From: Sinohyriopsis cumingii
Taxonomy: Eukaryota; Mollusca; Bivalvia; Unionida; Unionidae
Reading direction: 5' to 3'
NCBI GenBank assembly: GCA_028554795.2
Contig: CM068827.1
Coordinates: 135,562,371-135,626,370 of the forward strand
Length of the DNA stretch: 64,000 bases
The position numbers and the translations under genes were made by a program. Below the pieces are notes generated by a model. It saw only the letters and a list, made by a program, of their open reading frames with translations, made no database searches and had not been told where the DNA came from. Below, piece after piece: positions 1 to 64,000 of the stretch (the first letter of the stretch is position 1; every line of letters starts with the position of its first letter).

Positions 1-89
1 TTTGTTGCCACTTTCGCCTGTGAATTATGCTTTCGCATGACTTTTAGCAAATATTTGACCAGCAGGTCGATCTGTGCTGACTCTTCCAT
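1..89 (-). pseudogene. Zinc-knuckle gene relic, N-terminal piece (mirror copy, cut by window)
   Basis: The minus strand from 89 begins with ATG and encodes MEESAQIDLLVKYLL, identical to the start of the relic at 8549 on the other palindrome arm. The window edge cuts it. The related intact protein in the autonomous element (35254-35724) begins MEETDQMERFVRALRG, giving the family link. Confidence 0.7.
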
Positions 90-1262
90 CTTCGTGATCG
101 TTTGAGAGCGGAATGAATACTCTGACGCTAAGACACTCTCCTTATATACAGGGACCTGCTGCGTATGAAACCTAGTCAAATGTAATTTTGCAATAAGATG
201 AAACGATTTCATTGAGGAAGTAAAAGGCAATGATGTACCGTATCGCCTTACACAAAACCTGAAGTGTTAGCTCAGATCCGTGTCAGCAATTTCGAAGACG
301 ACATAACTGAGCTTTCATCAATGCTCTCCAATTATGCCACAAAACCACGAGTCCTGATTCACGCCAAAAGAAATTTCGTTCGGTCCATAAAAAATAGTAT
401 CACATCTGAGAAACGCAAAAACGAACTTCCAGAAAACTGAGAACGACGGCTTACACCTACAACGTAAATGTGTGAGTTCAAGTAGTGCGTAAAACTTAGT
501 CAAATTAGATTTTTATAGTCAAGACGAAACGATCTCTTTTCGAACAAGAAAGCAGACACCAAGCGACAATGGAGATCCGTGTCACACAACACTTTTCAAA
601 ATGTATATTATCAGAGGTTTGTTCTAGCGATCTGCACGGTTAAATTAAATGTTGATGTATTTTGCAATAAGACGGACACAATTTCCATGGGATCGCCCAT
701 GGTACGATTGTTCGTGCATTAGTTTAATTTTTAAAAATATTTTTTTATATAAATCGCCTATAGGATAGACCCAGTAAAGCATGGCCATTCTCGTCACTGT
801 CTGAATAGCTACTCAAGTCAATTCGAAGCGAACGCGGTAAGAAAATAAGTATAGCCAATGAAATGGCTTACAACGGGTGATGCATTGTTTTGTTCTAGGG
901 CTGTGTGGCATAATAATCCCTATGTTCTTGCGTTGTTACCATTACAGTGCAGACAGACTGAAATGTGAACTTACAAGCCCTCTTTGTGTGTGTTGTACCA
1001 TTTCCTCTTACCACATCAAAATACTGAGCGTCACAGTATTGGTTCGCGTTTTCAAGCTGACCATTTTTTTATATCTCACTTAAACATTTCGACATAAACA
1101 CTCACATCGGTAGAGTCAGAACAGACGTGTTACAGTATTGAGGGGCATGTTATCTTTTCTTTTTCAAACTAATAAATTTGGGGTTTGTATGAAGTAAAGA
1201 ACCGAAAGTACAGTGAAACTCAAGGATGATGACCCAATCTGTCTGTCTATTGATGCGTGTAT

Positions 1263-1534
1263 TTACTTAAGAAGAAATATGACCTCTAAAACACAAAAAG
1301 ATACGGCAAGCATGATTAGATTAAACACAACGATGTTTTCCTTCACGCCCGTGTAATTTAGAGTTTCAATCGTCTTTGAAGACAAACTTGGTCTCCTTTT
1401 GTAGGGCTTGAAATAATAAAAAAACTGAAAAATCTTAAGCACTTTGCTATAGATAATTTCATCAACAGACCAAACAACATAAATACCGTTACAACAATAG
1501 AAAGCCTTAAATCTTCTATCAAAAAGAAATGCAT
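1263..1534 (-). pseudogene. Two-helix membrane protein gene, frameshifted (left arm)
   Basis: Homologous to the intact 90-aa gene at 31789-32061. The reading frame opens with MHFFLIEDLRL and then shifts within a T-rich stretch, so the second hydrophobic helix is read in another frame. The same lesion is in the right-arm copy (7104-7375), so the frameshift predates the palindrome or was copied between arms. Confidence 0.6.
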
Positions 1535-2889
1535 GAAAAAAATTAAAGATTAACGATAACTAACCAATGAAACCGAATTTAACAAAGGCAATGACATGTG
1601 AAGAAATGCCTCTCACTTTGGAAAGGTAGGCGAATGTACTCTGTCATGCACCGTCAACTTGAAAAAAATTATAAACAGAGAGAAACCTGAATTCAAAATT
1701 CAGTTGTTTCTTTTTCTTCAAAATTATTTCGTTTCTTTTTTTTTTTTTTTTTTTGGAACAAATCTAAGCACTAATATAGAGTGGAAAAGGGAAAATGCAC
1801 ATACAAGCTTTGATATTTCTGAAAAAAGGAGGGGATATTCCTAACGTTCATAACCACCTATATATGCTTGGACTTGTCTGTGACTTATCCACAAAACAAG
1901 ATATACATATTTCTGGTCAAGCTGCAAGTGTGTGCGTGTTTTTGAAAATGGTAAAAATTGGATATACAATTTTCTCGTGACACTTATAAAGTGAAGAGTC
2001 TGTGCAAGTGTCAAAAGCCAAAGTTATATAAGTTTTGTATTTTGTATGGCTTGTAAAGATTTCTACTTTAGAAAATGTGAAGTATCACAAGTTATTATCA
2101 CAAACAGAAGTGGAACATAGGGGCTTGCAAGAAAGAAAATAACCCAGACAGTTGGTGTCATCAAGAGTGCTAGAGACGGTACCCGAACTTGCTTGCCTGT
2201 TTACTTGAATTAAAGTGATTTTCGCTCTAATGGAGCATGTATCACTGGTTTAATAACGCACCGCGTGATTTTTAATTACTCCTGGGGAAGGAAAGAGAGC
2301 CTCATCCCCCAGGCTTTTATGTACTCACAGACTATTTTTAAATTTAGCCACTCAGGTGTAGGACTAACTAGTCCTTAACAACCTGACTGAAAGACTTTAA
2401 ACATGAGTGGGAATTGTCTCACCACACACTCATTTTTCTGTCCGAGCGTGGTAAAGGAGGAAAAAGGTGCTCAGCAAGACAGCCATGGATGTTAAGTACT
2501 CACCAAAACGCTAGCCCGTACTTATTTCAAATCAAGTCCCGTTTTTGCTAATGGACAATAAAAGGTACCAATAATGTGCTAACCACCTGTGCAATTAGTT
2601 CAAATCTAACGAGTCTGTTAAATTTCCTACTTCCTAACATATCTGTCTAATATTAGTACTTAGTGTACATAAAAATAGCCATACTGATCTTATTTTAAAT
2701 TATTATGTCTAAGCGACATATACCAGTTTGGTCACTGTTAGGTTTAAAAAGTTAAGTTTGTTGTGGTGTTCCAATGGGTCAAGTTTGTTTCGAGAATAGT
2801 TTAGTCAAGGAGGGATACCAAGCCAAATATGGTTCCCTATTTAATAAAAAACAATCTTTTGGAGCCCTAAAAAAAGTTTGTTTTTTCTG

Positions 2890-3660
2890 TTAGAAGGTAA
2901 CACGTCTCTCTTTTGCTTTCACGTTCTTTCCCGCACTCCTAGTCTCATGATTCTTGATATCAGGAAATGCGTAGCCATGATGGGCGGTAATGTAAGCAGC
3001 GGTTTCTACCAGTTGACTGAGGGGGTATCCAGTGTAGGCTTGTCTGTAGAATTGGGGAAGAACTCTGACCCCTAATCCCCATTGAGAAGGTCTTGGTTTA
3101 AAGGTGTCTAGAGATTTGTAGGCAACGTATTGTATGGCTGTAATAAACTGCCCTGCTATGTTGACGTCATACAATGCTTGATCTAGCCCCATTTCGGTGT
3201 ACTTCTCAACGAGGGTCAGCGTCCCCCTCCTCCTCAACCGCCTCAATTTCCTCTTCTGGTTCTGATACTAATTCTTCAGTTGAGGTAGATAGTTTCAAAT
3301 CCGCTGCTATGGTGTCTGTCGCTGTTATTGTTGTTGTGGTTGTTCTTTCAGCTGAGATTGCCTGTAGTATCGGAGTGAGAAAAGAACGTAGTGCCTCCGA
3401 TAATTACATTTGAGTTTGCCATACCGTTTGTGTAACATAATTGGACCTTTGTTTTGCCACCACTCTTTCCGGGACGGGTTGTTTGTTCGGTATAGTCGGC
3501 TGTTGACTAGCTGTTATTTGTGTTCTCGAGGTGGGTGGAGTGCTAACTGGCTAGGTCTGCATTTCTTGCTCCCGCTGCTGTTGCGTATATTTCTTCCCTC
3601 CACACCGAGTTCTGGACCTAATTCTTTAAATTTCGTTGTACCCGAACTTACATTATCCAT
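2890..3660 (-). pseudogene. Orphan satellite gene, decayed (left arm)
   Basis: Mirror copy of the gene at 4978-5748. The C-terminal 118 residues are open at 2890-3246 and contain YKSLDTFKPRPSQWGLGVRV and HHGYAFPDIKNHETR. The N-terminal part (Gln/Thr-rich, then acidic) is interrupted by stops and frame changes. No known family was recognised. Confidence 0.6.
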
Positions 3661-3942
3661 ATTATCACCAACAAAAGAGAACAAAACGCACAGACCTAAA
3701 AGAAACACTCATTCACTTTTTACAGAACATTACTATTTTTAAAATTTTGATAAGCGACGGAAACGAACAACTTAGAGTCACACTTTCTAACCAAGATAAA
3801 GAAATCATGTGCTGATAGACTCACTTCTGTATTTTTTCTTCTAACTGACTAACGTATCATAGGCAATGGAATGTGATTTCTTTTCGAGAGTATGGGGTAG
3901 CCCTGAAAATTTTTTTTGGGAAGTTGAAGCTATGGCGATCGC

Positions 3943-4260
3943 TTAGGTTATAAGATGACGGCCTCCTCTGACGACAGGCTTTCTCACAGGATAAGGTCTG
4001 CTTCTTCGGAAAGAGAAGAAGAACTCTTTGGTGTCGATAAAACTGTTAACAAAGCCTCTGCCAGGTTCATGCTGCTGCTGCTGTTGCTGCTCTCTCTGCT
4101 GTTTATGAAGTCTGTACTTCTCCGTCCATTCTTCTTTCTCCTTCTTGAATTCCTCCTTGAAGAGCTCTTCTTTCAGGTCTTCAGTGACTTTCAACATTAT
4201 GATATTGTCTATCTCTTCAGGTCTCGGTATCAGACTTGTCATGACCCTATGCAAATTCAC
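3943..4260 (-). pseudogene. Coiled-coil protein gene, 5'-truncated (left arm)
   Basis: Minus-strand copy of the coiled-coil gene that is complete at 51570-51938. It reads through PRPEEIDNIIMLKVTEDLKE, a Gln-rich run and FFFSFRRSR to a stop at 3943. The 5' end is lost at the palindrome spacer (homology stops at 4260), so there is no start codon or promoter of its own. Downstream on the minus strand, a degenerate histone-like hairpin lies at 3899-3914. Confidence 0.7.
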
Positions 4261-4341
4261 AAAAAGTCTTGAATTCAAAATTGTTGTGTTGTGTTGTGTC
4301 TCCAGTCTGTCCATCCATTGTCGACTCATCTTCCTACGAAG

Positions 4342-4695
4342 ATGTGCTCAAGATAAGCCAAGTTGAACGAAGCCTATGTGAATTTGCATAGGGTCATGAC
4401 AAGTCTGATACCGAGACCTGAAGAGATAGACAATATCATAATGTTGAAAGTCACTGAAGACCTGAAAGAAGAGCTCTTCAAGGAGGAATTCAAGAAGGAG
4501 AAAGAAGAATGGACGGAGAAGTACAGACTTCATAAACAGCAGAGAGAGCAGCAACAGCAGCAGCAGCATGAACCTGGCAGAGGCTTTGTTAACAGTTTTA
4601 TCGACACCAAAGAGTTCTTCTTCTCTTTCCGAAGAAGCAGACCTTATCCTGTGAGAAAGCCTGTCGTCAGAGGAGGCCGTCATCTTATAACCTAA
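4342..4695 (+). pseudogene. Coiled-coil protein gene with early stop (right arm)
   Basis: Aligns from ATG (4342) to stop with the intact 122-aa gene at 51570-51938: both read MCS..., LNEAYVNLHRV, PRPEEI or PKPEEI, an E/K-rich helix, a Gln run and FFFSFRRSR. Here codon 5 is TAA (4354-4356) where the intact copy has CTA, so the product is aborted unless an internal start is used. The leader (4301-4341) resembles 51529-51569, but the promoter block upstream of it is replaced by the palindrome left arm. A decayed histone-like hairpin follows at 4724-4739. Confidence 0.75.
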
Positions 4696-4977
4696 GCGAT
4701 CGCCATAGCTTCAACTTCCCAAAAAAAATTTTCAGGGCTACCCCATACTCTCGAAAAGAAATCACATTCCATTGCCTATGATACGTTAGTCAGTTAGAAG
4801 AAAAAATACAGAAGTGAGTCTATCAGCACATGATTTCTTTATCTTGGTTAGAAAGTGTGACTCTAAGTTGTTCGTTTCCGTCGCTTATCAAAATTTTAAA
4901 AATAGTAATGTTCTGTAAAAAGTGAATGAGTGTTTCTTTTAGGTCTGTGCGTTTTGTTCTCTTTTGTTGGTGATAAT

Positions 4978-5748
4978 ATGGATAATGTAAGTTCGGGTAC
5001 AACGAAATTTAAAGAATTAGGTCCAGAACTCGGTGTGGAGGGAAGAAATATACGCAACAGCAGCGGGAGCAAGAAATGCAGACCTAGCCAGTTAGCACTC
5101 CACCCACCTCGAGAACACAAATAACAGCTAGTCAACAGCCGACTATACCGAACAAACAACCCGTCCCGGAAAGAGTGGTGGCAAAACAAAGGTCCAATTA
5201 TGTTACACAAACGGTATGGCAAACTCAAATGTAATTATCGGAGGCACTACGTTCTTTTCTCACTCCGATACTACAGGCAATCTCAGCTGAAAGAACAACC
5301 ACAACAACAATAACAGCGACAGACACCATAGCAGCGGATTTGAAACTATCTACCTCAACTGAAGAATTAGTATCAGAACCAGAAGAGGAAATTGAGGCGG
5401 TTGAGGAGGAGGGGGACGCTGACCCTCGTTGAGAAGTACACCGAAATGGGGCTAGATCAAGCATTGTATGACGTCAACATAGCAGGGCAGTTTATTACAG
5501 CCATACAATACGTTGCCTACAAATCTCTAGACACCTTTAAACCAAGACCTTCTCAATGGGGATTAGGGGTCAGAGTTCTTCCCCAATTCTACAGACAAGC
5601 CTACACTGGATACCCCCTCAGTCAACTGGTAGAAACCGCTGCTTACACTACCGCCCATCATGGCTACGCATTTCCTGATATCAAGAATCATGAGACTAGG
5701 AGTGCGGGAAAGAACGTGAAAGCAAAAGAGAGACGTGTTACCTTCTAA
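4978..5748 (+). pseudogene. Orphan satellite gene, decayed (right arm)
   Basis: An ATG at 4978 starts MDNVSSGTTKFKELGPE, followed across frame changes by a Gln/Thr/Ser-rich stretch, an acidic stretch (EELVSEPEEEIEAVEEEGD) and a C-terminal domain of about 110 residues ending at 5748. At least two frame changes and in-frame stops break it. The upstream block at 4921-4944 matches the second shared promoter-like motif found also at 52232. The same gene in the nested satellite (33423-33614 plus 54029-54869) is split by the autonomous element. No known family is recognised. Confidence 0.6.
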
Positions 5749-5759
5749 CAGAAAAAACA

Positions 5760-7100
5760 AACTTTTTTTAGGGCTCCAAAAGATTGTTTTTTATTAAATA
5801 GGGAACCATATTTGGCTTGGTATCCCTCCTTGACTAAACTATTCTCGAAACAAACTTGACCCATTGGAACACCACAACAAACTTAACTTTTTAAACCTAA
5901 CAGTGACCAAACTGGTATATGTCGCTTAGACATAATAATTTAAAATAAGATCAGTATGGCTATTTTTATGTACACTAAGTACTAATATTAGACAGATATG
6001 TTAGGAAGTAGGAAATTTAACAGACTCGTTAGATTTGAACTAATTGCACAGGTGGTTAGCACATTATTGGTACCTTTTATTGTCCATTAGCAAAAACGGG
6101 ACTTGATTTGAAATAAGTACGGGCTAGCGTTTTGGTGAGTACTTAACATCCATGGCTGTCTTGCTGAGCACCTTTTTCCTCCTTTACCACGCTCGGACAG
6201 AAAAATGAGTGTGTGGTGAGACAATTCCCACTCATGTTTAAAGTCTTTCAGTCAGGTTGTTAAGGACTAGTTAGTCCTACACCTGAGTGGCTAAATTTAA
6301 AAATAGTCTGTGAGTACATAAAAGCCTGGGGGATGAGGCTCTCTTTCCTTCCCCAGGAGTAATTAAAAATCACGCGGTGCGTTATTAAACCAGTGATACA
6401 TGCTCAATTAGAGCGAAAATCACTTTAATTCAAGTAAACAGGCAAGCAAGTTCGGGTACCGTCTCTAGCACTCTTGATGACACCAACTGTCTGGGTTATT
6501 TTCTTTCTTGCAAGCCCCTATGTTCCACTTCTGTTTGTGATAATAACTTGTGATACTTCACATTTTCTAAAGTAGAAATCTTTACAAGCCATACAAAATA
6601 CAAAACTTATATAACTTTGGCTTTTGACACTTGCACAGACTCTTCACTTTATAAGTGTCACGAGAAAATTGTATATCCAATTTTTACCATTTTCAAAAAC
6701 ACGCACACACTTGCAGCTTGACCAGAAATATGTATATCTTGTTTTGTGGATAAGTCACAGACAAGTCCAAGCATATATAGGTGGTTATGAACGTTAGGAA
6801 TATCCCCTCCTTTTTTCAGAAATATCAAAGCTTGTATGTGCATTTTCCCTTTTCCACTCTATATTAGTGCTTAGATTTGTTCCAAAAAAAAAAAAAAAAA
6901 AAGAAACGAAATAATTTTGAAGAAAAAGAAACAACTGAATTTTGAATTCAGGTTTCTCTCTGTTTATAATTTTTTTCAAGTTGACGGTGCATGACAGAGT
7001 ACATTCGCCTACCTTTCCAAAGTGAGAGGCATTTCTTCACATGTCATTGCCTTTGTTAAATTCGGTTTCATTGGTTAGTTATCGTTAATCTTTAATTTTT
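5760..7100. other. Satellite interior without recognisable gene (mirrored at 1538-2880)
   Basis: AT-rich sequence between the orphan gene and the two-helix gene, also present at 32070-33400 in the nested satellite. Open frames are short, low in complexity and not supported by start or promoter signals. A poly(A)/poly(T) run lies near 6883-6902. Nothing could be assigned. Confidence 0.5.
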
Positions 7101-7103
7101 TTC

Positions 7104-7375
7104 ATGCATTTCTTTTTGATAGAAGATTTAAGGCTTTCTATTGTTGTAACGGTATTTATGTTGTTTGGTCTGTTGATGAAATTATCTATAGCAAAGTGCT
7201 TAAGATTTTTCAGTTTTTTTATTATTTCAAGCCCTACAAAAGGAGACCAAGTTTGTCTTCAAAGACGATTGAAACTCTAAATTACACGGGCGTGAAGGAA
7301 AACATCGTTGTGTTTAATCTAATCATGCTTGCCGTATCTCTTTGTGTTTTAGAGGTCATATTTCTTCTTAAGTAA
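7104..7375 (+). pseudogene. Two-helix membrane protein gene, frameshifted (right arm)
   Basis: ATG at 7104 and stop at 7373-7375 correspond to the intact gene at 31789-32061 (minus). A one-base length difference in the T-rich stretch near 7205-7225 shifts the frame after KCLRFF and gives an early stop, while the downstream DNA still encodes the second hydrophobic helix in another frame. Confidence 0.6.
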
Positions 7376-8548
7376 ATACACGCATCAATAGACAGACAGA
7401 TTGGGTCATCATCCTTGAGTTTCACTGTACTTTCGGTTCTTTACTTCATACAAACCCCAAATTTATTAGTTTGAAAAAGAAAAGATAACATGCCCCTCAA
7501 TACTGTAACACGTCTGTTCTGACTCTACCGATGTGAGTGTTTATGTCGAAATGTTTAAGTGAGATATAAAAAAATGGTCAGCTTGAAAACGCGAACCAAT
7601 ACTGTGACGCTCAGTATTTTGATGTGGTAAGAGGAAATGGTACAACACACACAAAGAGGGCTTGTAAGTTCACATTTCAGTCTGTCTGCACTGTAATGGT
7701 AACAACGCAAGAACATAGGGATTATTATGCCACACAGCCCTAGAACAAAACAATGCATCACCCGTTGTAAGCCATTTCATTGGCTATACTTATTTTCTTA
7801 CCGCGTTCGCTTCGAATTGACTTGAGTAGCTATTCAGACAGTGACGAGAATGGCCATGCTTTACTGGGTCTATCCTATAGGCGATTTATATAAAAAAATA
7901 TTTTTAAAAATTAAACTAATGCACGAACAATCGTACCATGGGCGATCCCATGGAAATTGTGTCCGTCTTATTGCAAAATACATCAACATTTAATTTAACC
8001 GTGCAGATCGCTAGAACAAACCTCTGATAATATACATTTTGAAAAGTGTTGTGTGACACGGATCTCCATTGTCGCTTGGTGTCTGCTTTCTTGTTCGAAA
8101 AGAGATCGTTTCGTCTTGACTATAAAAATCTAATTTGACTAAGTTTTACGCACTACTTGAACTCACACATTTACGTTGTAGGTGTAAGCCGTCGTTCTCA
8201 GTTTTCTGGAAGTTCGTTTTTGCGTTTCTCAGATGTGATACTATTTTTTATGGACCGAACGAAATTTCTTTTGGCGTGAATCAGGACTCGTGGTTTTGTG
8301 GCATAATTGGAGAGCATTGATGAAAGCTCAGTTATGTCGTCTTCGAAATTGCTGACACGGATCTGAGCTAACACTTCAGGTTTTGTGTAAGGCGATACGG
8401 TACATCATTGCCTTTTACTTCCTCAATGAAATCGTTTCATCTTATTGCAAAATTACATTTGACTAGGTTTCATACGCAGCAGGTCCCTGTATATAAGGAG
8501 AGTGTCTTAGCGTCAGAGTATTCATTCCGCTCTCAAACGATCACGAAG

Positions 8549-8948
8549 ATGGAAGAGTCAGCACAGATCGACCTGCTGGTCAAATATTTGCTAAAAGTCA
8601 TGCGAAAGCATAATTCACAGGCGAAAGTGGCAACAAAGCTTACTCTTTTGGTCGTTGATTTGATGAGAGTCATACGAAAGTGTGTGCTAATGAAGTTTGC
8701 TATATCTGCAAAGGTAAATGGGTATTTGTCTCCAAAATACCTGCTTCGTCTAAGAAAGAGAGACAAAAGTCAAGATACCTAATATCGTTGTCAGGGGAAA
8801 GGACACTGGAATTCAGAGTGCCCTACGAGAAAAGAGAAGAAACAAAAAACAAGACGAAACAGAGAAGACGGATTCAGAAGAAGAAGAAGAAGAAATTGAA
8901 GATGATGAAGAACTTGTGCCAGTAAAGACATGGAAATGGAAAAATTGA
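8549..8948 (+). pseudogene. CCHC zinc-knuckle protein relic
   Basis: The ATG at 8549 opens MEESAQIDLLVKYLLKVMRK; frames shift after about 45 codons. Further on, DKSQDT is followed by TAA where the first knuckle cysteine should be, and then YRCQGKGHWNSECP, a CCHC knuckle matching the intact protein at 35254-35724 (DTCYICQKKGHWSSECP). An acidic tail and TWKWKN end it at 8946-8948. Homologous relics are at 30224-30620 (minus) and 55204-55320 (plus). The family role is probably nucleic-acid binding; this copy cannot make the full protein. Confidence 0.7.
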
Positions 8949-9499
8949 CAATGTGAGCCGATGCGTTGGCCCTGATGTGAAATTTCATACTACCTTCTAA
9001 AAGAGAATAGACCAGAAAGAAAACGTAAGTGTCTCTTGGTCTTGACATTGTATAATAAGGATGGCGTGTTTTGTTTTTACTCACACTTTATGAAATTGTG
9101 CTCTTTCACCTCTCTCTATCCCTCTGGATCATGTTTTAGTTATAATTGAAATGGAAAAGGATGTTTTCCTTCACGCACGCTCTTTAGGCATGCAAGTCCG
9201 TAAACAATAGTCAGTCTATTCATCCATCATTTTTGTGTCTTGATGTTTCCTAAAGCACACACTGATGCCATAAAATAGCGGGTTAAATGGGTTTTGTAGT
9301 GTTGGGAGTGGGGGTGGGGTGGGGTGTAGGTGTTTGGCAGAGTTGGTCATTGCAGATGAGGGCTTAGGTGCTTTCAAAAAACTTTTTCTTCTTCACTCTG
9401 TGTTGATGGAATATAATGGGTTATTTTCTTCACTCTCTGTTGATAGTATATATAAAGGGTTATTTCTTCACTCCGTGTGGATAGTGTATAATGGTTTTA

Positions 9500-9516
9500 T
9501 TCTTCTTCCCTCTGTG

Positions 9517-9582
<66 letters not shown>

Positions 9583-9688
9583 TGTGTGTGTGTTAGCGTA
9601 CGTTGTGTAGATCGTATATTTGGTTGTTTTGTTTTTTTCTTCCTCCCGAGTGTGGATAGTATATTTGGGGTTTGTTTTTTCCTCTTCC

Positions 9689-9727
<39 letters not shown>

Positions 9728-9859
9728 TCTGCGCGCGTATGTTGTGTGTCTGTGTGTGTGTGTGTTTGTTCGCGTACGTTGTGTAGATCGTATATTTGGT
9801 TGTTTTTTTCTTCCTCCCGAGTGTGGATAGTATATTTGGGGTTTGTTTTTTCCTCTTCC

Positions 9860-9900
<41 letters not shown>

Positions 9901-10113
9901 TCTGCGCGCGTATGTTGTGTGTGTGTGTGTGTGTGTGTTTGTGTGTGAGTCTGCGCGCGTATGTTGTGTGTGTGTGTTTGTTCGCGTACGTTGTGTAGAT
10001 CGTATATTTGGTTGTTTTTTATTTCTTCCTCCCGAGTGTGGATAGTATATTTTGGGGTTTGTTTTTTCCTCTTCCCTGTGTGTGTGTGTGTGTGTGAGTC
10101 TGCGTGCGTATGT

Positions 10114-10146
<33 letters not shown>

Positions 10147-10285
10147 CTGTTCGCGTACGTTGTGTAGATCGTATATTTGGTTGTTTTTTATTTCTTCCTC
10201 CCGAGTGTGGATAGTATATTTTGGGGTTTGTTTTTTCCTCTTCCCTCTGTGTGTGTGTGTGTGTGTGTGAGTCTGCGCGCGTATG

Positions 10286-10322
<37 letters not shown>

Positions 10323-10336
10323 TCTGCGCGCGTATG

Positions 10337-10377
<41 letters not shown>

Positions 10378-10507
10378 CGCGTACGTTGTGTAGATCGTAT
10401 ATTTGGTTGTTTTTTATTTCTTCCTCCAGAGTGTGGATAGTATATTTTGGGGTTTGTTTTTTCCTCTTCCCTGTGTGTGTGTGTGTGAGTCTGCGCGCGT
10501 ATGTTGT

Positions 10508-10552
<45 letters not shown>
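9500..10552 (+). repeat. GT microsatellite interleaved with ~180-bp tandem units
   Basis: Long (GT)n tracts alternate with repeated spacers that read CGCGTACGTTGTGTAGATCG, then a T-rich segment, then GTGTGGATAGTATATTTTGG and TCCTCTTCCCTGTG. About five to six copies are seen. The many Cys/Val open frames here are a product of the GT repeat and are not genes. The same spacer sequences recur at 29560-29760 and 55790-55980 in the nested satellite. Confidence 0.85.
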
Positions 10553-10559
<7 letters not shown>

Positions 10560-10975
10560 TGGTCTCTGTTTGTCCCTATAAAACTCACTTTATCCCTATC
10601 AGATACACTCTACCTACCTACAGTAGCGCGTATTCAGGTCAGCCACTTGCAACACTGTTGCCGTTTATCCCCTAGTGTTCAGTACAGTGACGTCACTGAA
10701 AATTTTGAGACTATAAATATCGACTTGGGGATTTCCACATTTTGTAGCTATACATATATACTAGAATTCATAAACAGGAACGTCACTCAAGCTGAGGCTA
10801 TAAAAAGATAGTGGGATTTTCCAAAGGAAAAACCCACAAGTTGGAGCTATAAATAGATAGTGGGATTTCATAGGAATTTCAGCTGATTATAGATACATAG
10901 GTATTTATCCACGATCGTCACAGAAGTTGATATTGTAAGTAGTTACTAATTTTATCCATTTTAGTCTAAACCATT
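10553..10975 (+). repeat. Single copy of the ~610-bp satellite unit (without neighbours)
   Basis: Starts with TTGGTCTCTGTTTGTCC, contains a TGACGTCA palindrome near 10689 and several TATAAA-like boxes (10578, 10712, 10800, 10850), and ends near the AAGTAGTTACTAATTTTATC segment. The nested satellite has five tandem copies of this unit in each terminal repeat. No gene is assigned. Confidence 0.8.
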
Positions 10976-11221
10976 GTAACTTAATTTTCGGGGATATGTT
11001 TATTTTCCTTTAAATTCTGGGACAATTTCGTCATTTTAGCGTTACTTTTAGTCACATCCATTTTGTCGTTGAGCATTTCCTTGATTATAGCTATTTATAG
11101 CATCATTACAATTATGCAAAGTTTTGAACACCCCAGCAAGATTTCAGGTCTTGGTAATGCTTTATATATAAATCTCACGCTTGTACTAGTGTATGTATGT
11201 TTCGGTCTCTGTTGTGTTTGA

Positions 11222-11617
11222 CCCTCTACCATCATTGTCCCTAGACAATCCCACCATGTTCAATTCCCCTTGACGCTATACAGACCCACCATGTTCAATT
11301 TCCATATGTTAAATTCCCCTTGACGCTAGACAGTCCCACGATTTATTCCCATGTTCAATTGCCCTTGACGCTAGACAGTCCCACGATTTATTCCCATGTT
11401 AAATTCGCCTTGTCGCTCAACAGTCCCAAAATCTATTTCCCATGTTAATTTCCCCTTGTACGTATATTAACCCACGATTTATTCGCATGTTAAATCCCCT
11501 TGTACGTATATTGACCCACGATTTTTCGCCATGTTAAATTTCCATTGTACGTATATTGTCCCAGGGGTCTCCGTAATGCTAATTCCCATTGTACGTATAG
11601 TATCCCACTTAACTACT
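11222..11617 (-). repeat. Terminal repeat tip of the palindromic satellite (iteron array)
   Basis: About eight to nine imperfect units of ~40-48 bp, each containing CCATGTTAAATT or a variant, then CCCCTTG and a variable core (GACGCTAGACAGTCCCACG in the inner copies, TACGTATATTGACCCACG in the outer ones). The array ends CAGGGGTCTCCGTAATGC, then TATCCCACTTAACTACT. The layout is that of the tips at 26190, 33615 and 62170 but with different cores. A duplication of 6 bp to the right would be AACACC (11618-11623), untestable here. Confidence 0.75.
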
Positions 11618-13320
11618 AACACCCCCGTCGGCGACTACCTAAAACAGACATTGTTTATACAGTCGCTGGTTACAATATGGTTATGTTACTTAGTTTTCCA
11701 CACACACGATCACGTGATCAATTGATAACTTTAACATACCGTTAGAATCTGACCAATCAGATATTCATACATTGACATATCTCCAAATTTGAGAAGGTGA
11801 ATCTGTATTATCCGACTTACTCTAATTTTATATATGAATTTTTGAATTCGCTTATTTTTGGACAGATTATTTCCGGATTATGGAGACAAGTTTTATAGTA
11901 ATTTTTACACTTTCATCTCTGATTTTGATTTCCGGATCGCCGATTTCTTGATTAATGAATCAAATTAACGTTTAGGAAATCTGTTCCCGTTGAATTATTT
12001 CCGGATAGGGAGGTTTCCGGATAAACTGAGTCTGGATTAACAAGGCTCCTCTGTATATAGGGTATAGGCTCCTCAGTGAACTGGTTACAGGTTGCTGAAA
12101 GCACTAGAAACCTTCTGACACAATTTCGTCAGGAGTTATTTTTTTCAATGCAAAATAAATGCGAATTTTTGTTGCAGATATAAATTCTGCGTGGAGTATG
12201 CGGTAATTATCTGAGTTAATATATCAGTCTGGTGTTGAAAGAATAGACTCTCTAAGACTTGAATTGTCTTCATTATATCTCGGCAGTTGTCTAACTTTTG
12301 TGTTTCTTTGTTTTAAAGTTAAATTAGTTTCCCATTGATATTTTAGGTTATTTGTTTGTAAAGGTTATTGATTTTATTGGTTTTATCCTATTCAAACTAT
12401 TCAGACAGTGATAATTGTAAATATACGATTCTGTTTTTTTCTGTGAACATATTTCTATAAATAAGAAACAAAGCTTAAGTTAAAAATCAAGTGAAGAAGG
12501 TTATGAAACAATTACATTTTGTGTATACAATACACACCAATCAGTAGGTGCCTCTGTCCTTAGGAACTCACACGAATAATGCAGCATGAAAATGTAGTCA
12601 TCTCTTTGTCCGTCAAACAGTCCGTCAACAGTTTGGTTTCCTCAAGCTTATTTACTTGGAATTGTAGGATTTTTGGCATAAAACTTCATATTTTATGAGA
12701 CTTCGGCATATTAAAATTGATTTCTAGCCTTCTATTATATACTATTTAGGAGTCGTATCTCTTGATATCTTATTCTATCACGTTCGTTTTCATAGCTAAG
12801 CTTTCACAAGGATCGCTGGATTTCAACCAAATTTTCCGTAAAACTCAATGTTGCTGAAAACGCTATTGTCTACTTCTTCCAGCGTTTCACGAAATCACCG
12901 ACATGAATTATACTCATGACTGCTCGTCCTCCAGGCTTTAGTTCCTCAACATTACTTTATCAAGCATTGCTTTGGCACGCATCTTTAGTTTGATGAGACT
13001 TTAAGTGGACGTAATTACTTCCAGCACCCGCATCATCATTTAGAAGGGTTGTTGACCCCGAATGCCCGTCTTCCTTTTTGGATGTCACATCATACCATTA
13101 CTTACAAATATCGGATTACAACACAATTTTTTCCGCAACTGTATATTCATAAGATATTAAATTAGTTGTATTTTTGAATATTTCATGTCATCACTCGGAG
13201 TACCTGAATCATGTGGTTGCCCATTATCCAGACAGTGTTTTAGCAACACCAATTCCTTCTGCAGAGCAATTTGAGGGGAAATGCAAAATGTCTGTATAAT
13301 CAGTTGTTAATTATTACAGA
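11618..13320. other. Host intergenic DNA
   Basis: AT-rich sequence with no open frame longer than about 65 codons and no recognisable repeat or RNA gene. Nothing could be assigned. Confidence 0.5.
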
Positions 13321-13329
13321 AACTGTCCA

Positions 13330-15240
13330 ATATTCATAAGTAAATCATTAGAGATAAGCTTGACACCACAATTTCAATTGACTCGTCGTCACCATACAGT
13401 TGGGATACAGAATTTGAGCGGCAACCATTAGCAGCATTTGAACCTGTCTCTATGGATTTCGTACATACAATCGTGACGAAGAGTGTACCAAAGTCATGTG
13501 AACTTGATCCAATTCCAAAATCACTGCTGCTTGAGTGCTTAGATCCAGTATTGCCCGCACTAACTGATGTTATTAATATATCTCTCTCATCCGGGGAATT
13601 CACATCATTTTTCAAAACTGCCATTGTAAAGCCTCTGCTGAAGAAACCAACACTAGACCATAACGATTTAAAGAACTACCGCCCAGTTTCTAATCTCCCA
13701 TTCATGTAAAAAATCTTAGAAAAGGTTGGTTTTACCCAGCGTGTATCTCATCTAAATTCAAACAGTCTTTTTAGCAATTTACAATCTACATATCGCCATT
13801 GCCACAGTACTGAAACTACTCTTCTAAAAGTAGTTAATGACATTCTCTCTGCTTTGGATAGCGGAAAGATTACAGTCCTCACCCTCCTTGATTTTTCTGC
13901 AGCATTTGACACAATAGACCATGATATATTATTTCACCGTCTCCAGCATGTATTTGGCATTCATGATACAGCCTTACTGTGGTTCAAGTCCTACTTGGTC
14001 AATAGGACACAAATTGTATCTGCAAATGGAATACACTCCAGCCCAGTTGATCTATGTTGTGGTGTTCCACAGGGGGTCTGTTCTTGGATCTGTTCTATTC
14101 ATTGTGTACACTCAGTCGCTCTCAAGTGTCATAGATCATCATCCAGTGTCTCACCAACTGTACGCTGATGACACCCAAATATACAAATCTAGCCACCCAG
14201 CTGAAGTTGATGCTACCATCCAAGATGTAGAGAGGCGCATGTGAAGTCATGGATGTCATGTAACAAGCTGCAGATGAATGATGATAAAACTGAGGCAAAT
14301 ATCGATCACAACACAAAGACTGTCTCATTCACATCCTTTACCTCAAACAATAAATATCAGCAGACCAACATTAAATTCACACAGTCAGTACGAAACCTAG
14401 GTGTTACTCTGGACAGTACCCTCACATTGCACCAACATGTTATGAATATATGCAAGGCTGCATATCTTGAGCTGAGACGCATCAGCTCAATTCGCAAATA
14501 TCTTTCAGTTGATGCCACTAAAACACTTGTGTGTTCATTAGTACTTTCAAGACTAGACTATTGTAACTCAATTCTGTCTGGTTCATCTCAATATCTGCTC
14601 CAGAAACTTCAAAAAGTTCAAAACACAGCTCTCAGATCATAATTAGAGTACCACGATCAGAGCACACCTCCCCGCTGCTCTGTACCCTACACTGTCTATC
14701 CATTCGATCCAGAATCAAACACTAAATTGGTTTTCGGTGCTACGTTTCACTGTCGGACTCCAGTCCAACATATCTATCCGACCTCACCCATGTTTACACA
14801 CCAGCAAGATACTTACGCTCCTCTTCTGACAATCGTATACTCATTATTCCAAGTATGAAAACAAAGTCATATGGACAGCGTTCTTTTGCATACCAGGGCC
14901 CAGCAACGTGGAATGAATTGTCCACTTAACTTAGACACAAAGACACAGTGATCACATTCAAGAGGGCTCTCAAAACTCACTTATTTCGACTGCAAGAACA
15001 AACTTAAAGACCTAATAATGTTTCCTACCTGAAATATTCTCAGCATGTTTTTTTTTTTTTTTTTTTAATGTTTTTCTATATTTCATGTTGTTTGTTTTTG
15101 TAATAATATTATTATGTTTCTTATCTTGCAGGTATTGTTTAATGTTGTAAAGCGGTTTGAGCTTCTAAAGATTATGCGCTATACAAAGTCCTCATTATTA
15201 TTATTACTATTATTATTCTTGTTGATCATCCTCTTCTGTG
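13330..15240 (+). mobile_element. Degenerate non-LTR retrotransposon (L2/CR1-like), 3' part
   Basis: Encodes reverse-transcriptase blocks in broken frames: ELDPIPKSLLLECLDPVLP, LKNYRPVSNLPFM, LLDFSAAFDTIDHDI, CCGVPQG followed by SVLGSVLF, and YADDTQIYKSS, then RLDYCNSILSG and, near 14870-15010, FAYQGPATWNE. A stop at 13707 and frame changes near 14080 and 14240 inactivate it. The 3' end reads GCGCTATACAAAGTCCTCAT and runs into an ATT-type simple repeat at ~15196. A sister copy lies at 61797-62169 on the minus strand. Confidence 0.88.
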
Positions 15241-15446
15241 GATATCTGCATCGCCGACAGCAAACTTCACCTCCGTTTTATTTACGATTAAAGTGTTCTC
15301 TGCGAATGATGAGGAAGCAAGCAACCGAATTAATGAAATGTCGTGCACGTTGCATGCCCCTGTTTAATAAAACTGTGCAACTGGATTGCTCATTTGTTAA
15401 CAAATATATACCATCCACACCAACAGTAGTGTGAATATAATGTTAA

Positions 15447-15509
15447 ACGTATGCATGTATGTATGTATGTATGTATGTATGTATGTATGTATGTATGTAT
15501 GTATGTATT
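15447..15509 (+). repeat. (ATGT)n microsatellite
   Basis: About fifteen perfect ATGT units follow the LINE by about 200 bp. Simple tandem repeat; no coding meaning. Confidence 0.95.
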
Positions 15510-18500
15510 CACTTGGCCTAAGTTGCAATAAAACTTCCTATTGAAAAATCTGGCCATGAGCTCAAACTGAAATAAACATCTTGAAAAATGACAAATATAG
15601 TTTAAATATACTATAATTTAAATATACATAATACCTTTTTAGAAAATATCATTTCTTGCTACGCGGCCCGAAACAAGATGAAAGATCTCCAGCATCATAA
15701 TAATGTCCAACAACATAAAGAAATAATTCTTTTGGTGTTTTGGTTTAAAACTCCGCTAACAAGACAATGTTAATTTATGCTGACAAAAAGCCTTTAAAAT
15801 ACTTGTCTAATGTATGACCACGGTGCATTCTACTAATATGTCATACAACTAAATTGTCCGTCTATGTATCATGCATAAAAATTTGGTTTCTTGTACTAAC
15901 ATACAGGGCCTCTCTGTATTTCTTTTTCATATTCATATGTAATTCTTGGTTGATTTCTGTATTTCTGTCTCTAATCTGTCATTTTCCACCACGGTGAGAC
16001 TTTTTATTTTCTTTTCTTTCTAGCCGATAATCTCACTCAAGTTGCACTGTTGGTGGTTTCTATACATCTATTCAAATTTTCTCTCTCTGTTTTACATTTG
16101 TTGCAATTGTAAAACTTTGCAGCTGTATGTGTCTGAAATATTTGATTGTAAATTCAATAGTCTAATGTCAGTTACAACTTGACTTAAAAATGAAAATTCT
16201 CTCATATATATATATATAAGATGTATGTACTGTAGTTTACTACATTAATGTGGGGTAAATATTCTTCACATACCATTTGATTCTGATTTAATCGTATGGT
16301 AATTTTGTACAGCAGAGGGATTTAAATAGTGCAGGAGAAAAAAAGGAATCCAGGTTAAATGAATAATTTATGGTGTAATTGCTATAGCATTTTCATTACA
16401 TTAACATTCATGAAATTATTGTGCTATTTTATCAACATTCATGAATTTTCGTGTCATTTTGATTACTCCGACATCCATACAATTTTCGTGTCCTCTAATA
16501 TTGTTCTAAATTTCAAACACTAGCTAATAGTTTGTCTGTTTTCATTTATATCTCTTTTCAACTTTTTGAAATATCGTTATTTAAACTTTTTTTTGAGCCA
16601 GCTTCATATTCTACAACTCTTTCAATTTGATTTCGTTGTTTATTTAATGTATTATGTAGTTTAGAACATTGTCGCCTTCTTTTTTTCATGTGTACTATAG
16701 TGTTCGAAAGCTGTGATATTTTTTTATTTACTTTATTTTTCCATTTTGTCTAATAATGTAAACAAATTTGCATGACATGCAGTGTTTTATTCTTTCTTTG
16801 CTAGTGTGCTGTTTTCATTTTAAAATTTTCGTATTCTATAATTTCGCTTTCTTTTAAAAACTTAACATTGTTATGTTCCTTAATAATTCCATCTATAAAC
16901 TGTACGAACTCCATTTATTTTCCTATTATAGTGTTTGCTGCAGCTGGGTCCAAAACGACTTTTATTCCATAAGTAAATACATTTTGCTGTTCATTCATTT
17001 TTTAAAAAAATAACTTCTCTCGCAAGATTGCTGATGTTAATTTGTTTGTCATAGAGAGATAACTCATGTTAGTAAAACATACACTGTTTGTGATCTCCCT
17101 TCATATCTTCCAGATTGTAAGTACAGGATTACCCATGACTTTACATATTTCCTCAGTAAAGTTAGGAAGGTCGAGCGAAGATATTTCACAGATCATTTTC
17201 TATTTTGAAATTCTCACTGCTTCGCCGGTATTAGATTTAGAAGTTCCAAAAATGTCAGTTGTCCAGTAAGCAATATAATTGAGTCACATTTTCGACTCGT
17301 GTTCTTTATTGCTTGCTTTAAACTGAGTCGTGTCTATTGTTACATAATGACTGACATTATGTTATCCAGTCAACGTTGGTGTACTTTTGCCATTGCAATG
17401 GTTGATTGAAAAACATATATTTCATATACTGAGTTCTATTCATTGTTTCAAATGAGACTTTGATTGCGACAGTATTATTGTTATTATTATATCTACTCAT
17501 AAACGTAGATTTTCTGTCTCTTTTGTATTTTTCAAGATAAACATCTTTGATTTACAGGGATTTCTTTTTCCAGACTGTATCAATCCTGTTAACATTACTA
17601 CATCGATAAAATGAAGCGGATACCTTTTTACAATAATTTTAGGACTGTTACTAATTTAATGTGCAATGAAAGATAACTCCTCTGAGACCATGACGTTCTT
17701 ATATCAAACATAGAGAAACGGAAATCGGCGAACCGTTGTACTGCGCTTACCAATAAAGATGTGCCTATGTGAACTGCCATCATGCTAATATGTAAGCCAT
17801 TTACGATTAATTTCAGGTTCTTGTACAAGATGTCGATCTTAATTTACATGCAACTAGATATCTCAGCTAGGTATTGACTGAAATGTATAGACCAACGAAC
17901 TTTTTTCCAGTCTCTTTGGTTCTGAACTTACCTACATATATGTGCTTTACATGGTACGGTACCAGATGTTTCAATACTTCAGGTTAACGACATAGTGCAC
18001 CGCGTAACAGTTTTCGTACAGTTTTGCTTTTTTCCTTACGTGTGTTTTGCTAATGGGCGTGTTTCGATTTCCATGACTCAGATTCTTGGTAATTGAAATG
18101 AGTGCAAATAAGAATGATGCTGAAATTGCACAATAAATGAAAAAGCCATGAAATTAAGTAGAAATTCGATTAAACGCTACTGAGGGATGCGTGATGCGAT
18201 TTTTAAATTACTTAATTTGGTACTCAACCGAGCAAATAGTTATGTCACAAATCCATCAGTTAGGAAAATTCAGCTAATCTTAAGTTTAGGCTGAAATTAA
18301 TCTCCTTGGAGAAAATTTGCTATTATTTTCGAAATTATCCTTAATTACTAACTGAGCGCTAGAAAGTGAATTTTTGCTACCTTCAGTTTATTATTATGTT
18401 TATCTACTTTGTTTCTATAATTCGAACACCAGAAATAGCGTTGTAATCCCAGACAATAACTAGTCTTAGTTTTTAACTTTAATGTTAGTCATTATTGGTA

Positions 18501-19570
18501 TTGAATTATTGAATCTGATCATTGTAACTTGAGTTAAATTTTTAATTTAGTACTAACAAAGATCATTTAATTTCAATTCGCGAGAAAAAAAAACGAGCAT
18601 CATTTTATGAGAAATGAATGAAAAAAGGAAATTAAAGAAACCAATAAAACTCAGTCAAAGCCGCAGTTGTTCATCTGTGTTATGTGAGGGGTTGATATAG
18701 AAGATATCACGTTCTTATCTTAATTACGTTTATAACTGTGTGGCCTAAACACCTTGTATATCAATAATAATGCACCGACAATGACTCCAATGCAACGGTA
18801 TCTATATTTTCACGCACTGGCATTGATTCAAATGGCGGAAGTTGGAGCCAAGGAGAACTTCCATATTTATTTCTCGGTGTAATTCAGATAAAGGCAATAC
18901 TGATATCATACGTAATAGTTACACGATATGTCTAAAGATTCAACTGTTTTAATTTTTAAGGTTTGGTTATGAAACTAACATATGTTTGAAAAGCCACGCA
19001 GTGAAATTTACATTTCGACCAATAATTGGCCAATTTCGATGTTTGATATAAAAGAGCACATAATTCAACCAAATTCTATCAGTTTTCGTGGACAGACAAC
19101 GCGTAGATCTTTGTTGTATAACTGTGATTTCATTACAATGTATTAAATAACTATACTGCGTCAATGCAGATCCAACAATGCTACCATTACATATGGAAAA
19201 TCACAAGCTGTTTTTTCGTTTACTGTCATTTGGAAGTAAAGCTGCAGTTTACCTATTGACAGGTGCAACGTATCTGCAAAAGTGTATCTGATGTAATGGG
19301 AAAAAGCAGACGATAGTGGATAAATGAGAAATGGCATTTCACGCGCAAAATCCCAGATCCACAGTTAGACTCCGTGTGTTTGTAAAAACATTCATTGGTA
19401 GTTATGTTCTATTAATATCATATTTACATTTCACAGTAGATTTCGTACATCATGCAGTTCAAATTCCATTATACGAATGTGGAAGAAAACTAAAAATCTG
19501 ATTTATGTTGGCCATTTTATATATTATTACTATGCTTGACAAGGATGCCTGAAAATTATTACGTTATGAA
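15510..19570. other. Host intergenic DNA
   Basis: AT-rich sequence without an open frame over about 70 codons. Scattered short TA repeats (near 16205) and poly-T runs only. No gene, RNA or element was recognised. Confidence 0.5.
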
Positions 19571-19573
19571 AGA

Positions 19574-19582
19574 AGTGCTGGC

Positions 19583-19635
<53 letters not shown>
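19574..19635 (+). repeat. Compound (CA)n(GA)n microsatellite
   Basis: A CACACA run passes directly into GAGAGA. Simple repeat. Confidence 0.95.
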
Positions 19636-19637
<2 letters not shown>

Positions 19638-19639
19638 TA

Positions 19640-21310
19640 CCCCAATATCGTGCAATTGGTTTCTAATACTTCATTTAATGGCTTGATTCTAAAGGTCTGC
19701 TATCATATACTTAGAAACTGCAATCTTTTTTTCGAAGCTGCAATCAAAATCTTACTGACCAAGAAAAAAAATTCTTTGTATCAAACCTGTGAGAATAAAT
19801 ATGGAAAGTGCAATGTTTTTGGAGTTTCCTATGTGAATTTTACATGATCTAATTTACAACACGTAAACATTAGATCATTCTAGAAGGTTGTTTTGCATTA
19901 GGTGATGTTTATTTTTTATTATAGGAAATGATAATTGTGACGTGAGGTCAAGTAGAGAATAATAGAGTCTTGTGATTGTGAGAACTTGGTTATTCATGCT
20001 TTAACATCTAGCACTTTCAATTTTTATTATGTTATGACCAGATGGGCTGAATTTGTTTCTTCAAATTATTGAATTCAAGTGATTATTTTCTCTGGAAATA
20101 CAAAGTGCTCAGATAAGATTCTTGGATAAAGACATTCACTGGTATTTATACTAAATTCAAGCCTGGAATTATATCACTGTGATACAACAACATGCTGTTG
20201 ACACATCAACACTCTAGAAGCCATATAAGACACACCATCGCCTTCTGTTTTGGATTTGTTCGGGACCTGGAGTGAGTTTTAGTAAAGACTTGAAATTATT
20301 AGGACTTATGTCTGTAATTCTTGGATTATTTTGGGATTTAATTCGCTATACCTACATTTCAATTATTTAATATGTTAGTATATAACATCAGACTAATTGT
20401 AATAAAACTGCCTCAACGAAAATAATTGGAATTCTAGTATTGTCTCGTTTCAAAAGAGCCGATTTGTTTATTGTTTTTGAAAATATACCAAACAATATTT
20501 TTAATGAAAAGAAATTGTAACACTTCTAATTTCCAATGAGGGATTTTTTTCGTTGTTGAACGAACCCCCCCAACACCAGAAAAGAACAACAAACAATTTT
20601 TTTCGTAGTTAAAGCTTATTGTACTATTGATTGAACTATTTCTTCATTCATCTCCATGCCCGTCTGCCTATTTATTTAGTACAGCTTTGACTCAGATGCA
20701 TTCCGATATGAGGATCTAGAACTGAACAACATTTTTGCATCAATATGGAATATAGCCGACTAGGTATAGTGTCTTAAATATCAAATCCAAATCAGTTTTT
20801 GTCGACTTTTCAAGTGTGGTGGGTGGGTATTACTAATCAGAAAGATTGACTTTGGGTTGCAAATATTTCTTCAAATTAAGCAATATTATTTTTGTTTTAA
20901 ATCTTTGGCATTTCAGTCGCTAGAATCTAGATGACTAACTAAAATCTTAATTTTTGTCACAGCAGGAGAAAATCCGTGGCAGCTAACAGGTTAATATTTG
21001 GTGCCTGCAGATCACTATATGGTCAAGCCACGAAGAACAGCAGAAGTTAAAAGTTGTTCCCGCGTACAGAAAACTACCACAAACATTTATTCTGAATGTG
21101 GTTCACAGTTACTTGGTACCCGTGCATTTAAGTAGGGGTTTCATCATGATATATCCATCGCTTGGTGTTTAGCTGTTACCAAAGTTACTTTAGTGCCAAG
21201 GTAGATACCCATCCGATGATTTTTTTTCTTTTCTCTGATGTCTGATTTGCCGTGTGTGCAAATATCTGTGGTCAGGAGGACATTCCACACGCATGTCGTG
21301 CCGAAGATAC
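19640..21310. other. Host intergenic DNA
   Basis: AT-rich, no open frame of convincing composition, no repeat structure noticed. Confidence 0.45.
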
Positions 21311-21320
21311 TTTTGCACAA

Positions 21321-22102
21321 TCACCCGTCAGACAACTTTCGACTTTTTGTGTTTATGCCGGATCCACCACCTCCGTGTACACATGATTGATGGTAATATG
21401 CATGAAAACTGAATTGGTGCCTGTGTAAATCATCTTGAAGTTGTCGCCGTTCCACGGATTGATCTTGTAATAAATCTCGTACTTGAGCAGTTTGGATAAA
21501 TCCAGCACTGACGCGAGAACGTAAATGGGCCTTGTCAGCTTCGACTTTTCCGTGTACCACAATGAGTCCAACATCTAAGATCATTCGTAAATAGAATGAT
21601 GGGTCGGCAATAAGACTCCGAAGCTTGTCTTGTCTTGTCTTGTTCCCTTTCATGGATAAGGTCTACGTGAATACGTTTCTAAAGATTATCCATCGTCTTG
21701 CTGAACACAGCGTTGTTGATGAGTTTGAAGAAATCTTATATTCGGTAGTGGCTTTTTTTTGCACGGATTCGTATTCATTTGAATGCACTGATGAGGCTGG
21801 AAGATTTAGTGCATTTGGTGTCACATACATCCCTAACCTCATATATAAATGTAAATTACGGGGATATGACCTGCATTGCCGGTTTTCATTTTTAGGTTTA
21901 GTACAAGCTTAGTACATTCTGTATACTTCCGTCCAGCATCATTTATAAACTCACACTTATAGCAGAACAACCATTCGCGGGTCATCGACATTGATTCTGG
22001 TGCAAGCGGATAATCATTATGAACTCTGTGATGCTCGACTGGATAATTCAGACAAAACTTAATAAAAGTATCAGATATCACTGTTACTATGATATTTGTC
22101 AA
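21321..22102 (-). pseudogene. Decayed Polinton-type DNA polymerase B fragment
   Basis: On the minus strand the pieces fall in PolB palm order across several frames. First comes HNDYPLAPES, near 22010, then ECTKLVLNLKMKT. A segment TRQDKLRSLIADPSF then sits where the stretch after motif B is expected. Last are RPIYVLASVLDLSKLLKYEI and KMIYTGTNSVFM (motif C region, normally with an Asp-Thr-Asp core, here changed to GTN). The wording is of the widespread arthropod/cnidarian Polinton PolB type, not of the intact PolB at 35859. Frameshifts and changed catalytic residues mark it as dead. A contiguous alignment is needed to fix borders. Confidence 0.6.
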
Positions 22103-22670
22103 TGAGAAGCGAAGATTCTACGGGATTGACGCACTGATACCTGCAAAAATGTACGACTGTTCATTTCTCGGTCATATAGATTGCCTGCGCTTATATACAT
22201 GATGTATGTGTGTGTGAAGTGGATTTTAAGTTATTTTTAACAATTTATCAGTCATATCGGTACGATGTGTGCAGTGTGGGAGTTCATAGTGCTGTCTAGC
22301 ACTGGGACATCATGCTGCAAACATATAGCATCATGTCTCACCCAGTCACTTTATCCTGACACCAGACCAACCTTTCATTCTGCTGAGACTTCTTGCATGA
22401 TCATGGAACCATCATGCCCATGCAGTTTATGAAGTGCCACAGCGACGTTTTGTTTTGTGGGTATGAATGCTTTTTTTTTGGAAATAATGATGGTGATAAT
22501 GAAAAGGTGAAAGAGAAGAAAAATCTATTAATGACAGTGACCACGTAAGTCGACAATTACAAGCAAAACTAAAACAAATGCAAGCAAAGTGTTGTGGTAG
22601 TAGTTATAGTTCAACAACTAGTATTGACGACAACGACGAGCCTTGAAAATTTAAAATATTGATAGATACG
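22103..22670. other. Host intergenic DNA
   Basis: No open frame or repeat of note; nothing recognised. Confidence 0.4.
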
Positions 22671-22674
22671 ATCT

Positions 22675-22830
22675 AGACCTGACTTAGGAGACTTCCCTGC
22701 GACTTAGGGGACTTCCATTCCCTGAGACGTAGGAGACTAATTCTCAGACTTATGAGACTTCTCTAAGACTTAGGAGACTTATCTGAGACTTAGAAGACTT
22801 CTCTAAGACTTAGGAGACTTTTCTGAGCGA
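22675..22830 (+). repeat. Minisatellite of ~20-bp GACTTAGGAGACTT units
   Basis: Six to seven imperfect repeats of GAGACTTAGGAGACTTCTCT. It lies at the edge of the L1-like relic. Simple tandem repeat. Confidence 0.8.
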
Positions 22831-23585
22831 TCCAGCAGTGTCATCTGATATTCTGTGTTTTCTATTTTAATTCCTTTGATGCTTGGATTTTTCCGAATCA
22901 AATGGGCTAATATCTCTGCACTCAAAAGAACAAAACATGAGGATGTGATCACCTTGTCTACATACTTCTTGATTTCAAACGACGGTGAGCATTGTCCATT
23001 TACAGTGACACAAGACTGGAGATTTGTTTTATAGAAGAGATTTATCCAGCCTTGAAAATCCTTCCTAAAATGTAGAAAATTTAGAACTTAAATGCCAAGC
23101 AACGGAATCAAATGCTTTCCCAAATCAGCTGAAAGAAGTATAGATAGCTTGCATTTTTTTAAATACAATCTATAGAGAACACTTATTTTCCCCTGTGTAT
23201 CTGCCTTTAATAAAGCTTGTTTGAACACTACTTATAGTTAATGAGAGTGCATGTTTAAGTCTGTCTGCATTTCATGCCGATGCGAGATTGTATTATCCAT
23301 TAAGTAAGGGAACTGGTTTCCCATTACTTTCAATTTATTTTGACCTAATCACTTTAAGGAGACATATAACACCTTCTTTCTATGTTGATCAAAGCTCACC
23401 CTTATTATAGACAAACTTAATTGCTCTTACAAAAAATGACCAATATCTCTCGAAAAGACTTAAAAGAACTCGACTGTAAATCCATTGGATCCTGGACTTT
23501 TATTATTAGGCATGTTCTTAAGACGTGCTGCTGCTCCTGTTATTGTAATTGGGCCATTCATTGATTTACTCTATGTACTACTTCT
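22831..23585 (-). pseudogene. Degenerate L1-like LINE reverse transcriptase
   Basis: On the minus strand, KNMPNNKSPGSNGFTVEFF (near 23520-23470) is followed by a TSFIKGRYTGENK-like segment near 23220, a remnant of the SADFGKAFDS-type block near 23130, GWINLFYKTNLQSCVTVNG near 23030, and ILAHLIRKNPSIKGIKIEN near 22880. This is the block order of L1/Tx1 reverse transcriptases. Many frame breaks; the YADD block is replaced by the minisatellite. Confidence 0.7.
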
Positions 23586-23589
23586 ACCA

Positions 23590-25585
23590 TCACTGGTACG
23601 TTTGTTTGTGTGATTTTATTTACAAGTATTGTTGGAAGTAATGATACAGGTGAAGTATATTAAACAAAACAACTGTAGTCAAGTAATAACACAGTACCAA
23701 GGACTGTCAGCTGCATGAAGGATTTTACAGCGGAGATATTAAAATGCTAAGTGATATTGACAGTGACAGACCAAGCGGTTCTTCGTTCGGTACATTAACC
23801 ACTGAACCACTACGAATCCCATATGGAAAAATCAACGCATCCCTTTATTTTATGTGTATTTATGCGTACTGCTCGATGGTATAAACTTGGGTTTCACATT
23901 TGTTTCGCCTGCCAAAGAAAGCTAAGTATATGGATCTCAGCGTTTTCGTTATAAAGTATTCCTTACTAGTATTCGTCGTTTACTATATACGTATAATGGA
24001 TTGTTGTCTTCTTTAGGGACTTAGTTTGCGTAACCACTCCCTATGTCTAAACAATTTAACGATGGATACACAGTTGCTGTTACAAATGATTATTATTTTT
24101 TTAAATTATCCATGACGGATGAAAAAGATCTAAAATTAATCCGTGAGAATTATAGAGAGAATGACGGAACAAATAGCGAAAGAGAAGGATTATATTAACG
24201 GGGTATATCTTTGGGTGAGCGCAGACTCAACATCAATAAATCATATTATAAACTATCGATTTTATGATCATCTAAAAGTCTAAATACAGCTTAAAAAATC
24301 CTAACATACCTGAGAGAGAGAGAGAGAGAGATCTGTATGCATTTTTCACGAGGACGGACGAACCACATCAATATACTAACTGAAGCCTGGGTCGGACTAC
24401 ATGTCTAGAGAGAGACGTTAAGAGAGAGATCGAAAGAGATCATCTTGGAATCATAACAATTGTCCCACATTTTTCTTCATTTTGGCAATAGATTTATTTA
24501 AATATTTACTGATAATTATTAGTAAAGTATCAAACGTCAGTTGTTAGTTGTTAGGCTGCAACCAAATATACACTTTGGCTGCTAATTAATTGATAGGCTA
24601 CAATTGGGGCATTTAAATAGTGCACCTAGTCTAATATGACTGACACATAAGCATACATGTATCGAATATAGAAGTATTTTGCAATACTATTTTGTGGCAT
24701 TGTCTAAAAATATAACCGGCATAAAGACTATATCTTCGTTATTTAGTTTTCGATTAATAGTATTGTACAGAAGATAAGCACTTCTTTTTTAAGAACATAA
24801 TGTGAAAAACAGAAACTTGTTCTCTCTGCGGTTATTCTGGCAACATTATGTGTTTAATACAACTGAACCTTGTTAATTAGTGTTAGTGGTAGTCAACCGT
24901 GCATAATGGAAATACACAAATTGTTAAAACAGTGCTGCAAAGCTAAAAGCAGGTTTTCTTGGTACTATCGTTGACTATTATGTATATTGAGCACGATCCC
25001 TACAATATCTTGTGACGACGTATCGGAATGTTTACAGGAAAGGTGTTTGGCTATTCCCGTGAGGGTCGCAGTTTGCTGGGAAATAAAAAAGTCACATTTC
25101 CATTAGATGTAAAATGAAATTTTAAAATAAACGTGCCCAAATAATTGTACGCCGTTATTAAGGTTGGAGTGAAAATATTTCTGAGCCCCTTTTTTAGGTT
25201 CGGGCTAAAATGTTTCCTTGCCGGCTTTAAGGTGAACCTCCACAGAACAAATTAGCAACATCATAACTAGAAGAACCTGCAGTCAGTTGTTGCCGTACTT
25301 AAAACTGGCGTTTTGTGACAAATCCCTACTTATTTTTAAATAACAAAAATGATTATGCCTTGAAAACAAAATGTTGAGGCCCTCCAGAATAAACAAAACT
25401 GAAACAAGGTGTTTACAAATTACTGGACGAGACCCTTTAACCCTTCTTACACTAACGGCGATGGGTGTGGGGAAGGCCCGCGGGACATGTGAAGCTCATT
25501 TCAATGGGGGACATTTTAGAATTTTAAGACAATAATAAACATCAGCCTGTTTAGAATAAAGCTATTCATCATCTAAGTATGCAAC
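23590..25585. other. Host intergenic DNA
   Basis: AT-rich, with a short GA run at 24313-24331. No supported gene. Confidence 0.4.
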
Positions 25586-25589
25586 CTTT

Positions 25590-25705
25590 ACCAACATCAA
25601 ATTGACCGTGCAATGCAACTCAGAGAGTTGCAAGAGGTATGGCTGAACAACAAAGAAGACGAGATTCAGTCCTACGCAGACAGCGTCAGTGTCAAATAGC
25701 ATTAC
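25590..25705 (+). pseudogene. Short LINE scrap
   Basis: Reads LQEVWLNNKEDEIQSYADS, a pattern seen just before the reverse transcriptase in many invertebrate LINE ORF2 proteins. Very short, with frames broken on both sides. Confidence 0.4.
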
Positions 25706-26183
25706 ACATAAATATGTAAATAAATCCAAAAAGTTTCATTAGAAGCCAGTCAAGGTGTTACGACTAAAGAGCAAAAAGAAGCCTGATTGTCTAAGTTGAA
25801 ATAGTTACTTGATCATCACAGTAATTACATAAATCTTAATGCCAAATAGGCTGAAACAAATGAGCATTCCAAACGACAGAGTCAGAAGAAACTCTGGGCA
25901 AAGAGATGGGTCGAATGAGTCTAAAATATGGGACACATATTCACACGGATACTGAAATTCATATACCCTAAGGATGGATGATACGCAAAGATGTTTTAGT
26001 AAAGTTTTGGATGAACTATCTGTTCAAATAAAGGACGGAATGCTGAGTTATCATCATGCGACACTATCTTTCAGCCACTGCAAGTTCTCAAGAACAAAAT
26101 AATAATGAGCAATTTGCTATGCAACAGTGTACATAATAAGTATTCCATGATATATTATTAACAAGATTTTTGTCATTAAATCA
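25706..26183. other. Host flank of nested satellite
   Basis: AT-rich host DNA up to the target duplication at 26184. No gene recognised. Confidence 0.45.
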
Positions 26184-26189
26184 GAAGAC
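26184..26189 (+). repeat. Target site duplication GAAGAC (left)
   Basis: Immediately precedes the element tip; identical to 59357-59362. Confidence 0.9.
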
Positions 26190-26459
26190 AGTAGTGAAAG
26201 GGGTCACCCTAGCGACAATGGGAATTAGCATTACAGAGACCCCTGGGTCACTCTAGCGACAATGGAAATTTAACATGGAGAAAAATCGTGGGTCACTCTA
26301 GCGACAAGGGGAATTAACATGGGAAAAAACCCTGGGTCACTCTAGCGACAAGGGAAATTTAACATGGGATTTTTTTTTTTTTAAATTTTTTTTAAAAAAA
26401 ATTTTTTTTAAAAAAGGGGTAGGCAATTCAAAGACTATCTCTTTTCGAGAAATATGGCT

Positions 26460-26475
26460 GGCCTTGAAAAGGGCC
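26460..26475 (-). terminator. Histone-like 3' stem-loop (one stem mismatch)
   Basis: Minus strand GGCCCTTTTCAAGGCC, followed by AGCCATATTTCTC and the purine-rich GAAAAGAGAT. It follows the coiled-coil fragment at 26496-26628. One stem pair is lost compared with 59071-59086. Confidence 0.7.
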
Positions 26476-26495
26476 TTTGGGTTTTCTTCTTCTTC

Positions 26496-26628
26496 TAATT
26501 TCTTCTTTTTCTCCACCAAGTTCTTATTTTATCTCCTACACTCTTCTTCCCTTTCTTTTTTTCCTCTCCTCCTCTTCTTTCTTCCTCTTCTCATTTTCTT
26601 CTTCTTTTTCAATTTTTTCGTTCCATTT
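26496..26628 (-). pseudogene. C-terminal fragment of coiled-coil gene (53320 family)
   Basis: The minus strand encodes the WNEKIEKEEENEK-type helix, a K/E-rich run and the VGDKIRTWWRK tail of the 129-aa protein at 53320-53709. The 5' half is replaced by the ~610-bp repeat, so it has no start of its own. Confidence 0.75.
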
Positions 26629-26639
26629 TGTGACGATTG

Positions 26640-27027
26640 TGGATAAATACCTATGTATCTATAATCAGCTGAAATTCCTATGAAATCCCACTATCTATTT
26701 ATAGCTCCAACTTGTGGGTTTTTCCTTTGGAAAATCCCACTGTCTTTTTATAGCCTCAGCTTGAGTGACGTTCCTGTTTATGAATTCTAGTATATATGTA
26801 TAGCTACAAAATGTGGAAATCCCCAAGTCGATATTTATAGTCTCGAAATTTCCAGCGTCAGTGACGTCACTGTACTGAACACTAGGGATAAATATCAACA
26901 GTGTTGCAAGTGGCTGACCTGAATACGCGCTACTGTAGGTAGGTAGGTAGAGTGTATCTGATAGGGATAAAGTGAGTTTTATACGGACAAACAGAGACCA
27001 ATAGACACACACAACGTACGCGCGCAG

Positions 27028-27061
<34 letters not shown>

Positions 27062-27095
27062 AAACACACACACAACTTACGCGCGCCGACATACT

Positions 27096-27126
<31 letters not shown>

Positions 27127-28871
27127 TCACACACACACACACACACAGAAACACACAACGTACGCGCGCAGACATACTCACACACACACACACACATAAA
27201 CACACACACTATAAAATAGATAAAATTAGTAACTACTTACAATATCAACTTCTGTGACGATCGTGGATAAATACCTATGTATCTATAATCAGCTGAAATT
27301 CCTATGAAATCCCACTATCTATTTATAGCTCCAACTTGTGGGTTTTTCCTTTGGAAAATCCCACTGTCTTTTTATAGCCTCAGCTTGAGTGACGTTCCTG
27401 TTTATGAATTCTAGTATATATGTATAGCTACAAAATGTGGAAATCCCCAAGTCGATATTTATAGTCTCGAAATTTCCAGCGTCAGTGACGTCACTGTACT
27501 GAACACTAGGGATAAATATCAACAGTGTTGCAAGTGGCTGACCTGAATACGCGCTACTGTAGGTAGGTAGGTAGAGTGTATCTGATAGGGATAAAGTGAG
27601 TTTTATACGGACAAACAGAGACCAATAGACACACACAACGTACGCGCGCAGACACACACACACACACACACAAACACACAAACACACACACAACGTACGC
27701 GCGCCGACATACTCACACACACACACACACACATACTCACACACACACACACACACAGAAACACACAACGTACGCGCGCAGACATACTCACACACACACA
27801 CACACATAAACACACACACTATAAAATAGATAAAATTAGTAACTACTTACAATATCAACTTCTGTGACGATCGTGGATAAATACCTATGTATCTATAATC
27901 AGCTGAAATTCCTATGAAATCCCACTATCTATTTATAGCTCCAACTTGTGGGTTTTTCCTTTGGAAAATCCCACTGTCTTTTTATAGCCTCAGCTTGAGT
28001 GACGTTCCTGTTTATGAATTCTAGTATATATGTATAGCTACAAAATGTGGAAATCCCCAAGTCGATATTTATAGTCTCGAAATTTCCAGCGTCAGTGACG
28101 TCACTGTACTGAACACTAGGGATAAATATCAACAGTGTTGCAAGTGGCTGACCTGAATACGCGCTACTGTAGGTAGGTAGGTAGAGTGTATCTGATAGGG
28201 ATAAAGTGAGTTTTATACGGACAAACAGAGACCAATAGACACACACAACGTACGCGCGCAGACACACACACACACACACACAAACACACAAACACACACA
28301 CAACGTACGCGCGCCGACATACTCACACACACACACACACACACACATACTCACACACACACACAGAGAAACACACAACGTACGCGCGCAGACATACTCA
28401 CACACACACACACACATAAACACACACACTATAAAATAGATAAAATTAGTAACTACTTACAATATCAACTTCTGTGACGATCGTGGATAAATACCTATGT
28501 ATCTATAATCAGCTGAAATTCCTATGAAATCCCACTATCTATTTATAGCTCCAACTTGTGGGTTTTTCCTTTGGAAAATCCCACTGTCTTTTTATAGCCT
28601 CAGCTTGAGTGACGTTCCTGTTTATGAATTCTAGTATATATGTATAGCTACAAAATGTGGAAATTCCCAAGTCGATATTTATAGTCTCGAAATTTCCAGC
28701 GTCAGTGACGTCACTGTACTGAACACTAGGGATAAATATCAACAGTGTTGCAAGTGGCTGACCTGAATACGCGCTACTGTAGGTAGGTAGGTAGAGTGTA
28801 TCTGATAGGGATAAAGTGAGTTTTATACGGACAAACAGAGACCAATAGACACACACAACGTACGCGCGCAG

Positions 28872-28903
<32 letters not shown>

Positions 28904-28935
28904 AAATACACACACAACGTACGCGCGCCGACATA

Positions 28936-28988
<53 letters not shown>

Positions 28989-29570
28989 ACACACACACAC
29001 ACAGAAACACACAACGTACGCGCGCAGACATACTCACACACACACACACACACATAAACACACACACTATAAAATAGATAAAATTAGTAACTACTTACAA
29101 TATCAACTTCTGTGACGATCGTGGATAAATACCTATGTATCTATAATCAGCTGAAATTCCTATGAAATCCCACTATCTATTTATAGCTCCAACTTGTGGG
29201 TTTTTCCTTTGGAAAATCCCACTGTCTTTTTATAGCCTCAGCTTGAGTGACGTTCCTGTTTATGAATTCTAGTATATATGTATAGCTACAAAATGTGGAA
29301 ATCCCCAAGTCGATATTTATAGTCTCGAAATTTCCAGCGTCAGTGACGTCACTGTACTGAACACTAGGGATAAATATCAACAGTGTTGCAAGTGGCTGAC
29401 CTGAATGCACGCTACTGCAGGTAGGTAGAGTGTATCTGATAGGGATAAAGTGAGTTTTATACGGATAAACAGAGACCAATACACACACCCACACAACGTA
29501 CGCGCGCAGACATACGCACACACACACACACACACACGCACACACACACATACACACATACACATACAGA
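26640..29570 (-). repeat. Five tandem ~610-bp units with CA tracts (left array)
   Basis: Each unit (minus sense) has GT tracts with CGCGCGTACGTTGTG, then a conserved ~420-bp body with TGACGTCA and four to five TATAAA-like boxes, then GTAAGTAGTTACTAATTTTA. TGACGTCA cores lie near 26867, 27487, 28097, 28697 and 29347. Similar 166-codon open frames cover most units but are not independent evidence of coding, since the units are nearly identical and begin in GT repeat. Confidence 0.9.
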
Positions 29571-29576
29571 GGGAAG

Positions 29577-29760
29577 AGGAAAAAACAAACCCCAAATATA
29601 CTATCAACACAGAAGGGAGATGATACAAACCCCAAATAAACTATCCACACAAACGTACGCGAACGCATACAAACCCCAAATATACTATCAACACAGAAGG
29701 GAGATGATACAAACCCCAAATAAACTATCCACACAAACGTACGCGAACGCATACAAACTC
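29577..29760 (-). repeat. Two ~106-bp tandem units
   Basis: CAAACCCCAAATATACTATC and ACACAAACGTACGCGAACGC recur twice. Mirror copy at 55785-55970. No gene. Confidence 0.85.
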
Positions 29761-30223
29761 CAAATATACTATCAACACAGAGTGAAGAAGTAAAAGCTTT
29801 TTGAAAGCACCTAAGCCCTCACCTGCAATGACCAACTCTGCCAAACACCTACACCCCACCCACCCCCACTCCCAACACTACAAAACCCATTTAACCCGTT
29901 ATTTTATGGCATCAGTGTGTGATTTAGGAAACATCACACAAAATAATGGAGGAATAGACTGACTATTGTTTACCGACTTGCATGCCTAAAGAGCGTGCGT
30001 GAAGGAAAACATCCTTCCATTTCAATTCTAACTAAAACATGATCCAGAGGGATAGAGATAGGTGAAAGGGCACAATTTCATAAAGTGTGAGTAGAAAACA
30101 AAACACGCCATCCTTATTATACAATGTCAAGACCAAGAGACACTTACGTGTTCTTTCTGGTCTATTCTCTTTTAGAAGGTAGTATGAAATTTCACATCAG
30201 GGCCAACGCATCGGCTCACATTG

Positions 30224-30620
30224 TCAATTTTTCCATTTCCATGTCTTTACTGGCACAAGTTCTTCATCATCTTCAATTTCTTCTTCTTCTGAATCCCTCT
30301 TCTCTGTTTCGTCTTGTTTTTGTTTATTCTCTTTTCTCGTAGGGCACTCTGAATTCCAGTGTCCTTTCTCCTGACAACGATATTAGGTATCTTGACTTTT
30401 GTCTCTCTTTCTTAGACGAAGCAGGTATTCTGGAGACAAATACCCATTTACCTTTGCAGATATAGCAAACTTCATTAGCACTTACACACTTTCGTATGAC
30501 TCTTATCAAATCAACGACCAAAAGAGTAAGTTTTGTTGCCACTTTCGCATGTGAATTATGTTTTCGTATGACTTTTAGCAAATATTTGACCAGCAGGTCG
30601 ATCTGTGCTGATTCTTCCAT
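30224..30620 (-). pseudogene. CCHC zinc-knuckle protein relic (satellite)
   Basis: Starts MEESAQIDLLVKYLLKVIRK on the minus strand at 30620 and stops at 30224 after an acidic stretch and TWKWKN in the original frame. As in the 8549 copy, frame shifts and a stop at the first knuckle cysteine break it. The C-terminal part lies inside the long terminal repeat, so it is duplicated at 55204-55320. Confidence 0.7.
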
Positions 30621-31788
30621 CTTTGATCGTTTGAGAGCGAAATGAATACTCTGACGCTAAGACACTCTCCTTATATACAGAGACCTGCTGCGTATGAAAC
30701 CTAGTCAAATGTAATTTTGCAATAAGATGAAACGATTTCATTGAGGAAGTAAAAGGCAATGATGTACCGTATCGCCTCACACAAAACCTGAAGTGTTAGT
30801 TCAAATCCGTGTCAGCGATTTCGAAGACGACATAACTGGGCTTTAATCAATGCTCTCCAATTATGCCACAAAACCACGAGTCCTGATTCACGCCAAAAGA
30901 AATTTCGTTCGGTCCATAAAAAATAGTATCACATCCGAGAAACGCAAAAACGAACTTCCAGAAAACTGAGAACGACGGCTTACACCTACAACGTGAAATG
31001 TATGAGTTCAAGTAGTGCGTAAAACTTAGTCAAATTAAATTTTTATAGTCAAGACGAAACGATCTCTTTTCGAAGAAGAAAGCAGACACCAAGCGACAAT
31101 GGCGATCCGTGTCACACAACACTTTTCAAAATGTATATGATCAGAGGTTTGTTCTAGCGATCTGCACGGTTAAATTAAATGTTGATGTATTTTGCAATAA
31201 GACGGACAATGGTCGCCCATGGAACCATTGTTCGTGCATTAGTTTAAATTTTTAAAATATTTTTTTTATATAAATCGCCTATAGGATAGACCCAGTAAAG
31301 CATGGCCATTCTCGTCACTGTGTGAATAGCTGCTCAAGTCAATTCGAAGTGAACGCGGTAAGAAAATAAGTATAGCCAATGAAATGGCTTACAACGGGTG
31401 ATGCATTGTTTTGTTCTAGGACTGTGTGGCATAATAATCCCTATGTTCTTGCGTTGTTACCATTACAGTGCAGACAGACTGAAATGTGAACTTACAAGCC
31501 CTCTTTGTGTGTGTTGTACCATTTCTTCTTACCACATCAAAATACTGAGCGTCACAGTATTGGTTCGCGTTTTCAAGCTGACCATTTTTTTTATATCTCA
31601 CTTAAACATTTTAACATAAACACTCACACTCACATCGGTAAAGTCAGAACAGATGTGTTACAGTATTGAGGGGCATGTTATCTTTTTTTTCAAACTAATA
31701 AATTTGGGGTTTGTATGAAGTAAAGAACCGAAAGTACAGTGAAACTCAAGGATGATGACCCAATCTGTCTGTCTATTGATGCGTGTAT

Positions 31789-32061
31789 TTACTTAAGAAG
31801 AAATATGACCTCTAAAACACAAAGAGATACGGCGAGCATGATTAGAATGAACATAACGATGTTTTCCTTCACGCCCGTGTAATTTAGAGCTTCAATCCTC
31901 TTTGAAGACAAACTTGGTCTCCTTTTGTAGGGCTTGAAATAATAAAAAACCTGAAAAAATCTTAAGCACTTTGCTATAGATAATTTCATCAACAGACTAA
32001 ACAACATAAATACCGTTACAACACTAGAAAGCCTTAAATCTTCTATCAAAAAGAAATGCAT
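31789..32061 (-). CDS. Small two-helix membrane protein (satellite gene)
   Basis: A 90-residue protein beginning MHFFLIEDLRL. Residues ~12-45 are strongly hydrophobic (VVTVFMLFSLLMKLSIA and FFQVFYYF), then a short basic loop (KPYKRRPSLSSKR), then a second helix near the C-terminus (FILIMLAVSLCVLEVIFLLK). It is intact here but frameshifted in both arms of the palindrome satellite, so this is the best-preserved copy. No TATA box was clearly identified. The function is unknown. A link to the two-helix virion membrane protein of the autonomous element (47055) is not supported by sequence similarity that I can see. Confidence 0.55.
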   Translation of the reverse strand: MHFFLIEDLRLSSVVTVFMLFSLLMKLSIAKCLRFFQVFYYFKPYKRRPSLSSKRIEALNYTGVKENIVMFILIMLAVSLCVLEVIFLLK

Positions 32062-33422
32062 AAAAAAATTAAAGATTAACGATAACTAACCAATGAAACC
32101 GAATTTAACAAAGGCAGTGACATGTGAAGAAATGGCTCTCACTTTGGAAAGGTAGGCGAACGTACTCTGTCATGCACCATCAACTTGAAAAAAAATTATA
32201 AACAGAGAGAAACCTGAATTCAAAATTCAGTTTTTTTTCTTCTTCAAAATTGTTTCGTTTCTTTTTTCTTTTTTTTTTTTTTGGAACAAATCTAAGCACT
32301 AATATAGAGTGGAAAAGGGAAAATGCACATACAAGCTTTGATATTTCTGAAAAAAATGAGGGGATATTCCTAACGTTCATAATCACCTATATATGCTTGG
32401 ACTTGACTGTGACTTATCCACAAAACAAGATGTACATATTTCTGGTCAAGTTGCAAGTGTGTGCGTGTTTTTGAAAATGGTAAAAATTGGATATACAATT
32501 TTCTCGTGACACTTATAAAGTGAAGAGTCTGTGCAAGTGTCAAAAGCCAAAGTCATATAAGTTTTGTATTTTGTACGGCTTGTAAAGATTTCCACTTTAG
32601 AAAATGTGAAGTATCACAAGTTATTATCACAAACAGAAGTGGAACATAGGGGCTTGCAAGAAAGAAAATAACCCAGACAGTTGGTGTCATCAAGAGTGCT
32701 AGAGACGGTACCCGAACTTGCTTGCTTGCTTACTTGAATTAAAGTGATTTTCGCTCTAATGGAGCATATATCACTGGTTTAATAACGCACCGCGTGATTT
32801 TTAATTACTCCTGGGGAAGGAAAGAGAGCCTCATCCCCAGGCTTTTATGTACTCACAGACTACTTTTAAATTTAGCCACTCAGGTGTAGGACTAACTAGT
32901 CCTTAACAACCTGACTGAAAGGCTTTAAACATGAGTGGGAATAGTCTCACCACACACTCATTTTTCTGTCCGAGCGTGGTAAAGGAGGAAAAAAGGTGCT
33001 CAAAAAGACAGCCATGGGTGTTAAGTACTCAACAGAACGCTAGCCCGTACTTATTTCAAATCAAGTCCCGTTTTTGCTAATAGACAGTAAAAAGTACCAA
33101 TAATGTGTTAACCACTTGTGCAATTAGTTCAAATCTAACGAGTCTGTTAAATTTCCTACTTCCTAACATATCTATCTAATATTAGTACTTAGTGTAGTGT
33201 ACATAAAAATAGCCATACTGATCTTATTTAAATTATTATGTCTAAGAGACATATGCCAGTTTGGTCACTGTTAGGTTTAAAAAGTTAAGTTTGTTGCGGT
33301 GTTCCAATGGGTCAAGTTTGTTTCGAGAATAGTTTAGTCAAGGAGGGATACCAAGCCAAATATGGTTAACTAGTTAATAAAAAGCAATCTTTTGGAGCCC
33401 TAAAAAAGGCTGTTTTTTTCTG

Positions 33423-33614
33423 TTAGAAGGTAACACGTCTCTCTTTTGCTTTCACGTTCTTTCTCGCACTCCTAGTCTCATGATTCTTGATATCAGGAAA
33501 TGCGTAGCCATGATGGGCGGCAATGTAAGCAGCGGCTTCTACCAGTTGACTGAGGGGGTATCCAGCGTAGGTTTGTTTGTAGAATTGGGGAAGAACTCTG
33601 ACCCTAATCCCCAT
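33423..33614 (-). pseudogene. Orphan satellite gene, C-terminal half cut by inner element
   Basis: The minus strand encodes LGVRVLPQFYKQTYAGYPLS or close variants and HHGYAFPDIKNHETR, matching 5575-5748. The frame is cut at 33614/33615 by the autonomous element; the N-terminal part resumes at 54029. The insertion therefore disrupted a gene of its own relative. Confidence 0.75.
33609..33614 (+). repeat. Target site duplication CCCCAT (left)
   Basis: Directly before the tip AGTAGTGAAAGG; identical to 54023-54028. Confidence 0.95.
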
Positions 33615-33911
33615 AGTAGTGAAAGGGGTCACCCTAGCGACAATGGGAATTAGCATTACAGAGACCCCTGGGTCACTCTAGCGACAATGGAAATTTAACA
33701 TGGAGAAAAATCGTGGGTCACTCTGGCGACAAGGGGAATTTAACATGGGAAAAAACCCTGGGTCACTCTAGCGACAAGGGAAATTGAACATGGGATTTTT
33801 TTTTTTTTTAAATTTTTTTAAAAAAAAATTTTTTTTAAAAAAGGGGTAGGCAATTCAAAGACTATCTCTTTTCGAGAAATATGGCTGGCCCTGAAAAGGG
33901 CCTTTGGGTTT
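33615..33911 (+). repeat. Terminal inverted repeat, left, with four iterons
   Basis: Four imperfect ~45-bp direct repeats of the form GGGTCACTCTAGCGACAA, GG(G/A)AATTTAACATGG, then AAAAA(C/T)C. They are followed by an A/T block, GGGGTAGGCAATTCAAAGAC and a histone-like hairpin on the minus strand. The iterons are plausible integrase or replication-initiator sites (inference). Confidence 0.93.
33887..33902 (-). terminator. Histone-like 3' stem-loop
   Basis: Minus strand GGCCCTTTTCAGGGCC, preceded by CCAAA and followed by AGCCATATTTCTC then GAAAAGAGAT. It is 25 nt past the stop of the 77-aa minus gene (33928). Confidence 0.8.
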
Positions 33912-33927
33912 TATGTTAATCTATTCA

Positions 33928-34161
33928 TTAACATAAATGGCACCGCATTGGTCTTCTTCTTGTCCTTAGGCTGCGTCTTACTGTTGGTCCGTACATCAGC
34001 ACTCTTTTTAGGCATCCTTGTCTTTCGACGTAGATCCTACGTATCCACAGGCTGGTGTTTGTCCTGTGGACAACGGTCCACTTCGATCGGACATACATGA
34101 GCAAGTCTGTCCGAAACATCATGGAAGACACAAGGGTGGATGACTCAACTGTGGTCCACAT
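33928..34161 (-). CDS. Small Arg-rich protein with histone-like mRNA end
   Basis: A 77-residue basic protein beginning MWTTVESSTLVSSMMF and ending TVRRSLRTRRRPMRCHLC. Three signals support it over competing frames. A TATAAATAA box lies on the minus strand at 34205-34213, about 45 bp before the ATG. The ATG is the first after the expected start of transcription. The stop lies 25 nt before a histone-like hairpin, the same arrangement as the other small genes. Arg-rich, possibly nucleic-acid binding. No family recognised. A shorter Lys-rich frame at 33911-34015 on the same strand is the main alternative. Confidence 0.5.
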   Translation of the reverse strand: MWTTVESSTLVSSMMFRTDLLMYVRSKWTVVHRTNTSLWIRRIYVERQGCLKRVLMYGPTVRRSLRTRRRPMRCHLC

Positions 34162-34310
34162 CTTGAAGCGACGAGAACAGGTGAATCAATGCAGTCAACG
34201 GCGCTTATTTATAGGTACAGGTAGGATTGAAACGGATTGAGTTCATTCACCAATCCAAACACGCGTTACAAAATTCAGCCAGCCGCATCCAATCCGAAGA
34301 GAGCAGTCTG

Positions 34311-34318
34311 TGACGTCA
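34311..34318 (+). promoter_or_regulatory. CRE-like TGACGTCA before the 34380 gene
   Basis: Perfect palindromic CRE/ATF consensus, 62 bp upstream of the start codon. The same octamer recurs in every ~610-bp satellite unit. A TATA-like box is weak (AATATAG at 34327). Confidence 0.5.
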
Positions 34319-34379
34319 CGTAGTCAATATAGATCTGCTAGCGCTTGTGTGCAGTCAATCTATGCGACAGTCATTCAAC

Positions 34380-34955
34380 ATGACGGAAACTCAGAAAACG
34401 ATCCATTGGGGTGCACCAGCAGGGGAGACTGCCCAAGGGAACTCGGACTTACTTTCAGAAGAGGTGAATTGGGATTTTGTGGATTTTCTCTCCTCGCAAG
34501 AATTTGTTCCGGAACCTTCGTTACCTTCTTCATTACCGCAAGTGGAGAATTTTAGACAGAGACAGAAAGAAGAATTGGAGAAATTTATACAACGACAAAA
34601 GGAAGCGGAACAGGCTTTTCTCCTACAGCAACAGCAACAAGAAGAAGAGGTAAGAAAAAAACAACAGCAAGAAGAAGTAGCAGCAAAGAAACAAGAGGGT
34701 GAAAATCAAACGGTCACGGCACTGTTGGACATTTTAGCGGAGTTAAGAAGTCTGAAACAAATGTATCAGACTTCTTTATCACGACCGAAGAGAATACGAC
34801 CTTCCCGAGCCAAACATGTCAACCCTGTGACTAAGCCTACCGTACCACCCTTAGTGATTTCAACCCAATCATTATCATCATCATCAACATTACGCAGTCC
34901 AGAAGTAGGCCTTGGCCGTGGCAAAGGCATAAGGCAGTTAAAGTTGATTGCTTAA
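34380..34955 (+). CDS. Gln/Glu-rich coiled-coil protein
   Basis: 191 residues. N-terminal ~55 residues are mixed and acidic (EEVNWDFVDFLSSQEF). A long helix of E/K/Q follows (KEELEKFIQRQKEAEQAFLL, then Gln runs), a leucine-rich segment (VTALLDILAELRSLKQMY), and a basic C-terminus (RPKRIRPSRAKH, GRGKGIRQLK). The start chosen is the ATG at 34380; an earlier in-frame ATG at 34362 would add six residues. It ends 26 nt before a histone-like hairpin at 34982. It probably belongs with the coiled-coil genes at 51570-53709 by layout, but it is not clearly homologous. Function unknown. Confidence 0.75.
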   Translation: MTETQKTIHWGAPAGETAQGNSDLLSEEVNWDFVDFLSSQEFVPEPSLPSSLPQVENFRQRQKEELEKFIQRQKEAEQAFLLQQQQQEEEVRKKQQQEEVAAKKQEGENQTVTALLDILAELRSLKQMYQTSLSRPKRIRPSRAKHVNPVTKPTVPPLVISTQSLSSSSTLRSPEVGLGRGKGIRQLKLIA

Positions 34956-34981
34956 ACTCACCCCTTCACCATGAAGAAAAA

Positions 34982-34997
34982 GGCCCTTTTCAGGGCC
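34982..34997 (+). terminator. Histone-like 3' stem-loop with ACCCA and purine element
   Basis: GGCCCTTTTCAGGGCC: six base pairs, loop TTTC, followed by ACCCA as in animal histone mRNAs. The purine-rich GAAAAGAAAT at 35011-35020 sits where a U7-binding element is expected. An AATAAA near 35052 could be a backup poly(A) site. This is the closest match in the window to the histone consensus. Confidence 0.85.
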
Positions 34998-35253
34998 ACC
35001 CACATTTCTCGAAAAGAAATACAATTTCAATTTGCCAATAACTCAAAAAAAAAATAAACCCCACCCATTTTACCCTTATGGTACGTGTCTGTGTATGAGT
35101 GCGTGAGTGTAGCTTCTTATTTTAAAATCACAACTCAAAGACACTTACCTTATATCATTCATTTATTCTTTTCTCCATTTTTTACAATCCAATTCACAAT
35201 TTATAACACAACACTTTAATAAAAAGTTCATTGATTTCTTCTTTTCTCCTTGT

Positions 35254-35724
35254 TTAGTCTCTCTTTTTTTTGAATTTCTTCACCGTCACACTCTTTTCCT
35301 CTTCTTCCTCCTCGCTTTCTTCCCTTCTTCTTTTTTTCTCCTGTTTCTTTTTCTTCACCTGTCTTCTTTCTTCCTCAGAAGAATCCCTCTCTTCCTCTGA
35401 AGAATCCCTCTCTTCTTCTGAAGAATTCCTCTCTTCTTCTGACTCCTCTTGTTTCTTTTTTGGGCAATCTGGAGACCAATGTCCTTTTTCTTTACAATAA
35501 TAACAGGTATCTTGACTTTTGTCTCTTTTATCCCCTGTTTTTTTTCTTTTTTGACGGTCTGGACACTCTGAAGACCAATGCCCTTTCTTCTGACAGATAT
35601 AGCAAGTATCTTGACTTTTATCTCTAAAGGAAGGAGAGTAGTCCGTAGGCTGGTCTGAAGAGAATTTTCTAATGACCCCTCGCAAAGCTCTGACGAAACG
35701 TTCCATCTGGTCAGTCTCTTCCAT
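35254..35724 (-). CDS. Two-knuckle CCHC zinc protein with acidic-basic tail
   Basis: 156 residues. Residues 1-25 form a probable helix (MEETDQMERFVRALRGVIRK). Two CCHC knuckles follow, C41/C44/H49/C54 (CYICQKKGHWSSEC) and C74/C77/H82/C87 (CYYCKEKGHWSPDC). Then come repeats of NSSEEERD/DSSEEERD and a Lys/Arg/Glu C-terminus. CCHC knuckles bind single-stranded nucleic acid; the role here is inferred. A minus-strand TATATAAAAGG box lies at 35778-35789. It is divergent from polB with only 134 bp between start codons. Broken relatives occur in both satellites (8549, 30620). The start at 35724 was chosen because it follows the TATA box and matches the relics. Confidence 0.85.
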   Translation of the reverse strand: MEETDQMERFVRALRGVIRKFSSDQPTDYSPSFRDKSQDTCYICQKKGHWSSECPDRQKRKKTGDKRDKSQDTCYYCKEKGHWSPDCPKKKQEESEEERNSSEEERDSSEEERDSSEEERRQVKKKKQEKKRRREESEEEEEEKSVTVKKFKKKRD

Positions 35725-35777
35725 CGTTGTGCTCGGCTCGAGAGTGAAATGAATAGTGAAAGGACAAGACACACACC

Positions 35778-35810
35778 CTTTTATATACGCTGGTCTGCTA
35801 TGACTATAAA
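35778..35810. promoter_or_regulatory. Divergent promoter: zinc-knuckle gene and polB
   Basis: TATATAAAAGG on the minus strand (35778-35789) and TATAAA on the plus strand (35805-35810) point away from each other, each about 50-65 bp before its start codon. Confidence 0.65.
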
Positions 35811-35858
35811 GTAGTTTATGGTGTTTGAACTTGAGTCATTTGACTTTTTGCTTTCAAG

Positions 35859-38800
35859 ATGAAACGATCCCATTCATTCGAGAAGAAAGAAGAAAGTAAG
35901 AGGCAGAAACGTGATCTATCGCCTCGTACCAGGGCTGAGATCTTGGCACAAATTCATGCCAGTGATTTTGAAGAGGACATGAGTGAACCAGAATTTGAAA
36001 CCTCTAAACCAAGTTCATCACCCTTTGTCAACCCTGAAAAGTACTATTCCATTCGAGAGACGGAAAAGCGCTCCTCTAGAAAATTTAGAACCACGGCTTA
36101 CAAATACACGGTGAAGTTTAAAGATTTCAAGGCTGAAGTGCCGTTAGAGAAAGCAGAAGTGTTCATCACCGAGGTGTGGGATTCTTTGCTCACTGCACTC
36201 AAGCAGCAATGTCAACCCAAAGAAGACGATCGCTTGAGACTTTCCATACAACACGACGGTTTGAAATCCCCTGTTTGGATCGAGTTTAGCACCCCTGCAG
36301 AATTGACTGCTTCCAAAGTCATGGACAAGATTCAACACGTACAACAATCTAATGATCAGTTTGACATCACCGATGGTAAAGCCACACTGGACATGACCCA
36401 CGTCTCTCCTCCTCAAGGGACAGGACGCAAAAAGATGTTATTGGTGGACGACCTTCGCAACACCAAAACGAGTCTCGTCCGAATTAACAACCCTCATGAC
36501 CAGATGTGTTTAGCCCGTGCCATCGTGGTGGGACGAACCTATGCCAACAAGAACGACACGGTAGAATGGAAAAGAACCTGGAAAACTATTCAACGATCCG
36601 ATCGAGCCAAACAACAAAATGAAGCAGAACTCCTGTTACAACAAGCCGGACTGTCCAAAGACACACCCTGTGGCATTCCTGAGATGCAAAAATTGCAAGA
36701 TGTCCTAGCTCCACGATACACCTTGAAAGTGCACCCTCAAGAAGTGCGCGGACCTCTGTTGTTTCGAGGCCAAGACTTTAAGGACGGAAAATACATTCAC
36801 CTTTATCATCACGATGACCATTTCGATGCCATTACCAGTATCACTGGATTCCTGAGATATGTTTATTATTGTGAGAAATGTGACTATGGTTATAATAATC
36901 GAGAGCAACACAAACATTGTGGATGGAAATGCTCAGGATGTTTGGCCTCTCCACCCTGTCTGAGCGAAGAACCAGTGCCTTGTTCCACTTGTCTGCGCAC
37001 GTTTGTCAGCCCTAAATGTTACCAACAACATTTGAAGACGCAAGGTTCACAGAAGAAATGCGCTTGTCAACTGCTGAGATTGTGCTCTACGTGTGAACAA
37101 GTCATACGTACCAATAATACCAAGGCACACGTATGTTCAGGAAAGAAAAAATGTCACATTTGTCACCACATCGTGGACTTGGAACACCAATGTTACGTGC
37201 AAAAATACCAACCCCCACCAGAGAAAGAGGACGGTCACAAGAAGAAAGGCAATTTCATCTTTTTCGATTTCGAATGCATGCAAGAGACTGGCATTCACAT
37301 CCCTAATTTCTGCGTGGCTCATCGAGCGTGCGAGAAGTGCATTCAAGAACCTATCTTCAGTCATTGCCCTCACTGCAGCAAGATTCCTGGAGGGCGTGAA
37401 AAAATCTTTCGGGGACCAAATACGTTAGCCGATTTTGCCCAATGGGTCTTAGACCCCGTCGACAAGACGTGGAGCCAAGAGGACATCGAACGTTACGGAG
37501 ATTGTCATCGTCATGCCACGGTGATGGCTCACAATTTTTCCGGATACGATGGACAGTTTCTTTTGAGGTACTATACGGAACAAGGCACCGAACGTCCTAA
37601 AGTGACTTTGAACGGGGCCAAAATCATTTTCATGCAAGTGGGACAAGTACAGTTTAAAGATTCGATGAGCTATTTGGCCATGCCTTTGAGTCGAATGCCT
37701 AAAACGTTTGGAATGACAGAAATGGCTAAAGGGTACTTTCCACACTTTTTCAATACGGAAGCCAATCAACATGCCGTTCTACCCCATTTACCTGAGGCTC
37801 ACTATTACGACCCCGACAACATGCGTACCGAACAACGAGAAGCTTTCTACGCTTGGTACCAGGCTCACGCCTCGGACCCTTTCGACTTTCAGGAAGAAAT
37901 GCTAAAGTATTGTCGTTCCGACGTGGACATTTTACGGCGTTGCTGTGGAAAATTTCGAGAACTGTTCATGGAACACGGAGGGGTCGATCCTTTGAAAGAA
38001 GCTTGCACCATTGCCAAAGCGTGTTCCTTAGTGTATCGACAACGATTCATGCCTGAAAACACCGTGGCTGTCATCAGTCCTCAAACGACCCACTTTGTCA
38101 AACGTCAATACTCGGTCAAAGCCCTACGTTGGTTACATTACTTGTGCGACAAGGAAGACAAGTGGATTCAGCATGCTCGCAACGGAGGGGGCGAAAAGAC
38201 CATCGGAACGTATTCGGTCGATGGCTGGGACTTAGAAAACCCCAAGATCGTGTACGAGTTTAACGGTTGCTTATTTCACGGATGTCCCGTCTGTTACCCT
38301 GACCGTGGTACTAAAAATCAGTTTTTGCAACGAACCATGGAAGACTTGTACCAGGACACTTGTCAGCGACGCCTAAAGTTAGAACAGGAAGGATACCAAG
38401 TGGTGGAAATGTGGGAACACGAGTACGATCACCGTATGAAAACCGATCCCGAGTTTAAACGTCTCGTGGAAAGTTACAAGCTGATGGACCCGCTGAACCC
38501 GAGGGATAGTTTGTACGGAGGAAGGACCAATGCCACCTGTTTGCTGTACCAAGCCGACGAAGAGAAAGGAGAAGAAATCAAATACTTGGACGTGTGTTCG
38601 CTGTATCCCTACGTGTGCAAATATTGTCGCTTTCCTGTAGGGCACCCGCAATTGCTGACGGAACACATTGACCTGGTCAACATTCGACAATACGAAGGCT
38701 TGATCAAGTGCAAAGTTTTGCCTCCCACGAACCTATACCATCCCGTCTTACCTCACCATTGTCAAGGCAAACTGATGTTTCCCTTGTGCCGTACTTGTGC

Positions 38801-39905
38801 CGAAACGTGCAACCAAGACCAGCCTTGTCAGCACAGCCAGGAAGAACGGGCCTTGACGGGAACCTGGGTCAGCGTGGAATTGTTCAAAGCTCTGGACATG
38901 GGATACCAACTGTTAGAAGTGTACGAAATTTGCCACTTTCCCAAGACACAACAGTATCGCAAGGGTGACCCCACGCAGAAAGGCATTTTCGCAGACTACG
39001 TGGATGCCTTTTTGAAACTGAAGCAAGAAGCTAGCGGCTATCCTTCCTGGTGTCACACTCCCGAAGACCAAATAAAATTCAAAGAGAAATATTACGAACA
39101 AGAAGGCATCACTTTAGACCACATCGAGAAAAACGAAGGCAGGCGATCGTTTGCCAAAGTGATGTTAAATTGCTTGTGGGGTAAAATGGCACAACGACCG
39201 TGTTTACCCAAGACGGAATATTTGACAGAACCTTCCCGCTACTTCCAGATGATTCACGACAAAACCAAATACATGAAACACGTGGACGTCGTTCGAGAGA
39301 ATTTGATCTTGGTCAATTACGAAGAAGATCTGGACTTTGTACAAGACGATCCTTTTGGAAATGTCATCATTGCGGCTTACGTGACAGCCCATGCTCACTT
39401 AAAATTGTACGAAGCTTTAGAACTGTTAGAAGAACGCGTCCTGTACTTTGACACGGACAGTTGCATCTACATCCATCACCCGATTCAACATCACCCTAGC
39501 ATCGAAGGAGACCGTTTAGGAGCCTGGACAGACGAGCATCCCGACGACAAGATTCTAAGTTTTGTCAGTGGCGGTCCCAAAAATTACGGCTACCAATACC
39601 GGGACAAACAAGGAGAAGTGCACACGACGTGCAAAGTGAAAGGACTGACTCTGAATTATCGTACCAGTCGAGTGGTCAACTTTGGGGTAATGAAAGAAGC
39701 CTTGCAATCGGGAGAGGATGGAAACTTTAAAGTGACCACTCACCAACCGAACAAGATTGTACGTTTACCCACTCATCACATCGTCAGTCGGCCCTTGGAA
39801 AAAGTCTATCAAATCGTGTACCAGAAGCGAGTTCGACTTCCCAATCATTTCACCTTACCGTACGGTCACGTCGGTATTGGTCTGTATATAAAAAAGGAAC
39901 CCTAG
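35859..39905 (+). CDS. polB: Protein-primed type B DNA polymerase
   Basis: 1348 residues, usual for Polinton/adintovirus PolB. A leader of ~330 residues and Cys/His clusters (about 335-450, e.g. CEKCDYG, CSGCLASPPC) precede the catalytic parts. Exonuclease: FFDFEC (~470), HNFSGYDGQF (~558) and YCRSDVDIL (~684). Polymerase: motif A YLDVCSLYP (~909-917), motif B KVMLNCLWGKM (~1100), motif C YFDTDS (~1196-1201), and KVKGLTLNY (~1260). All expected catalytic acids are present. It replicates the linear element genome, probably from a terminal protein at the repeats. The gene is intact; the TATA box is at 35805. Confidence 0.97.
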   Translation: MKRSHSFEKKEESKRQKRDLSPRTRAEILAQIHASDFEEDMSEPEFETSKPSSSPFVNPEKYYSIRETEKRSSRKFRTTAYKYTVKFKDFKAEVPLEKAEVFITEVWDSLLTALKQQCQPKEDDRLRLSIQHDGLKSPVWIEFSTPAELTASKVMDKIQHVQQSNDQFDITDGKATLDMTHVSPPQGTGRKKMLLVDDLRNTKTSLVRINNPHDQMCLARAIVVGRTYANKNDTVEWKRTWKTIQRSDRAKQQNEAELLLQQAGLSKDTPCGIPEMQKLQDVLAPRYTLKVHPQEVRGPLLFRGQDFKDGKYIHLYHHDDHFDAITSITGFLRYVYYCEKCDYGYNNREQHKHCGWKCSGCLASPPCLSEEPVPCSTCLRTFVSPKCYQQHLKTQGSQKKCACQLLRLCSTCEQVIRTNNTKAHVCSGKKKCHICHHIVDLEHQCYVQKYQPPPEKEDGHKKKGNFIFFDFECMQETGIHIPNFCVAHRACEKCIQEPIFSHCPHCSKIPGGREKIFRGPNTLADFAQWVLDPVDKTWSQEDIERYGDCHRHATVMAHNFSGYDGQFLLRYYTEQGTERPKVTLNGAKIIFMQVGQVQFKDSMSYLAMPLSRMPKTFGMTEMAKGYFPHFFNTEANQHAVLPHLPEAHYYDPDNMRTEQREAFYAWYQAHASDPFDFQEEMLKYCRSDVDILRRCCGKFRELFMEHGGVDPLKEACTIAKACSLVYRQRFMPENTVAVISPQTTHFVKRQYSVKALRWLHYLCDKEDKWIQHARNGGGEKTIGTYSVDGWDLENPKIVYEFNGCLFHGCPVCYPDRGTKNQFLQRTMEDLYQDTCQRRLKLEQEGYQVVEMWEHEYDHRMKTDPEFKRLVESYKLMDPLNPRDSLYGGRTNATCLLYQADEEKGEEIKYLDVCSLYPYVCKYCRFPVGHPQLLTEHIDLVNIRQYEGLIKCKVLPPTNLYHPVLPHHCQGKLMFPLCRTCAETCNQDQPCQHSQEERALTGTWVSVELFKALDMGYQLLEVYEICHFPKTQQYRKGDPTQKGIFADYVDAFLKLKQEASGYPSWCHTPEDQIKFKEKYYEQEGITLDHIEKNEGRRSFAKVMLNCLWGKMAQRPCLPKTEYLTEPSRYFQMIHDKTKYMKHVDVVRENLILVNYEEDLDFVQDDPFGNVIIAAYVTAHAHLKLYEALELLEERVLYFDTDSCIYIHHPIQHHPSIEGDRLGAWTDEHPDDKILSFVSGGPKNYGYQYRDKQGEVHTTCKVKGLTLNYRTSRVVNFGVMKEALQSGEDGNFKVTTHQPNKIVRLPTHHIVSRPLEKVYQIVYQKRVRLPNHFTLPYGHVGIGLYIKKEP
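39885..39897 (+). promoter_or_regulatory. TATA box of the BIR gene
   Basis: TATATAAAAAAGG overlaps the last codons of polB, about 60 bp before the ATG at 39951. Confidence 0.6.
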
Positions 39906-39950
39906 GCAAGATCGATAGTTCATTGTGACTACCAAGACCGAGCGAACAAG

Positions 39951-40688
39951 ATGAATACTTTGAAAAAGACATCGTTCCAGTTTGGGGATTGTAAAAAAGT
40001 TGTATCTTCCTCTAGTGTGACTAATACTGGATGGATAAGACCCATGCATTGCGACGGAAAATGTCCGGAAGGAAACTGCGATTGTCCATGTGGTTACCAT
40101 TGTAATTGCGTAACGGAGTTTGCAGACGAGTGCGATTGTGAGCCTTGCGATGGGACCGATGCTGCACGTTGTGACCTGAGCGATGCCGTAAAGCATCATG
40201 GGAACTTTGTTTTCACTGCCCCTGTCATGGAAAGTGATGCTGTGCGTGTCAAACCTGAGGGATGCGAAAGCGATGCCGCTCGTCCTCTTAGACATTTTAC
40301 CGGGTTTAAAGGGGAATGTTCACCTTCACGTCTACCCCCCTACGGATGTCATCCAGCCCTGAGCAAACTCCTGTTCATGTCACCCAACCCTTATCGAAAC
40401 GAACCTGTGAAAGACGAATATTCGTTTCCTGTGCGTTTGTCGGAATACTGCGACTTTGAAAATCGTCTTCAATCGTTCAAAGGAAAATGGCCAAAGTATC
40501 TGGGAGGACCGACCCCCGAAGAATTAGCCAGAGCCGGATTTTTCTACTTGGGCGAAGGAGATAAAGTCAAGTGCTTCAGTTGCGGTGTGTCACTTCACCA
40601 CTGGGAACCGCAAGATTCGGCCTACGTTGAACATGCTCGATGGTCACCGAATTGTCATTACTTACCTTTAGTGGGACCGAGACATTGA
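39951..40688 (+). CDS. Single-BIR IAP-like protein
   Basis: 245 residues. The C-terminal ~80 residues form a BIR domain: YCDFENRLQSF, LARAGFFYLGEGDKVKCFSC, then VEHARWSPNCHYL, with zinc ligands near C207, C210, H227 and C234. The N-terminal half is unusual: a Cys-rich stretch (CDGKCPEGNCDCPCGYHCNC) and short repeats around SDAV/DAAR. There is no RING domain. BIR proteins of insects and their DNA viruses block caspases or regulate cell division; an anti-apoptotic role is inferred. It has its own TATA box at 39885 and lies between polB and the paralogue cluster. Confidence 0.9.
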   Translation: MNTLKKTSFQFGDCKKVVSSSSVTNTGWIRPMHCDGKCPEGNCDCPCGYHCNCVTEFADECDCEPCDGTDAARCDLSDAVKHHGNFVFTAPVMESDAVRVKPEGCESDAARPLRHFTGFKGECSPSRLPPYGCHPALSKLLFMSPNPYRNEPVKDEYSFPVRLSEYCDFENRLQSFKGKWPKYLGGPTPEELARAGFFYLGEGDKVKCFSCGVSLHHWEPQDSAYVEHARWSPNCHYLPLVGPRH

Positions 40689-40716
40689 AGTAACTTCTTA
40701 CCATAATAATCTGTTC

Positions 40717-41172
40717 ATGAATACTTTACAAGAGAACATTCGTGCTTTGCCTGTGGAGTTGAGAGAACGCATTTACCGAGAGCTGGTCAAAATACAAGTG
40801 AAACGTAAAGAACAATTGCATCCGATACGTCACCGGTGTTTGAACCACTGGTACCTGAAGGCTATACAAGGACTGATTCAATTGAAAGTGTTCCATTGGA
40901 CAGACATTGATCAACGACCTCCTGGTTATAAAAAGGAATGGTTTGGTATTGACGATTCTATCTACTACATTGTAAACGTACTGCATCGAATTCCAGAGGA
41001 AGAGTTAACGAATTACCAACATCTTGAACACAATGTCAACTTGGTGAAAGAGGAAACTTCTGAACGAATTGTAATGTGTAGATTAGTGACTCAACGATTT
41101 AAATTCGACACTGAAGTGAAACCATGTTTGTGCAAAGAGTACATTTCTTGTGTCAGACCAAAGAGGATTTAG
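40717..41172 (+). CDS. Tandem paralogue 1, F-box-like N-terminus
   Basis: 151 residues. The first ~38 residues (NIRALPVELRERIYRELVKI) are almost identical in the next two genes and resemble the start of an F-box (LPxEL, hydrophobic spacing). The rest has diverged strongly, though HWYLK and a Lys/Glu-rich helix remain alignable. No known family confirmed. The spacing to the next gene is 12 bp. An F-box role (recruiting SCF ubiquitin ligase) is only a hypothesis. Confidence 0.8.
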   Translation: MNTLQENIRALPVELRERIYRELVKIQVKRKEQLHPIRHRCLNHWYLKAIQGLIQLKVFHWTDIDQRPPGYKKEWFGIDDSIYYIVNVLHRIPEEELTNYQHLEHNVNLVKEETSERIVMCRLVTQRFKFDTEVKPCLCKEYISCVRPKRI

Positions 41173-41184
41173 TATGACCTATTC

Positions 41185-41703
41185 ATGGATACTTTACAAG
41201 AGAACATTCGTGCTTTGCCTGTGGAGTTGAGAGAACGCATTTACCGAGAGCTGGTCAAAATACAAGTGAAACGTAAAGAACAATTGCATCCGATACGTCA
41301 CCAGATCTTTAACCACTGGTACCTGAATGGTATAAGAGAACTGATTCGTCAGAAATTCTTTCAATGGTCAGACATTGTTCAAAACTTTGAGGTCGCTAAT
41401 GATCGACATGTTCATGATTATGGTTACTTCGAGATTCACCTAGTGCAATGCATTGAGGAAGACAAGTTAAAGGATTACAAACATATTTTACGTGGAATCT
41501 ACTTAGAGGAAGAGGAAACACCTAAACGAACTCTGACGTTTCGGTTACAGTATGCAAGATTTAGATTCCCTACTGGAGAACGAAGATCTCTGGCTAGAAA
41601 GTACGTCTATTGCATCCGAAAAAAAGAGAATATAAAAAGAGGCTGCCATGCCACGGTTTATGTCACATGTCATCCAACAGATTCCGTGGAAGGAACTCAA
41701 TGA
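41185..41703 (+). CDS. Tandem paralogue 2, F-box-like N-terminus
   Basis: 172 residues. About the first 115 nt are nearly identical to the 40717 gene, and then it diverges. The C-terminal end (HATVYVTCHPTDSVEGTQ) is read from DNA that in another frame encodes the copied start of the 74-aa gene (41648 onward), showing that the duplication unit ran past the stop of the ancestral gene. Confidence 0.8.
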   Translation: MDTLQENIRALPVELRERIYRELVKIQVKRKEQLHPIRHQIFNHWYLNGIRELIRQKFFQWSDIVQNFEVANDRHVHDYGYFEIHLVQCIEEDKLKDYKHILRGIYLEEEETPKRTLTFRLQYARFRFPTGERRSLARKYVYCIRKKENIKRGCHATVYVTCHPTDSVEGTQ

Positions 41704-41710
41704 CCTATTC

Positions 41711-42235
41711 ATGGATACTTTACAAGAGAACATTCGTGCTTTGCCTGTGGAGTTGAGAGAAAGGATTTACCGAGAGCTGGTGAAAATACAAGTGAAACGT
41801 AAAGAACAATTGCATCCGTTACGTCACCAGATCTTTAACCACTGGTACCTGAAGGGTATAAGAGGACTGATTCGTCAGAAATTTTTTCACTGGTCAGACC
41901 TTGTTGAATACTTTCAGTATATGAATGATGATGGGCTAGACGTTCGTAATTTTGGTTACTTGGAGATTCACTTACTGCAACGTATTGAGGAAGACGAGTT
42001 AAAGGATTACCAACATTTGTTACATGGAATCTGCTTAGAAAAAGACGAAACATCTAGACAAACTCTGACGTTTCAGTTACAGTATGTAACATTTAAATTC
42101 CCTACTGGAGAACGAACGTGTTTGGTTAGAAATTACCTTTATTGCTTCCGAAACAAAGACACTATAAAATCAAGTTGCCATGCCACGGATTATGTCACAT
42201 ATCATTCAACAGATTCCGTGGAAGGAACTCAATGA
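41711..42235 (+). CDS. Tandem paralogue 3, F-box-like N-terminus
   Basis: 174 residues from the ATG at 41711, the start equivalent to its paralogues. The frame stays open upstream to an ATG at 41648, so a longer form with 21 extra residues (PRFMSHVIQQIPWKELNDLF) could be made. That extension is the copied N-terminus of the small gene at 42180. It is closest to paralogue 2 in its middle part (GIRGLIRQKFFHWSD). The C-terminus overlaps the start of the 42180 gene by 56 bp. Confidence 0.8.
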   Translation: MDTLQENIRALPVELRERIYRELVKIQVKRKEQLHPLRHQIFNHWYLKGIRGLIRQKFFHWSDLVEYFQYMNDDGLDVRNFGYLEIHLLQRIEEDELKDYQHLLHGICLEKDETSRQTLTFQLQYVTFKFPTGERTCLVRNYLYCFRNKDTIKSSCHATDYVTYHSTDSVEGTQ

Positions 42236-42404
42236 CCATATTCAAACCGTGGATCATTACCATCAATTATTACAAGAATTGTATCCATTCAATTTGGGAC
42301 GACAAGTGGTGTGTGTCTTAGTGACTTGTTTTCTGGGATTTCGTTTACCAGCCGATTCCTTGTGGACTCTTTACGATCAGTACTTACCACCTCCATGGCC
42401 TTAA
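42180..42404 (+). CDS. Small protein of unknown function (74 aa)
   Basis: MPRIMSHIIQQIPWKELND, then QLLQELYPFNLGRQVVCVLV and a Trp/Pro-rich end (LWTLYDQYLPPPWP). Residues ~40-55 are hydrophobic. Support comes from the partial duplicate of its start at 41648, conserved in frame, and from its tight overlap with the gene on each side (56 bp upstream, 10 bp downstream). No family recognised. Confidence 0.55.
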   Translation: MPRIMSHIIQQIPWKELNDHIQTVDHYHQLLQELYPFNLGRQVVCVLVTCFLGFRLPADSLWTLYDQYLPPPWP

Positions 42405-42944
42405 ATGGTCACGAAAAACTCCTTTTGCTCAAAGCCTTGCGGTTTCATCTGGATACTTCTCGACCTCAACAGGAAAAAAAGATTCGTCAACTTTTAGCTA
42501 CCCAAGACGTGTATGACGATGTGTGTGTAGCTTGTGACTTACACCCTCATTGGACAGATGTTCGTGATTGGAAAAAGGGGGGTTTTGAGGGTTGGACCCA
42601 AGAAGTGGCCCAGTATGCACAAGAGTTGTTCAAGGAAAAAAGTTACTTTTCAACCCGTGTTAGTGACGGTGCCAGAAGAACCCGTCACCGAGAACAACCA
42701 CTCGCTTCAGGACAGGACTGTCATGGACAGGCCTGAAAGGTCATTCCGGGAGGACACTTGTGTGACAATACCTCATGTAGAGACTGTAAGAACATTACAC
42801 ACTGTCCCTAGGACATCTTCGTTACCCAAAACATGTTGTACAGACACTTGTTTATATTCCACTTTGATCGCTTTGCTGTGTTTTATATTCCTGTACATCA
42901 CTATTTGGGTTGTATGTATTTTTGTCTTTCGTGTTCATATTTGA
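42395..42944 (+). CDS. Unknown protein, probably frameshifted, with C-terminal membrane helix
   Basis: The ATG at 42395 opens MALNGHEKLLLLKALRFHLD with DVRDWKKGGFEGWTQEVAQ, and the frame stops at 42734-42736. From about 42642 the neighbouring frame is better: VPEEPVTENNHSLQ through a Cys-containing stretch to a hydrophobic C-terminus (LIALLCFIFLYITIWVVCIF) ending at 42944. The change occurs at a run of six A (42636-42641). One A too many, or a +1 frameshift, would join them; two overlapping genes is the alternative. AATAAA follows at 42952. Function unknown; the joined form would be a tail-anchored membrane protein. Confidence 0.55.
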
Positions 42945-42951
42945 AACATTC

Positions 42952-42957
42952 AATAAA
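42952..42957 (+). terminator. Poly(A) signal AATAAA
   Basis: Eight bases after the stop at 42944 and before the TATA box of the ATPase gene. A conventional signal, unlike the histone-like hairpins of the small end genes. Confidence 0.6.
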
Positions 42958-42972
42958 CGTGTTCTGAAAAAG

Positions 42973-42980
42973 TATATAAA
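42973..42980 (+). promoter_or_regulatory. TATA box of the ATPase gene
   Basis: TATATAAA, about 50 bp before the ATG at 43028. Confidence 0.6.
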
Positions 42981-43027
42981 CTCTTGTCTTGTTTGTTTTT
43001 CGTGTCACAAGTGACATTTCTCACACC

Positions 43028-43771
43028 ATGGCTACCTCTGCTGTCTCTGCTCCCTCTTCCTCTACTGTCAAAGTCATCGACGAACACTTAGATCGTGCCA
43101 GTTGGGAGGCTTTGTATCTTCGCCATCCCTTTAACATGCTCATTGCTGGACCTAGCGGTTCTGGCAAAACCGAATTCGTCAAACGTTTGATCGAACATAA
43201 ACATCATTTGATCGATCGGCCCCCTCAACGGATCGTGTGGTGTTACAAAGAGTGGCAATCGGCGTACAGCCTTTTGCGAGAAAGTCAAGGCGATTCCATC
43301 GTGTTTGTGGAAGGCATTCCTAAAGAAGACGACGGCATCGTCTCTGACTCCCGTCTAACCCATTTGGTCATTTTCGACGACATGTTAGGAGAAGACGAAG
43401 AAGAAATTAAATTGTGGTTTACGCGCAAAGGGCATCACCGTAATGCCAGTGTCGTTTACATCACCCAAAATTTGTTTCAACAAAGTAAAGCCCATCGTAC
43501 CATCAGTCTCAATGCGCATTACGTGGTCTTGTTTAAAAGTCCTCGAGATAAATCGCAAGTGCAAGTCTTAGCCAAACAGTTAGGAACGCCTTGGCTGACT
43601 CAGGCGTACGACGATGCCACTCAAACTCCACACGCCTATTTACTCGTCGATTTGAAACCTACGACCCCCGAGGATTTGCGATTTCGTACCCACTTGTTTC
43701 ACCACTGGTGCCAAGACGGAGGGCCTGTCCTGTACACGTCTCCGTCCTCGACTTCATTTCACTCCCCATGA
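43028..43771 (+). CDS. Genome-packaging ATPase (FtsK/A32-like)
   Basis: 247 residues. Walker A GPSGSGKT at ~41-48, Walker B hydrophobic strand and acids LVIFDD at ~113-118, and a later THNLF-like sensor region (VYITQNLFQQ). Polintons and related viruses use this ATPase to fill capsids with DNA. The ATG at 43028 follows the TATA box; the open frame extends upstream only by non-ATG codons. Intact. Confidence 0.93.
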   Translation: MATSAVSAPSSSTVKVIDEHLDRASWEALYLRHPFNMLIAGPSGSGKTEFVKRLIEHKHHLIDRPPQRIVWCYKEWQSAYSLLRESQGDSIVFVEGIPKEDDGIVSDSRLTHLVIFDDMLGEDEEEIKLWFTRKGHHRNASVVYITQNLFQQSKAHRTISLNAHYVVLFKSPRDKSQVQVLAKQLGTPWLTQAYDDATQTPHAYLLVDLKPTTPEDLRFRTHLFHHWCQDGGPVLYTSPSSTSFHSP

Positions 43772-43778
43772 AAAAATC

Positions 43779-43786
43779 TATAAAAA
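43779..43786 (+). promoter_or_regulatory. TATA box of the Lys-rich protein gene
   Basis: TATAAAAA, 45 bp before the ATG at 43824 and just after the ATPase stop. Confidence 0.6.
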
Positions 43787-43823
43787 CCTCAGACCCTTTT
43801 CGTCTGTCTCACACAGTGTGAAC

Positions 43824-44777
43824 ATGACGTCCCTTCAGTCGCATCTTCCCGTCAAATTGATTCGTGCCTTGTATGGCATCAGTCGAGAAAAAGATCCACA
43901 AACACGAGCTCGTGTCTTAGAAGCTAGTCTCAAAGAAGTCTTACGATGGTTCACGGTGACGGCACGTCAAATACTCCAAGGAATCATTCAGATTCCTCAT
44001 CAAACCCAACGCTTTTTCGATCGAAACAAAGTCGCTTTGGTCCAACTGGCCGATCCCCGCATCGACACTCAAACCAAAAAACAAATCATTTTGAAACCTG
44101 GAGGGAGCGGTACTCTAGGAGGGGTCATCATTCGCTCACTCTTAAGATGGGATCCTAATGCCCCCAAAATTATCCCCAAGACAAAAGTTCAACGAAGCCC
44201 CAAGAAGAAAAAGAAAAAGACCAAGTCCCCAAGAAGAATAACTTCTCCAGTGGCAGGACCCTCCTCTTACCAGACACCACCACCATCACCCCGGAAAAAG
44301 AAAAGAAGCCCCCAGAAAAAGAAACAGAGAAAAAGTCCCCAGAAAAAGAAAAGTCCACAGAAGAAAACTAGTCGCAAGAGAGGCACTTCGGCCAGGACGC
44401 AACCTTACACTCGCAAGCCACGACCTGCCACAACGTCTCCGGTAGCCTCACGTTTGTCCACTTCTCCGTTGATGTCACCAGGAACTGAAGAGTACTTGGA
44501 GACGTTGATTACACCAAGAACTTCTCCGTTGATGACCCCCAAAAGAACTTCCCCAGTGGCAGGACCTTCCCATTTAGCGGCAGTGGCTGCTGCTCACAAA
44601 GTACCTTCTCCCAAAATCAAAGTTCAAGAAAGATCGGGCATGTTACAAAGTTTACTGGATTTGTCCAAGCAAGAACTGGCTCGATTTAGTCCGTTACGTA
44701 CCCCTGCACGACGTGTCATGCCTGTCCTCAAACTGATAAAACGTAAAGACAATCAGTGGCGACGCGTTCCAGTATAA
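43824..44777 (+). CDS. Lys/Ser/Pro-rich virion core candidate
   Basis: 317 residues. The N-terminal ~110 residues are a folded-looking domain (HLPVKLIRALYGISREKDP) ending in VALVQLADPRIDTQTKKQII and LKPGGSGTLGGVIIRSLL. This resembles the basic-KK-then-GG pattern of the pX-like gene that follows. The middle is made of SPKKK/SPQKKK repeats (about residues 122-200), like histone-tail or protamine DNA-condensing segments. The C-terminus has repeated TSPLM motifs and a conserved-looking basic end. A DNA-condensing core role in the virion is inferred. TATA box at 43779. Confidence 0.75.
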   Translation: MTSLQSHLPVKLIRALYGISREKDPQTRARVLEASLKEVLRWFTVTARQILQGIIQIPHQTQRFFDRNKVALVQLADPRIDTQTKKQIILKPGGSGTLGGVIIRSLLRWDPNAPKIIPKTKVQRSPKKKKKKTKSPRRITSPVAGPSSYQTPPPSPRKKKRSPQKKKQRKSPQKKKSPQKKTSRKRGTSARTQPYTRKPRPATTSPVASRLSTSPLMSPGTEEYLETLITPRTSPLMTPKRTSPVAGPSHLAAVAAAHKVPSPKIKVQERSGMLQSLLDLSKQELARFSPLRTPARRVMPVLKLIKRKDNQWRRVPV

Positions 44778-44780
44778 AAA
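44773..44780 (+). promoter_or_regulatory. TATA box of the pX-like gene
   Basis: TATAAAAA at the very end of the preceding gene, overlapping its stop codon; about 60 bp before the ATG at 44836. Confidence 0.55.
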
Positions 44781-44835
44781 TGGCCTGTGACCGAGTAGGG
44801 TATCAGTGTTTTTAGGTGCTCCTAAAGACTCAAAG

Positions 44836-45222
44836 ATGTCACCCTCCAGAAAACCCCAAGGAAAGAAAAGGAAAGGACTACCACCACGTTTAGCCAAACA
44901 TGGGGACTTGTTATCTGTCCTGTCCAAAGCTTCTCCACCCCTACGAAAAAAACTCATTCAAACGGCCTCCAAAGAGGTCATCGATACCGTGTGCGAATGT
45001 TGTTTGAACGTTTTGAAAGGCACGATCCCTTTGTCCAAACACCAGAAACAATGCTTAGGCAAACATCGTCACGTTCTTCGGAAAATGGTTCAAAAGAAAA
45101 TTCCCATTCGTCAAAAAAAGAAGATGTTGGTCCAACGTGGAGGCATTTTACCTCTCTTGTTAGGCCCCATACTGAAAGGAGTCTTGGGAACCATGTTGGG
45201 AGGACTGATGGGAGCAAGATAA
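44836..45222 (+). CDS. pX-like minor virion protein
   Basis: 128 residues. Basic N-terminus (SPSRKPQGKKRKG), LAKHGDLLSVLSKASPPLRK, KEVIDTVCECCLNVLKGTIP, LSKHQKQCLGKHRH, KKKMLVQRGG, then a hydrophobic Gly-rich tail (LPLLLGPILKGVLGTMLGG). This layout is typical of a protein common in animal Polintons/adintoviruses and compared with adenovirus pX, whose tail may act on DNA or membranes. The ATG at 44836 was chosen after the TATA box. Role by family, not shown directly. Confidence 0.8.
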   Translation: MSPSRKPQGKKRKGLPPRLAKHGDLLSVLSKASPPLRKKLIQTASKEVIDTVCECCLNVLKGTIPLSKHQKQCLGKHRHVLRKMVQKKIPIRQKKKMLVQRGGILPLLLGPILKGVLGTMLGGLMGAR

Positions 45223-45228
45223 AAAGGC
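45219..45228 (+). promoter_or_regulatory. TATA-like box of the 45272 gene
   Basis: GATAAAAAGG overlaps the stop codon of the pX-like gene, about 50 bp before the next ATG. Confidence 0.5.
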
Positions 45229-45271
45229 CTTCGGAAGTCCCAAGATCTCAGAATCGACCCCTGACAACCCC

Positions 45272-45916
45272 ATGGAAGGACGAAAACTAGCTTTAGTGCC
45301 TTACAAACGATGGATGGAATACCATCGGTGGCAAGAACAACGCACCCCGCATTTACCTCCCAATCCCAATTTGAGCGAGATGTCCCAGTTACAACACGAA
45401 TTGCAATCCTTGCTGGATCGCCAAGATTTGTCCGAAACAGAAAAATCGCAAAAATACGGTCAACTCTTGCAAAGACTGCAACTCTTTCACCAGAAAGCTT
45501 TAGACGAAACAGCTTTACCCACTCTGAAAGATTTTAAGACCTTGATGAAAAGTCCAGCACCATCACCAGTACCAGTACCAGTACCACCAGTACCCGTGAC
45601 CAAGACAGAAAAAGGAAAAGAAGAAGAAGAAGAAGGGTTTCAAACTCCACCAGAAAAAGTACGCAAGTTAACAACACCACCTACCTCCAGAATTGGATGG
45701 ATTAAAAAGATGATGGCGACCCCTTCTTCCTCACAAGAGAAAAAGAAAGTGAAGACAGAAGTGAAGACAGAAGTGAAACAAGAACCGATATCCCCTGCTC
45801 AGACATCCTCCTCCTCTTCGACACCTATTGCTGGCCGCACACGCAAAGCCTTGCAATCCAAGAAAATACCCCAAGAGAAAAAGAGTAGCCTCTTCCAAGA
45901 GTGGGTGCCTTATTAA
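45272..45916 (+). CDS. Conserved Polinton protein, helical N-terminus
   Basis: 214 residues. MEGRKLALVPYKRWMEYH and then LQHELQSLLDRQDLSETEKS, QKYGQLLQRLQLFHQKA: a helical segment whose pattern (leucine-rich, LS..EK..KY.QLLQR) is frequent in Polinton proteins of cnidarians and molluscs. The remainder is Pro/Val repeats, acidic and Lys-rich low complexity, and a basic C-terminus. Function not established; probably a structural or core protein by position between the pX-like gene and the integrase. Confidence 0.7.
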   Translation: MEGRKLALVPYKRWMEYHRWQEQRTPHLPPNPNLSEMSQLQHELQSLLDRQDLSETEKSQKYGQLLQRLQLFHQKALDETALPTLKDFKTLMKSPAPSPVPVPVPPVPVTKTEKGKEEEEEGFQTPPEKVRKLTTPPTSRIGWIKKMMATPSSSQEKKKVKTEVKTEVKQEPISPAQTSSSSSTPIAGRTRKALQSKKIPQEKKSSLFQEWVPY

Positions 45917-45936
45917 GACACCAATCAACACAAAAA

Positions 45937-47049
45937 ATGGAAAAAGTCTTAGCTAGCATTTACTACGATCCCTCCCATCCTGCAGGTTACGCAGGAGTTC
46001 AAAAATTGTATCGTGCTGCCAAAACGCGACTGAAAAGTCTCCGTTTACCTCAAGTGCAACGATGGTTACAAGAACAAGCTACCTACACTTTGCACAAACC
46101 CATTCGACGCAAGTTTGCCAGAAGTCGCACCCGAGTGGAAGGTATCGATCATCAATGGCAAGCCGATTTAGCCGATGTCTCTCATTTGGCCAGCTACAAT
46201 CGTGGTTACAAATATTTGTTTTGTGTCATCGACGTCTTTTCCAAATTTGCCTGGGTCGTGCCCTTGACTTCCAAATCCAGCAGCGAGTTAGTGCGAGCCC
46301 TGCAACGGGTGTTGAAACAAAGCGGTCGTCACCCTCTTCGATGGCAAACGGACAAAGGCACCGAATTTCTGAACCAAGCTTTCCAAAAAGAATTAAAGAA
46401 ACGTGACATTCATTTTTTTACCACCGAGAATCCCGAAACCAAAGCCAGCATCGTGGAACGTTTTCAACGCACTTTGAAAGAACGCATGTGGAAATATTTT
46501 ACGCATCACCACACTCTGAAGTACATCGACATCTTACCGCACCTGGTGCAAGCGTACAACCAATCTTACCATCGAAGCATCGGACGTGCCCCGCAAGACG
46601 TGACTCCCGACAACGAAGTGCTGGTGTTCGAGCGCCTGTTTGGTACGTCCCCGACGAGGGCTGTCCCCAAGAAAAGTGGAGAGTTGACCGTAGGAGATTG
46701 GGTGCGCATTGGCAAAACCAAACGCACTTTCGACAAAGGTTACTTACCTAACTGGACGACCGAACTGTTTCGCGTCACTGGACGAGTGCATGGCCGTCAT
46801 CCTGCCGTCTATAAATTGGAAGACATGAACGGAGAAGTGCTCAAAGGAACGTTTTATTTGCCCGAGTTACAACGTGTCACCAAAAAAGAAGACGACGTGT
46901 ACGACATCGAAAGCATTCTCGAACGCAGAACCCGTAAAGTGGGCAAACGACGTGTCAAAGAAGTCAAAGTACGTTGGAAAGGATATCCACCCAGTTTCGA
47001 TTCTTGGATCGACGCTTCGCAAGTCATCGACTATAAAAAGAAGAAGTGA
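45937..47049 (+). CDS. int: Retroviral-type DDE integrase with chromodomain
   Basis: 370 residues. Catalytic core with D77 (WQADLADV), D139 (WQTDKGTEFLNQAF) and E174 (ASIVERFQRTLKE), 35 residues apart as in the DD35E class. An SH3-like part follows (GELTVGDWVRIGKTKRTFDKGYLPNW), then a C-terminal chromodomain near 322-366 (YDIESIL, KVRWKGYPPSFDSWID). It inserts the element, giving 6-bp duplications such as CCCCAT; the chromodomain may steer it to marked chromatin. The ATG at 45937 was chosen because the upstream part of the frame has no ATG. Intact. Confidence 0.96.
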   Translation: MEKVLASIYYDPSHPAGYAGVQKLYRAAKTRLKSLRLPQVQRWLQEQATYTLHKPIRRKFARSRTRVEGIDHQWQADLADVSHLASYNRGYKYLFCVIDVFSKFAWVVPLTSKSSSELVRALQRVLKQSGRHPLRWQTDKGTEFLNQAFQKELKKRDIHFFTTENPETKASIVERFQRTLKERMWKYFTHHHTLKYIDILPHLVQAYNQSYHRSIGRAPQDVTPDNEVLVFERLFGTSPTRAVPKKSGELTVGDWVRIGKTKRTFDKGYLPNWTTELFRVTGRVHGRHPAVYKLEDMNGEVLKGTFYLPELQRVTKKEDDVYDIESILERRTRKVGKRRVKEVKVRWKGYPPSFDSWIDASQVIDYKKKK

Positions 47050-47054
47050 CCATC

Positions 47055-47471
47055 ATGCCCTTTCACACAGCAGACGCAGCTACGTCGACCACTCCTTCTT
47101 CCCCTAGTTCTTCTGTGCAAGATTTACAAAAACAACCCTTGTGGGTGTGGTGTGGAGAACGTGTGCCTAAAACGCAAATCGTCTTTTTCTGCCAAATCTT
47201 CGTGGTGTATTGCGTCATCGGGGCAGCCATCGCCAATCTGAGTTTGCAACAAGGAGACAAACAATTGTGGACCATTTTATTGAGCAGTTGCATCGGTTAC
47301 CTGCTTCCCAATCCCTCCCTGAAATTCTCCTCGAACGGGAACGTTGTGTCCAGTGCCAGTGCCAGTCACCACTTCAACAACAACCACAACCAGAACCCCA
47401 TTTTGGGCGGAGACACACCTCTGACATCCACTAATATTCCCTCGGACAGCCACAGAACTCTGGAATTATGA
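47055..47471 (+). CDS. Two-helix membrane protein of Polintons
   Basis: 138 residues. Two hydrophobic helices: TQIVFFCQIFVVYCVIGAAI (~43-62) and LWTILLSSCIGYLLPNP (~74-90). Pattern VPKTQIVFF and GYLLPNPSLK is typical of a small conserved Polinton protein. The C-terminus is Ser/Asn-rich. It overlaps the penton-like gene by 4 bp (ATGA). A virion membrane or assembly role is inferred. Confidence 0.75.
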   Translation: MPFHTADAATSTTPSSPSSSVQDLQKQPLWVWCGERVPKTQIVFFCQIFVVYCVIGAAIANLSLQQGDKQLWTILLSSCIGYLLPNPSLKFSSNGNVVSSASASHHFNNNHNQNPILGGDTPLTSTNIPSDSHRTLEL

Positions 47472-48382
47472 GTCACGAAAACCAATTTTACTTAACCTTA
47501 CCCAGTGACAGTTCCATGGAGGTGTTTCCCCACAACACGCTGTGCTGTTACACGGCCAAATTACCTCAGGCCATCCCCTTAGATCACGAAGCCTATTGGG
47601 AAGTGGCTTTAGTGGAAATGATTCACCCTACACAAATCCAAAACATCACCGAAAATCAAAACACTTTTGAGGTCGAAATCCTGAACCAACAATTACAAGA
47701 AGCCATGAATGACATCGGGTTTTCAGGGATCACAACAACATCCACCAGCAATCCAGCCTTCAAAATCTACACCGTGAAAATTCCAGCAGGGTTTTATTTT
47801 AGTGGCCAACATTTGGTGGACACCATTGCGGACAGGTTCGAGTTCGCCTTTGGCAAAGCCCTGAACAGAGTCAAAAAAAGTGTCACCCTGGAGTACCATA
47901 AAGTGGCTCGTCGCTTACTGATGAAATTTCAGGATACCCAAACGTTGTCCATCAGTTTTAATCGTGACTTGTTTGATATTTTAGGTGGAGACACAAAAAT
48001 GGCTCCAAATTTTAAACCGAAGATCAACAGCAATACGGAATTTTACAAGTTTTTTCGATTCCCTGTAGAACTGAACCAAGGACTGAATTTGATATTCGTG
48101 TACTCCGATGTGGTGGAATACAACGTGGTGGGACACACCTCCGTGCCATTACTGCGTGTCATTCCTTTCAAAGTGGATAGTACCACGACCAGCGACCAGG
48201 AAGGTGGAAACACTTACCACGTCCACCGCGAATTTGTCCATCCTCACTATTTGCCTGTCAGCAAGTCGTATTTGGACACAGTCAACATTGCTATAAAAGG
48301 AGATTTGGGACAAAATATTCCATTCACCAAAGGAAAAGTCACGGTGAAACTCCATTTTCGAAAACGGTTTTCTCACGATTAG
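47468..48382 (+). CDS. Minor capsid (penton-like) protein
   Basis: 304 residues. The opening FYLTLPSDSSMEVFPHNTLC and LPQAIPLDHEAYWEVALVEM is characteristic of the single jelly-roll minor capsid (penton) of Polintons; the central region TVKIPAGFYFSGQHLVDTI and the C-terminal VTVKLHFRKRFSHD also fit. It occupies capsid vertices. It sits upstream of the major capsid gene as expected. Intact. Confidence 0.88.
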   Translation: MSHENQFYLTLPSDSSMEVFPHNTLCCYTAKLPQAIPLDHEAYWEVALVEMIHPTQIQNITENQNTFEVEILNQQLQEAMNDIGFSGITTTSTSNPAFKIYTVKIPAGFYFSGQHLVDTIADRFEFAFGKALNRVKKSVTLEYHKVARRLLMKFQDTQTLSISFNRDLFDILGGDTKMAPNFKPKINSNTEFYKFFRFPVELNQGLNLIFVYSDVVEYNVVGHTSVPLLRVIPFKVDSTTTSDQEGGNTYHVHREFVHPHYLPVSKSYLDTVNIAIKGDLGQNIPFTKGKVTVKLHFRKRFSHD

Positions 48383-48392
48383 TAAGTAAGTC

Positions 48393-48809
48393 ATGTATCC
48401 AGTGTACCGAGGGGTGGCTCGACAGCGAGGACACGGTTTAGGAGACATGTTAAAATCGGCCTTTCGTTCGGTGGCTCCGGTGTTGAAACCGATGGTGACA
48501 CGAGGATTGCACGCCTTGAAAGATGCGGCACTGACGCAAGGCAAAGAATTTCTCCAAAATGTCATCATCGACAAACAAAACCCTAAAGAAGCCTTGATGA
48601 GGGCAGGCAAAAATGTCTTGCTGCAAACGGGTAAAGACATTTTAGGCCGACGAGACACACCTATAAATGCCCTGCACGCTACCGAATCAGGCATTCAGCA
48701 AGGACAAGGTAGAAAGAGACGACGAAGAAAACACCCTTTCACCAGACTTCAAGCGAGAAAGGCCAAGAAAAGAAGAACCGTTCGAGACTTAGACGTTTTC
48801 GATTATTGA
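48393..48809 (+). CDS. pVI-like small virion protein
   Basis: 138 residues. Begins MYPVYRGVARQRGHGLGDML, an N-terminal pattern common in Polinton/adintovirus proteins (YRG, QRGHGLG), then an amphipathic region (KSAFRSVAPVLKPMVTRGLH) and a basic C-terminus (GRKRRRRKHPF). Compared in the literature with adenovirus pVI, a protease-processed internal protein. Placed between penton-like and major capsid genes, as expected. Assignment by family pattern. Confidence 0.75.
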   Translation: MYPVYRGVARQRGHGLGDMLKSAFRSVAPVLKPMVTRGLHALKDAALTQGKEFLQNVIIDKQNPKEALMRAGKNVLLQTGKDILGRRDTPINALHATESGIQQGQGRKRRRRKHPFTRLQARKAKKRRTVRDLDVFDY

Positions 48810-48829
48810 GACACAGAACAAAAAAAAAA

Positions 48830-50158
48830 ATGATGCACCGAGAGTCTTGCGCTTGTTCCAAGACGGAACTGGATCTGTTTGCCATGCCCCCCACCATGAT
48901 GACCATGCAAGAATCTCAGTGGGTGGAATTTCACCCCGTCTCCTCACTGACCGATTCCGCTCCCATCGAGTTTGAAATCAAAGGACAGCCCGAAGATTAC
49001 ATCGATCTGAATAGCAGTTACTTGTACCTGAAAGTCAAAATTCTAGATAAGACTGGAGGTCCTATAGACGATGAAGCAGTAGCTCCCGTCAACAATTTCA
49101 TGCATTCCTTGTTCAGTGGAGTGGACTTGTACTTGAATAACAAACTGGTCAGTAGCAGCATGGATACTTACCCTTATCGGGCCTACCTGGAAAATCTCTT
49201 GACGTACGGAATAGACGCCAAGAACACTCATCTCAATGCTTGTGTGGTATGGGAAGCTGACGAAGCAAACCAGTTTGAAACATTCGAAACTGATGTAACC
49301 AAAACACCAAACAATGACGGATTTATAGAACGAAGAGACAGAATCAAAGGAGTCAACAAAAGTTTAGAACTGATGGATCGTTTACATTTGGACATGTGGT
49401 TGCAAGAGAAATATTTGCTGAACGGAGTGAATGTTCGCCTGAGACTGAATCGGAGCAGTACCGCTTTCCATTTATTGGCTAATGATGACAATTACAAAAC
49501 CAAAATCCAAGAAGCCAGACTCTACGTGCGACGTGTGGAAGTGCTACCTAAAGTAGGTAACGACATCAGTCAGACGTTGAGCAGAACGAACGCCAAGTAT
49601 CCCATACGACGTGTAGAAGTGAAAACTTTCACCATTCCTAAGGGACAGCGATCCATGATCGAAGATCATCTGTTCCAAGGACAGCTACCCAAGCGTTTAA
49701 TCATTGGTATGGTCTCGAATGAAGCCTTCAACGGAGCTATCGCTAAAAATCCTTTCAACTTTCAACACTTTGACGTGTCCAAGATCGAAGTCAGTCGAGA
49801 TGGCAAGACCTTGTGTACCCGACCTTTCGAACCTAAGTTTAAAGAGAAGAATTACTTGAGGTCGTACTTGTCCCTGTACGAAGCCACCGGACAGTTAGGA
49901 ACCAACACCAGTCACGGCATTACGTACGAGGATTATGCAGGAGGCTACGCTTTGTGGGCTTTCGATTTCACTCCAGACCAAGGCAGCGACGAGGGACATT
50001 TCCACCCTATAAAATCCGGCCAGATTCGTGTGGAAATTCAGTTTGCAATCAAAGACACCGGTGCTGAAGATAATCCAACGTTGAACGTCATCCTGTATGC
50101 AGAATTCGATAATACTATAGAAATCAACAGTTTGAGAGAAGTCATTCTAGATTACTAG
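48830..50158 (+). CDS. Major capsid protein (double jelly-roll)
   Basis: 442 residues. Features of the Polinton major capsid family: SQWVEFHPVSSLTDSAPIEF, NNFMHSLFSGVDLYLNNKLV, YPYRAYLENLLTYG, LHLDMWLQEKYLLNGVNVRL, NPFNFQHFDV and VILYAEFDNTIEINSLREV. The family builds the icosahedral shell as trimers. The ATG at 48830 follows an A-rich tract; a second ATG is next to it. Intact. Confidence 0.95.
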   Translation: MMHRESCACSKTELDLFAMPPTMMTMQESQWVEFHPVSSLTDSAPIEFEIKGQPEDYIDLNSSYLYLKVKILDKTGGPIDDEAVAPVNNFMHSLFSGVDLYLNNKLVSSSMDTYPYRAYLENLLTYGIDAKNTHLNACVVWEADEANQFETFETDVTKTPNNDGFIERRDRIKGVNKSLELMDRLHLDMWLQEKYLLNGVNVRLRLNRSSTAFHLLANDDNYKTKIQEARLYVRRVEVLPKVGNDISQTLSRTNAKYPIRRVEVKTFTIPKGQRSMIEDHLFQGQLPKRLIIGMVSNEAFNGAIAKNPFNFQHFDVSKIEVSRDGKTLCTRPFEPKFKEKNYLRSYLSLYEATGQLGTNTSHGITYEDYAGGYALWAFDFTPDQGSDEGHFHPIKSGQIRVEIQFAIKDTGAEDNPTLNVILYAEFDNTIEINSLREVILDY

Positions 50159-50163
50159 AAGCC

Positions 50164-50670
50164 ATGGAAGACTGTTATCCCTCTTTACCTAGTGGAGAAA
50201 CTTTGGAGATGAAATGTGAGGAGACTGTGGAAGGAGAAGAATCCCAAGACAAAGACGAAGAAGTTGTCATGATGAAGTCGAGATGGCCAGAACAAGAAGC
50301 CCATTTAGTCTCCTGTTTTGCCAAACACTTGGTCGACAAAATGACGGAATTGATCAAGAAAAATTGTTATGGATGTCAAAACGATCATCCCAGTCAAATT
50401 CAACACGATAAATGCCTGATGTTGAGTCAAGAAGAAAAATTGGACGAGTATCTGGACGAAGCTTGGAGTCTCATTTCGGACAAAGACGTGTTGCACCAGT
50501 GGTATAAAGACTTGCGTGAACATTCTTGTCCAGCATTAACCACTCAAGAGATCCATCGTATCGAAACTCTCCTGAATCAAAGTGAGGAAACAGAACGAAT
50601 AACCGTTTATTCGTCAGACATTTTCAAGCAAAAAGTCAGGATCGAATTGACAACTTATTATTACCTGTGA
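50164..50670 (+). CDS. Conserved Polinton protein with CYGCxxDHPSQ motif
   Basis: 168 residues. An acidic N-terminus, then NCYGCQNDHPSQIQHDKCLM, the hallmark of a conserved, unassigned protein in many Polintons; the Cys and His suggest zinc binding. The C-terminal half is helical (EEKLDEYLDEAWSLISDKDV). It lies between capsid and protease genes. Function unknown. Confidence 0.75.
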   Translation: MEDCYPSLPSGETLEMKCEETVEGEESQDKDEEVVMMKSRWPEQEAHLVSCFAKHLVDKMTELIKKNCYGCQNDHPSQIQHDKCLMLSQEEKLDEYLDEAWSLISDKDVLHQWYKDLREHSCPALTTQEIHRIETLLNQSEETERITVYSSDIFKQKVRIELTTYYYL

Positions 50671-50687
50671 AGAAAAAACACAAAACA

Positions 50688-51248
50688 ATGGATACCTGGG
50701 AACTTTATTACCTTTTGAACCACAGTTCGTATACGTCTTCTTGGAATCCCGTCGTCTGTGCTAAAGATGAACTCCCTCATCGCAAACCTAAAGACCATCA
50801 AGCTTACGTGATCAACACGGACGACAGTCATCTCCCAGGAACCCACTGGGTAGCCGTCTACTTTCCTCAAGAAGGCTGTGTGGAATATTTCGATTCGTAC
50901 GGATTGCCCCCTTTGGAAGACGATATCATCGACTTTATGAGAAGAAATGCTCAAACCACCCGATTCAATAACGTGAAATTACAAGGCACAGATTCCTTGG
51001 TGTGTGGACAATACTGTGTGTATTTTCTGCATCATCGCAGCCTGGGCTATTCCTTAGAACATTTAGTGACTCATTTCGATCCTCGTTCTTCTGCTAGAAA
51101 CGATGTGAAAGTAGATCGATGGTTTTGTGACCATTATGCTTATCTTTTGTCTCAAGCTAGGAAACGTAGTGTCCATCAATGGCCTAATGATTTCCAACAG
51201 TGGAAATCACAATTTCATTCACAACGTTGTCAGCCTTGCTTAAAGTAG
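50688..51248 (+). CDS. Adenain-type cysteine protease
   Basis: 186 residues. Catalytic pattern of adenovirus/Ulp1-like proteases: H53 (GTHWVAVYF), D69 (EYFDSYGLPP), Q99 (LQGTDS) and C106 (VCGQYCVYFL). It processes virion proteins during maturation. The ATG at 50688 was chosen because upstream in-frame codons have no ATG. An AATAAA lies at 51355. Intact. Confidence 0.95.
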   Translation: MDTWELYYLLNHSSYTSSWNPVVCAKDELPHRKPKDHQAYVINTDDSHLPGTHWVAVYFPQEGCVEYFDSYGLPPLEDDIIDFMRRNAQTTRFNNVKLQGTDSLVCGQYCVYFLHHRSLGYSLEHLVTHFDPRSSARNDVKVDRWFCDHYAYLLSQARKRSVHQWPNDFQQWKSQFHSQRCQPCLK

Positions 51249-51480
51249 ACTGTATTAGAAGAAAAAATGTTTGTGATTTGAAAAAAATTGTTTGATGTTA
51301 TCATGTTGAATTATTGTTAAAAATGTTGTTGTTAAGGGTTAAGTGATTTTTTTGAATAAAAAATGTTGTGTTTAGAAAAAAATGCCTTTGTGGTTTGTTT
51401 AGCTAGAAGAATGTTGGATTGATGCTCTTTCATTTCTTACTATCCCTCTCATGAACGTTGCGGCTCGAAAACCGTGTGGG
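51249..51480. other. Untranslated stretch with AATAAA (51355)
   Basis: T-rich sequence after the protease gene; AATAAA at 51355-51360 is a likely poly(A) signal for the upstream gene. No open frame. Confidence 0.6.
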
Positions 51481-51481
51481 G

Positions 51482-51518
51482 GATGTTTTCCTTCACGTCC
51501 GCGCTTTCACTTTAAGAA
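51482..51518 (+). promoter_or_regulatory. Shared promoter block and TATA-like box (51570 gene)
   Basis: GATGTTTTCCTTCACG (51482-51497), then TCCGCGCTTTCAC and TTTAAGAA (51511-51518), about 52 bp before the ATG at 51570. Confidence 0.65.
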
Positions 51519-51569
51519 CCGGGTTGTTCCCAGTCTAGCCATCCATTGTCGACTCATCCTCCTAAGAAG

Positions 51570-51938
51570 ATGTGCTCCAAACTAGCTAAGCTCAACGAAG
51601 CCTACGTGAATTTGCATAGGGTCAGACACAGTCTGATACCGAAACCAGAAGAAATAGAGAATGTGAGAATGTTAAAAATCACTGAAGACCTGATAGAAGA
51701 ACTCTTCAGAGAAGAAATGAACAGGGAGAAAGAAGAATGGACAGAGAAGTACAGACTTCAGAGACAGCAGCAACAGCAACAACAACAGCAACAGCAGCAA
51801 CAGCAGCAGCAACCTGAAGCTGACAGAGGCTTTGTCGATTGTCGTATCGACACCAAAGAATTCTTCTTCTCGTTCCGAAGAAGCAGACCTATTGCCAGAA
51901 AGTCTATCCTCAGAGGACATCGCATTCTTAGAAACTAA
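51570..51938 (+). CDS. Coiled-coil protein with Gln run
   Basis: 122 residues. MCSKLAKLNEAYVNLHRV, KPEEIENVRMLKITEDLIEE, a charged helix (REKEEWTEKYRLQ), a run of about 17 Gln, then GFVDCRIDTKEFFFSFRRSR. Intact, unlike the copies at 3943 and 4342. The ATG at 51570 is right for spacing to the TATA-like box. The stop is 24 nt before a histone-like hairpin. Function unknown; a helix-rich scaffold or nucleic-acid-associated role is possible because of the Arg-rich end. Confidence 0.8.
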   Translation: MCSKLAKLNEAYVNLHRVRHSLIPKPEEIENVRMLKITEDLIEELFREEMNREKEEWTEKYRLQRQQQQQQQQQQQQQQQQPEADRGFVDCRIDTKEFFFSFRRSRPIARKSILRGHRILRN

Positions 51939-51962
51939 AAGAATGCCATAGCAAAAAAAAAC

Positions 51963-51978
51963 AGCCCTTTTCAGGGCT
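51963..51978 (+). terminator. Histone-like 3' stem-loop with ACCCA and purine element
   Basis: AGCCCTTTTCAGGGCT then ACCCAATACTCT and AGAAAAGAAA (51991-52000). AATAAA at 52034 may act as backup. Confidence 0.8.
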
Positions 51979-52000
51979 ACCCAATACTCTAGAAAAGAAA

Positions 52001-52320
52001 TAACTATTAATTTGCCAATGTGAGTAGTGTGAAAATAAACACTAACTCTTTCTTAAAAATTTTGAGGGTATGTGTTGGTGTGTTTGTGTTTGTAAGTGAT
52101 AAAGTAGGTTGGTGTGGATAGTAGATTAAAATGATGTTAGTTTTTTGGGCTGTTTGAGGTGTATATTTGGGGTTAGATTGGATTGCTTTGCGTATGTGGA
52201 TAGTCTATTGAAGTGATGGGTAGCATAAAAAAGTGAGCGAGTGTTTCTTTTAGGTCGGCGCGTTGTTGTTGTTGTTGTTGTTTTAGGTCATGATCTAGGT
52301 AAGATCAATTTTATGTTATT
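52001..52320. other. GT-rich spacer between coiled-coil genes
   Basis: No open frame. Similar spacers follow the 52413 gene (52950-53160) and, inverted, lie at 63000-63200 and 63760-64000, so gene plus spacer was multiplied together. It holds the second motif at 52232-52256. Confidence 0.6.
52232..52256 (+). promoter_or_regulatory. Second shared motif (GAGTGTTTCTTTTAGGTC)
   Basis: AGTGAGCGAGTGTTTC followed by TTTTAGGTC and a CGCG-like tail; also at 4921-4944 (+), 3694-3717 (-), 54897-54921 (-) and 63726-63750 (-). At 4921 it lies 34 bp before the start codon of the orphan gene. Confidence 0.5.
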
Positions 52321-52324
52321 AGGG

Positions 52325-52360
52325 GATGTTTTCCTTCACGTTCGCGCTTTCACTATAAAT
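52325..52360 (+). promoter_or_regulatory. Shared promoter block and TATA box (52413 gene)
   Basis: GATGTTTTCCTTCACG (52325-52340), TTCGCGCTTTCAC, then TATAAAT (52354-52360), 53 bp before the ATG. Confidence 0.7.
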
Positions 52361-52412
52361 TGAAACTCGCTGGGCAGTCTAGCTACCCTTGTTGATTGAT
52401 CAACAGTAAAAA

Positions 52413-52886
52413 ATGAGCAACAGACTGACTAAATTGATGGAACTTCAGATGCATCTGGAGTATGCCAGATGCCTCCTGAACGAGCTGGCTGCAGAGGCCC
52501 TTGTGGAAGAAGCCAGGATAAAACAAGAGGAAGAAGAAAGAAAACTGAAAGAAGAGGAAGAAAAAAAGAGAGGGATAAGGTCTCACGTGTTGATGATAGA
52601 GAAATGTGAGGTGAAGCCCTGGGTGATGGAACCTCCACAGGCAATGACTGCACCACAGTTACAACCACAACAAGAGGTAAGGAGACCAATTGTTCATCCT
52701 CGAATGAGGAATAGAAGAGAAAGAAGACAAAGGGAAGAAGAAGTGTTCACTATTCCACAAACGGAGGAGTGGGATAGTGAAGCCACTCACCCCCCGTCAG
52801 CTCTTCCAACAACTTCAGTCAATTGGACCAATGACTGGAGTAGGCGTTGTGTCTGTGGTGCCAGACCCGGAAGGTGCCACCATTAG
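52413..52886 (+). CDS. Coiled-coil protein with conserved CVCGARPGRC end
   Basis: 157 residues. MSNRLTKLMELQMHLEYARC, a Glu/Lys helix (EEEERKLKEEEEKKRG), a Pro/Gln-rich centre, a basic region (RRERRQREEEVF), then IPQTEEWDSEATHPPSALP and a C-terminus RRCVCGARPGRCHH. The homologue at 63259-63567 keeps both ends while the centre differs in length. The Cys/His end could bind zinc. The stop is 26 nt before a histone-like hairpin. Function unknown. Confidence 0.8.
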   Translation: MSNRLTKLMELQMHLEYARCLLNELAAEALVEEARIKQEEEERKLKEEEEKKRGIRSHVLMIEKCEVKPWVMEPPQAMTAPQLQPQQEVRRPIVHPRMRNRRERRQREEEVFTIPQTEEWDSEATHPPSALPTTSVNWTNDWSRRCVCGARPGRCHH

Positions 52887-52912
52887 CCAGGTGCCTCTGA
52901 AGTTCCAAAAAC

Positions 52913-52928
52913 AGTCCTTTTCAGGGCT
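52913..52928 (+). terminator. Histone-like 3' stem-loop (one G-U pair)
   Basis: AGTCCTTTTCAGGGCT, followed by ACCCCAATACTCT and AGAAAAGAAA (52942-52951). The T-G wobble keeps all six pairs in RNA. Confidence 0.75.
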
Positions 52929-53166
52929 ACCCCAATACTCTAGAAAAGAAATAACAATCCATTTGCCAATGTGTGTAGGTAGAGTAGTGTAATTAAAAAA
53001 ACTAAATCTTTTTGAAAAAATGTGAGGGTATGTGTTTGTGTGATTGTGTGTTTGTGTTTGTGTTTGTAAGAGCTCAGGTATGTTTGTGTGAATAGTAGAT
53101 TATGGGTTTTTTAGTGTATGTGAAGAGTATAGTTTGGGTTGTATTATATGAAATGAGAAAAGTGGG

Positions 53167-53270
53167 GATGTTTTCCTTCACGTACGCACGTTGTTGGGTT
53201 ATGATCTAGATAAGATCAATTTAATGTTTTTAGGGGATGTTTTCCATCACGTACGCGCTTTTCGTATAAG
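53167..53270 (+). promoter_or_regulatory. Two shared promoter blocks and TATA-like box (53320 gene)
   Basis: GATGTTTTCCTTCACG (53167-53182) and GATGTTTTCCATCACG (53236-53251), with GATCTAGATAAGATCA between them, then TATAAG (53265-53270), 50 bp before the ATG. The homologous gene at 62844 also has two blocks. Confidence 0.65.
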
Positions 53271-53319
53271 AACCCACAGTATTCGTGGTTCAAACCATTC
53301 TGCAAAGAATACAAAGAAG

Positions 53320-53709
53320 ATGGCGTCAAACCAATTGGATAAGTTTCAATCATTGCAAGACGTACTTGACAATTTGGGCATGATAGAACAAATGCTCGTA
53401 GGACTAGTTGAAGACCACTATTCTTATAGTCCGCATAGAGTAAAAATGGAAATTAACAATTTAAGAAAAGCAAAGGAGAAGATTAGTGGTGTGATGAAGG
53501 AAATAAAGGAGGAGAAGGAGGATGAAGAGGAAAAGATAAGAATAAGAACATGGAACGAAAAAATTGAAAAAGAAGAAGAAAATGAGAAGAGGAAGAAAGA
53601 AGAGGAGGAAGAGAAGAAAGAAGAAGAGGAGGAGAAAAAAAAGAAAGAAAAGAAGAGAAAGAGTGTTGGAGATAAAATAAGAAGTTGGTGGAGGAAAAGA
53701 AAAAATTAG
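53320..53709 (+). CDS. Coiled-coil protein, Lys/Glu-rich, WWRK tail
   Basis: 129 residues. MASNQLDKFQSLQDVLDNLG, EDHYSYSPHRVKMEINNLRK, a long E/K helix, and the end VGDKIRSWWRKRKN. The upstream frame is open but without a promoter-consistent start; the ATG at 53320 fits the TATA box and the homologue at 62464-62844. A 5'-deleted copy is in both satellite terminal repeats (26496, 58918). The stop is 25 nt before a histone-like hairpin that lies inside the terminal repeat. Function unknown. Confidence 0.8.
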   Translation: MASNQLDKFQSLQDVLDNLGMIEQMLVGLVEDHYSYSPHRVKMEINNLRKAKEKISGVMKEIKEEKEDEEEKIRIRTWNEKIEKEEENEKRKKEEEEEKKEEEEEKKKKEKKRKSVGDKIRSWWRKRKN

Positions 53710-53728
53710 AAGCAGAAGAAGAAGACAA

Positions 53729-54022
53729 CCCAAAGGCCCTTTTCAGGGCCAGCCATATTTCTCGAAAAGAGATAGTCTTTGAATTGCCTACCCCTTTTTT
53801 AAAAAAAATTTTTTTTTAAAAAAATTTAAAAAAAAAAAAAATCCCATGTTCAATTTCCCTTGTCGCTAGAGTGACCCAGGGTTTTTTCCCATGTTAAATT
53901 CCCCTTGTCGCCAGAGTGACCCACGATTTTTCTCCATGTTAAATTTCCATTGTCGCTAGAGTGACCCAGGGGTCTCTGTAATGCTAATTCCCATTGTCGC
54001 TAGGGTGACCCCTTTCACTACT
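53729..54022 (-). repeat. Terminal inverted repeat, right, with four iterons
   Basis: Reverse complement of 33615-33911 with few differences. Begins inside the 3' hairpin of the last coiled-coil gene, so the hairpin and purine element are part of the terminal repeat. Confidence 0.93.
53735..53750 (+). terminator. Histone-like 3' stem-loop
   Basis: GGCCCTTTTCAGGGCC preceded by CCAAA, followed by AGCCATATTTCTC and GAAAAGAGAT (53764-53773). Confidence 0.8.
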
Positions 54023-54028
54023 CCCCAT
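54023..54028 (+). repeat. Target site duplication CCCCAT (right)
   Basis: Directly after the tip CCTTTCACTACT; identical to 33609-33614. Confidence 0.95.
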
Positions 54029-54326
54029 TGAGAAGGTCTTGGTTTAAAGGTGTCTAGAGATTTGTAGGCAACGTATTGTATGACTCTAATAAACTACCCT
54101 ACTTTGTTGACGTCATACAATGCTTGATCTAGTCCCATTTCGGTGTACATCTCAACGAGTGTCAGCGTCCCCCTCCTCCTCCTCAACCGCCTCAATTTCC
54201 TCTTCTGGTTCTGATACTAATTCTTTAGTTGAGGTAGATAGTTTCAAGTCCGCTGCTATGGTGTCTGTCGCTGTTATTGTTGTTGTGGTTGTTCTTTCAG
54301 CTGAGATTGCCTGCAGTGTCGGAGTG

Positions 54327-54338
54327 AGAAAAGAACGT
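54327..54338 (+). repeat. SINE target duplication (left)
   Basis: AGAAAAGAACGT, identical to 54587-54598. Confidence 0.85.
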
Positions 54339-54586
54339 TGTTGTTGTTGTAGTGTTTAACGCCATTTTTCAGCACGCGATAGGCTATACATGGCGGCCAG
54401 TATTAATGGTGGAGGAAGAACCCGGGAAAAACAAGGAAAGAACCACCGACCCACGAGAAGCTACTGGCAAGTTTTCTCACATACCCACATTAGCCGAATC
54501 CGAGACTCGAACCCACGCAGACAAAGGTGAGATGACAGTGATCCGTAACGGAGAGCGCTTTAGACCACTCGGCCACTCGGGGCCCC
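54339..54586 (-). mobile_element. tRNA-derived SINE
   Basis: Minus strand begins GGGGCCCCGAGTGGCCGAGT with an A-box-like TGGCCGAGTGG and, ~75 bp on, a B-box-like GGTTCGAGTCTC, as in a class II (Leu/Ser-like) tRNA head; it ends in a CAA-type tail near 54339. It is flanked by a 12-bp duplication AGAAAAGAACGT (54327-54338 and 54587-54598). The unoccupied sequence is visible at 3381-3396. It breaks the orphan gene. Confidence 0.85.
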
Positions 54587-54598
54587 AGAAAAGAACGT
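54587..54598 (+). repeat. SINE target duplication (right)
   Basis: AGAAAAGAACGT, identical to 54327-54338. Confidence 0.85.
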
Positions 54599-55104
54599 AG
54601 TGCCTCTGAAGATTACATTTGAGTTTGCCATACCGTTTGTCTAACATAATTGGCCCTTTGTTTTGCCACCACTCTTTCCGGGGCAGGTTGTTTGTTAGGT
54701 ATAGTCGGATGTTGACTAGATGTTATTTGTGTTCTCGAGGTGGGTGGAGTGCTAACTGGCTAGGTCTGCATTTCTTGCTCCCGCTACTGTTGTGTATATT
54801 TCTTCCCTCCACACCGAGTTCTGGGCCTAATTCTTTTAATTTCGTTGTAACCGAACTTACATTATCCATATTATCACCAACAAAAAAAACCGCACAAACC
54901 TAAAAGAAACACTCACTCACTTTTTTACAGAACATTACTATTTTTTTAAATTTTGATAAGCGACGGAAACGAAGGACTTAGAGTCGCACTTTCTAACCAA
55001 GATAAAGAAATCATGTGCTGATAGACTCACTTCTGTATTTTTTCTTCTAACTGACTAACATATCATAGGCAATGGAATGTTATTTCTTTTCGAGAGCATG
55101 GGGT

Positions 55105-55203
55105 AGCCCTGAATTTTTTTTTTTTTGAACTTGAAGCTATGGCGGTCGCTTAGGTTATAAGATGGCGACCTTATCCTGTGAGAAAGCCTGTCGTCAGAGG
55201 AGG
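55105..55203. pseudogene. Degenerate hairpin and inverted scrap of the coiled-coil gene
   Basis: On the minus strand AGGGCTACCCCAT and the purine element remain at 55080-55115 but the 5' stem is replaced by a poly-A/T run. Just beyond, 55163-55200 carries a piece of the coiled-coil gene end in reversed orientation compared with 3958-4000, a fold-back scar that passes into the long terminal repeat. Confidence 0.55.
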
Positions 55204-55320
55204 TCGAGAAAAGAGAATAAACAAAAACAAGACGAAACAGAGAAGAGGGATTCAGAAGAAGAAGAAATTGAAGATGATGAAGAACTTGTGCCAGTAAAGA
55301 CATGGAAATGGAAAAATTGA
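55204..55320 (+). pseudogene. Zinc-knuckle gene C-terminal fragment (in right terminal repeat)
   Basis: Contains the ETEKRDSEEEEIEDDEELVP and TWKWKN end with stop at 55318-55320, copied from the left terminal repeat (30224). No start of its own. Confidence 0.65.
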
Positions 55321-55969
55321 CAATGTGAGCCGATGCGTTGGCCCTGATGTGAAATTTCATACTACCTTCTAAAAGAGAATAGACCAGAAAGAACACGTAA
55401 GTGTCTCTTGGTCTTGACATTGTATAATAAGGATGGCGTGTTTTGTTTTCTACTCACACTTTATGAAATTGTGCCCTTTCACCTATCTCTATCCCTCTGG
55501 ATCATGTTTTAGTTAGAATTGAAATGGAAGGATGTTTTCCTTCACGCACGCTCTTTAGGCATGCAAGTCGGTAAACAATAGTCAGTCTATTCCTCCATTA
55601 TTTTGTGTGATGTTTCCTAAATCACACACTGATGCCATAAAATAACGGGTTAAATGGGTTTTGTAGTGTTGGGAGTGGGGGTGGGTGGGGTGTAGGTGTT
55701 TGGCAGAGTTGGTCATTGCAGGTGAGGGCTTAGGTGCTTTCAAAAAGCTTTTACTTCTTCACTCTGTGTTGATAGTATATTTGGAGTTTGTATGCGTTCG
55801 CGTACGTTTGTGTGGATAGTTTATTTGGGGTTTGTATCATCTCCCTTCTGTGTTGATAGTATATTTGGGGTTTGTATGCGTTCGCGTACGTTTGTGTGGA
55901 TAGTTTATTTGGGGTTTGTATCATCTCCCTTCTGTGTTGATAGTATATTTGGGGTTTGTTTTTTCCTCT

Positions 55970-56555
55970 TCCCTCTGTATGTGTATGTGTGTATGTGTGT
56001 GTGTGCGTGTGTGTGTGTGTGTGTGTGCGTATGTCTGCGCGCGTACGTTGTGTGGGTGTGTGTATTGGTCTCTGTTTATCCGTATAAAACTCACTTTATC
56101 CCTATCAGATACACTCTACCTACCTGCAGTAGCGTGCATTCAGGTCAGCCACTTGCAACACTGTTGATATTTATCCCTAGTGTTCAGTACAGTGACGTCA
56201 CTGACGCTGGAAATTTCGAGACTATAAATATCGACTTGGGGATTTCCACATTTTGTAGCTATACATATATACTAGAATTCATAAACAGGAACGTCACTCA
56301 AGCTGAGGCTATAAAAAGACAGTGGGATTTTCCAAAGGAAAAACCCACAAGTTGGAGCTATAAATAGATAGTGGGATTTCATAGGAATTTCAGCTGATTA
56401 TAGATACATAGGTATTTATCCACGATCGTCACAGAAGTTGATATTGTAAGTAGTTACTAATTTTATCTATTTTATAGTGTGTGTGTTTATGTGTGTGTGT
56501 GTGTGTGTGAGTATGTCTGCGCGCGTACGTTGTGTGTTTCTGTGTGTGTGTGTGT

Positions 56556-56604
<49 letters not shown>

Positions 56605-56636
56605 TATGTCGGCGCGCGTACGTTGTGTGTGTATTT

Positions 56637-56668
<32 letters not shown>

Positions 56669-57189
56669 CTGCGCGCGTACGTTGTGTGTGTCTATTGGTC
56701 TCTGTTTGTCCGTATAAAACTCACTTTATCCCTATCAGATACACTCTACCTACCTACCTACAGTAGCGCGTATTCAGGTCAGCCACTTGCAACACTGTTG
56801 ATATTTATCCCTAGTGTTCAGTACAGTGACGTCACTGACGCTGGAAATTTCGAGACTATAAATATCGACTTGGGAATTTCCACATTTTGTAGCTATACAT
56901 ATATACTAGAATTCATAAACAGGAACGTCACTCAAGCTGAGGCTATAAAAAGACAGTGGGATTTTCCAAAGGAAAAACCCACAAGTTGGAGCTATAAATA
57001 GATAGTGGGATTTCATAGGAATTTCAGCTGATTATAGATACATAGGTATTTATCCACGATCGTCACAGAAGTTGATATTGTAAGTAGTTACTAATTTTAT
57101 CTATTTTATAGTGTGTGTGTTTATGTGTGTGTGTGTGTGTGAGTATGTCTGCGCGCGTACGTTGTGTGTTTCTCTGTGTGTGTGTGTGA

Positions 57190-57226
<37 letters not shown>

Positions 57227-58423
57227 TATGTCGGCGCGCGTACGTTGTGTGTGTGTTTGTGTGTTTGTGTGTGTGTGTGTGTGTGTCTGCGCGCGTACGT
57301 TGTGTGTGTCTATTGGTCTCTGTTTGTCCGTATAAAACTCACTTTATCCCTATCAGATACACTCTACCTACCTACCTACAGTAGCGCGTATTCAGGTCAG
57401 CCACTTGCAACACTGTTGATATTTATCCCTAGTGTTCAGTACAGTGACGTCACTGACGCTGGAAATTTCGAGACTATAAATATCGACTTGGGGATTTCCA
57501 CATTTTGTAGCTATACATATATACTAGAATTCATAAACAGGAACGTCACTCAAGCTGAGGCTATAAAAAGACAGTGGGATTTTCCAAAGGAAAAACCCAC
57601 AAGTTGGAGCTATAAATAGATAGTGGGATTTCATAGGAATTTCAGCTGATTATAGATACATAGGTATTTATCCACGATCGTCACAGAAGTTGATATTGTA
57701 AGTAGTTACTAATTTTATCTATTTTATAGTGTGTGTGTTTATGTGTGTGTGTGTGTGTGAGTATGTCTGCGCGCGTACGTTGTGTGTTTCTGTGTGTGTG
57801 TGTGTGTGTGAGTATGTGTGTGTGTGTGTGTGTGAGTATGTCGGCGCGCGTACGTTGTGTGTGTGTTTGTGTGTTTGTGTGTGTGTGTGTGTGTGTCTGC
57901 GCGCGTACGTTGTGTGTGTCTATTGGTCTCTGTTTGTCCGTATAAAACTCACTTTATCCCTATCAGATACACTCTACCTACCTACCTACAGTAGCGCGTA
58001 TTCAGGTCAGCCACTTGCAACACTGTTGATATTTATCCCTAGTGTTCAGTACAGTGACGTCACTGACGCTGGAAATTTCGAGACTATAAATATCGACTTG
58101 GGGATTTCCACATTTTGTAGCTATACATATATACTAGAATTCATAAACAGGAACGTCACTCAAGCTGAGGCTATAAAAAGACAGTGGGATTTTCCAAAGG
58201 AAAAACCCACAAGTTGGAGCTATAAATAGATAGTGGGATTTCATAGGAATTTCAGCTGATTATAGATACATAGGTATTTATCCACGATCGTCACAGAAGT
58301 TGATATTGTAAGTAGTTACTAATTTTATCTATTTTATAGTGTGTGTGTTTATGTGTGTGTGTGTGTGTGTGAGTATGTCTGCGCGCGTACGTTGTGTGTT
58401 TCTGTGTGTGTGTGTGTGTGTGA

Positions 58424-58460
<37 letters not shown>

Positions 58461-58479
58461 TATGTCGGCGCGCGTAAGT

Positions 58480-58518
<39 letters not shown>

Positions 58519-58917
58519 CTGCGCGCGTACGTTGTGTGTGTCTATTGGTCTCTGTTTGTCCGTATAAAACTCACTTTATCCCTATCAGATACACTCTACC
58601 TACCTACCTACAGTAGCGCGTATTCAGGTCAGCCACTTGCAACACTGTTGATATTTATCCCTAGTGTTCAGTACAGTGACGTCACTGACGCTGGAAATTT
58701 CGAGACTATAAATATCGACTTGGGGATTTCCACATTTTGTAGCTATACATATATACTAGAATTCATAAACAGGAACGTCACTCAAGCTGAGGCTATAAAA
58801 AGACAGTGGGATTTTCCAAAGGAAAAACCCACAAGTTGGAGCTATAAATAGATAGTGGGATTTCATAGGAATTTCAGCTGATTATAGATACATAGGTATT
58901 TATCCACAATCGTCACA
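55970..58917 (+). repeat. Five tandem ~610-bp units with GT tracts (right array)
   Basis: Mirror of 26640-29570. TGACGTCA cores lie near 56192, 56828, 57446, 58056 and 58678. Each unit holds TATAAA-type boxes (e.g. GACTATAAATATCG, GGCTATAAAAAG, AGCTATAAATAG) and CGCGCGTACGTTGTG tracts. No convincing gene. Confidence 0.9.
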
Positions 58918-59051
58918 AAATGGAACGAAAAAATTGAAAAAGAAGAAGAAAATGAGAAGAGGAAGAAAGAAGAGGAGGAGAGGAAAAAAAGAAAGGGAAG
59001 AAGAGTGTAGGAGATAAAATAAGAACTTGGTGGAGAAAAAGAAGAAATTAG
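58918..59051 (+). pseudogene. C-terminal fragment of coiled-coil gene (53320 family)
   Basis: Starts abruptly with TGGAACGAAAAAATTG after the ~610-bp unit and continues to TAG at 59049-59051. It carries the WNEKIEKEEE helix and the WWRK end. Homologous to 53548-53709; it has no own start. Confidence 0.75.
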
Positions 59052-59070
59052 AAGAAGAAGAAAACCCAAA

Positions 59071-59086
59071 GGCCCTTTTCAGGGCC
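59071..59086 (+). terminator. Histone-like 3' stem-loop
   Basis: GGCCCTTTTCAGGGCC, then AGCCATATTTCTC and GAAAAGAGAT. Kept intact although the gene in front is truncated. Confidence 0.75.
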
Positions 59087-59356
59087 AGCCATATTTCTCG
59101 AAAAGAGATAGTCTTTGAATTGCCTACCCCTTTTTTTAAAAAAATTTTTTTAAAAAAAAATTTAAAAAAAAAAAAATCCCATGTTAAATTTCCCTTGTCG
59201 CTAGAGTGACCCAGGGTTTTTTCCCATGTTAATTCCCCTTGTCGCTAGAGTGACCCACGATTTTTCTCCATGTTAAATTTCCATTGTCGCTAGAGTGACC
59301 CAGGGGTCTCTGTAATGCTAATTCCCATTGTCGCTAGGGTGACCCCTTTCACTACT

Positions 59357-59362
59357 GAAGAC
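59357..59362 (+). repeat. Target site duplication GAAGAC (right)
   Basis: Immediately follows the right tip ending CACTACT; identical to 26184-26189. Confidence 0.9.
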
Positions 59363-60688
59363 ACATTAAGTTTTATTTCACTTCCAATAATACTGACTTA
59401 AATGTCCATTTACAACATAGCTTTTAAAATTGCAATTACGTGCAACTGCGTCAATATTACACGCCCTGTTTCGTTTATATTCATTGTTTTAAGTCCGCAT
59501 CGGTTGTTCTCGGAATTAACTAAGTATAATTTATTACATGCTGATGTTGGATCCGTTACGTCTGAAAGGGATTGGTAAATGTTTTGGAAAATAGGATGCT
59601 GTCTGATAACTTGTCAAAAAAGATGTGCTCGCTACAACAACAAAAAAAATAGACAAATTACTTAATTTAATAATGAAACAAAGACTTTCTGAAAAAATCG
59701 CACATTCATCATTCCCGGTGTGAATCGTTCTTCCATGACTGTTTGTAAAAGTAGAACCTGTTCACGGACTCACAAAATATTCAATCTGAACCCTCACTGT
59801 TAAAACAATTCAAGATGTCGGAATCGCTCACTTTCGTTTTCGTCCTCGTCTACAATTTGTTGATTATCCATTTGACTGAAGACAAGTAAGCGTTAACAGC
59901 GTACTTGTTGATATCTTCGTTGAATTCGTCATTATTGTCATCGTAGTCACTGAACTACCACTACCACGCCGTCACCATTGTACTACTTGATGGCGACGTT
60001 GTGGTAGTTTTATTACGATTGACGTTGTAGACGTTGTTAGTTGCACTAATATTATCTTACAAAATACGTATCTAATTTTCATCATTATCTCTATAACATT
60101 CACAGCCACAGCGAACACATCATCAACAAATTCAGTAGCAACGAACATTAACAATTATTAGAAACTATGGACATTTTAGTAACAAATGCCTCACTTATAT
60201 TTGCTGTTGGCTTGATATGTCATAATAAAATAGTTAAGTGGGATTTTCGAGAAAAGAAGAAACGATTTCAAAATAATATTGGGTAAATCCTGTCTCTTCT
60301 CCATACTGTCATTATTTTATAAAATATAGTTTTAAATTTTCGGGAATATTGATATCCGTCCAGTCATCTGACCGATATCACAAGTCCTTCGAATCTGCTG
60401 GGTAGAAATTCATATAATTTGTGTTTTTTTTTTTTAAATATATCTTTCACACGTGGTATTTATCGTCGCGAGTTGTGCCATCTAATAGTGTGCTGCCCAA
60501 GATATGTCAATTAAAAATCAGTTATCAACACTCTCTGGTGATAGGTATGAATAAAGGGGTGAGGTATGGTGGTGCGGCTGGTTAGGAATTAGAATATGTA
60601 GTAGAAATGCATGGAGACTTATAATTGCAAGTTAGTGCCGTTGCTCTACGTATTTTTTCTTTCTTTCTTGATCTTCTATTTTTACTAC

Positions 60689-60736
<48 letters not shown>

Positions 60737-61555
60737 AACGAATCTGGGGTGATTCGTGCCATTGCTGGCACTACTGTATAAGGTCTCACTGGACAGTTTA
60801 TCTGGTGAATTTTCATCCGACGATGACCAATTACAGAAAAATGAGAATAATTTTACACTGAAGATACAAATAAAAACAAACTAATGATTTTTGTAGAAAG
60901 CATACATGTGAGATTTTGACTGCAGTAATCAGGTTAATTCCTGATGCAACTGGTGGGTTTTATACTGAACCAACACTGCCACCAACCCCTAAATTTTACA
61001 TTCATTTTTGACAAGAAATAGCTATTTTGAATATTTTTCTGTGACAAGGCAGCTAAAAGAATCAGTATGTGCCTTATGCATGAATAAAGTTCACTAGTAC
61101 TATAACAAATTAGCATACTTTTCATCACCCCTCAACCATCTAGATTTTTAGATATTTACCTCTGTAGCAGACACACATAAATACGTAAGCCAAGTCGACA
61201 GCTCATTTGCAGCCCAAGTTACGCATTTGATCTCCAATGCAAATCTAACTGTGACAGGCAGTCACCAACAAGCCAACCTATTTCCAAGCCTAACTCAAAG
61301 TAAATCTGAACCACATTATAGATTTAGCTTATGTGTGAATTTATAAATGCTAGGCTTGTGATAATTAGGTTCATGCCTTCTTCCTTAAAAATTGGGGGGG
61401 GGGGGTGTCAAAATACGAAACTATCCAGTGAGACCTAAGAGGCGAAGATTAGTCGGGGCCATGTGGAATACATGAACCATATCAAAGCAATTACAGATCC
61501 GTAAGATGCTGTGCCATATGCTACTGAACTCAAAGGTATTCAGTTAAGGCCTTTA
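59363..61555. other. Host DNA right of the nested satellite
   Basis: AT-rich, with an (ATT)n microsatellite at 60686-60736 and a G10 run near 61391. No open frame with coding character; no gene recognised. Confidence 0.5.
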
Positions 61556-61584
61556 TTTGTTTGATATGTGTGCGCGTGCAAGCG

Positions 61585-61676
61585 TTTATCTATCTATCTC
61601 TCTGTCTGTCTTTCGGTCTGTCTGTATGTCCGTCCGTCCATCCATCCATCCATCCATCCATCCATCCATCCATCTG

Positions 61677-61710
<34 letters not shown>

Positions 61711-61712
61711 AC
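61585..61712 (+). repeat. Compound (TCTA/TCTG)n (TCCA)n (TCTA)n microsatellite
   Basis: Successive four-base repeats; the open frames here (Ser/Ile-rich) are repeat artefacts. Confidence 0.95.
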
Positions 61713-61793
61713 ATTATTTTCACAACAGGATTTAATTTTGTTCACTTTCACCATATGGTAACGACACTTATTACATGATTCCAGTGCGATTTG

Positions 61794-61796
<3 letters not shown>

Positions 61797-61853
<57 letters not shown>

Positions 61854-62169
61854 GACTTTGTATAGTGCCTAGTCTTTAGAAGTGCTAAGCGCTTTACAAC
61901 ATTAGACAACACCTATAAGATAGAAAAACATATAATGTTATGATTACAAAACCAAACACCATGAAATTAGAAAACATTAAAAAACATGCTGAGAATATTT
62001 AAGGTAGGAAACATTATTAGGTCTTTCAGTTTGTTCTTGCAGTCGAAATAAGTGAGATTTGAGAGTCCTCTTGAATGTGATCACTGTGTCTTTGTGTCTA
62101 AGTTCAGTGGGCAATTCATTCCACGTTGCTGGGCCCTGGTATGCAAAAGAACTCTGTCCATATGACTTT
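61797..62169 (-). mobile_element. LINE 3' end (L2/CR1-like), interrupted by third element
   Basis: (AAT)n at 61797-61850, then GAGGACTTTGTATAGTGCC, and on the minus strand the ORF end YGQSSFAYQGPATWNELPTE and FKRTLKSHLFRLQEQ. Same family as 13330-15240. The third element begins at 62170 within its coding part: 62100-62169 aligns with reverse-complemented ~14867-14935. Confidence 0.85.
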
Positions 62170-62450
62170 AGTAGTGAAGTGGGATACCCTACGGACAATG
62201 GAAATTCCAGTCAAAACACCCCTGGGACACTCTACGGACAATGGAAATTTAACATGGCGAAAAATCGTGGGACAATCTACGGACAAGGGGAATTTAACAT
62301 GGGAATAAATCGTGGGACAATCTACGGACAAGGGGAATTTAACATGGGATTTTTTTTTAAAAATTTTAAAAAAAATTTTTTAAAAAAGGGGTAGGCAATT
62401 CAAAGACTATCTCTTTTCGAGAAATATGGCTGGCCCTGAAAAGGGCCTTT
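62170..62450 (+). repeat. Variant terminal inverted repeat (CTACGGACAA core)
   Basis: Four ~45-bp units of the form GGGACAATCTACGGACAA, GGGGAATTTAACATGGG, AATAAATCGT. The A/T block, GGGGTAGGCAATTCAAAGAC and hairpin follow exactly as in 33615-33911, so only the iteron cores differ. Confidence 0.8.
62432..62447 (-). terminator. Histone-like 3' stem-loop
   Basis: Minus strand GGCCCTTTTCAGGGCC with AGCCATATTTCTC and GAAAAGAGAT after it; 16 nt past the stop of the 62464 gene. Confidence 0.75.
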
Positions 62451-62463
62451 GGGTTTTCTTCTT

Positions 62464-62844
62464 CTAATTTCTTCTTTTCCTCCACCAAGTTCTTATTTTA
62501 TCTCCTACACTCTTCTTCTCTTTCTTTTTTTTCTTCTCCTCTTCTTTCTTCTCTTCCTCCTCTTCTTTCTTCTTCTTTTCATTTTCTTCTTCTTTTTCAA
62601 TTTTTTCGTTCCAATTGCGTATTCTTATTCTTTCCTCTTCATCCTCCTTCTCCTCCTTGATCTCTTTCATGACACCACTAATTTTGTCCTTTGCTTTCCT
62701 TAAGTTATTAATTTCCATCTTCACACGATGGGGACTATAGGAATAATGGTCTTCAACCAGTCTTAATAGCATCTGTTCCATTATTCCTAAGTTGTCTAAA
62801 ACGTCTTGCAAGGTTTGTAATTTGTCCATTTGGTTTGACGCCAT
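62464..62844 (-). CDS. Coiled-coil protein, WWRK tail (third element)
   Basis: 126 residues, about 85-90% identical by eye to the 53320 protein: MASNQMDKLQTLQDVLDNLG, EDHYSYSPHRVKMEINNLRK, an E/K helix, VGDKIRTWWRKRRN. Substitutions are mostly conservative, and the frame is intact despite many small length changes in the helix, which suggests a functional gene. TATA-like box at 62894-62900; promoter blocks at 62913 and 62982. Confidence 0.82.
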   Translation of the reverse strand: MASNQMDKLQTLQDVLDNLGIMEQMLLRLVEDHYSYSPHRVKMEINNLRKAKDKISGVMKEIKEEKEDEEERIRIRNWNEKIEKEEENEKKKKEEEEEKKEEEKKKKKEKKSVGDKIRTWWRKRRN

Positions 62845-62893
62845 CTTCTTTGTATTCTTTGCAGAATGGTTTGAACAACTAATACTGTGGGTT

Positions 62894-62997
62894 CTTATAC
62901 GAAAAGCGCGAACGTGAAGGAAAACATCCCCCTAAAACATAAAATGGATCTTACCTAGATGATGACCAAACATCGCGCGGACGTGAAGGAAAACATC
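62894..62997 (-). promoter_or_regulatory. Two shared promoter blocks and TATA-like box (62844 gene)
   Basis: On the minus strand GATGTTTTCCTTCACG at 62982-62997 and 62913-62928, then GTATAAG at 62894-62900. Confidence 0.65.
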
Positions 62998-63214
62998 CCC
63001 CTACTTTCTCATTTCATATAATATAACCCTAACTATACTCTCCACATTTGCTAAAAAACCCATAATCTACTATTCACACTAACATACCTGAGCTCTTACA
63101 AACACACAAACACATACACTTCCACTATTAATAAAGAGTTAGTGTTTATTTTCACACTACTCTACCTACTCACATTGGCAAATTAATAGTTATTTCTTTT
63201 CTAGACTATTGGGT

Positions 63215-63230
63215 AGCCCTGAAAAGGGCT
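63215..63230 (-). terminator. Histone-like 3' stem-loop with ACCCA and purine element
   Basis: Minus strand AGCCCTTTTCAGGGCT, then ACCCAATAGTCT and AGAAAAGAAA; 28 nt past the stop of the 63259 gene. Confidence 0.8.
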
Positions 63231-63258
63231 GTTTTTTTTAAACTCCAGATGCACCTAT

Positions 63259-63567
63259 CTAATGGTTGCACCTTCCTGGCCTGGCGCCGCACACGCATCT
63301 TCTTCCCCAGTCTTCTTTCACCTTTCTTCTGGGGAGCGCAGAGGGAGGATGATTCGCTTCAGCACCCCAATCCTCTGTTTCAGGAATATTAAACGACATC
63401 ATCTCTTCTCTTTTCTTTTCCTCCTCTTCCCTCTGTCTTCTCTCCTCTTCTTCCTTCTTTATTCTTGCTTCTTCTACGATAGCCTCCGCTGATAGTTCGT
63501 TTACTATCCGCCTGGCATATTCCAGGTGCATCTGGAGTTCTAACAGTTTCACTATTCTGCTAGTCAT
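63259..63567 (-). CDS. Coiled-coil protein with CVCGARPGRC end (third element)
   Basis: 102 residues from the ATG at 63567 (MTSRIVKLLELQMHLEYARR), with helix EEARIKKEEEERRQREEEEK, IPETEDWGAEANHPPSALP and the end GRRCVCGARPGRCNH. It is 55 residues shorter than the 52413 homologue because the Pro/Gln-rich centre is missing, while both ends are conserved. TATA-like box at 63624-63630, promoter block at 63644-63659. Confidence 0.8.
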   Translation of the reverse strand: MTSRIVKLLELQMHLEYARRIVNELSAEAIVEEARIKKEEEERRQREEEEKKREEMMSFNIPETEDWGAEANHPPSALPRRKVKEDWGRRCVCGARPGRCNH

Positions 63568-63623
63568 TCTTCTGGCTGTGTTGATCAATCAACAAGGGTA
63601 GCTGGACTGCCGAACGAGTTTCA

Positions 63624-63659
63624 ATTTATACTGAAAGCGCGTACGTGAAGGAAAACATC
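63624..63659 (-). promoter_or_regulatory. Shared promoter block and TATA box (63567 gene)
   Basis: Minus strand GATGTTTTCCTTCACG (63644-63659), TACGCGCTTTCAG, TATAAATT (63623-63630). Upstream, GATCTAGGTAAGATGA and the second motif (63726-63750) repeat the order seen before 52413. Confidence 0.7.
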
Positions 63660-63759
63660 CCCCTAAAAACATAAAATTCATCTTACCTAGATCATGACCA
63701 AAAAAAAAAACAACAACAACGCGCGGACCTAAAAGAAACACTCGCTCACTTTTTTATGC

Positions 63760-64000
63760 TACCCATCACTTCAATAGACTATCCACATACTCAAAGCAAT
63801 CCAATCTAACCCCAAATATACACCTCAAGCAGCCCAAAAAAAACAAACAAACATCATTTTAATCTACTATCCACACCAACCTACTTTATCACTTACAAAC
63901 ACAAACACACCAACACATACCCTCAAAATTTTTAAGAAAGAGTTAGTGTTTATTTTCACACTACTCTACCTACACACATTGGCAAATGGATCATTACTTC
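63760..64000. other. CA-rich spacer, third element
   Basis: Inverted counterpart of 52010-52230; carries AGTGTTTATTTTCACACTAC. No gene before the window end; a homologue of the 51570 gene would be expected beyond it. Confidence 0.55.

Follow-up and report, generated by a model that had tools for sequence, protein, structure and literature searches.

Histone-type 3' end signals behind the outer genes of a Polinton in Sinohyriopsis cumingii

The window, by which we mean the whole 64-kb stretch of DNA analysed here, contains a virus-like element (positions 33615-54022) that looks complete, with terminal inverted repeats (TIRs), a target-site duplication (TSD) and the following core genes.

33609..33614, flanking sequence: left TSD, CCCCAT, 6 bp
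33615..33910, plus strand: left TIR, identical at 296 of 296 positions to inverted 53727-54022; contains GACAATGG motifs and a minus-strand hairpin
35859..39905, plus strand: PolB (DNA_pol_B_2, Pfam PF03175, 144 bits); no hairpin
43028..43771, plus strand: A32-like packaging ATPase (Pox_A32, PF04665, 31.8 bits, cut-off 22.8); no hairpin
45937..47049, plus strand: rve integrase (PF00665, 53.7 bits) with C-terminal chromodomain (PF00385 Chromo, 32.1 bits); no hairpin
48830..50158, plus strand: major capsid protein (MCP), double jelly-roll, by homologues and structure model; no hairpin
50688..51248, plus strand: candidate adenovirus-type protease, weak Pfam match; no hairpin; AATAAA 107 nt past the stop
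53727..54022, minus strand: right TIR, pairs with the left TIR
54023..54028, flanking sequence: right TSD, CCCCAT, 6 bp

The PF03175 match places PolB among the protein-primed-type family B polymerases; its residues 560-1340 have 1772 homologues, and the named animals in the best 120 are mostly marine invertebrates. Both Pfam matches of the integrase ORF exceed their own cut-offs. The MCP has 1557 homologues at E <= 0.001, and while a sequence search against the PDB gave no match, its structure model (pLDDT 80.8) finds the mavirus MCP 6g44 as the best PDB match (E 9e-16, TM 0.53/0.47). The protease ORF matches Peptidase_C5 below the cut-off of 21.3 (16.3 bits, E 0.0084), and homologous ORFs lie behind the MCP in four of five other Polinton loci (L001, L003, L004 and L005). 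Polintons, or Mavericks, and adintoviruses are marked by PolB, an rve integrase with a chromodomain, an A32-type ATPase, an adenovirus-type protease, a double-jelly-roll MCP, TIRs and a 6-bp TSD; the gene set found here supports a Polinton/Maverick of the adintovirus type.

Outside this core lie five small ORFs, each followed by a hairpin. Scores refer to the Rfam family RF00032 (Histone3), the histone 3' UTR stem-loop, whose gathering score is 34.

33862..33907, minus strand: histone-type 3' end behind the 77-aa ORF, TIR mirror of 53730-53775; 35.6 bits
33928..34161, minus strand: 77-aa ORF, tentative gene heading to the left end, preceded by TATAAA and with its stop 25 nt ahead of the hairpin
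34362..34955, plus strand: g34362, 197-aa ORF with hairpin
34977..35021, plus strand: histone-type 3' end of g34362; 41.2 bits, E 9.6e-9
51479..51498, plus strand: promoter block GGGGATGTTTTCC(T/A)TCACGT before g51570, then TTTAAG
51570..51938, plus strand: g51570, 122-aa ORF with hairpin
51958..52003, plus strand: histone-type 3' end of g51570, stem-loop 51963-51978; 31.0 bits (below gathering), exact pattern
52322..52341, plus strand: promoter block before g52413, then TATAAA
52413..52886, plus strand: g52413, 157-aa ORF with hairpin
52908..52952, plus strand: histone-type 3' end of g52413, stem-loop 52913-52928 with one U-G pair; 21.9 bits (below gathering), exact pattern
53164..53183, plus strand: first of two promoter blocks before g53320, not followed by a visible TATA box
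53233..53252, plus strand: second promoter block before g53320, then TATAAG
53320..53709, plus strand: g53320, 129-aa Lys/Glu-rich ORF with hairpin
53730..53775, plus strand: histone-type 3' end of g53320, stem-loop 53735-53750, in the right TIR; 35.6 bits

All five outer ORFs are uninterrupted, and TATAAA or TATAAG lies upstream of three of them. Residues 1-66 of g51570 have nine relatives at 74-83% identity. The 77-aa ORF matches no Pfam family, and its support is the context of hairpin and TATAAA. Pfam gave no histone family, whether of the histone fold or linker type, at E <= 0.1 for any of the five; by this measure the genes are not themselves histones.

The hairpins had been noticed in a preliminary description of this DNA, and their observation is confirmed here. 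The pattern RGYCCTTTTCAGGGCY has eight matches in the window, exactly those described (33887-, 34982+, 51963+, 52913+, 53735+, 59071+, 62432- and 63215-). Seven of the eight stems are fully Watson-Crick; in the eighth, at 52913, one pair is U-G (AGTCCT/AGGGCT). The further imperfect sites are also as claimed: one pair is broken at 26460-, and a run of A replaces the 5' arm at 3899-, 4724+ and 55105-, where the 3' arm and the purine element are still present. Chance could in principle produce the 19-base hairpin pattern, as its single match in a database of viral contigs illustrates. This match falls within a 784-aa ORF, by eye a phage tape-measure gene, on a contig of 61 kb. However, none of 100 dinucleotide-preserving shuffles of the window contained a match, as against eight in the 64 kb, and the fixed position and the accompanying purine element speak against chance too; this explanation is refuted.

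The eight hairpins should not be counted as eight independent cases, because 33887- and 53735+ mirror each other as the two ends of one perfect TIR and the others include older copies: 59071+, like the imperfect 26460-, sits in a TIR of an outer element that is older, and 62432- and 63215- belong to a third copy of g53320 and g52413. The complete copy has four separate gene ends (g34362, g51570, g52413 and g53320) and a fifth at the 77-aa ORF, which would use the hairpin of the left TIR. The older sites are as follows.

26435..26480, minus strand: hairpin with one pair broken, left TIR of the outer Polinton; 26.3 bits (below gathering)
59066..59111, plus strand: hairpin, right TIR of the outer, decayed Polinton; 35.6 bits
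62407..62452, minus strand: histone-type 3' end of the diverged third copy of g53320 (ORF 62464-62844), from copy comparison; 35.6 bits
63190..63235, minus strand: histone-type 3' end of the diverged third copy of g52413 (ORF 63259-63567 from ATG); 31.5 bits (below gathering)

RF00032 is found at the gathering score at five sites, once with 41.2 bits (E 9.6e-9) and four times with 35.6 bits, these four (33862, 53730, 59066 and 62407) being one TIR-linked sequence. A search up to E 1 added four sites below the gathering score (31.5, 31.0, 26.3 and 21.9 bits), namely those of g51570, g52413, the copy of g52413 and 26460. The predicted RNA fold is a 6-bp stem with a 4-nt loop in all five sequences tried (z from -2.2 to -3.4). 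Among nine sites, a set that leaves out the mismatched 26460-, the terminal stem pair is G-C in six and A-U in three, with one U-G elsewhere and no broken pair; covariation is confined to a single pair, and for two of the five measures (387/500 and 500/500) the values are no higher than in shuffles. In histone ends a purine-rich element lies about 10-17 nt downstream of the stem. Here GAAAAGA(A/G)A starts 13 nt past the stem, or 14 nt past it in g52413, where one additional C is present; behind g34362 the stem-loop (34982-34997) is followed by ACCCA and, 13 nt on, by the purine element GAAAAGAAA. The TIR-linked copies have AGCCA after the stem in place of ACC(C)A. The earlier proposal that these hairpins have the form of an animal histone mRNA end thus holds for the stem and its loop, for the flanking bases, for the purine element with its spacing, and for how far the signal lies from the stop.

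As had been proposed, the hairpins lie on the coding strand right behind small genes. In each of the five outer ORFs of the complete copy the first hairpin base is base 25-27 past the stop codon, whereas none of its 18 other tabulated ORFs has a hairpin within 200 nt of the stop (Fisher 3e-5, for a grouping chosen after the data were seen). This arrangement bears on two alternatives. Palindromes might serve the DNA of the element ends, as sites where replication starts, for packaging or for binding the integrase. Of the complete copy's five hairpins, two are indeed in TIRs, near the inner edge; however, the other three are interior, strand-specific and tied to stop codons, and the conserved block takes in a one-sided purine element, so that we regard such a DNA function as highly improbable. 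Slightly less improbable, though still very unlikely, is a transcription end read by virus-coded machinery of the kind known from mimiviruses, whose 'hairpin rule' produces hairpin-type transcript ends, and not by the stem-loop binding protein (SLBP) and U7. The location just past stop codons would fit it, but mimivirus-type hairpins vary in sequence, whereas the loop, flanks and purine element here agree with the histone model, and all 18 inner ORFs tabulated are without a hairpin.

Poly(A) signals complicate the picture. AATAAA starts 71 nt past the hairpin start behind both g34362 and g51570, and ATTAAA 79 nt past it behind g52413, while the 200 nt behind g53320 and those behind the left minus-strand ORF contain none; among the inner ORFs just two of 18 have a poly(A) signal within 200 nt. 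Histone genes are expected to lack such a signal, and three of the five outer genes have one; therefore poly(A) ends may also be made from these three.

Comparison of diverged copies gives a further view of the signal. In one pair the block from hairpin to purine element is identical at 46 of 46 positions, as are the next 30 of 30, against 332/379 in the coding sequence (dS 1.17, dN 0.065) and 151/182 in the subterminal repeats; in a second pair the block keeps 42/44 against 235/307 in the coding sequence. Other non-coding sequence is well kept too (promoter 141/156 and 83/89, farther 3' flank 76/82), and since hairpin and promoter do not differ in the second pair (p = 1.0), preservation is only a moderate argument.

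These data bear on the possibility that host histone 3' ends were captured long ago and are carried as passive baggage of duplicated cassettes and TIRs, with transcripts ending at AATAAA. The three right-hand genes, g51570, g52413 and g53320, have promoter and 3' blocks in common, so that their 3' ends may stem from a joint duplication; the well-kept flanks and the AATAAA or ATTAAA behind three genes also agree with such an origin. However, the block is nearly unchanged in copies whose silent sites have strongly diverged, the 5' stem arm is lost in decayed gene copies, g34362 at the opposite end has the signal in different surroundings, and the signal recurs behind an unrelated ORF in a distant Polinton. 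We therefore consider passive carriage unlikely, although it is the strongest of the alternatives.

The distant case, L004, lies in a 'bacterial' MAG and has a capsid protein 31% identical to that of the window. Its hairpin (RF00032, 35.8 bits) begins at the 29th base past the stop of a small C2H2 zinc-finger ORF and is followed by ACCCCA and, 12 nt on, by AAAAAAGAGA, an A-rich purine run, with AATAAA farther on; it adjoins GACAATGG repeats like those of the TIR in the window. A search of other Polintons for the hairpin, as had been suggested, thus finds it in one of five loci; the other four may lack either the signal itself or the element end.

In our reading, to which we give a probability of roughly three in four, the accessory genes in the outer parts of this Polinton are equipped with functional animal replication-dependent histone 3' end signals processed via SLBP and U7. 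With SLBP bound to the stem-loop and the U7 snRNP paired with the purine element some 13 nt downstream, cleavage would take place a few bases past the stem. The products would be short intronless mRNAs that end in the stem-loop and that persist and are translated chiefly during S phase; the missing poly(A) tail and the S-phase coupling, which the preliminary description had drawn as a consequence, we likewise infer from the signal. The replication and capsid genes in between would have ordinary poly(A) ends, probably shared, and the AATAAA or ATTAAA 71-79 nt past the start of three hairpins would be a poly(A) fallback. The sequence suggests that a histone-type end signal hooks the small outer genes to the DNA-replication phase of the host. 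More tentatively, and with the odds somewhat against it, histone-type processing might be an old and recurrent strategy of animal Polintons and adintoviruses, in which outer, putatively regulatory genes give tail-less S-phase 'viral histone-like transcripts' and the module for replication and capsid keeps to conventional polyadenylation.

To our knowledge, hardly any genes use the stem-loop/U7 pathway apart from the histone genes of animals and of certain relatives of animals, and we know of no other gene class, in a virus or a transposon, that is built on it. If our reading is true, this would be the first such class outside histones known to us; it would show how mobile DNA viruses match gene expression to the period of host DNA replication or escape control that depends on poly(A), and would give a reason why transcriptomes selected for poly(A) could overlook the outer genes of Polintons. 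A hairpin past a stop codon and adjoining a TIR would also offer a simple search handle for outer genes of endogenous Polintons.

Among known systems, the same Rfam family has been predicted in coronaviruses (PMC7786107), where the SARS-CoV-2 match, which we take as noise, scores 14.7 bits, far under the gathering score, and lies inside a coding region. In the wider virus group, six 'histone 3'UTR stem-loop' Rfam matches have been counted among 8300 polinton-like virus genomes, none of them in cryptophyte polinton-like viruses (PMC12220804, in the passages available), and these passages give the matches as a count and do not discuss gene position or meaning. The earlier statement that no description was known for Polintons or adintoviruses therefore stands for outer genes with histone-type ends, for which the literature searched gave none, and needs qualifying for the bare Rfam match, which is not entirely without precedent among polinton-like viruses.

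With replication-dependent histone mRNA ends (RF00032; SLBP/U7 snRNP) the window shares the 6-bp stem, the 4-nt loop, the purine element about 13 nt on, a CCAAA-type 5' flank where the copies are TIR-linked and an ACCCA-type 3' flank where they are not, and with histone genes the signal directly behind the stop of short uninterrupted ORFs. It differs in that the genes are non-histone by Pfam and part of a virus-like element, that poly(A) signals lie behind three of the five, and that processing is here a prediction. With Polintons, Mavericks and adintoviruses the element shares PolB, the rve integrase with chromodomain, the A32-type ATPase, the double-jelly-roll MCP, TIRs, the 6-bp TSD and probably the adenovirus-type protease; it departs from these elements as described in the histone-type ends of its outer genes.

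All eight hairpin sites that had been claimed from sequence alone are present in the window, where the pattern RGYCCTTTTCAGGGCY has 8 matches as against none in 100 shuffles. The Rfam model of the histone 3' UTR stem-loop (RF00032, Histone3) reached its curated score at five sites, the best with 41.2 bits at 34977-35021, and four further sites scored below it (21.9 to 31.5 bits). A stem of exactly 6 bp with a 4-nt loop was predicted for all five RNA sequences folded. In an alignment of the eight window copies and one from outside, the stem is followed on its 3' side by ACCCA, ACCCC or AGCCA and, 12 to 14 nt on, by a purine run. Four of the six stem pairs are invariant in these nine rows, which leave out the mismatched site 26460; one pair alternates between C-G and U-G, another between G-C and A-U, and none is broken. 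Covariation support for the stem is thin, since two of five measures did not rise above shuffles (in a set likewise without 26460).

The Polinton family to which these hairpins belong is represented in the window by at least three copies, nested and in part decayed, of which the youngest looks complete. Its ends and outer ORFs (named by start coordinate) are as follows.

33615-33910, left TIR of the complete copy, identical to 53727-54022 at 296 of 296 bases
53727-54022, right TIR of the complete copy; CCCCAT borders both ends of the element
g34362, g51570, g52413 and g53320, small outer ORFs with a hairpin
33928-34161, minus strand, tentative 77-aa outer ORF with a hairpin at the left edge

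Between the TIRs lie PolB, a BIR-domain ORF, an A32-type ATPase, an rve integrase with chromodomain, the major capsid protein (MCP) and probably an adenovirus-type protease. A search with the capsid protein gave 1557 homologues at E <= 0.001, and among the 120 of these matches listed, those carrying an animal name are bivalves. Overall, the best matches that bear names point to a mollusc as the probable host. The predicted model of the capsid protein resembles double-jelly-roll capsids in the PDB, that of mavirus among them; against viral models the top match was a bracovirus protein, and numerous capsid proteins ranked lower. The BIR (inhibitor-of-apoptosis) domain protein is encoded at 39951-40688, and it is followed at 40717-42235 by a gene in three tandem copies, with M(N/D)TLQENIRALPVELRERIYRELVKIQVKRKEQLHP common to them near the product starts.

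An older, decayed Polinton (26190-59356) encloses the complete copy and has its own 6-bp duplication, GAAGAC, at 26184-26189 and 59357-59362; its inverted repeats of ~4.1 kb contain (CA)n-bearing units of ~610-640 nt. The third copy, on the minus strand, runs in from the right edge of the window. At the left edge, 1-8637 is an inverted duplication of 4261 bp (1-4261 versus 4377-8637, with a 115-nt spacer, given as 100% complementary) containing decayed g51570 copies arranged head-to-head, and it is either an assembly fold-back or a product of Polintons joined end to end.

The position of the hairpins was compared across 23 ORFs of the complete copy, chosen by hand from ORF lists, with offsets counted in bases from the stop codon (the row for g41648 was taken from 41714, within its ORF). 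In each of the five outer ORFs the hairpin lies on the coding strand and starts at base 25-27 past the stop, whereas the remaining 18 have no hairpin within 200 nt. Only two of these 18, the protease and a zinc-knuckle ORF, have a poly(A) signal within 200 nt; the others are closely packed and would presumably need to share 3' ends. The zinc-knuckle (CCHC) ORF, at 35254-35724 on the minus strand between g34362 and PolB, has acidic repeats and an ordinary AATAAA downstream. Behind the hairpins, AATAAA (g34362, g51570) or ATTAAA (g52413) is found 71-79 nt past the hairpin start. In the outer genes the histone signal is thus the first to follow the stop, and three of the five also have a poly(A) signal further downstream.

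The eight hairpins amount to fewer independent cases, as the TIRs mirror some of them and others belong to other Polinton copies: 33887 mirrors 53735 through the TIR, 59071 and 26460 are in the TIRs of the outer, older Polinton, and 62432 and 63215 are part of the third copy. A promoter block is shared by the three right-hand genes and stands there in four copies, two of them followed by TATAAA or TATAAG and a third by TTTAAG; the products of these genes show a weak N-terminal likeness (third copies taken from the codon after the ATG). Both features fit an origin of these genes as duplicated cassettes. At the opposite end of the element, g34362 carries the signal in different surroundings. Nine relatives of g51570 in public data, at 74-83% identity, make it very likely that this ORF is a real gene. 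The possibility that the outer products are histones was rejected, since Pfam gave no histone family. Sub-threshold Pfam matches (TAF4, SPT2_N and others; the g53320 query began at 53311, 9 bases upstream of the ATG) in our opinion reflect Lys/Glu composition.

Comparison with the third copy, read from the codon after the ATG for dS and dN, suggests that the block from hairpin through purine element is well kept. Between g53320 and its relative ~59% of silent sites differ (dS 1.17; dN 0.065), while the block is identical at 46/46 positions and the following bases at 30/30. By Fisher's test the block is better kept than the CDS (332/379 identical, p 2e-4), the promoter region (141/156, p 0.003) and the subterminal repeats (151/182, p 1e-5). 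For the g52413 pair, the block (42/44) exceeds the CDS (235/307, p 0.003) and the nearest non-coding sequence (54/69, p 0.014) and does not differ from the promoter (83/89, p 1.0); the farther 3' flank is identical at 76/82. Selection is likely to act on the block, though short of proof, since conservation is also good in other non-coding stretches and the copies may have exchanged sequence. In the two pairs (52322-53120 and 53164-53805 versus 62320-63700, minus strand) pS is 0.86 and 0.59 and the promoters and most 3' flanks are ~80-93% identical, an odd contrast for which an exchange of flanks between elements is perhaps the reason. The decayed g51570 copies have lost the 5' stem arm.

A capsid-alignment scan of contigs from prokaryote genomes yielded five animal-type Polinton pieces (L001-L005), all in MAGs recorded as tubeworm and mussel symbionts, a Breoghania and a Bacteroidia, and probably host contamination. 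Of these, L004 carries a hairpin of the same kind, and the Histone3 model, applied up to E 1, matched nothing in L001, L002, L003 and L005. L004 encodes a capsid protein with 31% identity to that of the window and differs in gene order, PolB being convergent with the protease. A C2H2 zinc-finger ORF of 89 aa is located near its low end; from the 29th base past the stop of this ORF comes GGCCCTTATCAGGGCC-ACCCCA, then AAAAAAGAGA, then AATAAA, and the hairpin (35.8 bits with RF00032) exceeds the gathering score. The 8-mer GACAATGG occurs at 17 places in the window, 10 in the TIRs of the three copies (two per TIR in the complete copy) and 7 elsewhere; L004, whose own TIR is not seen, has seven outward of its hairpin, and the other four loci have none.

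A looser hairpin search of those four gave two weak matches in L002, with the flanks missing. L001 and L005 end 0.8 kb and 1.0 kb beyond the protease match, L003 extends 5.2 kb beyond it and L002 10 kb beyond the MCP. These outer stretches of L001, L002 and L003 contain tandem repeats with a different sequence, possibly the ends of the elements. Some Polintons may truly be without the signal, as loci running 5-10 kb through possible element ends do not show it. Pieces of L003 and L005 resemble PolB by eye, with no tblastn match. In IMG/VR, no relatives were obtained with the MCP alone, the MCP alignment or the g51570 family; the 10 loci found with the PolB alignment (24-28% identity) had neither an Rfam match at gathering score nor a convincing hairpin. 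Three pattern searches of viral_contigs gave 0, 1 and 0 hairpin matches, the single one being rejected as chance.

We consider it probable, at about three chances in four, that the outer genes use histone-type processing, in which host SLBP and U7 snRNP would make their mRNA ends. Host histone genes would then be expected to have ends of the type GGCCCTTTTCAGGGCC. This is the simplest account, and the features visible in the DNA mostly fit it, the exception being the poly(A) signals downstream of three of the genes; cleavage, tail-less mRNA and S-phase timing are its predicted parts, beyond what DNA can show.

The preliminary description knew of no such route in Polintons, and none was found in the searchable literature. 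Full-text search for Polinton with 'histone stem-loop' returned no papers, and none of the matches listed concerned viral use of the histone stem-loop/SLBP pathway. In the accessible part of one adintovirus paper (PMC11071296) 'stem-loop', 'hairpin' and 'polyadenyl' occur 0 times and 'histone' twice; another (PMC11071308) has none of the words looked for, and a bivalve transposon survey (PMC10294476) mentions Mavericks, with 'histone' and 'stem-loop' absent. Histone-type ends on Polinton genes are thus not described within the literature searched, save one uncommented count in related viruses. A coronavirus Histone3 prediction, according to the section available, scores 14.7 bits and lies within a coding region (PMC7786107). 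Among animal histone mRNAs, as far as the excerpts of the two sources go, those of a clam have the stem-loop a short way past the stop (PMC6210712), and those of Hydractinia have it near the stop together with a purine element (PMC5011920).
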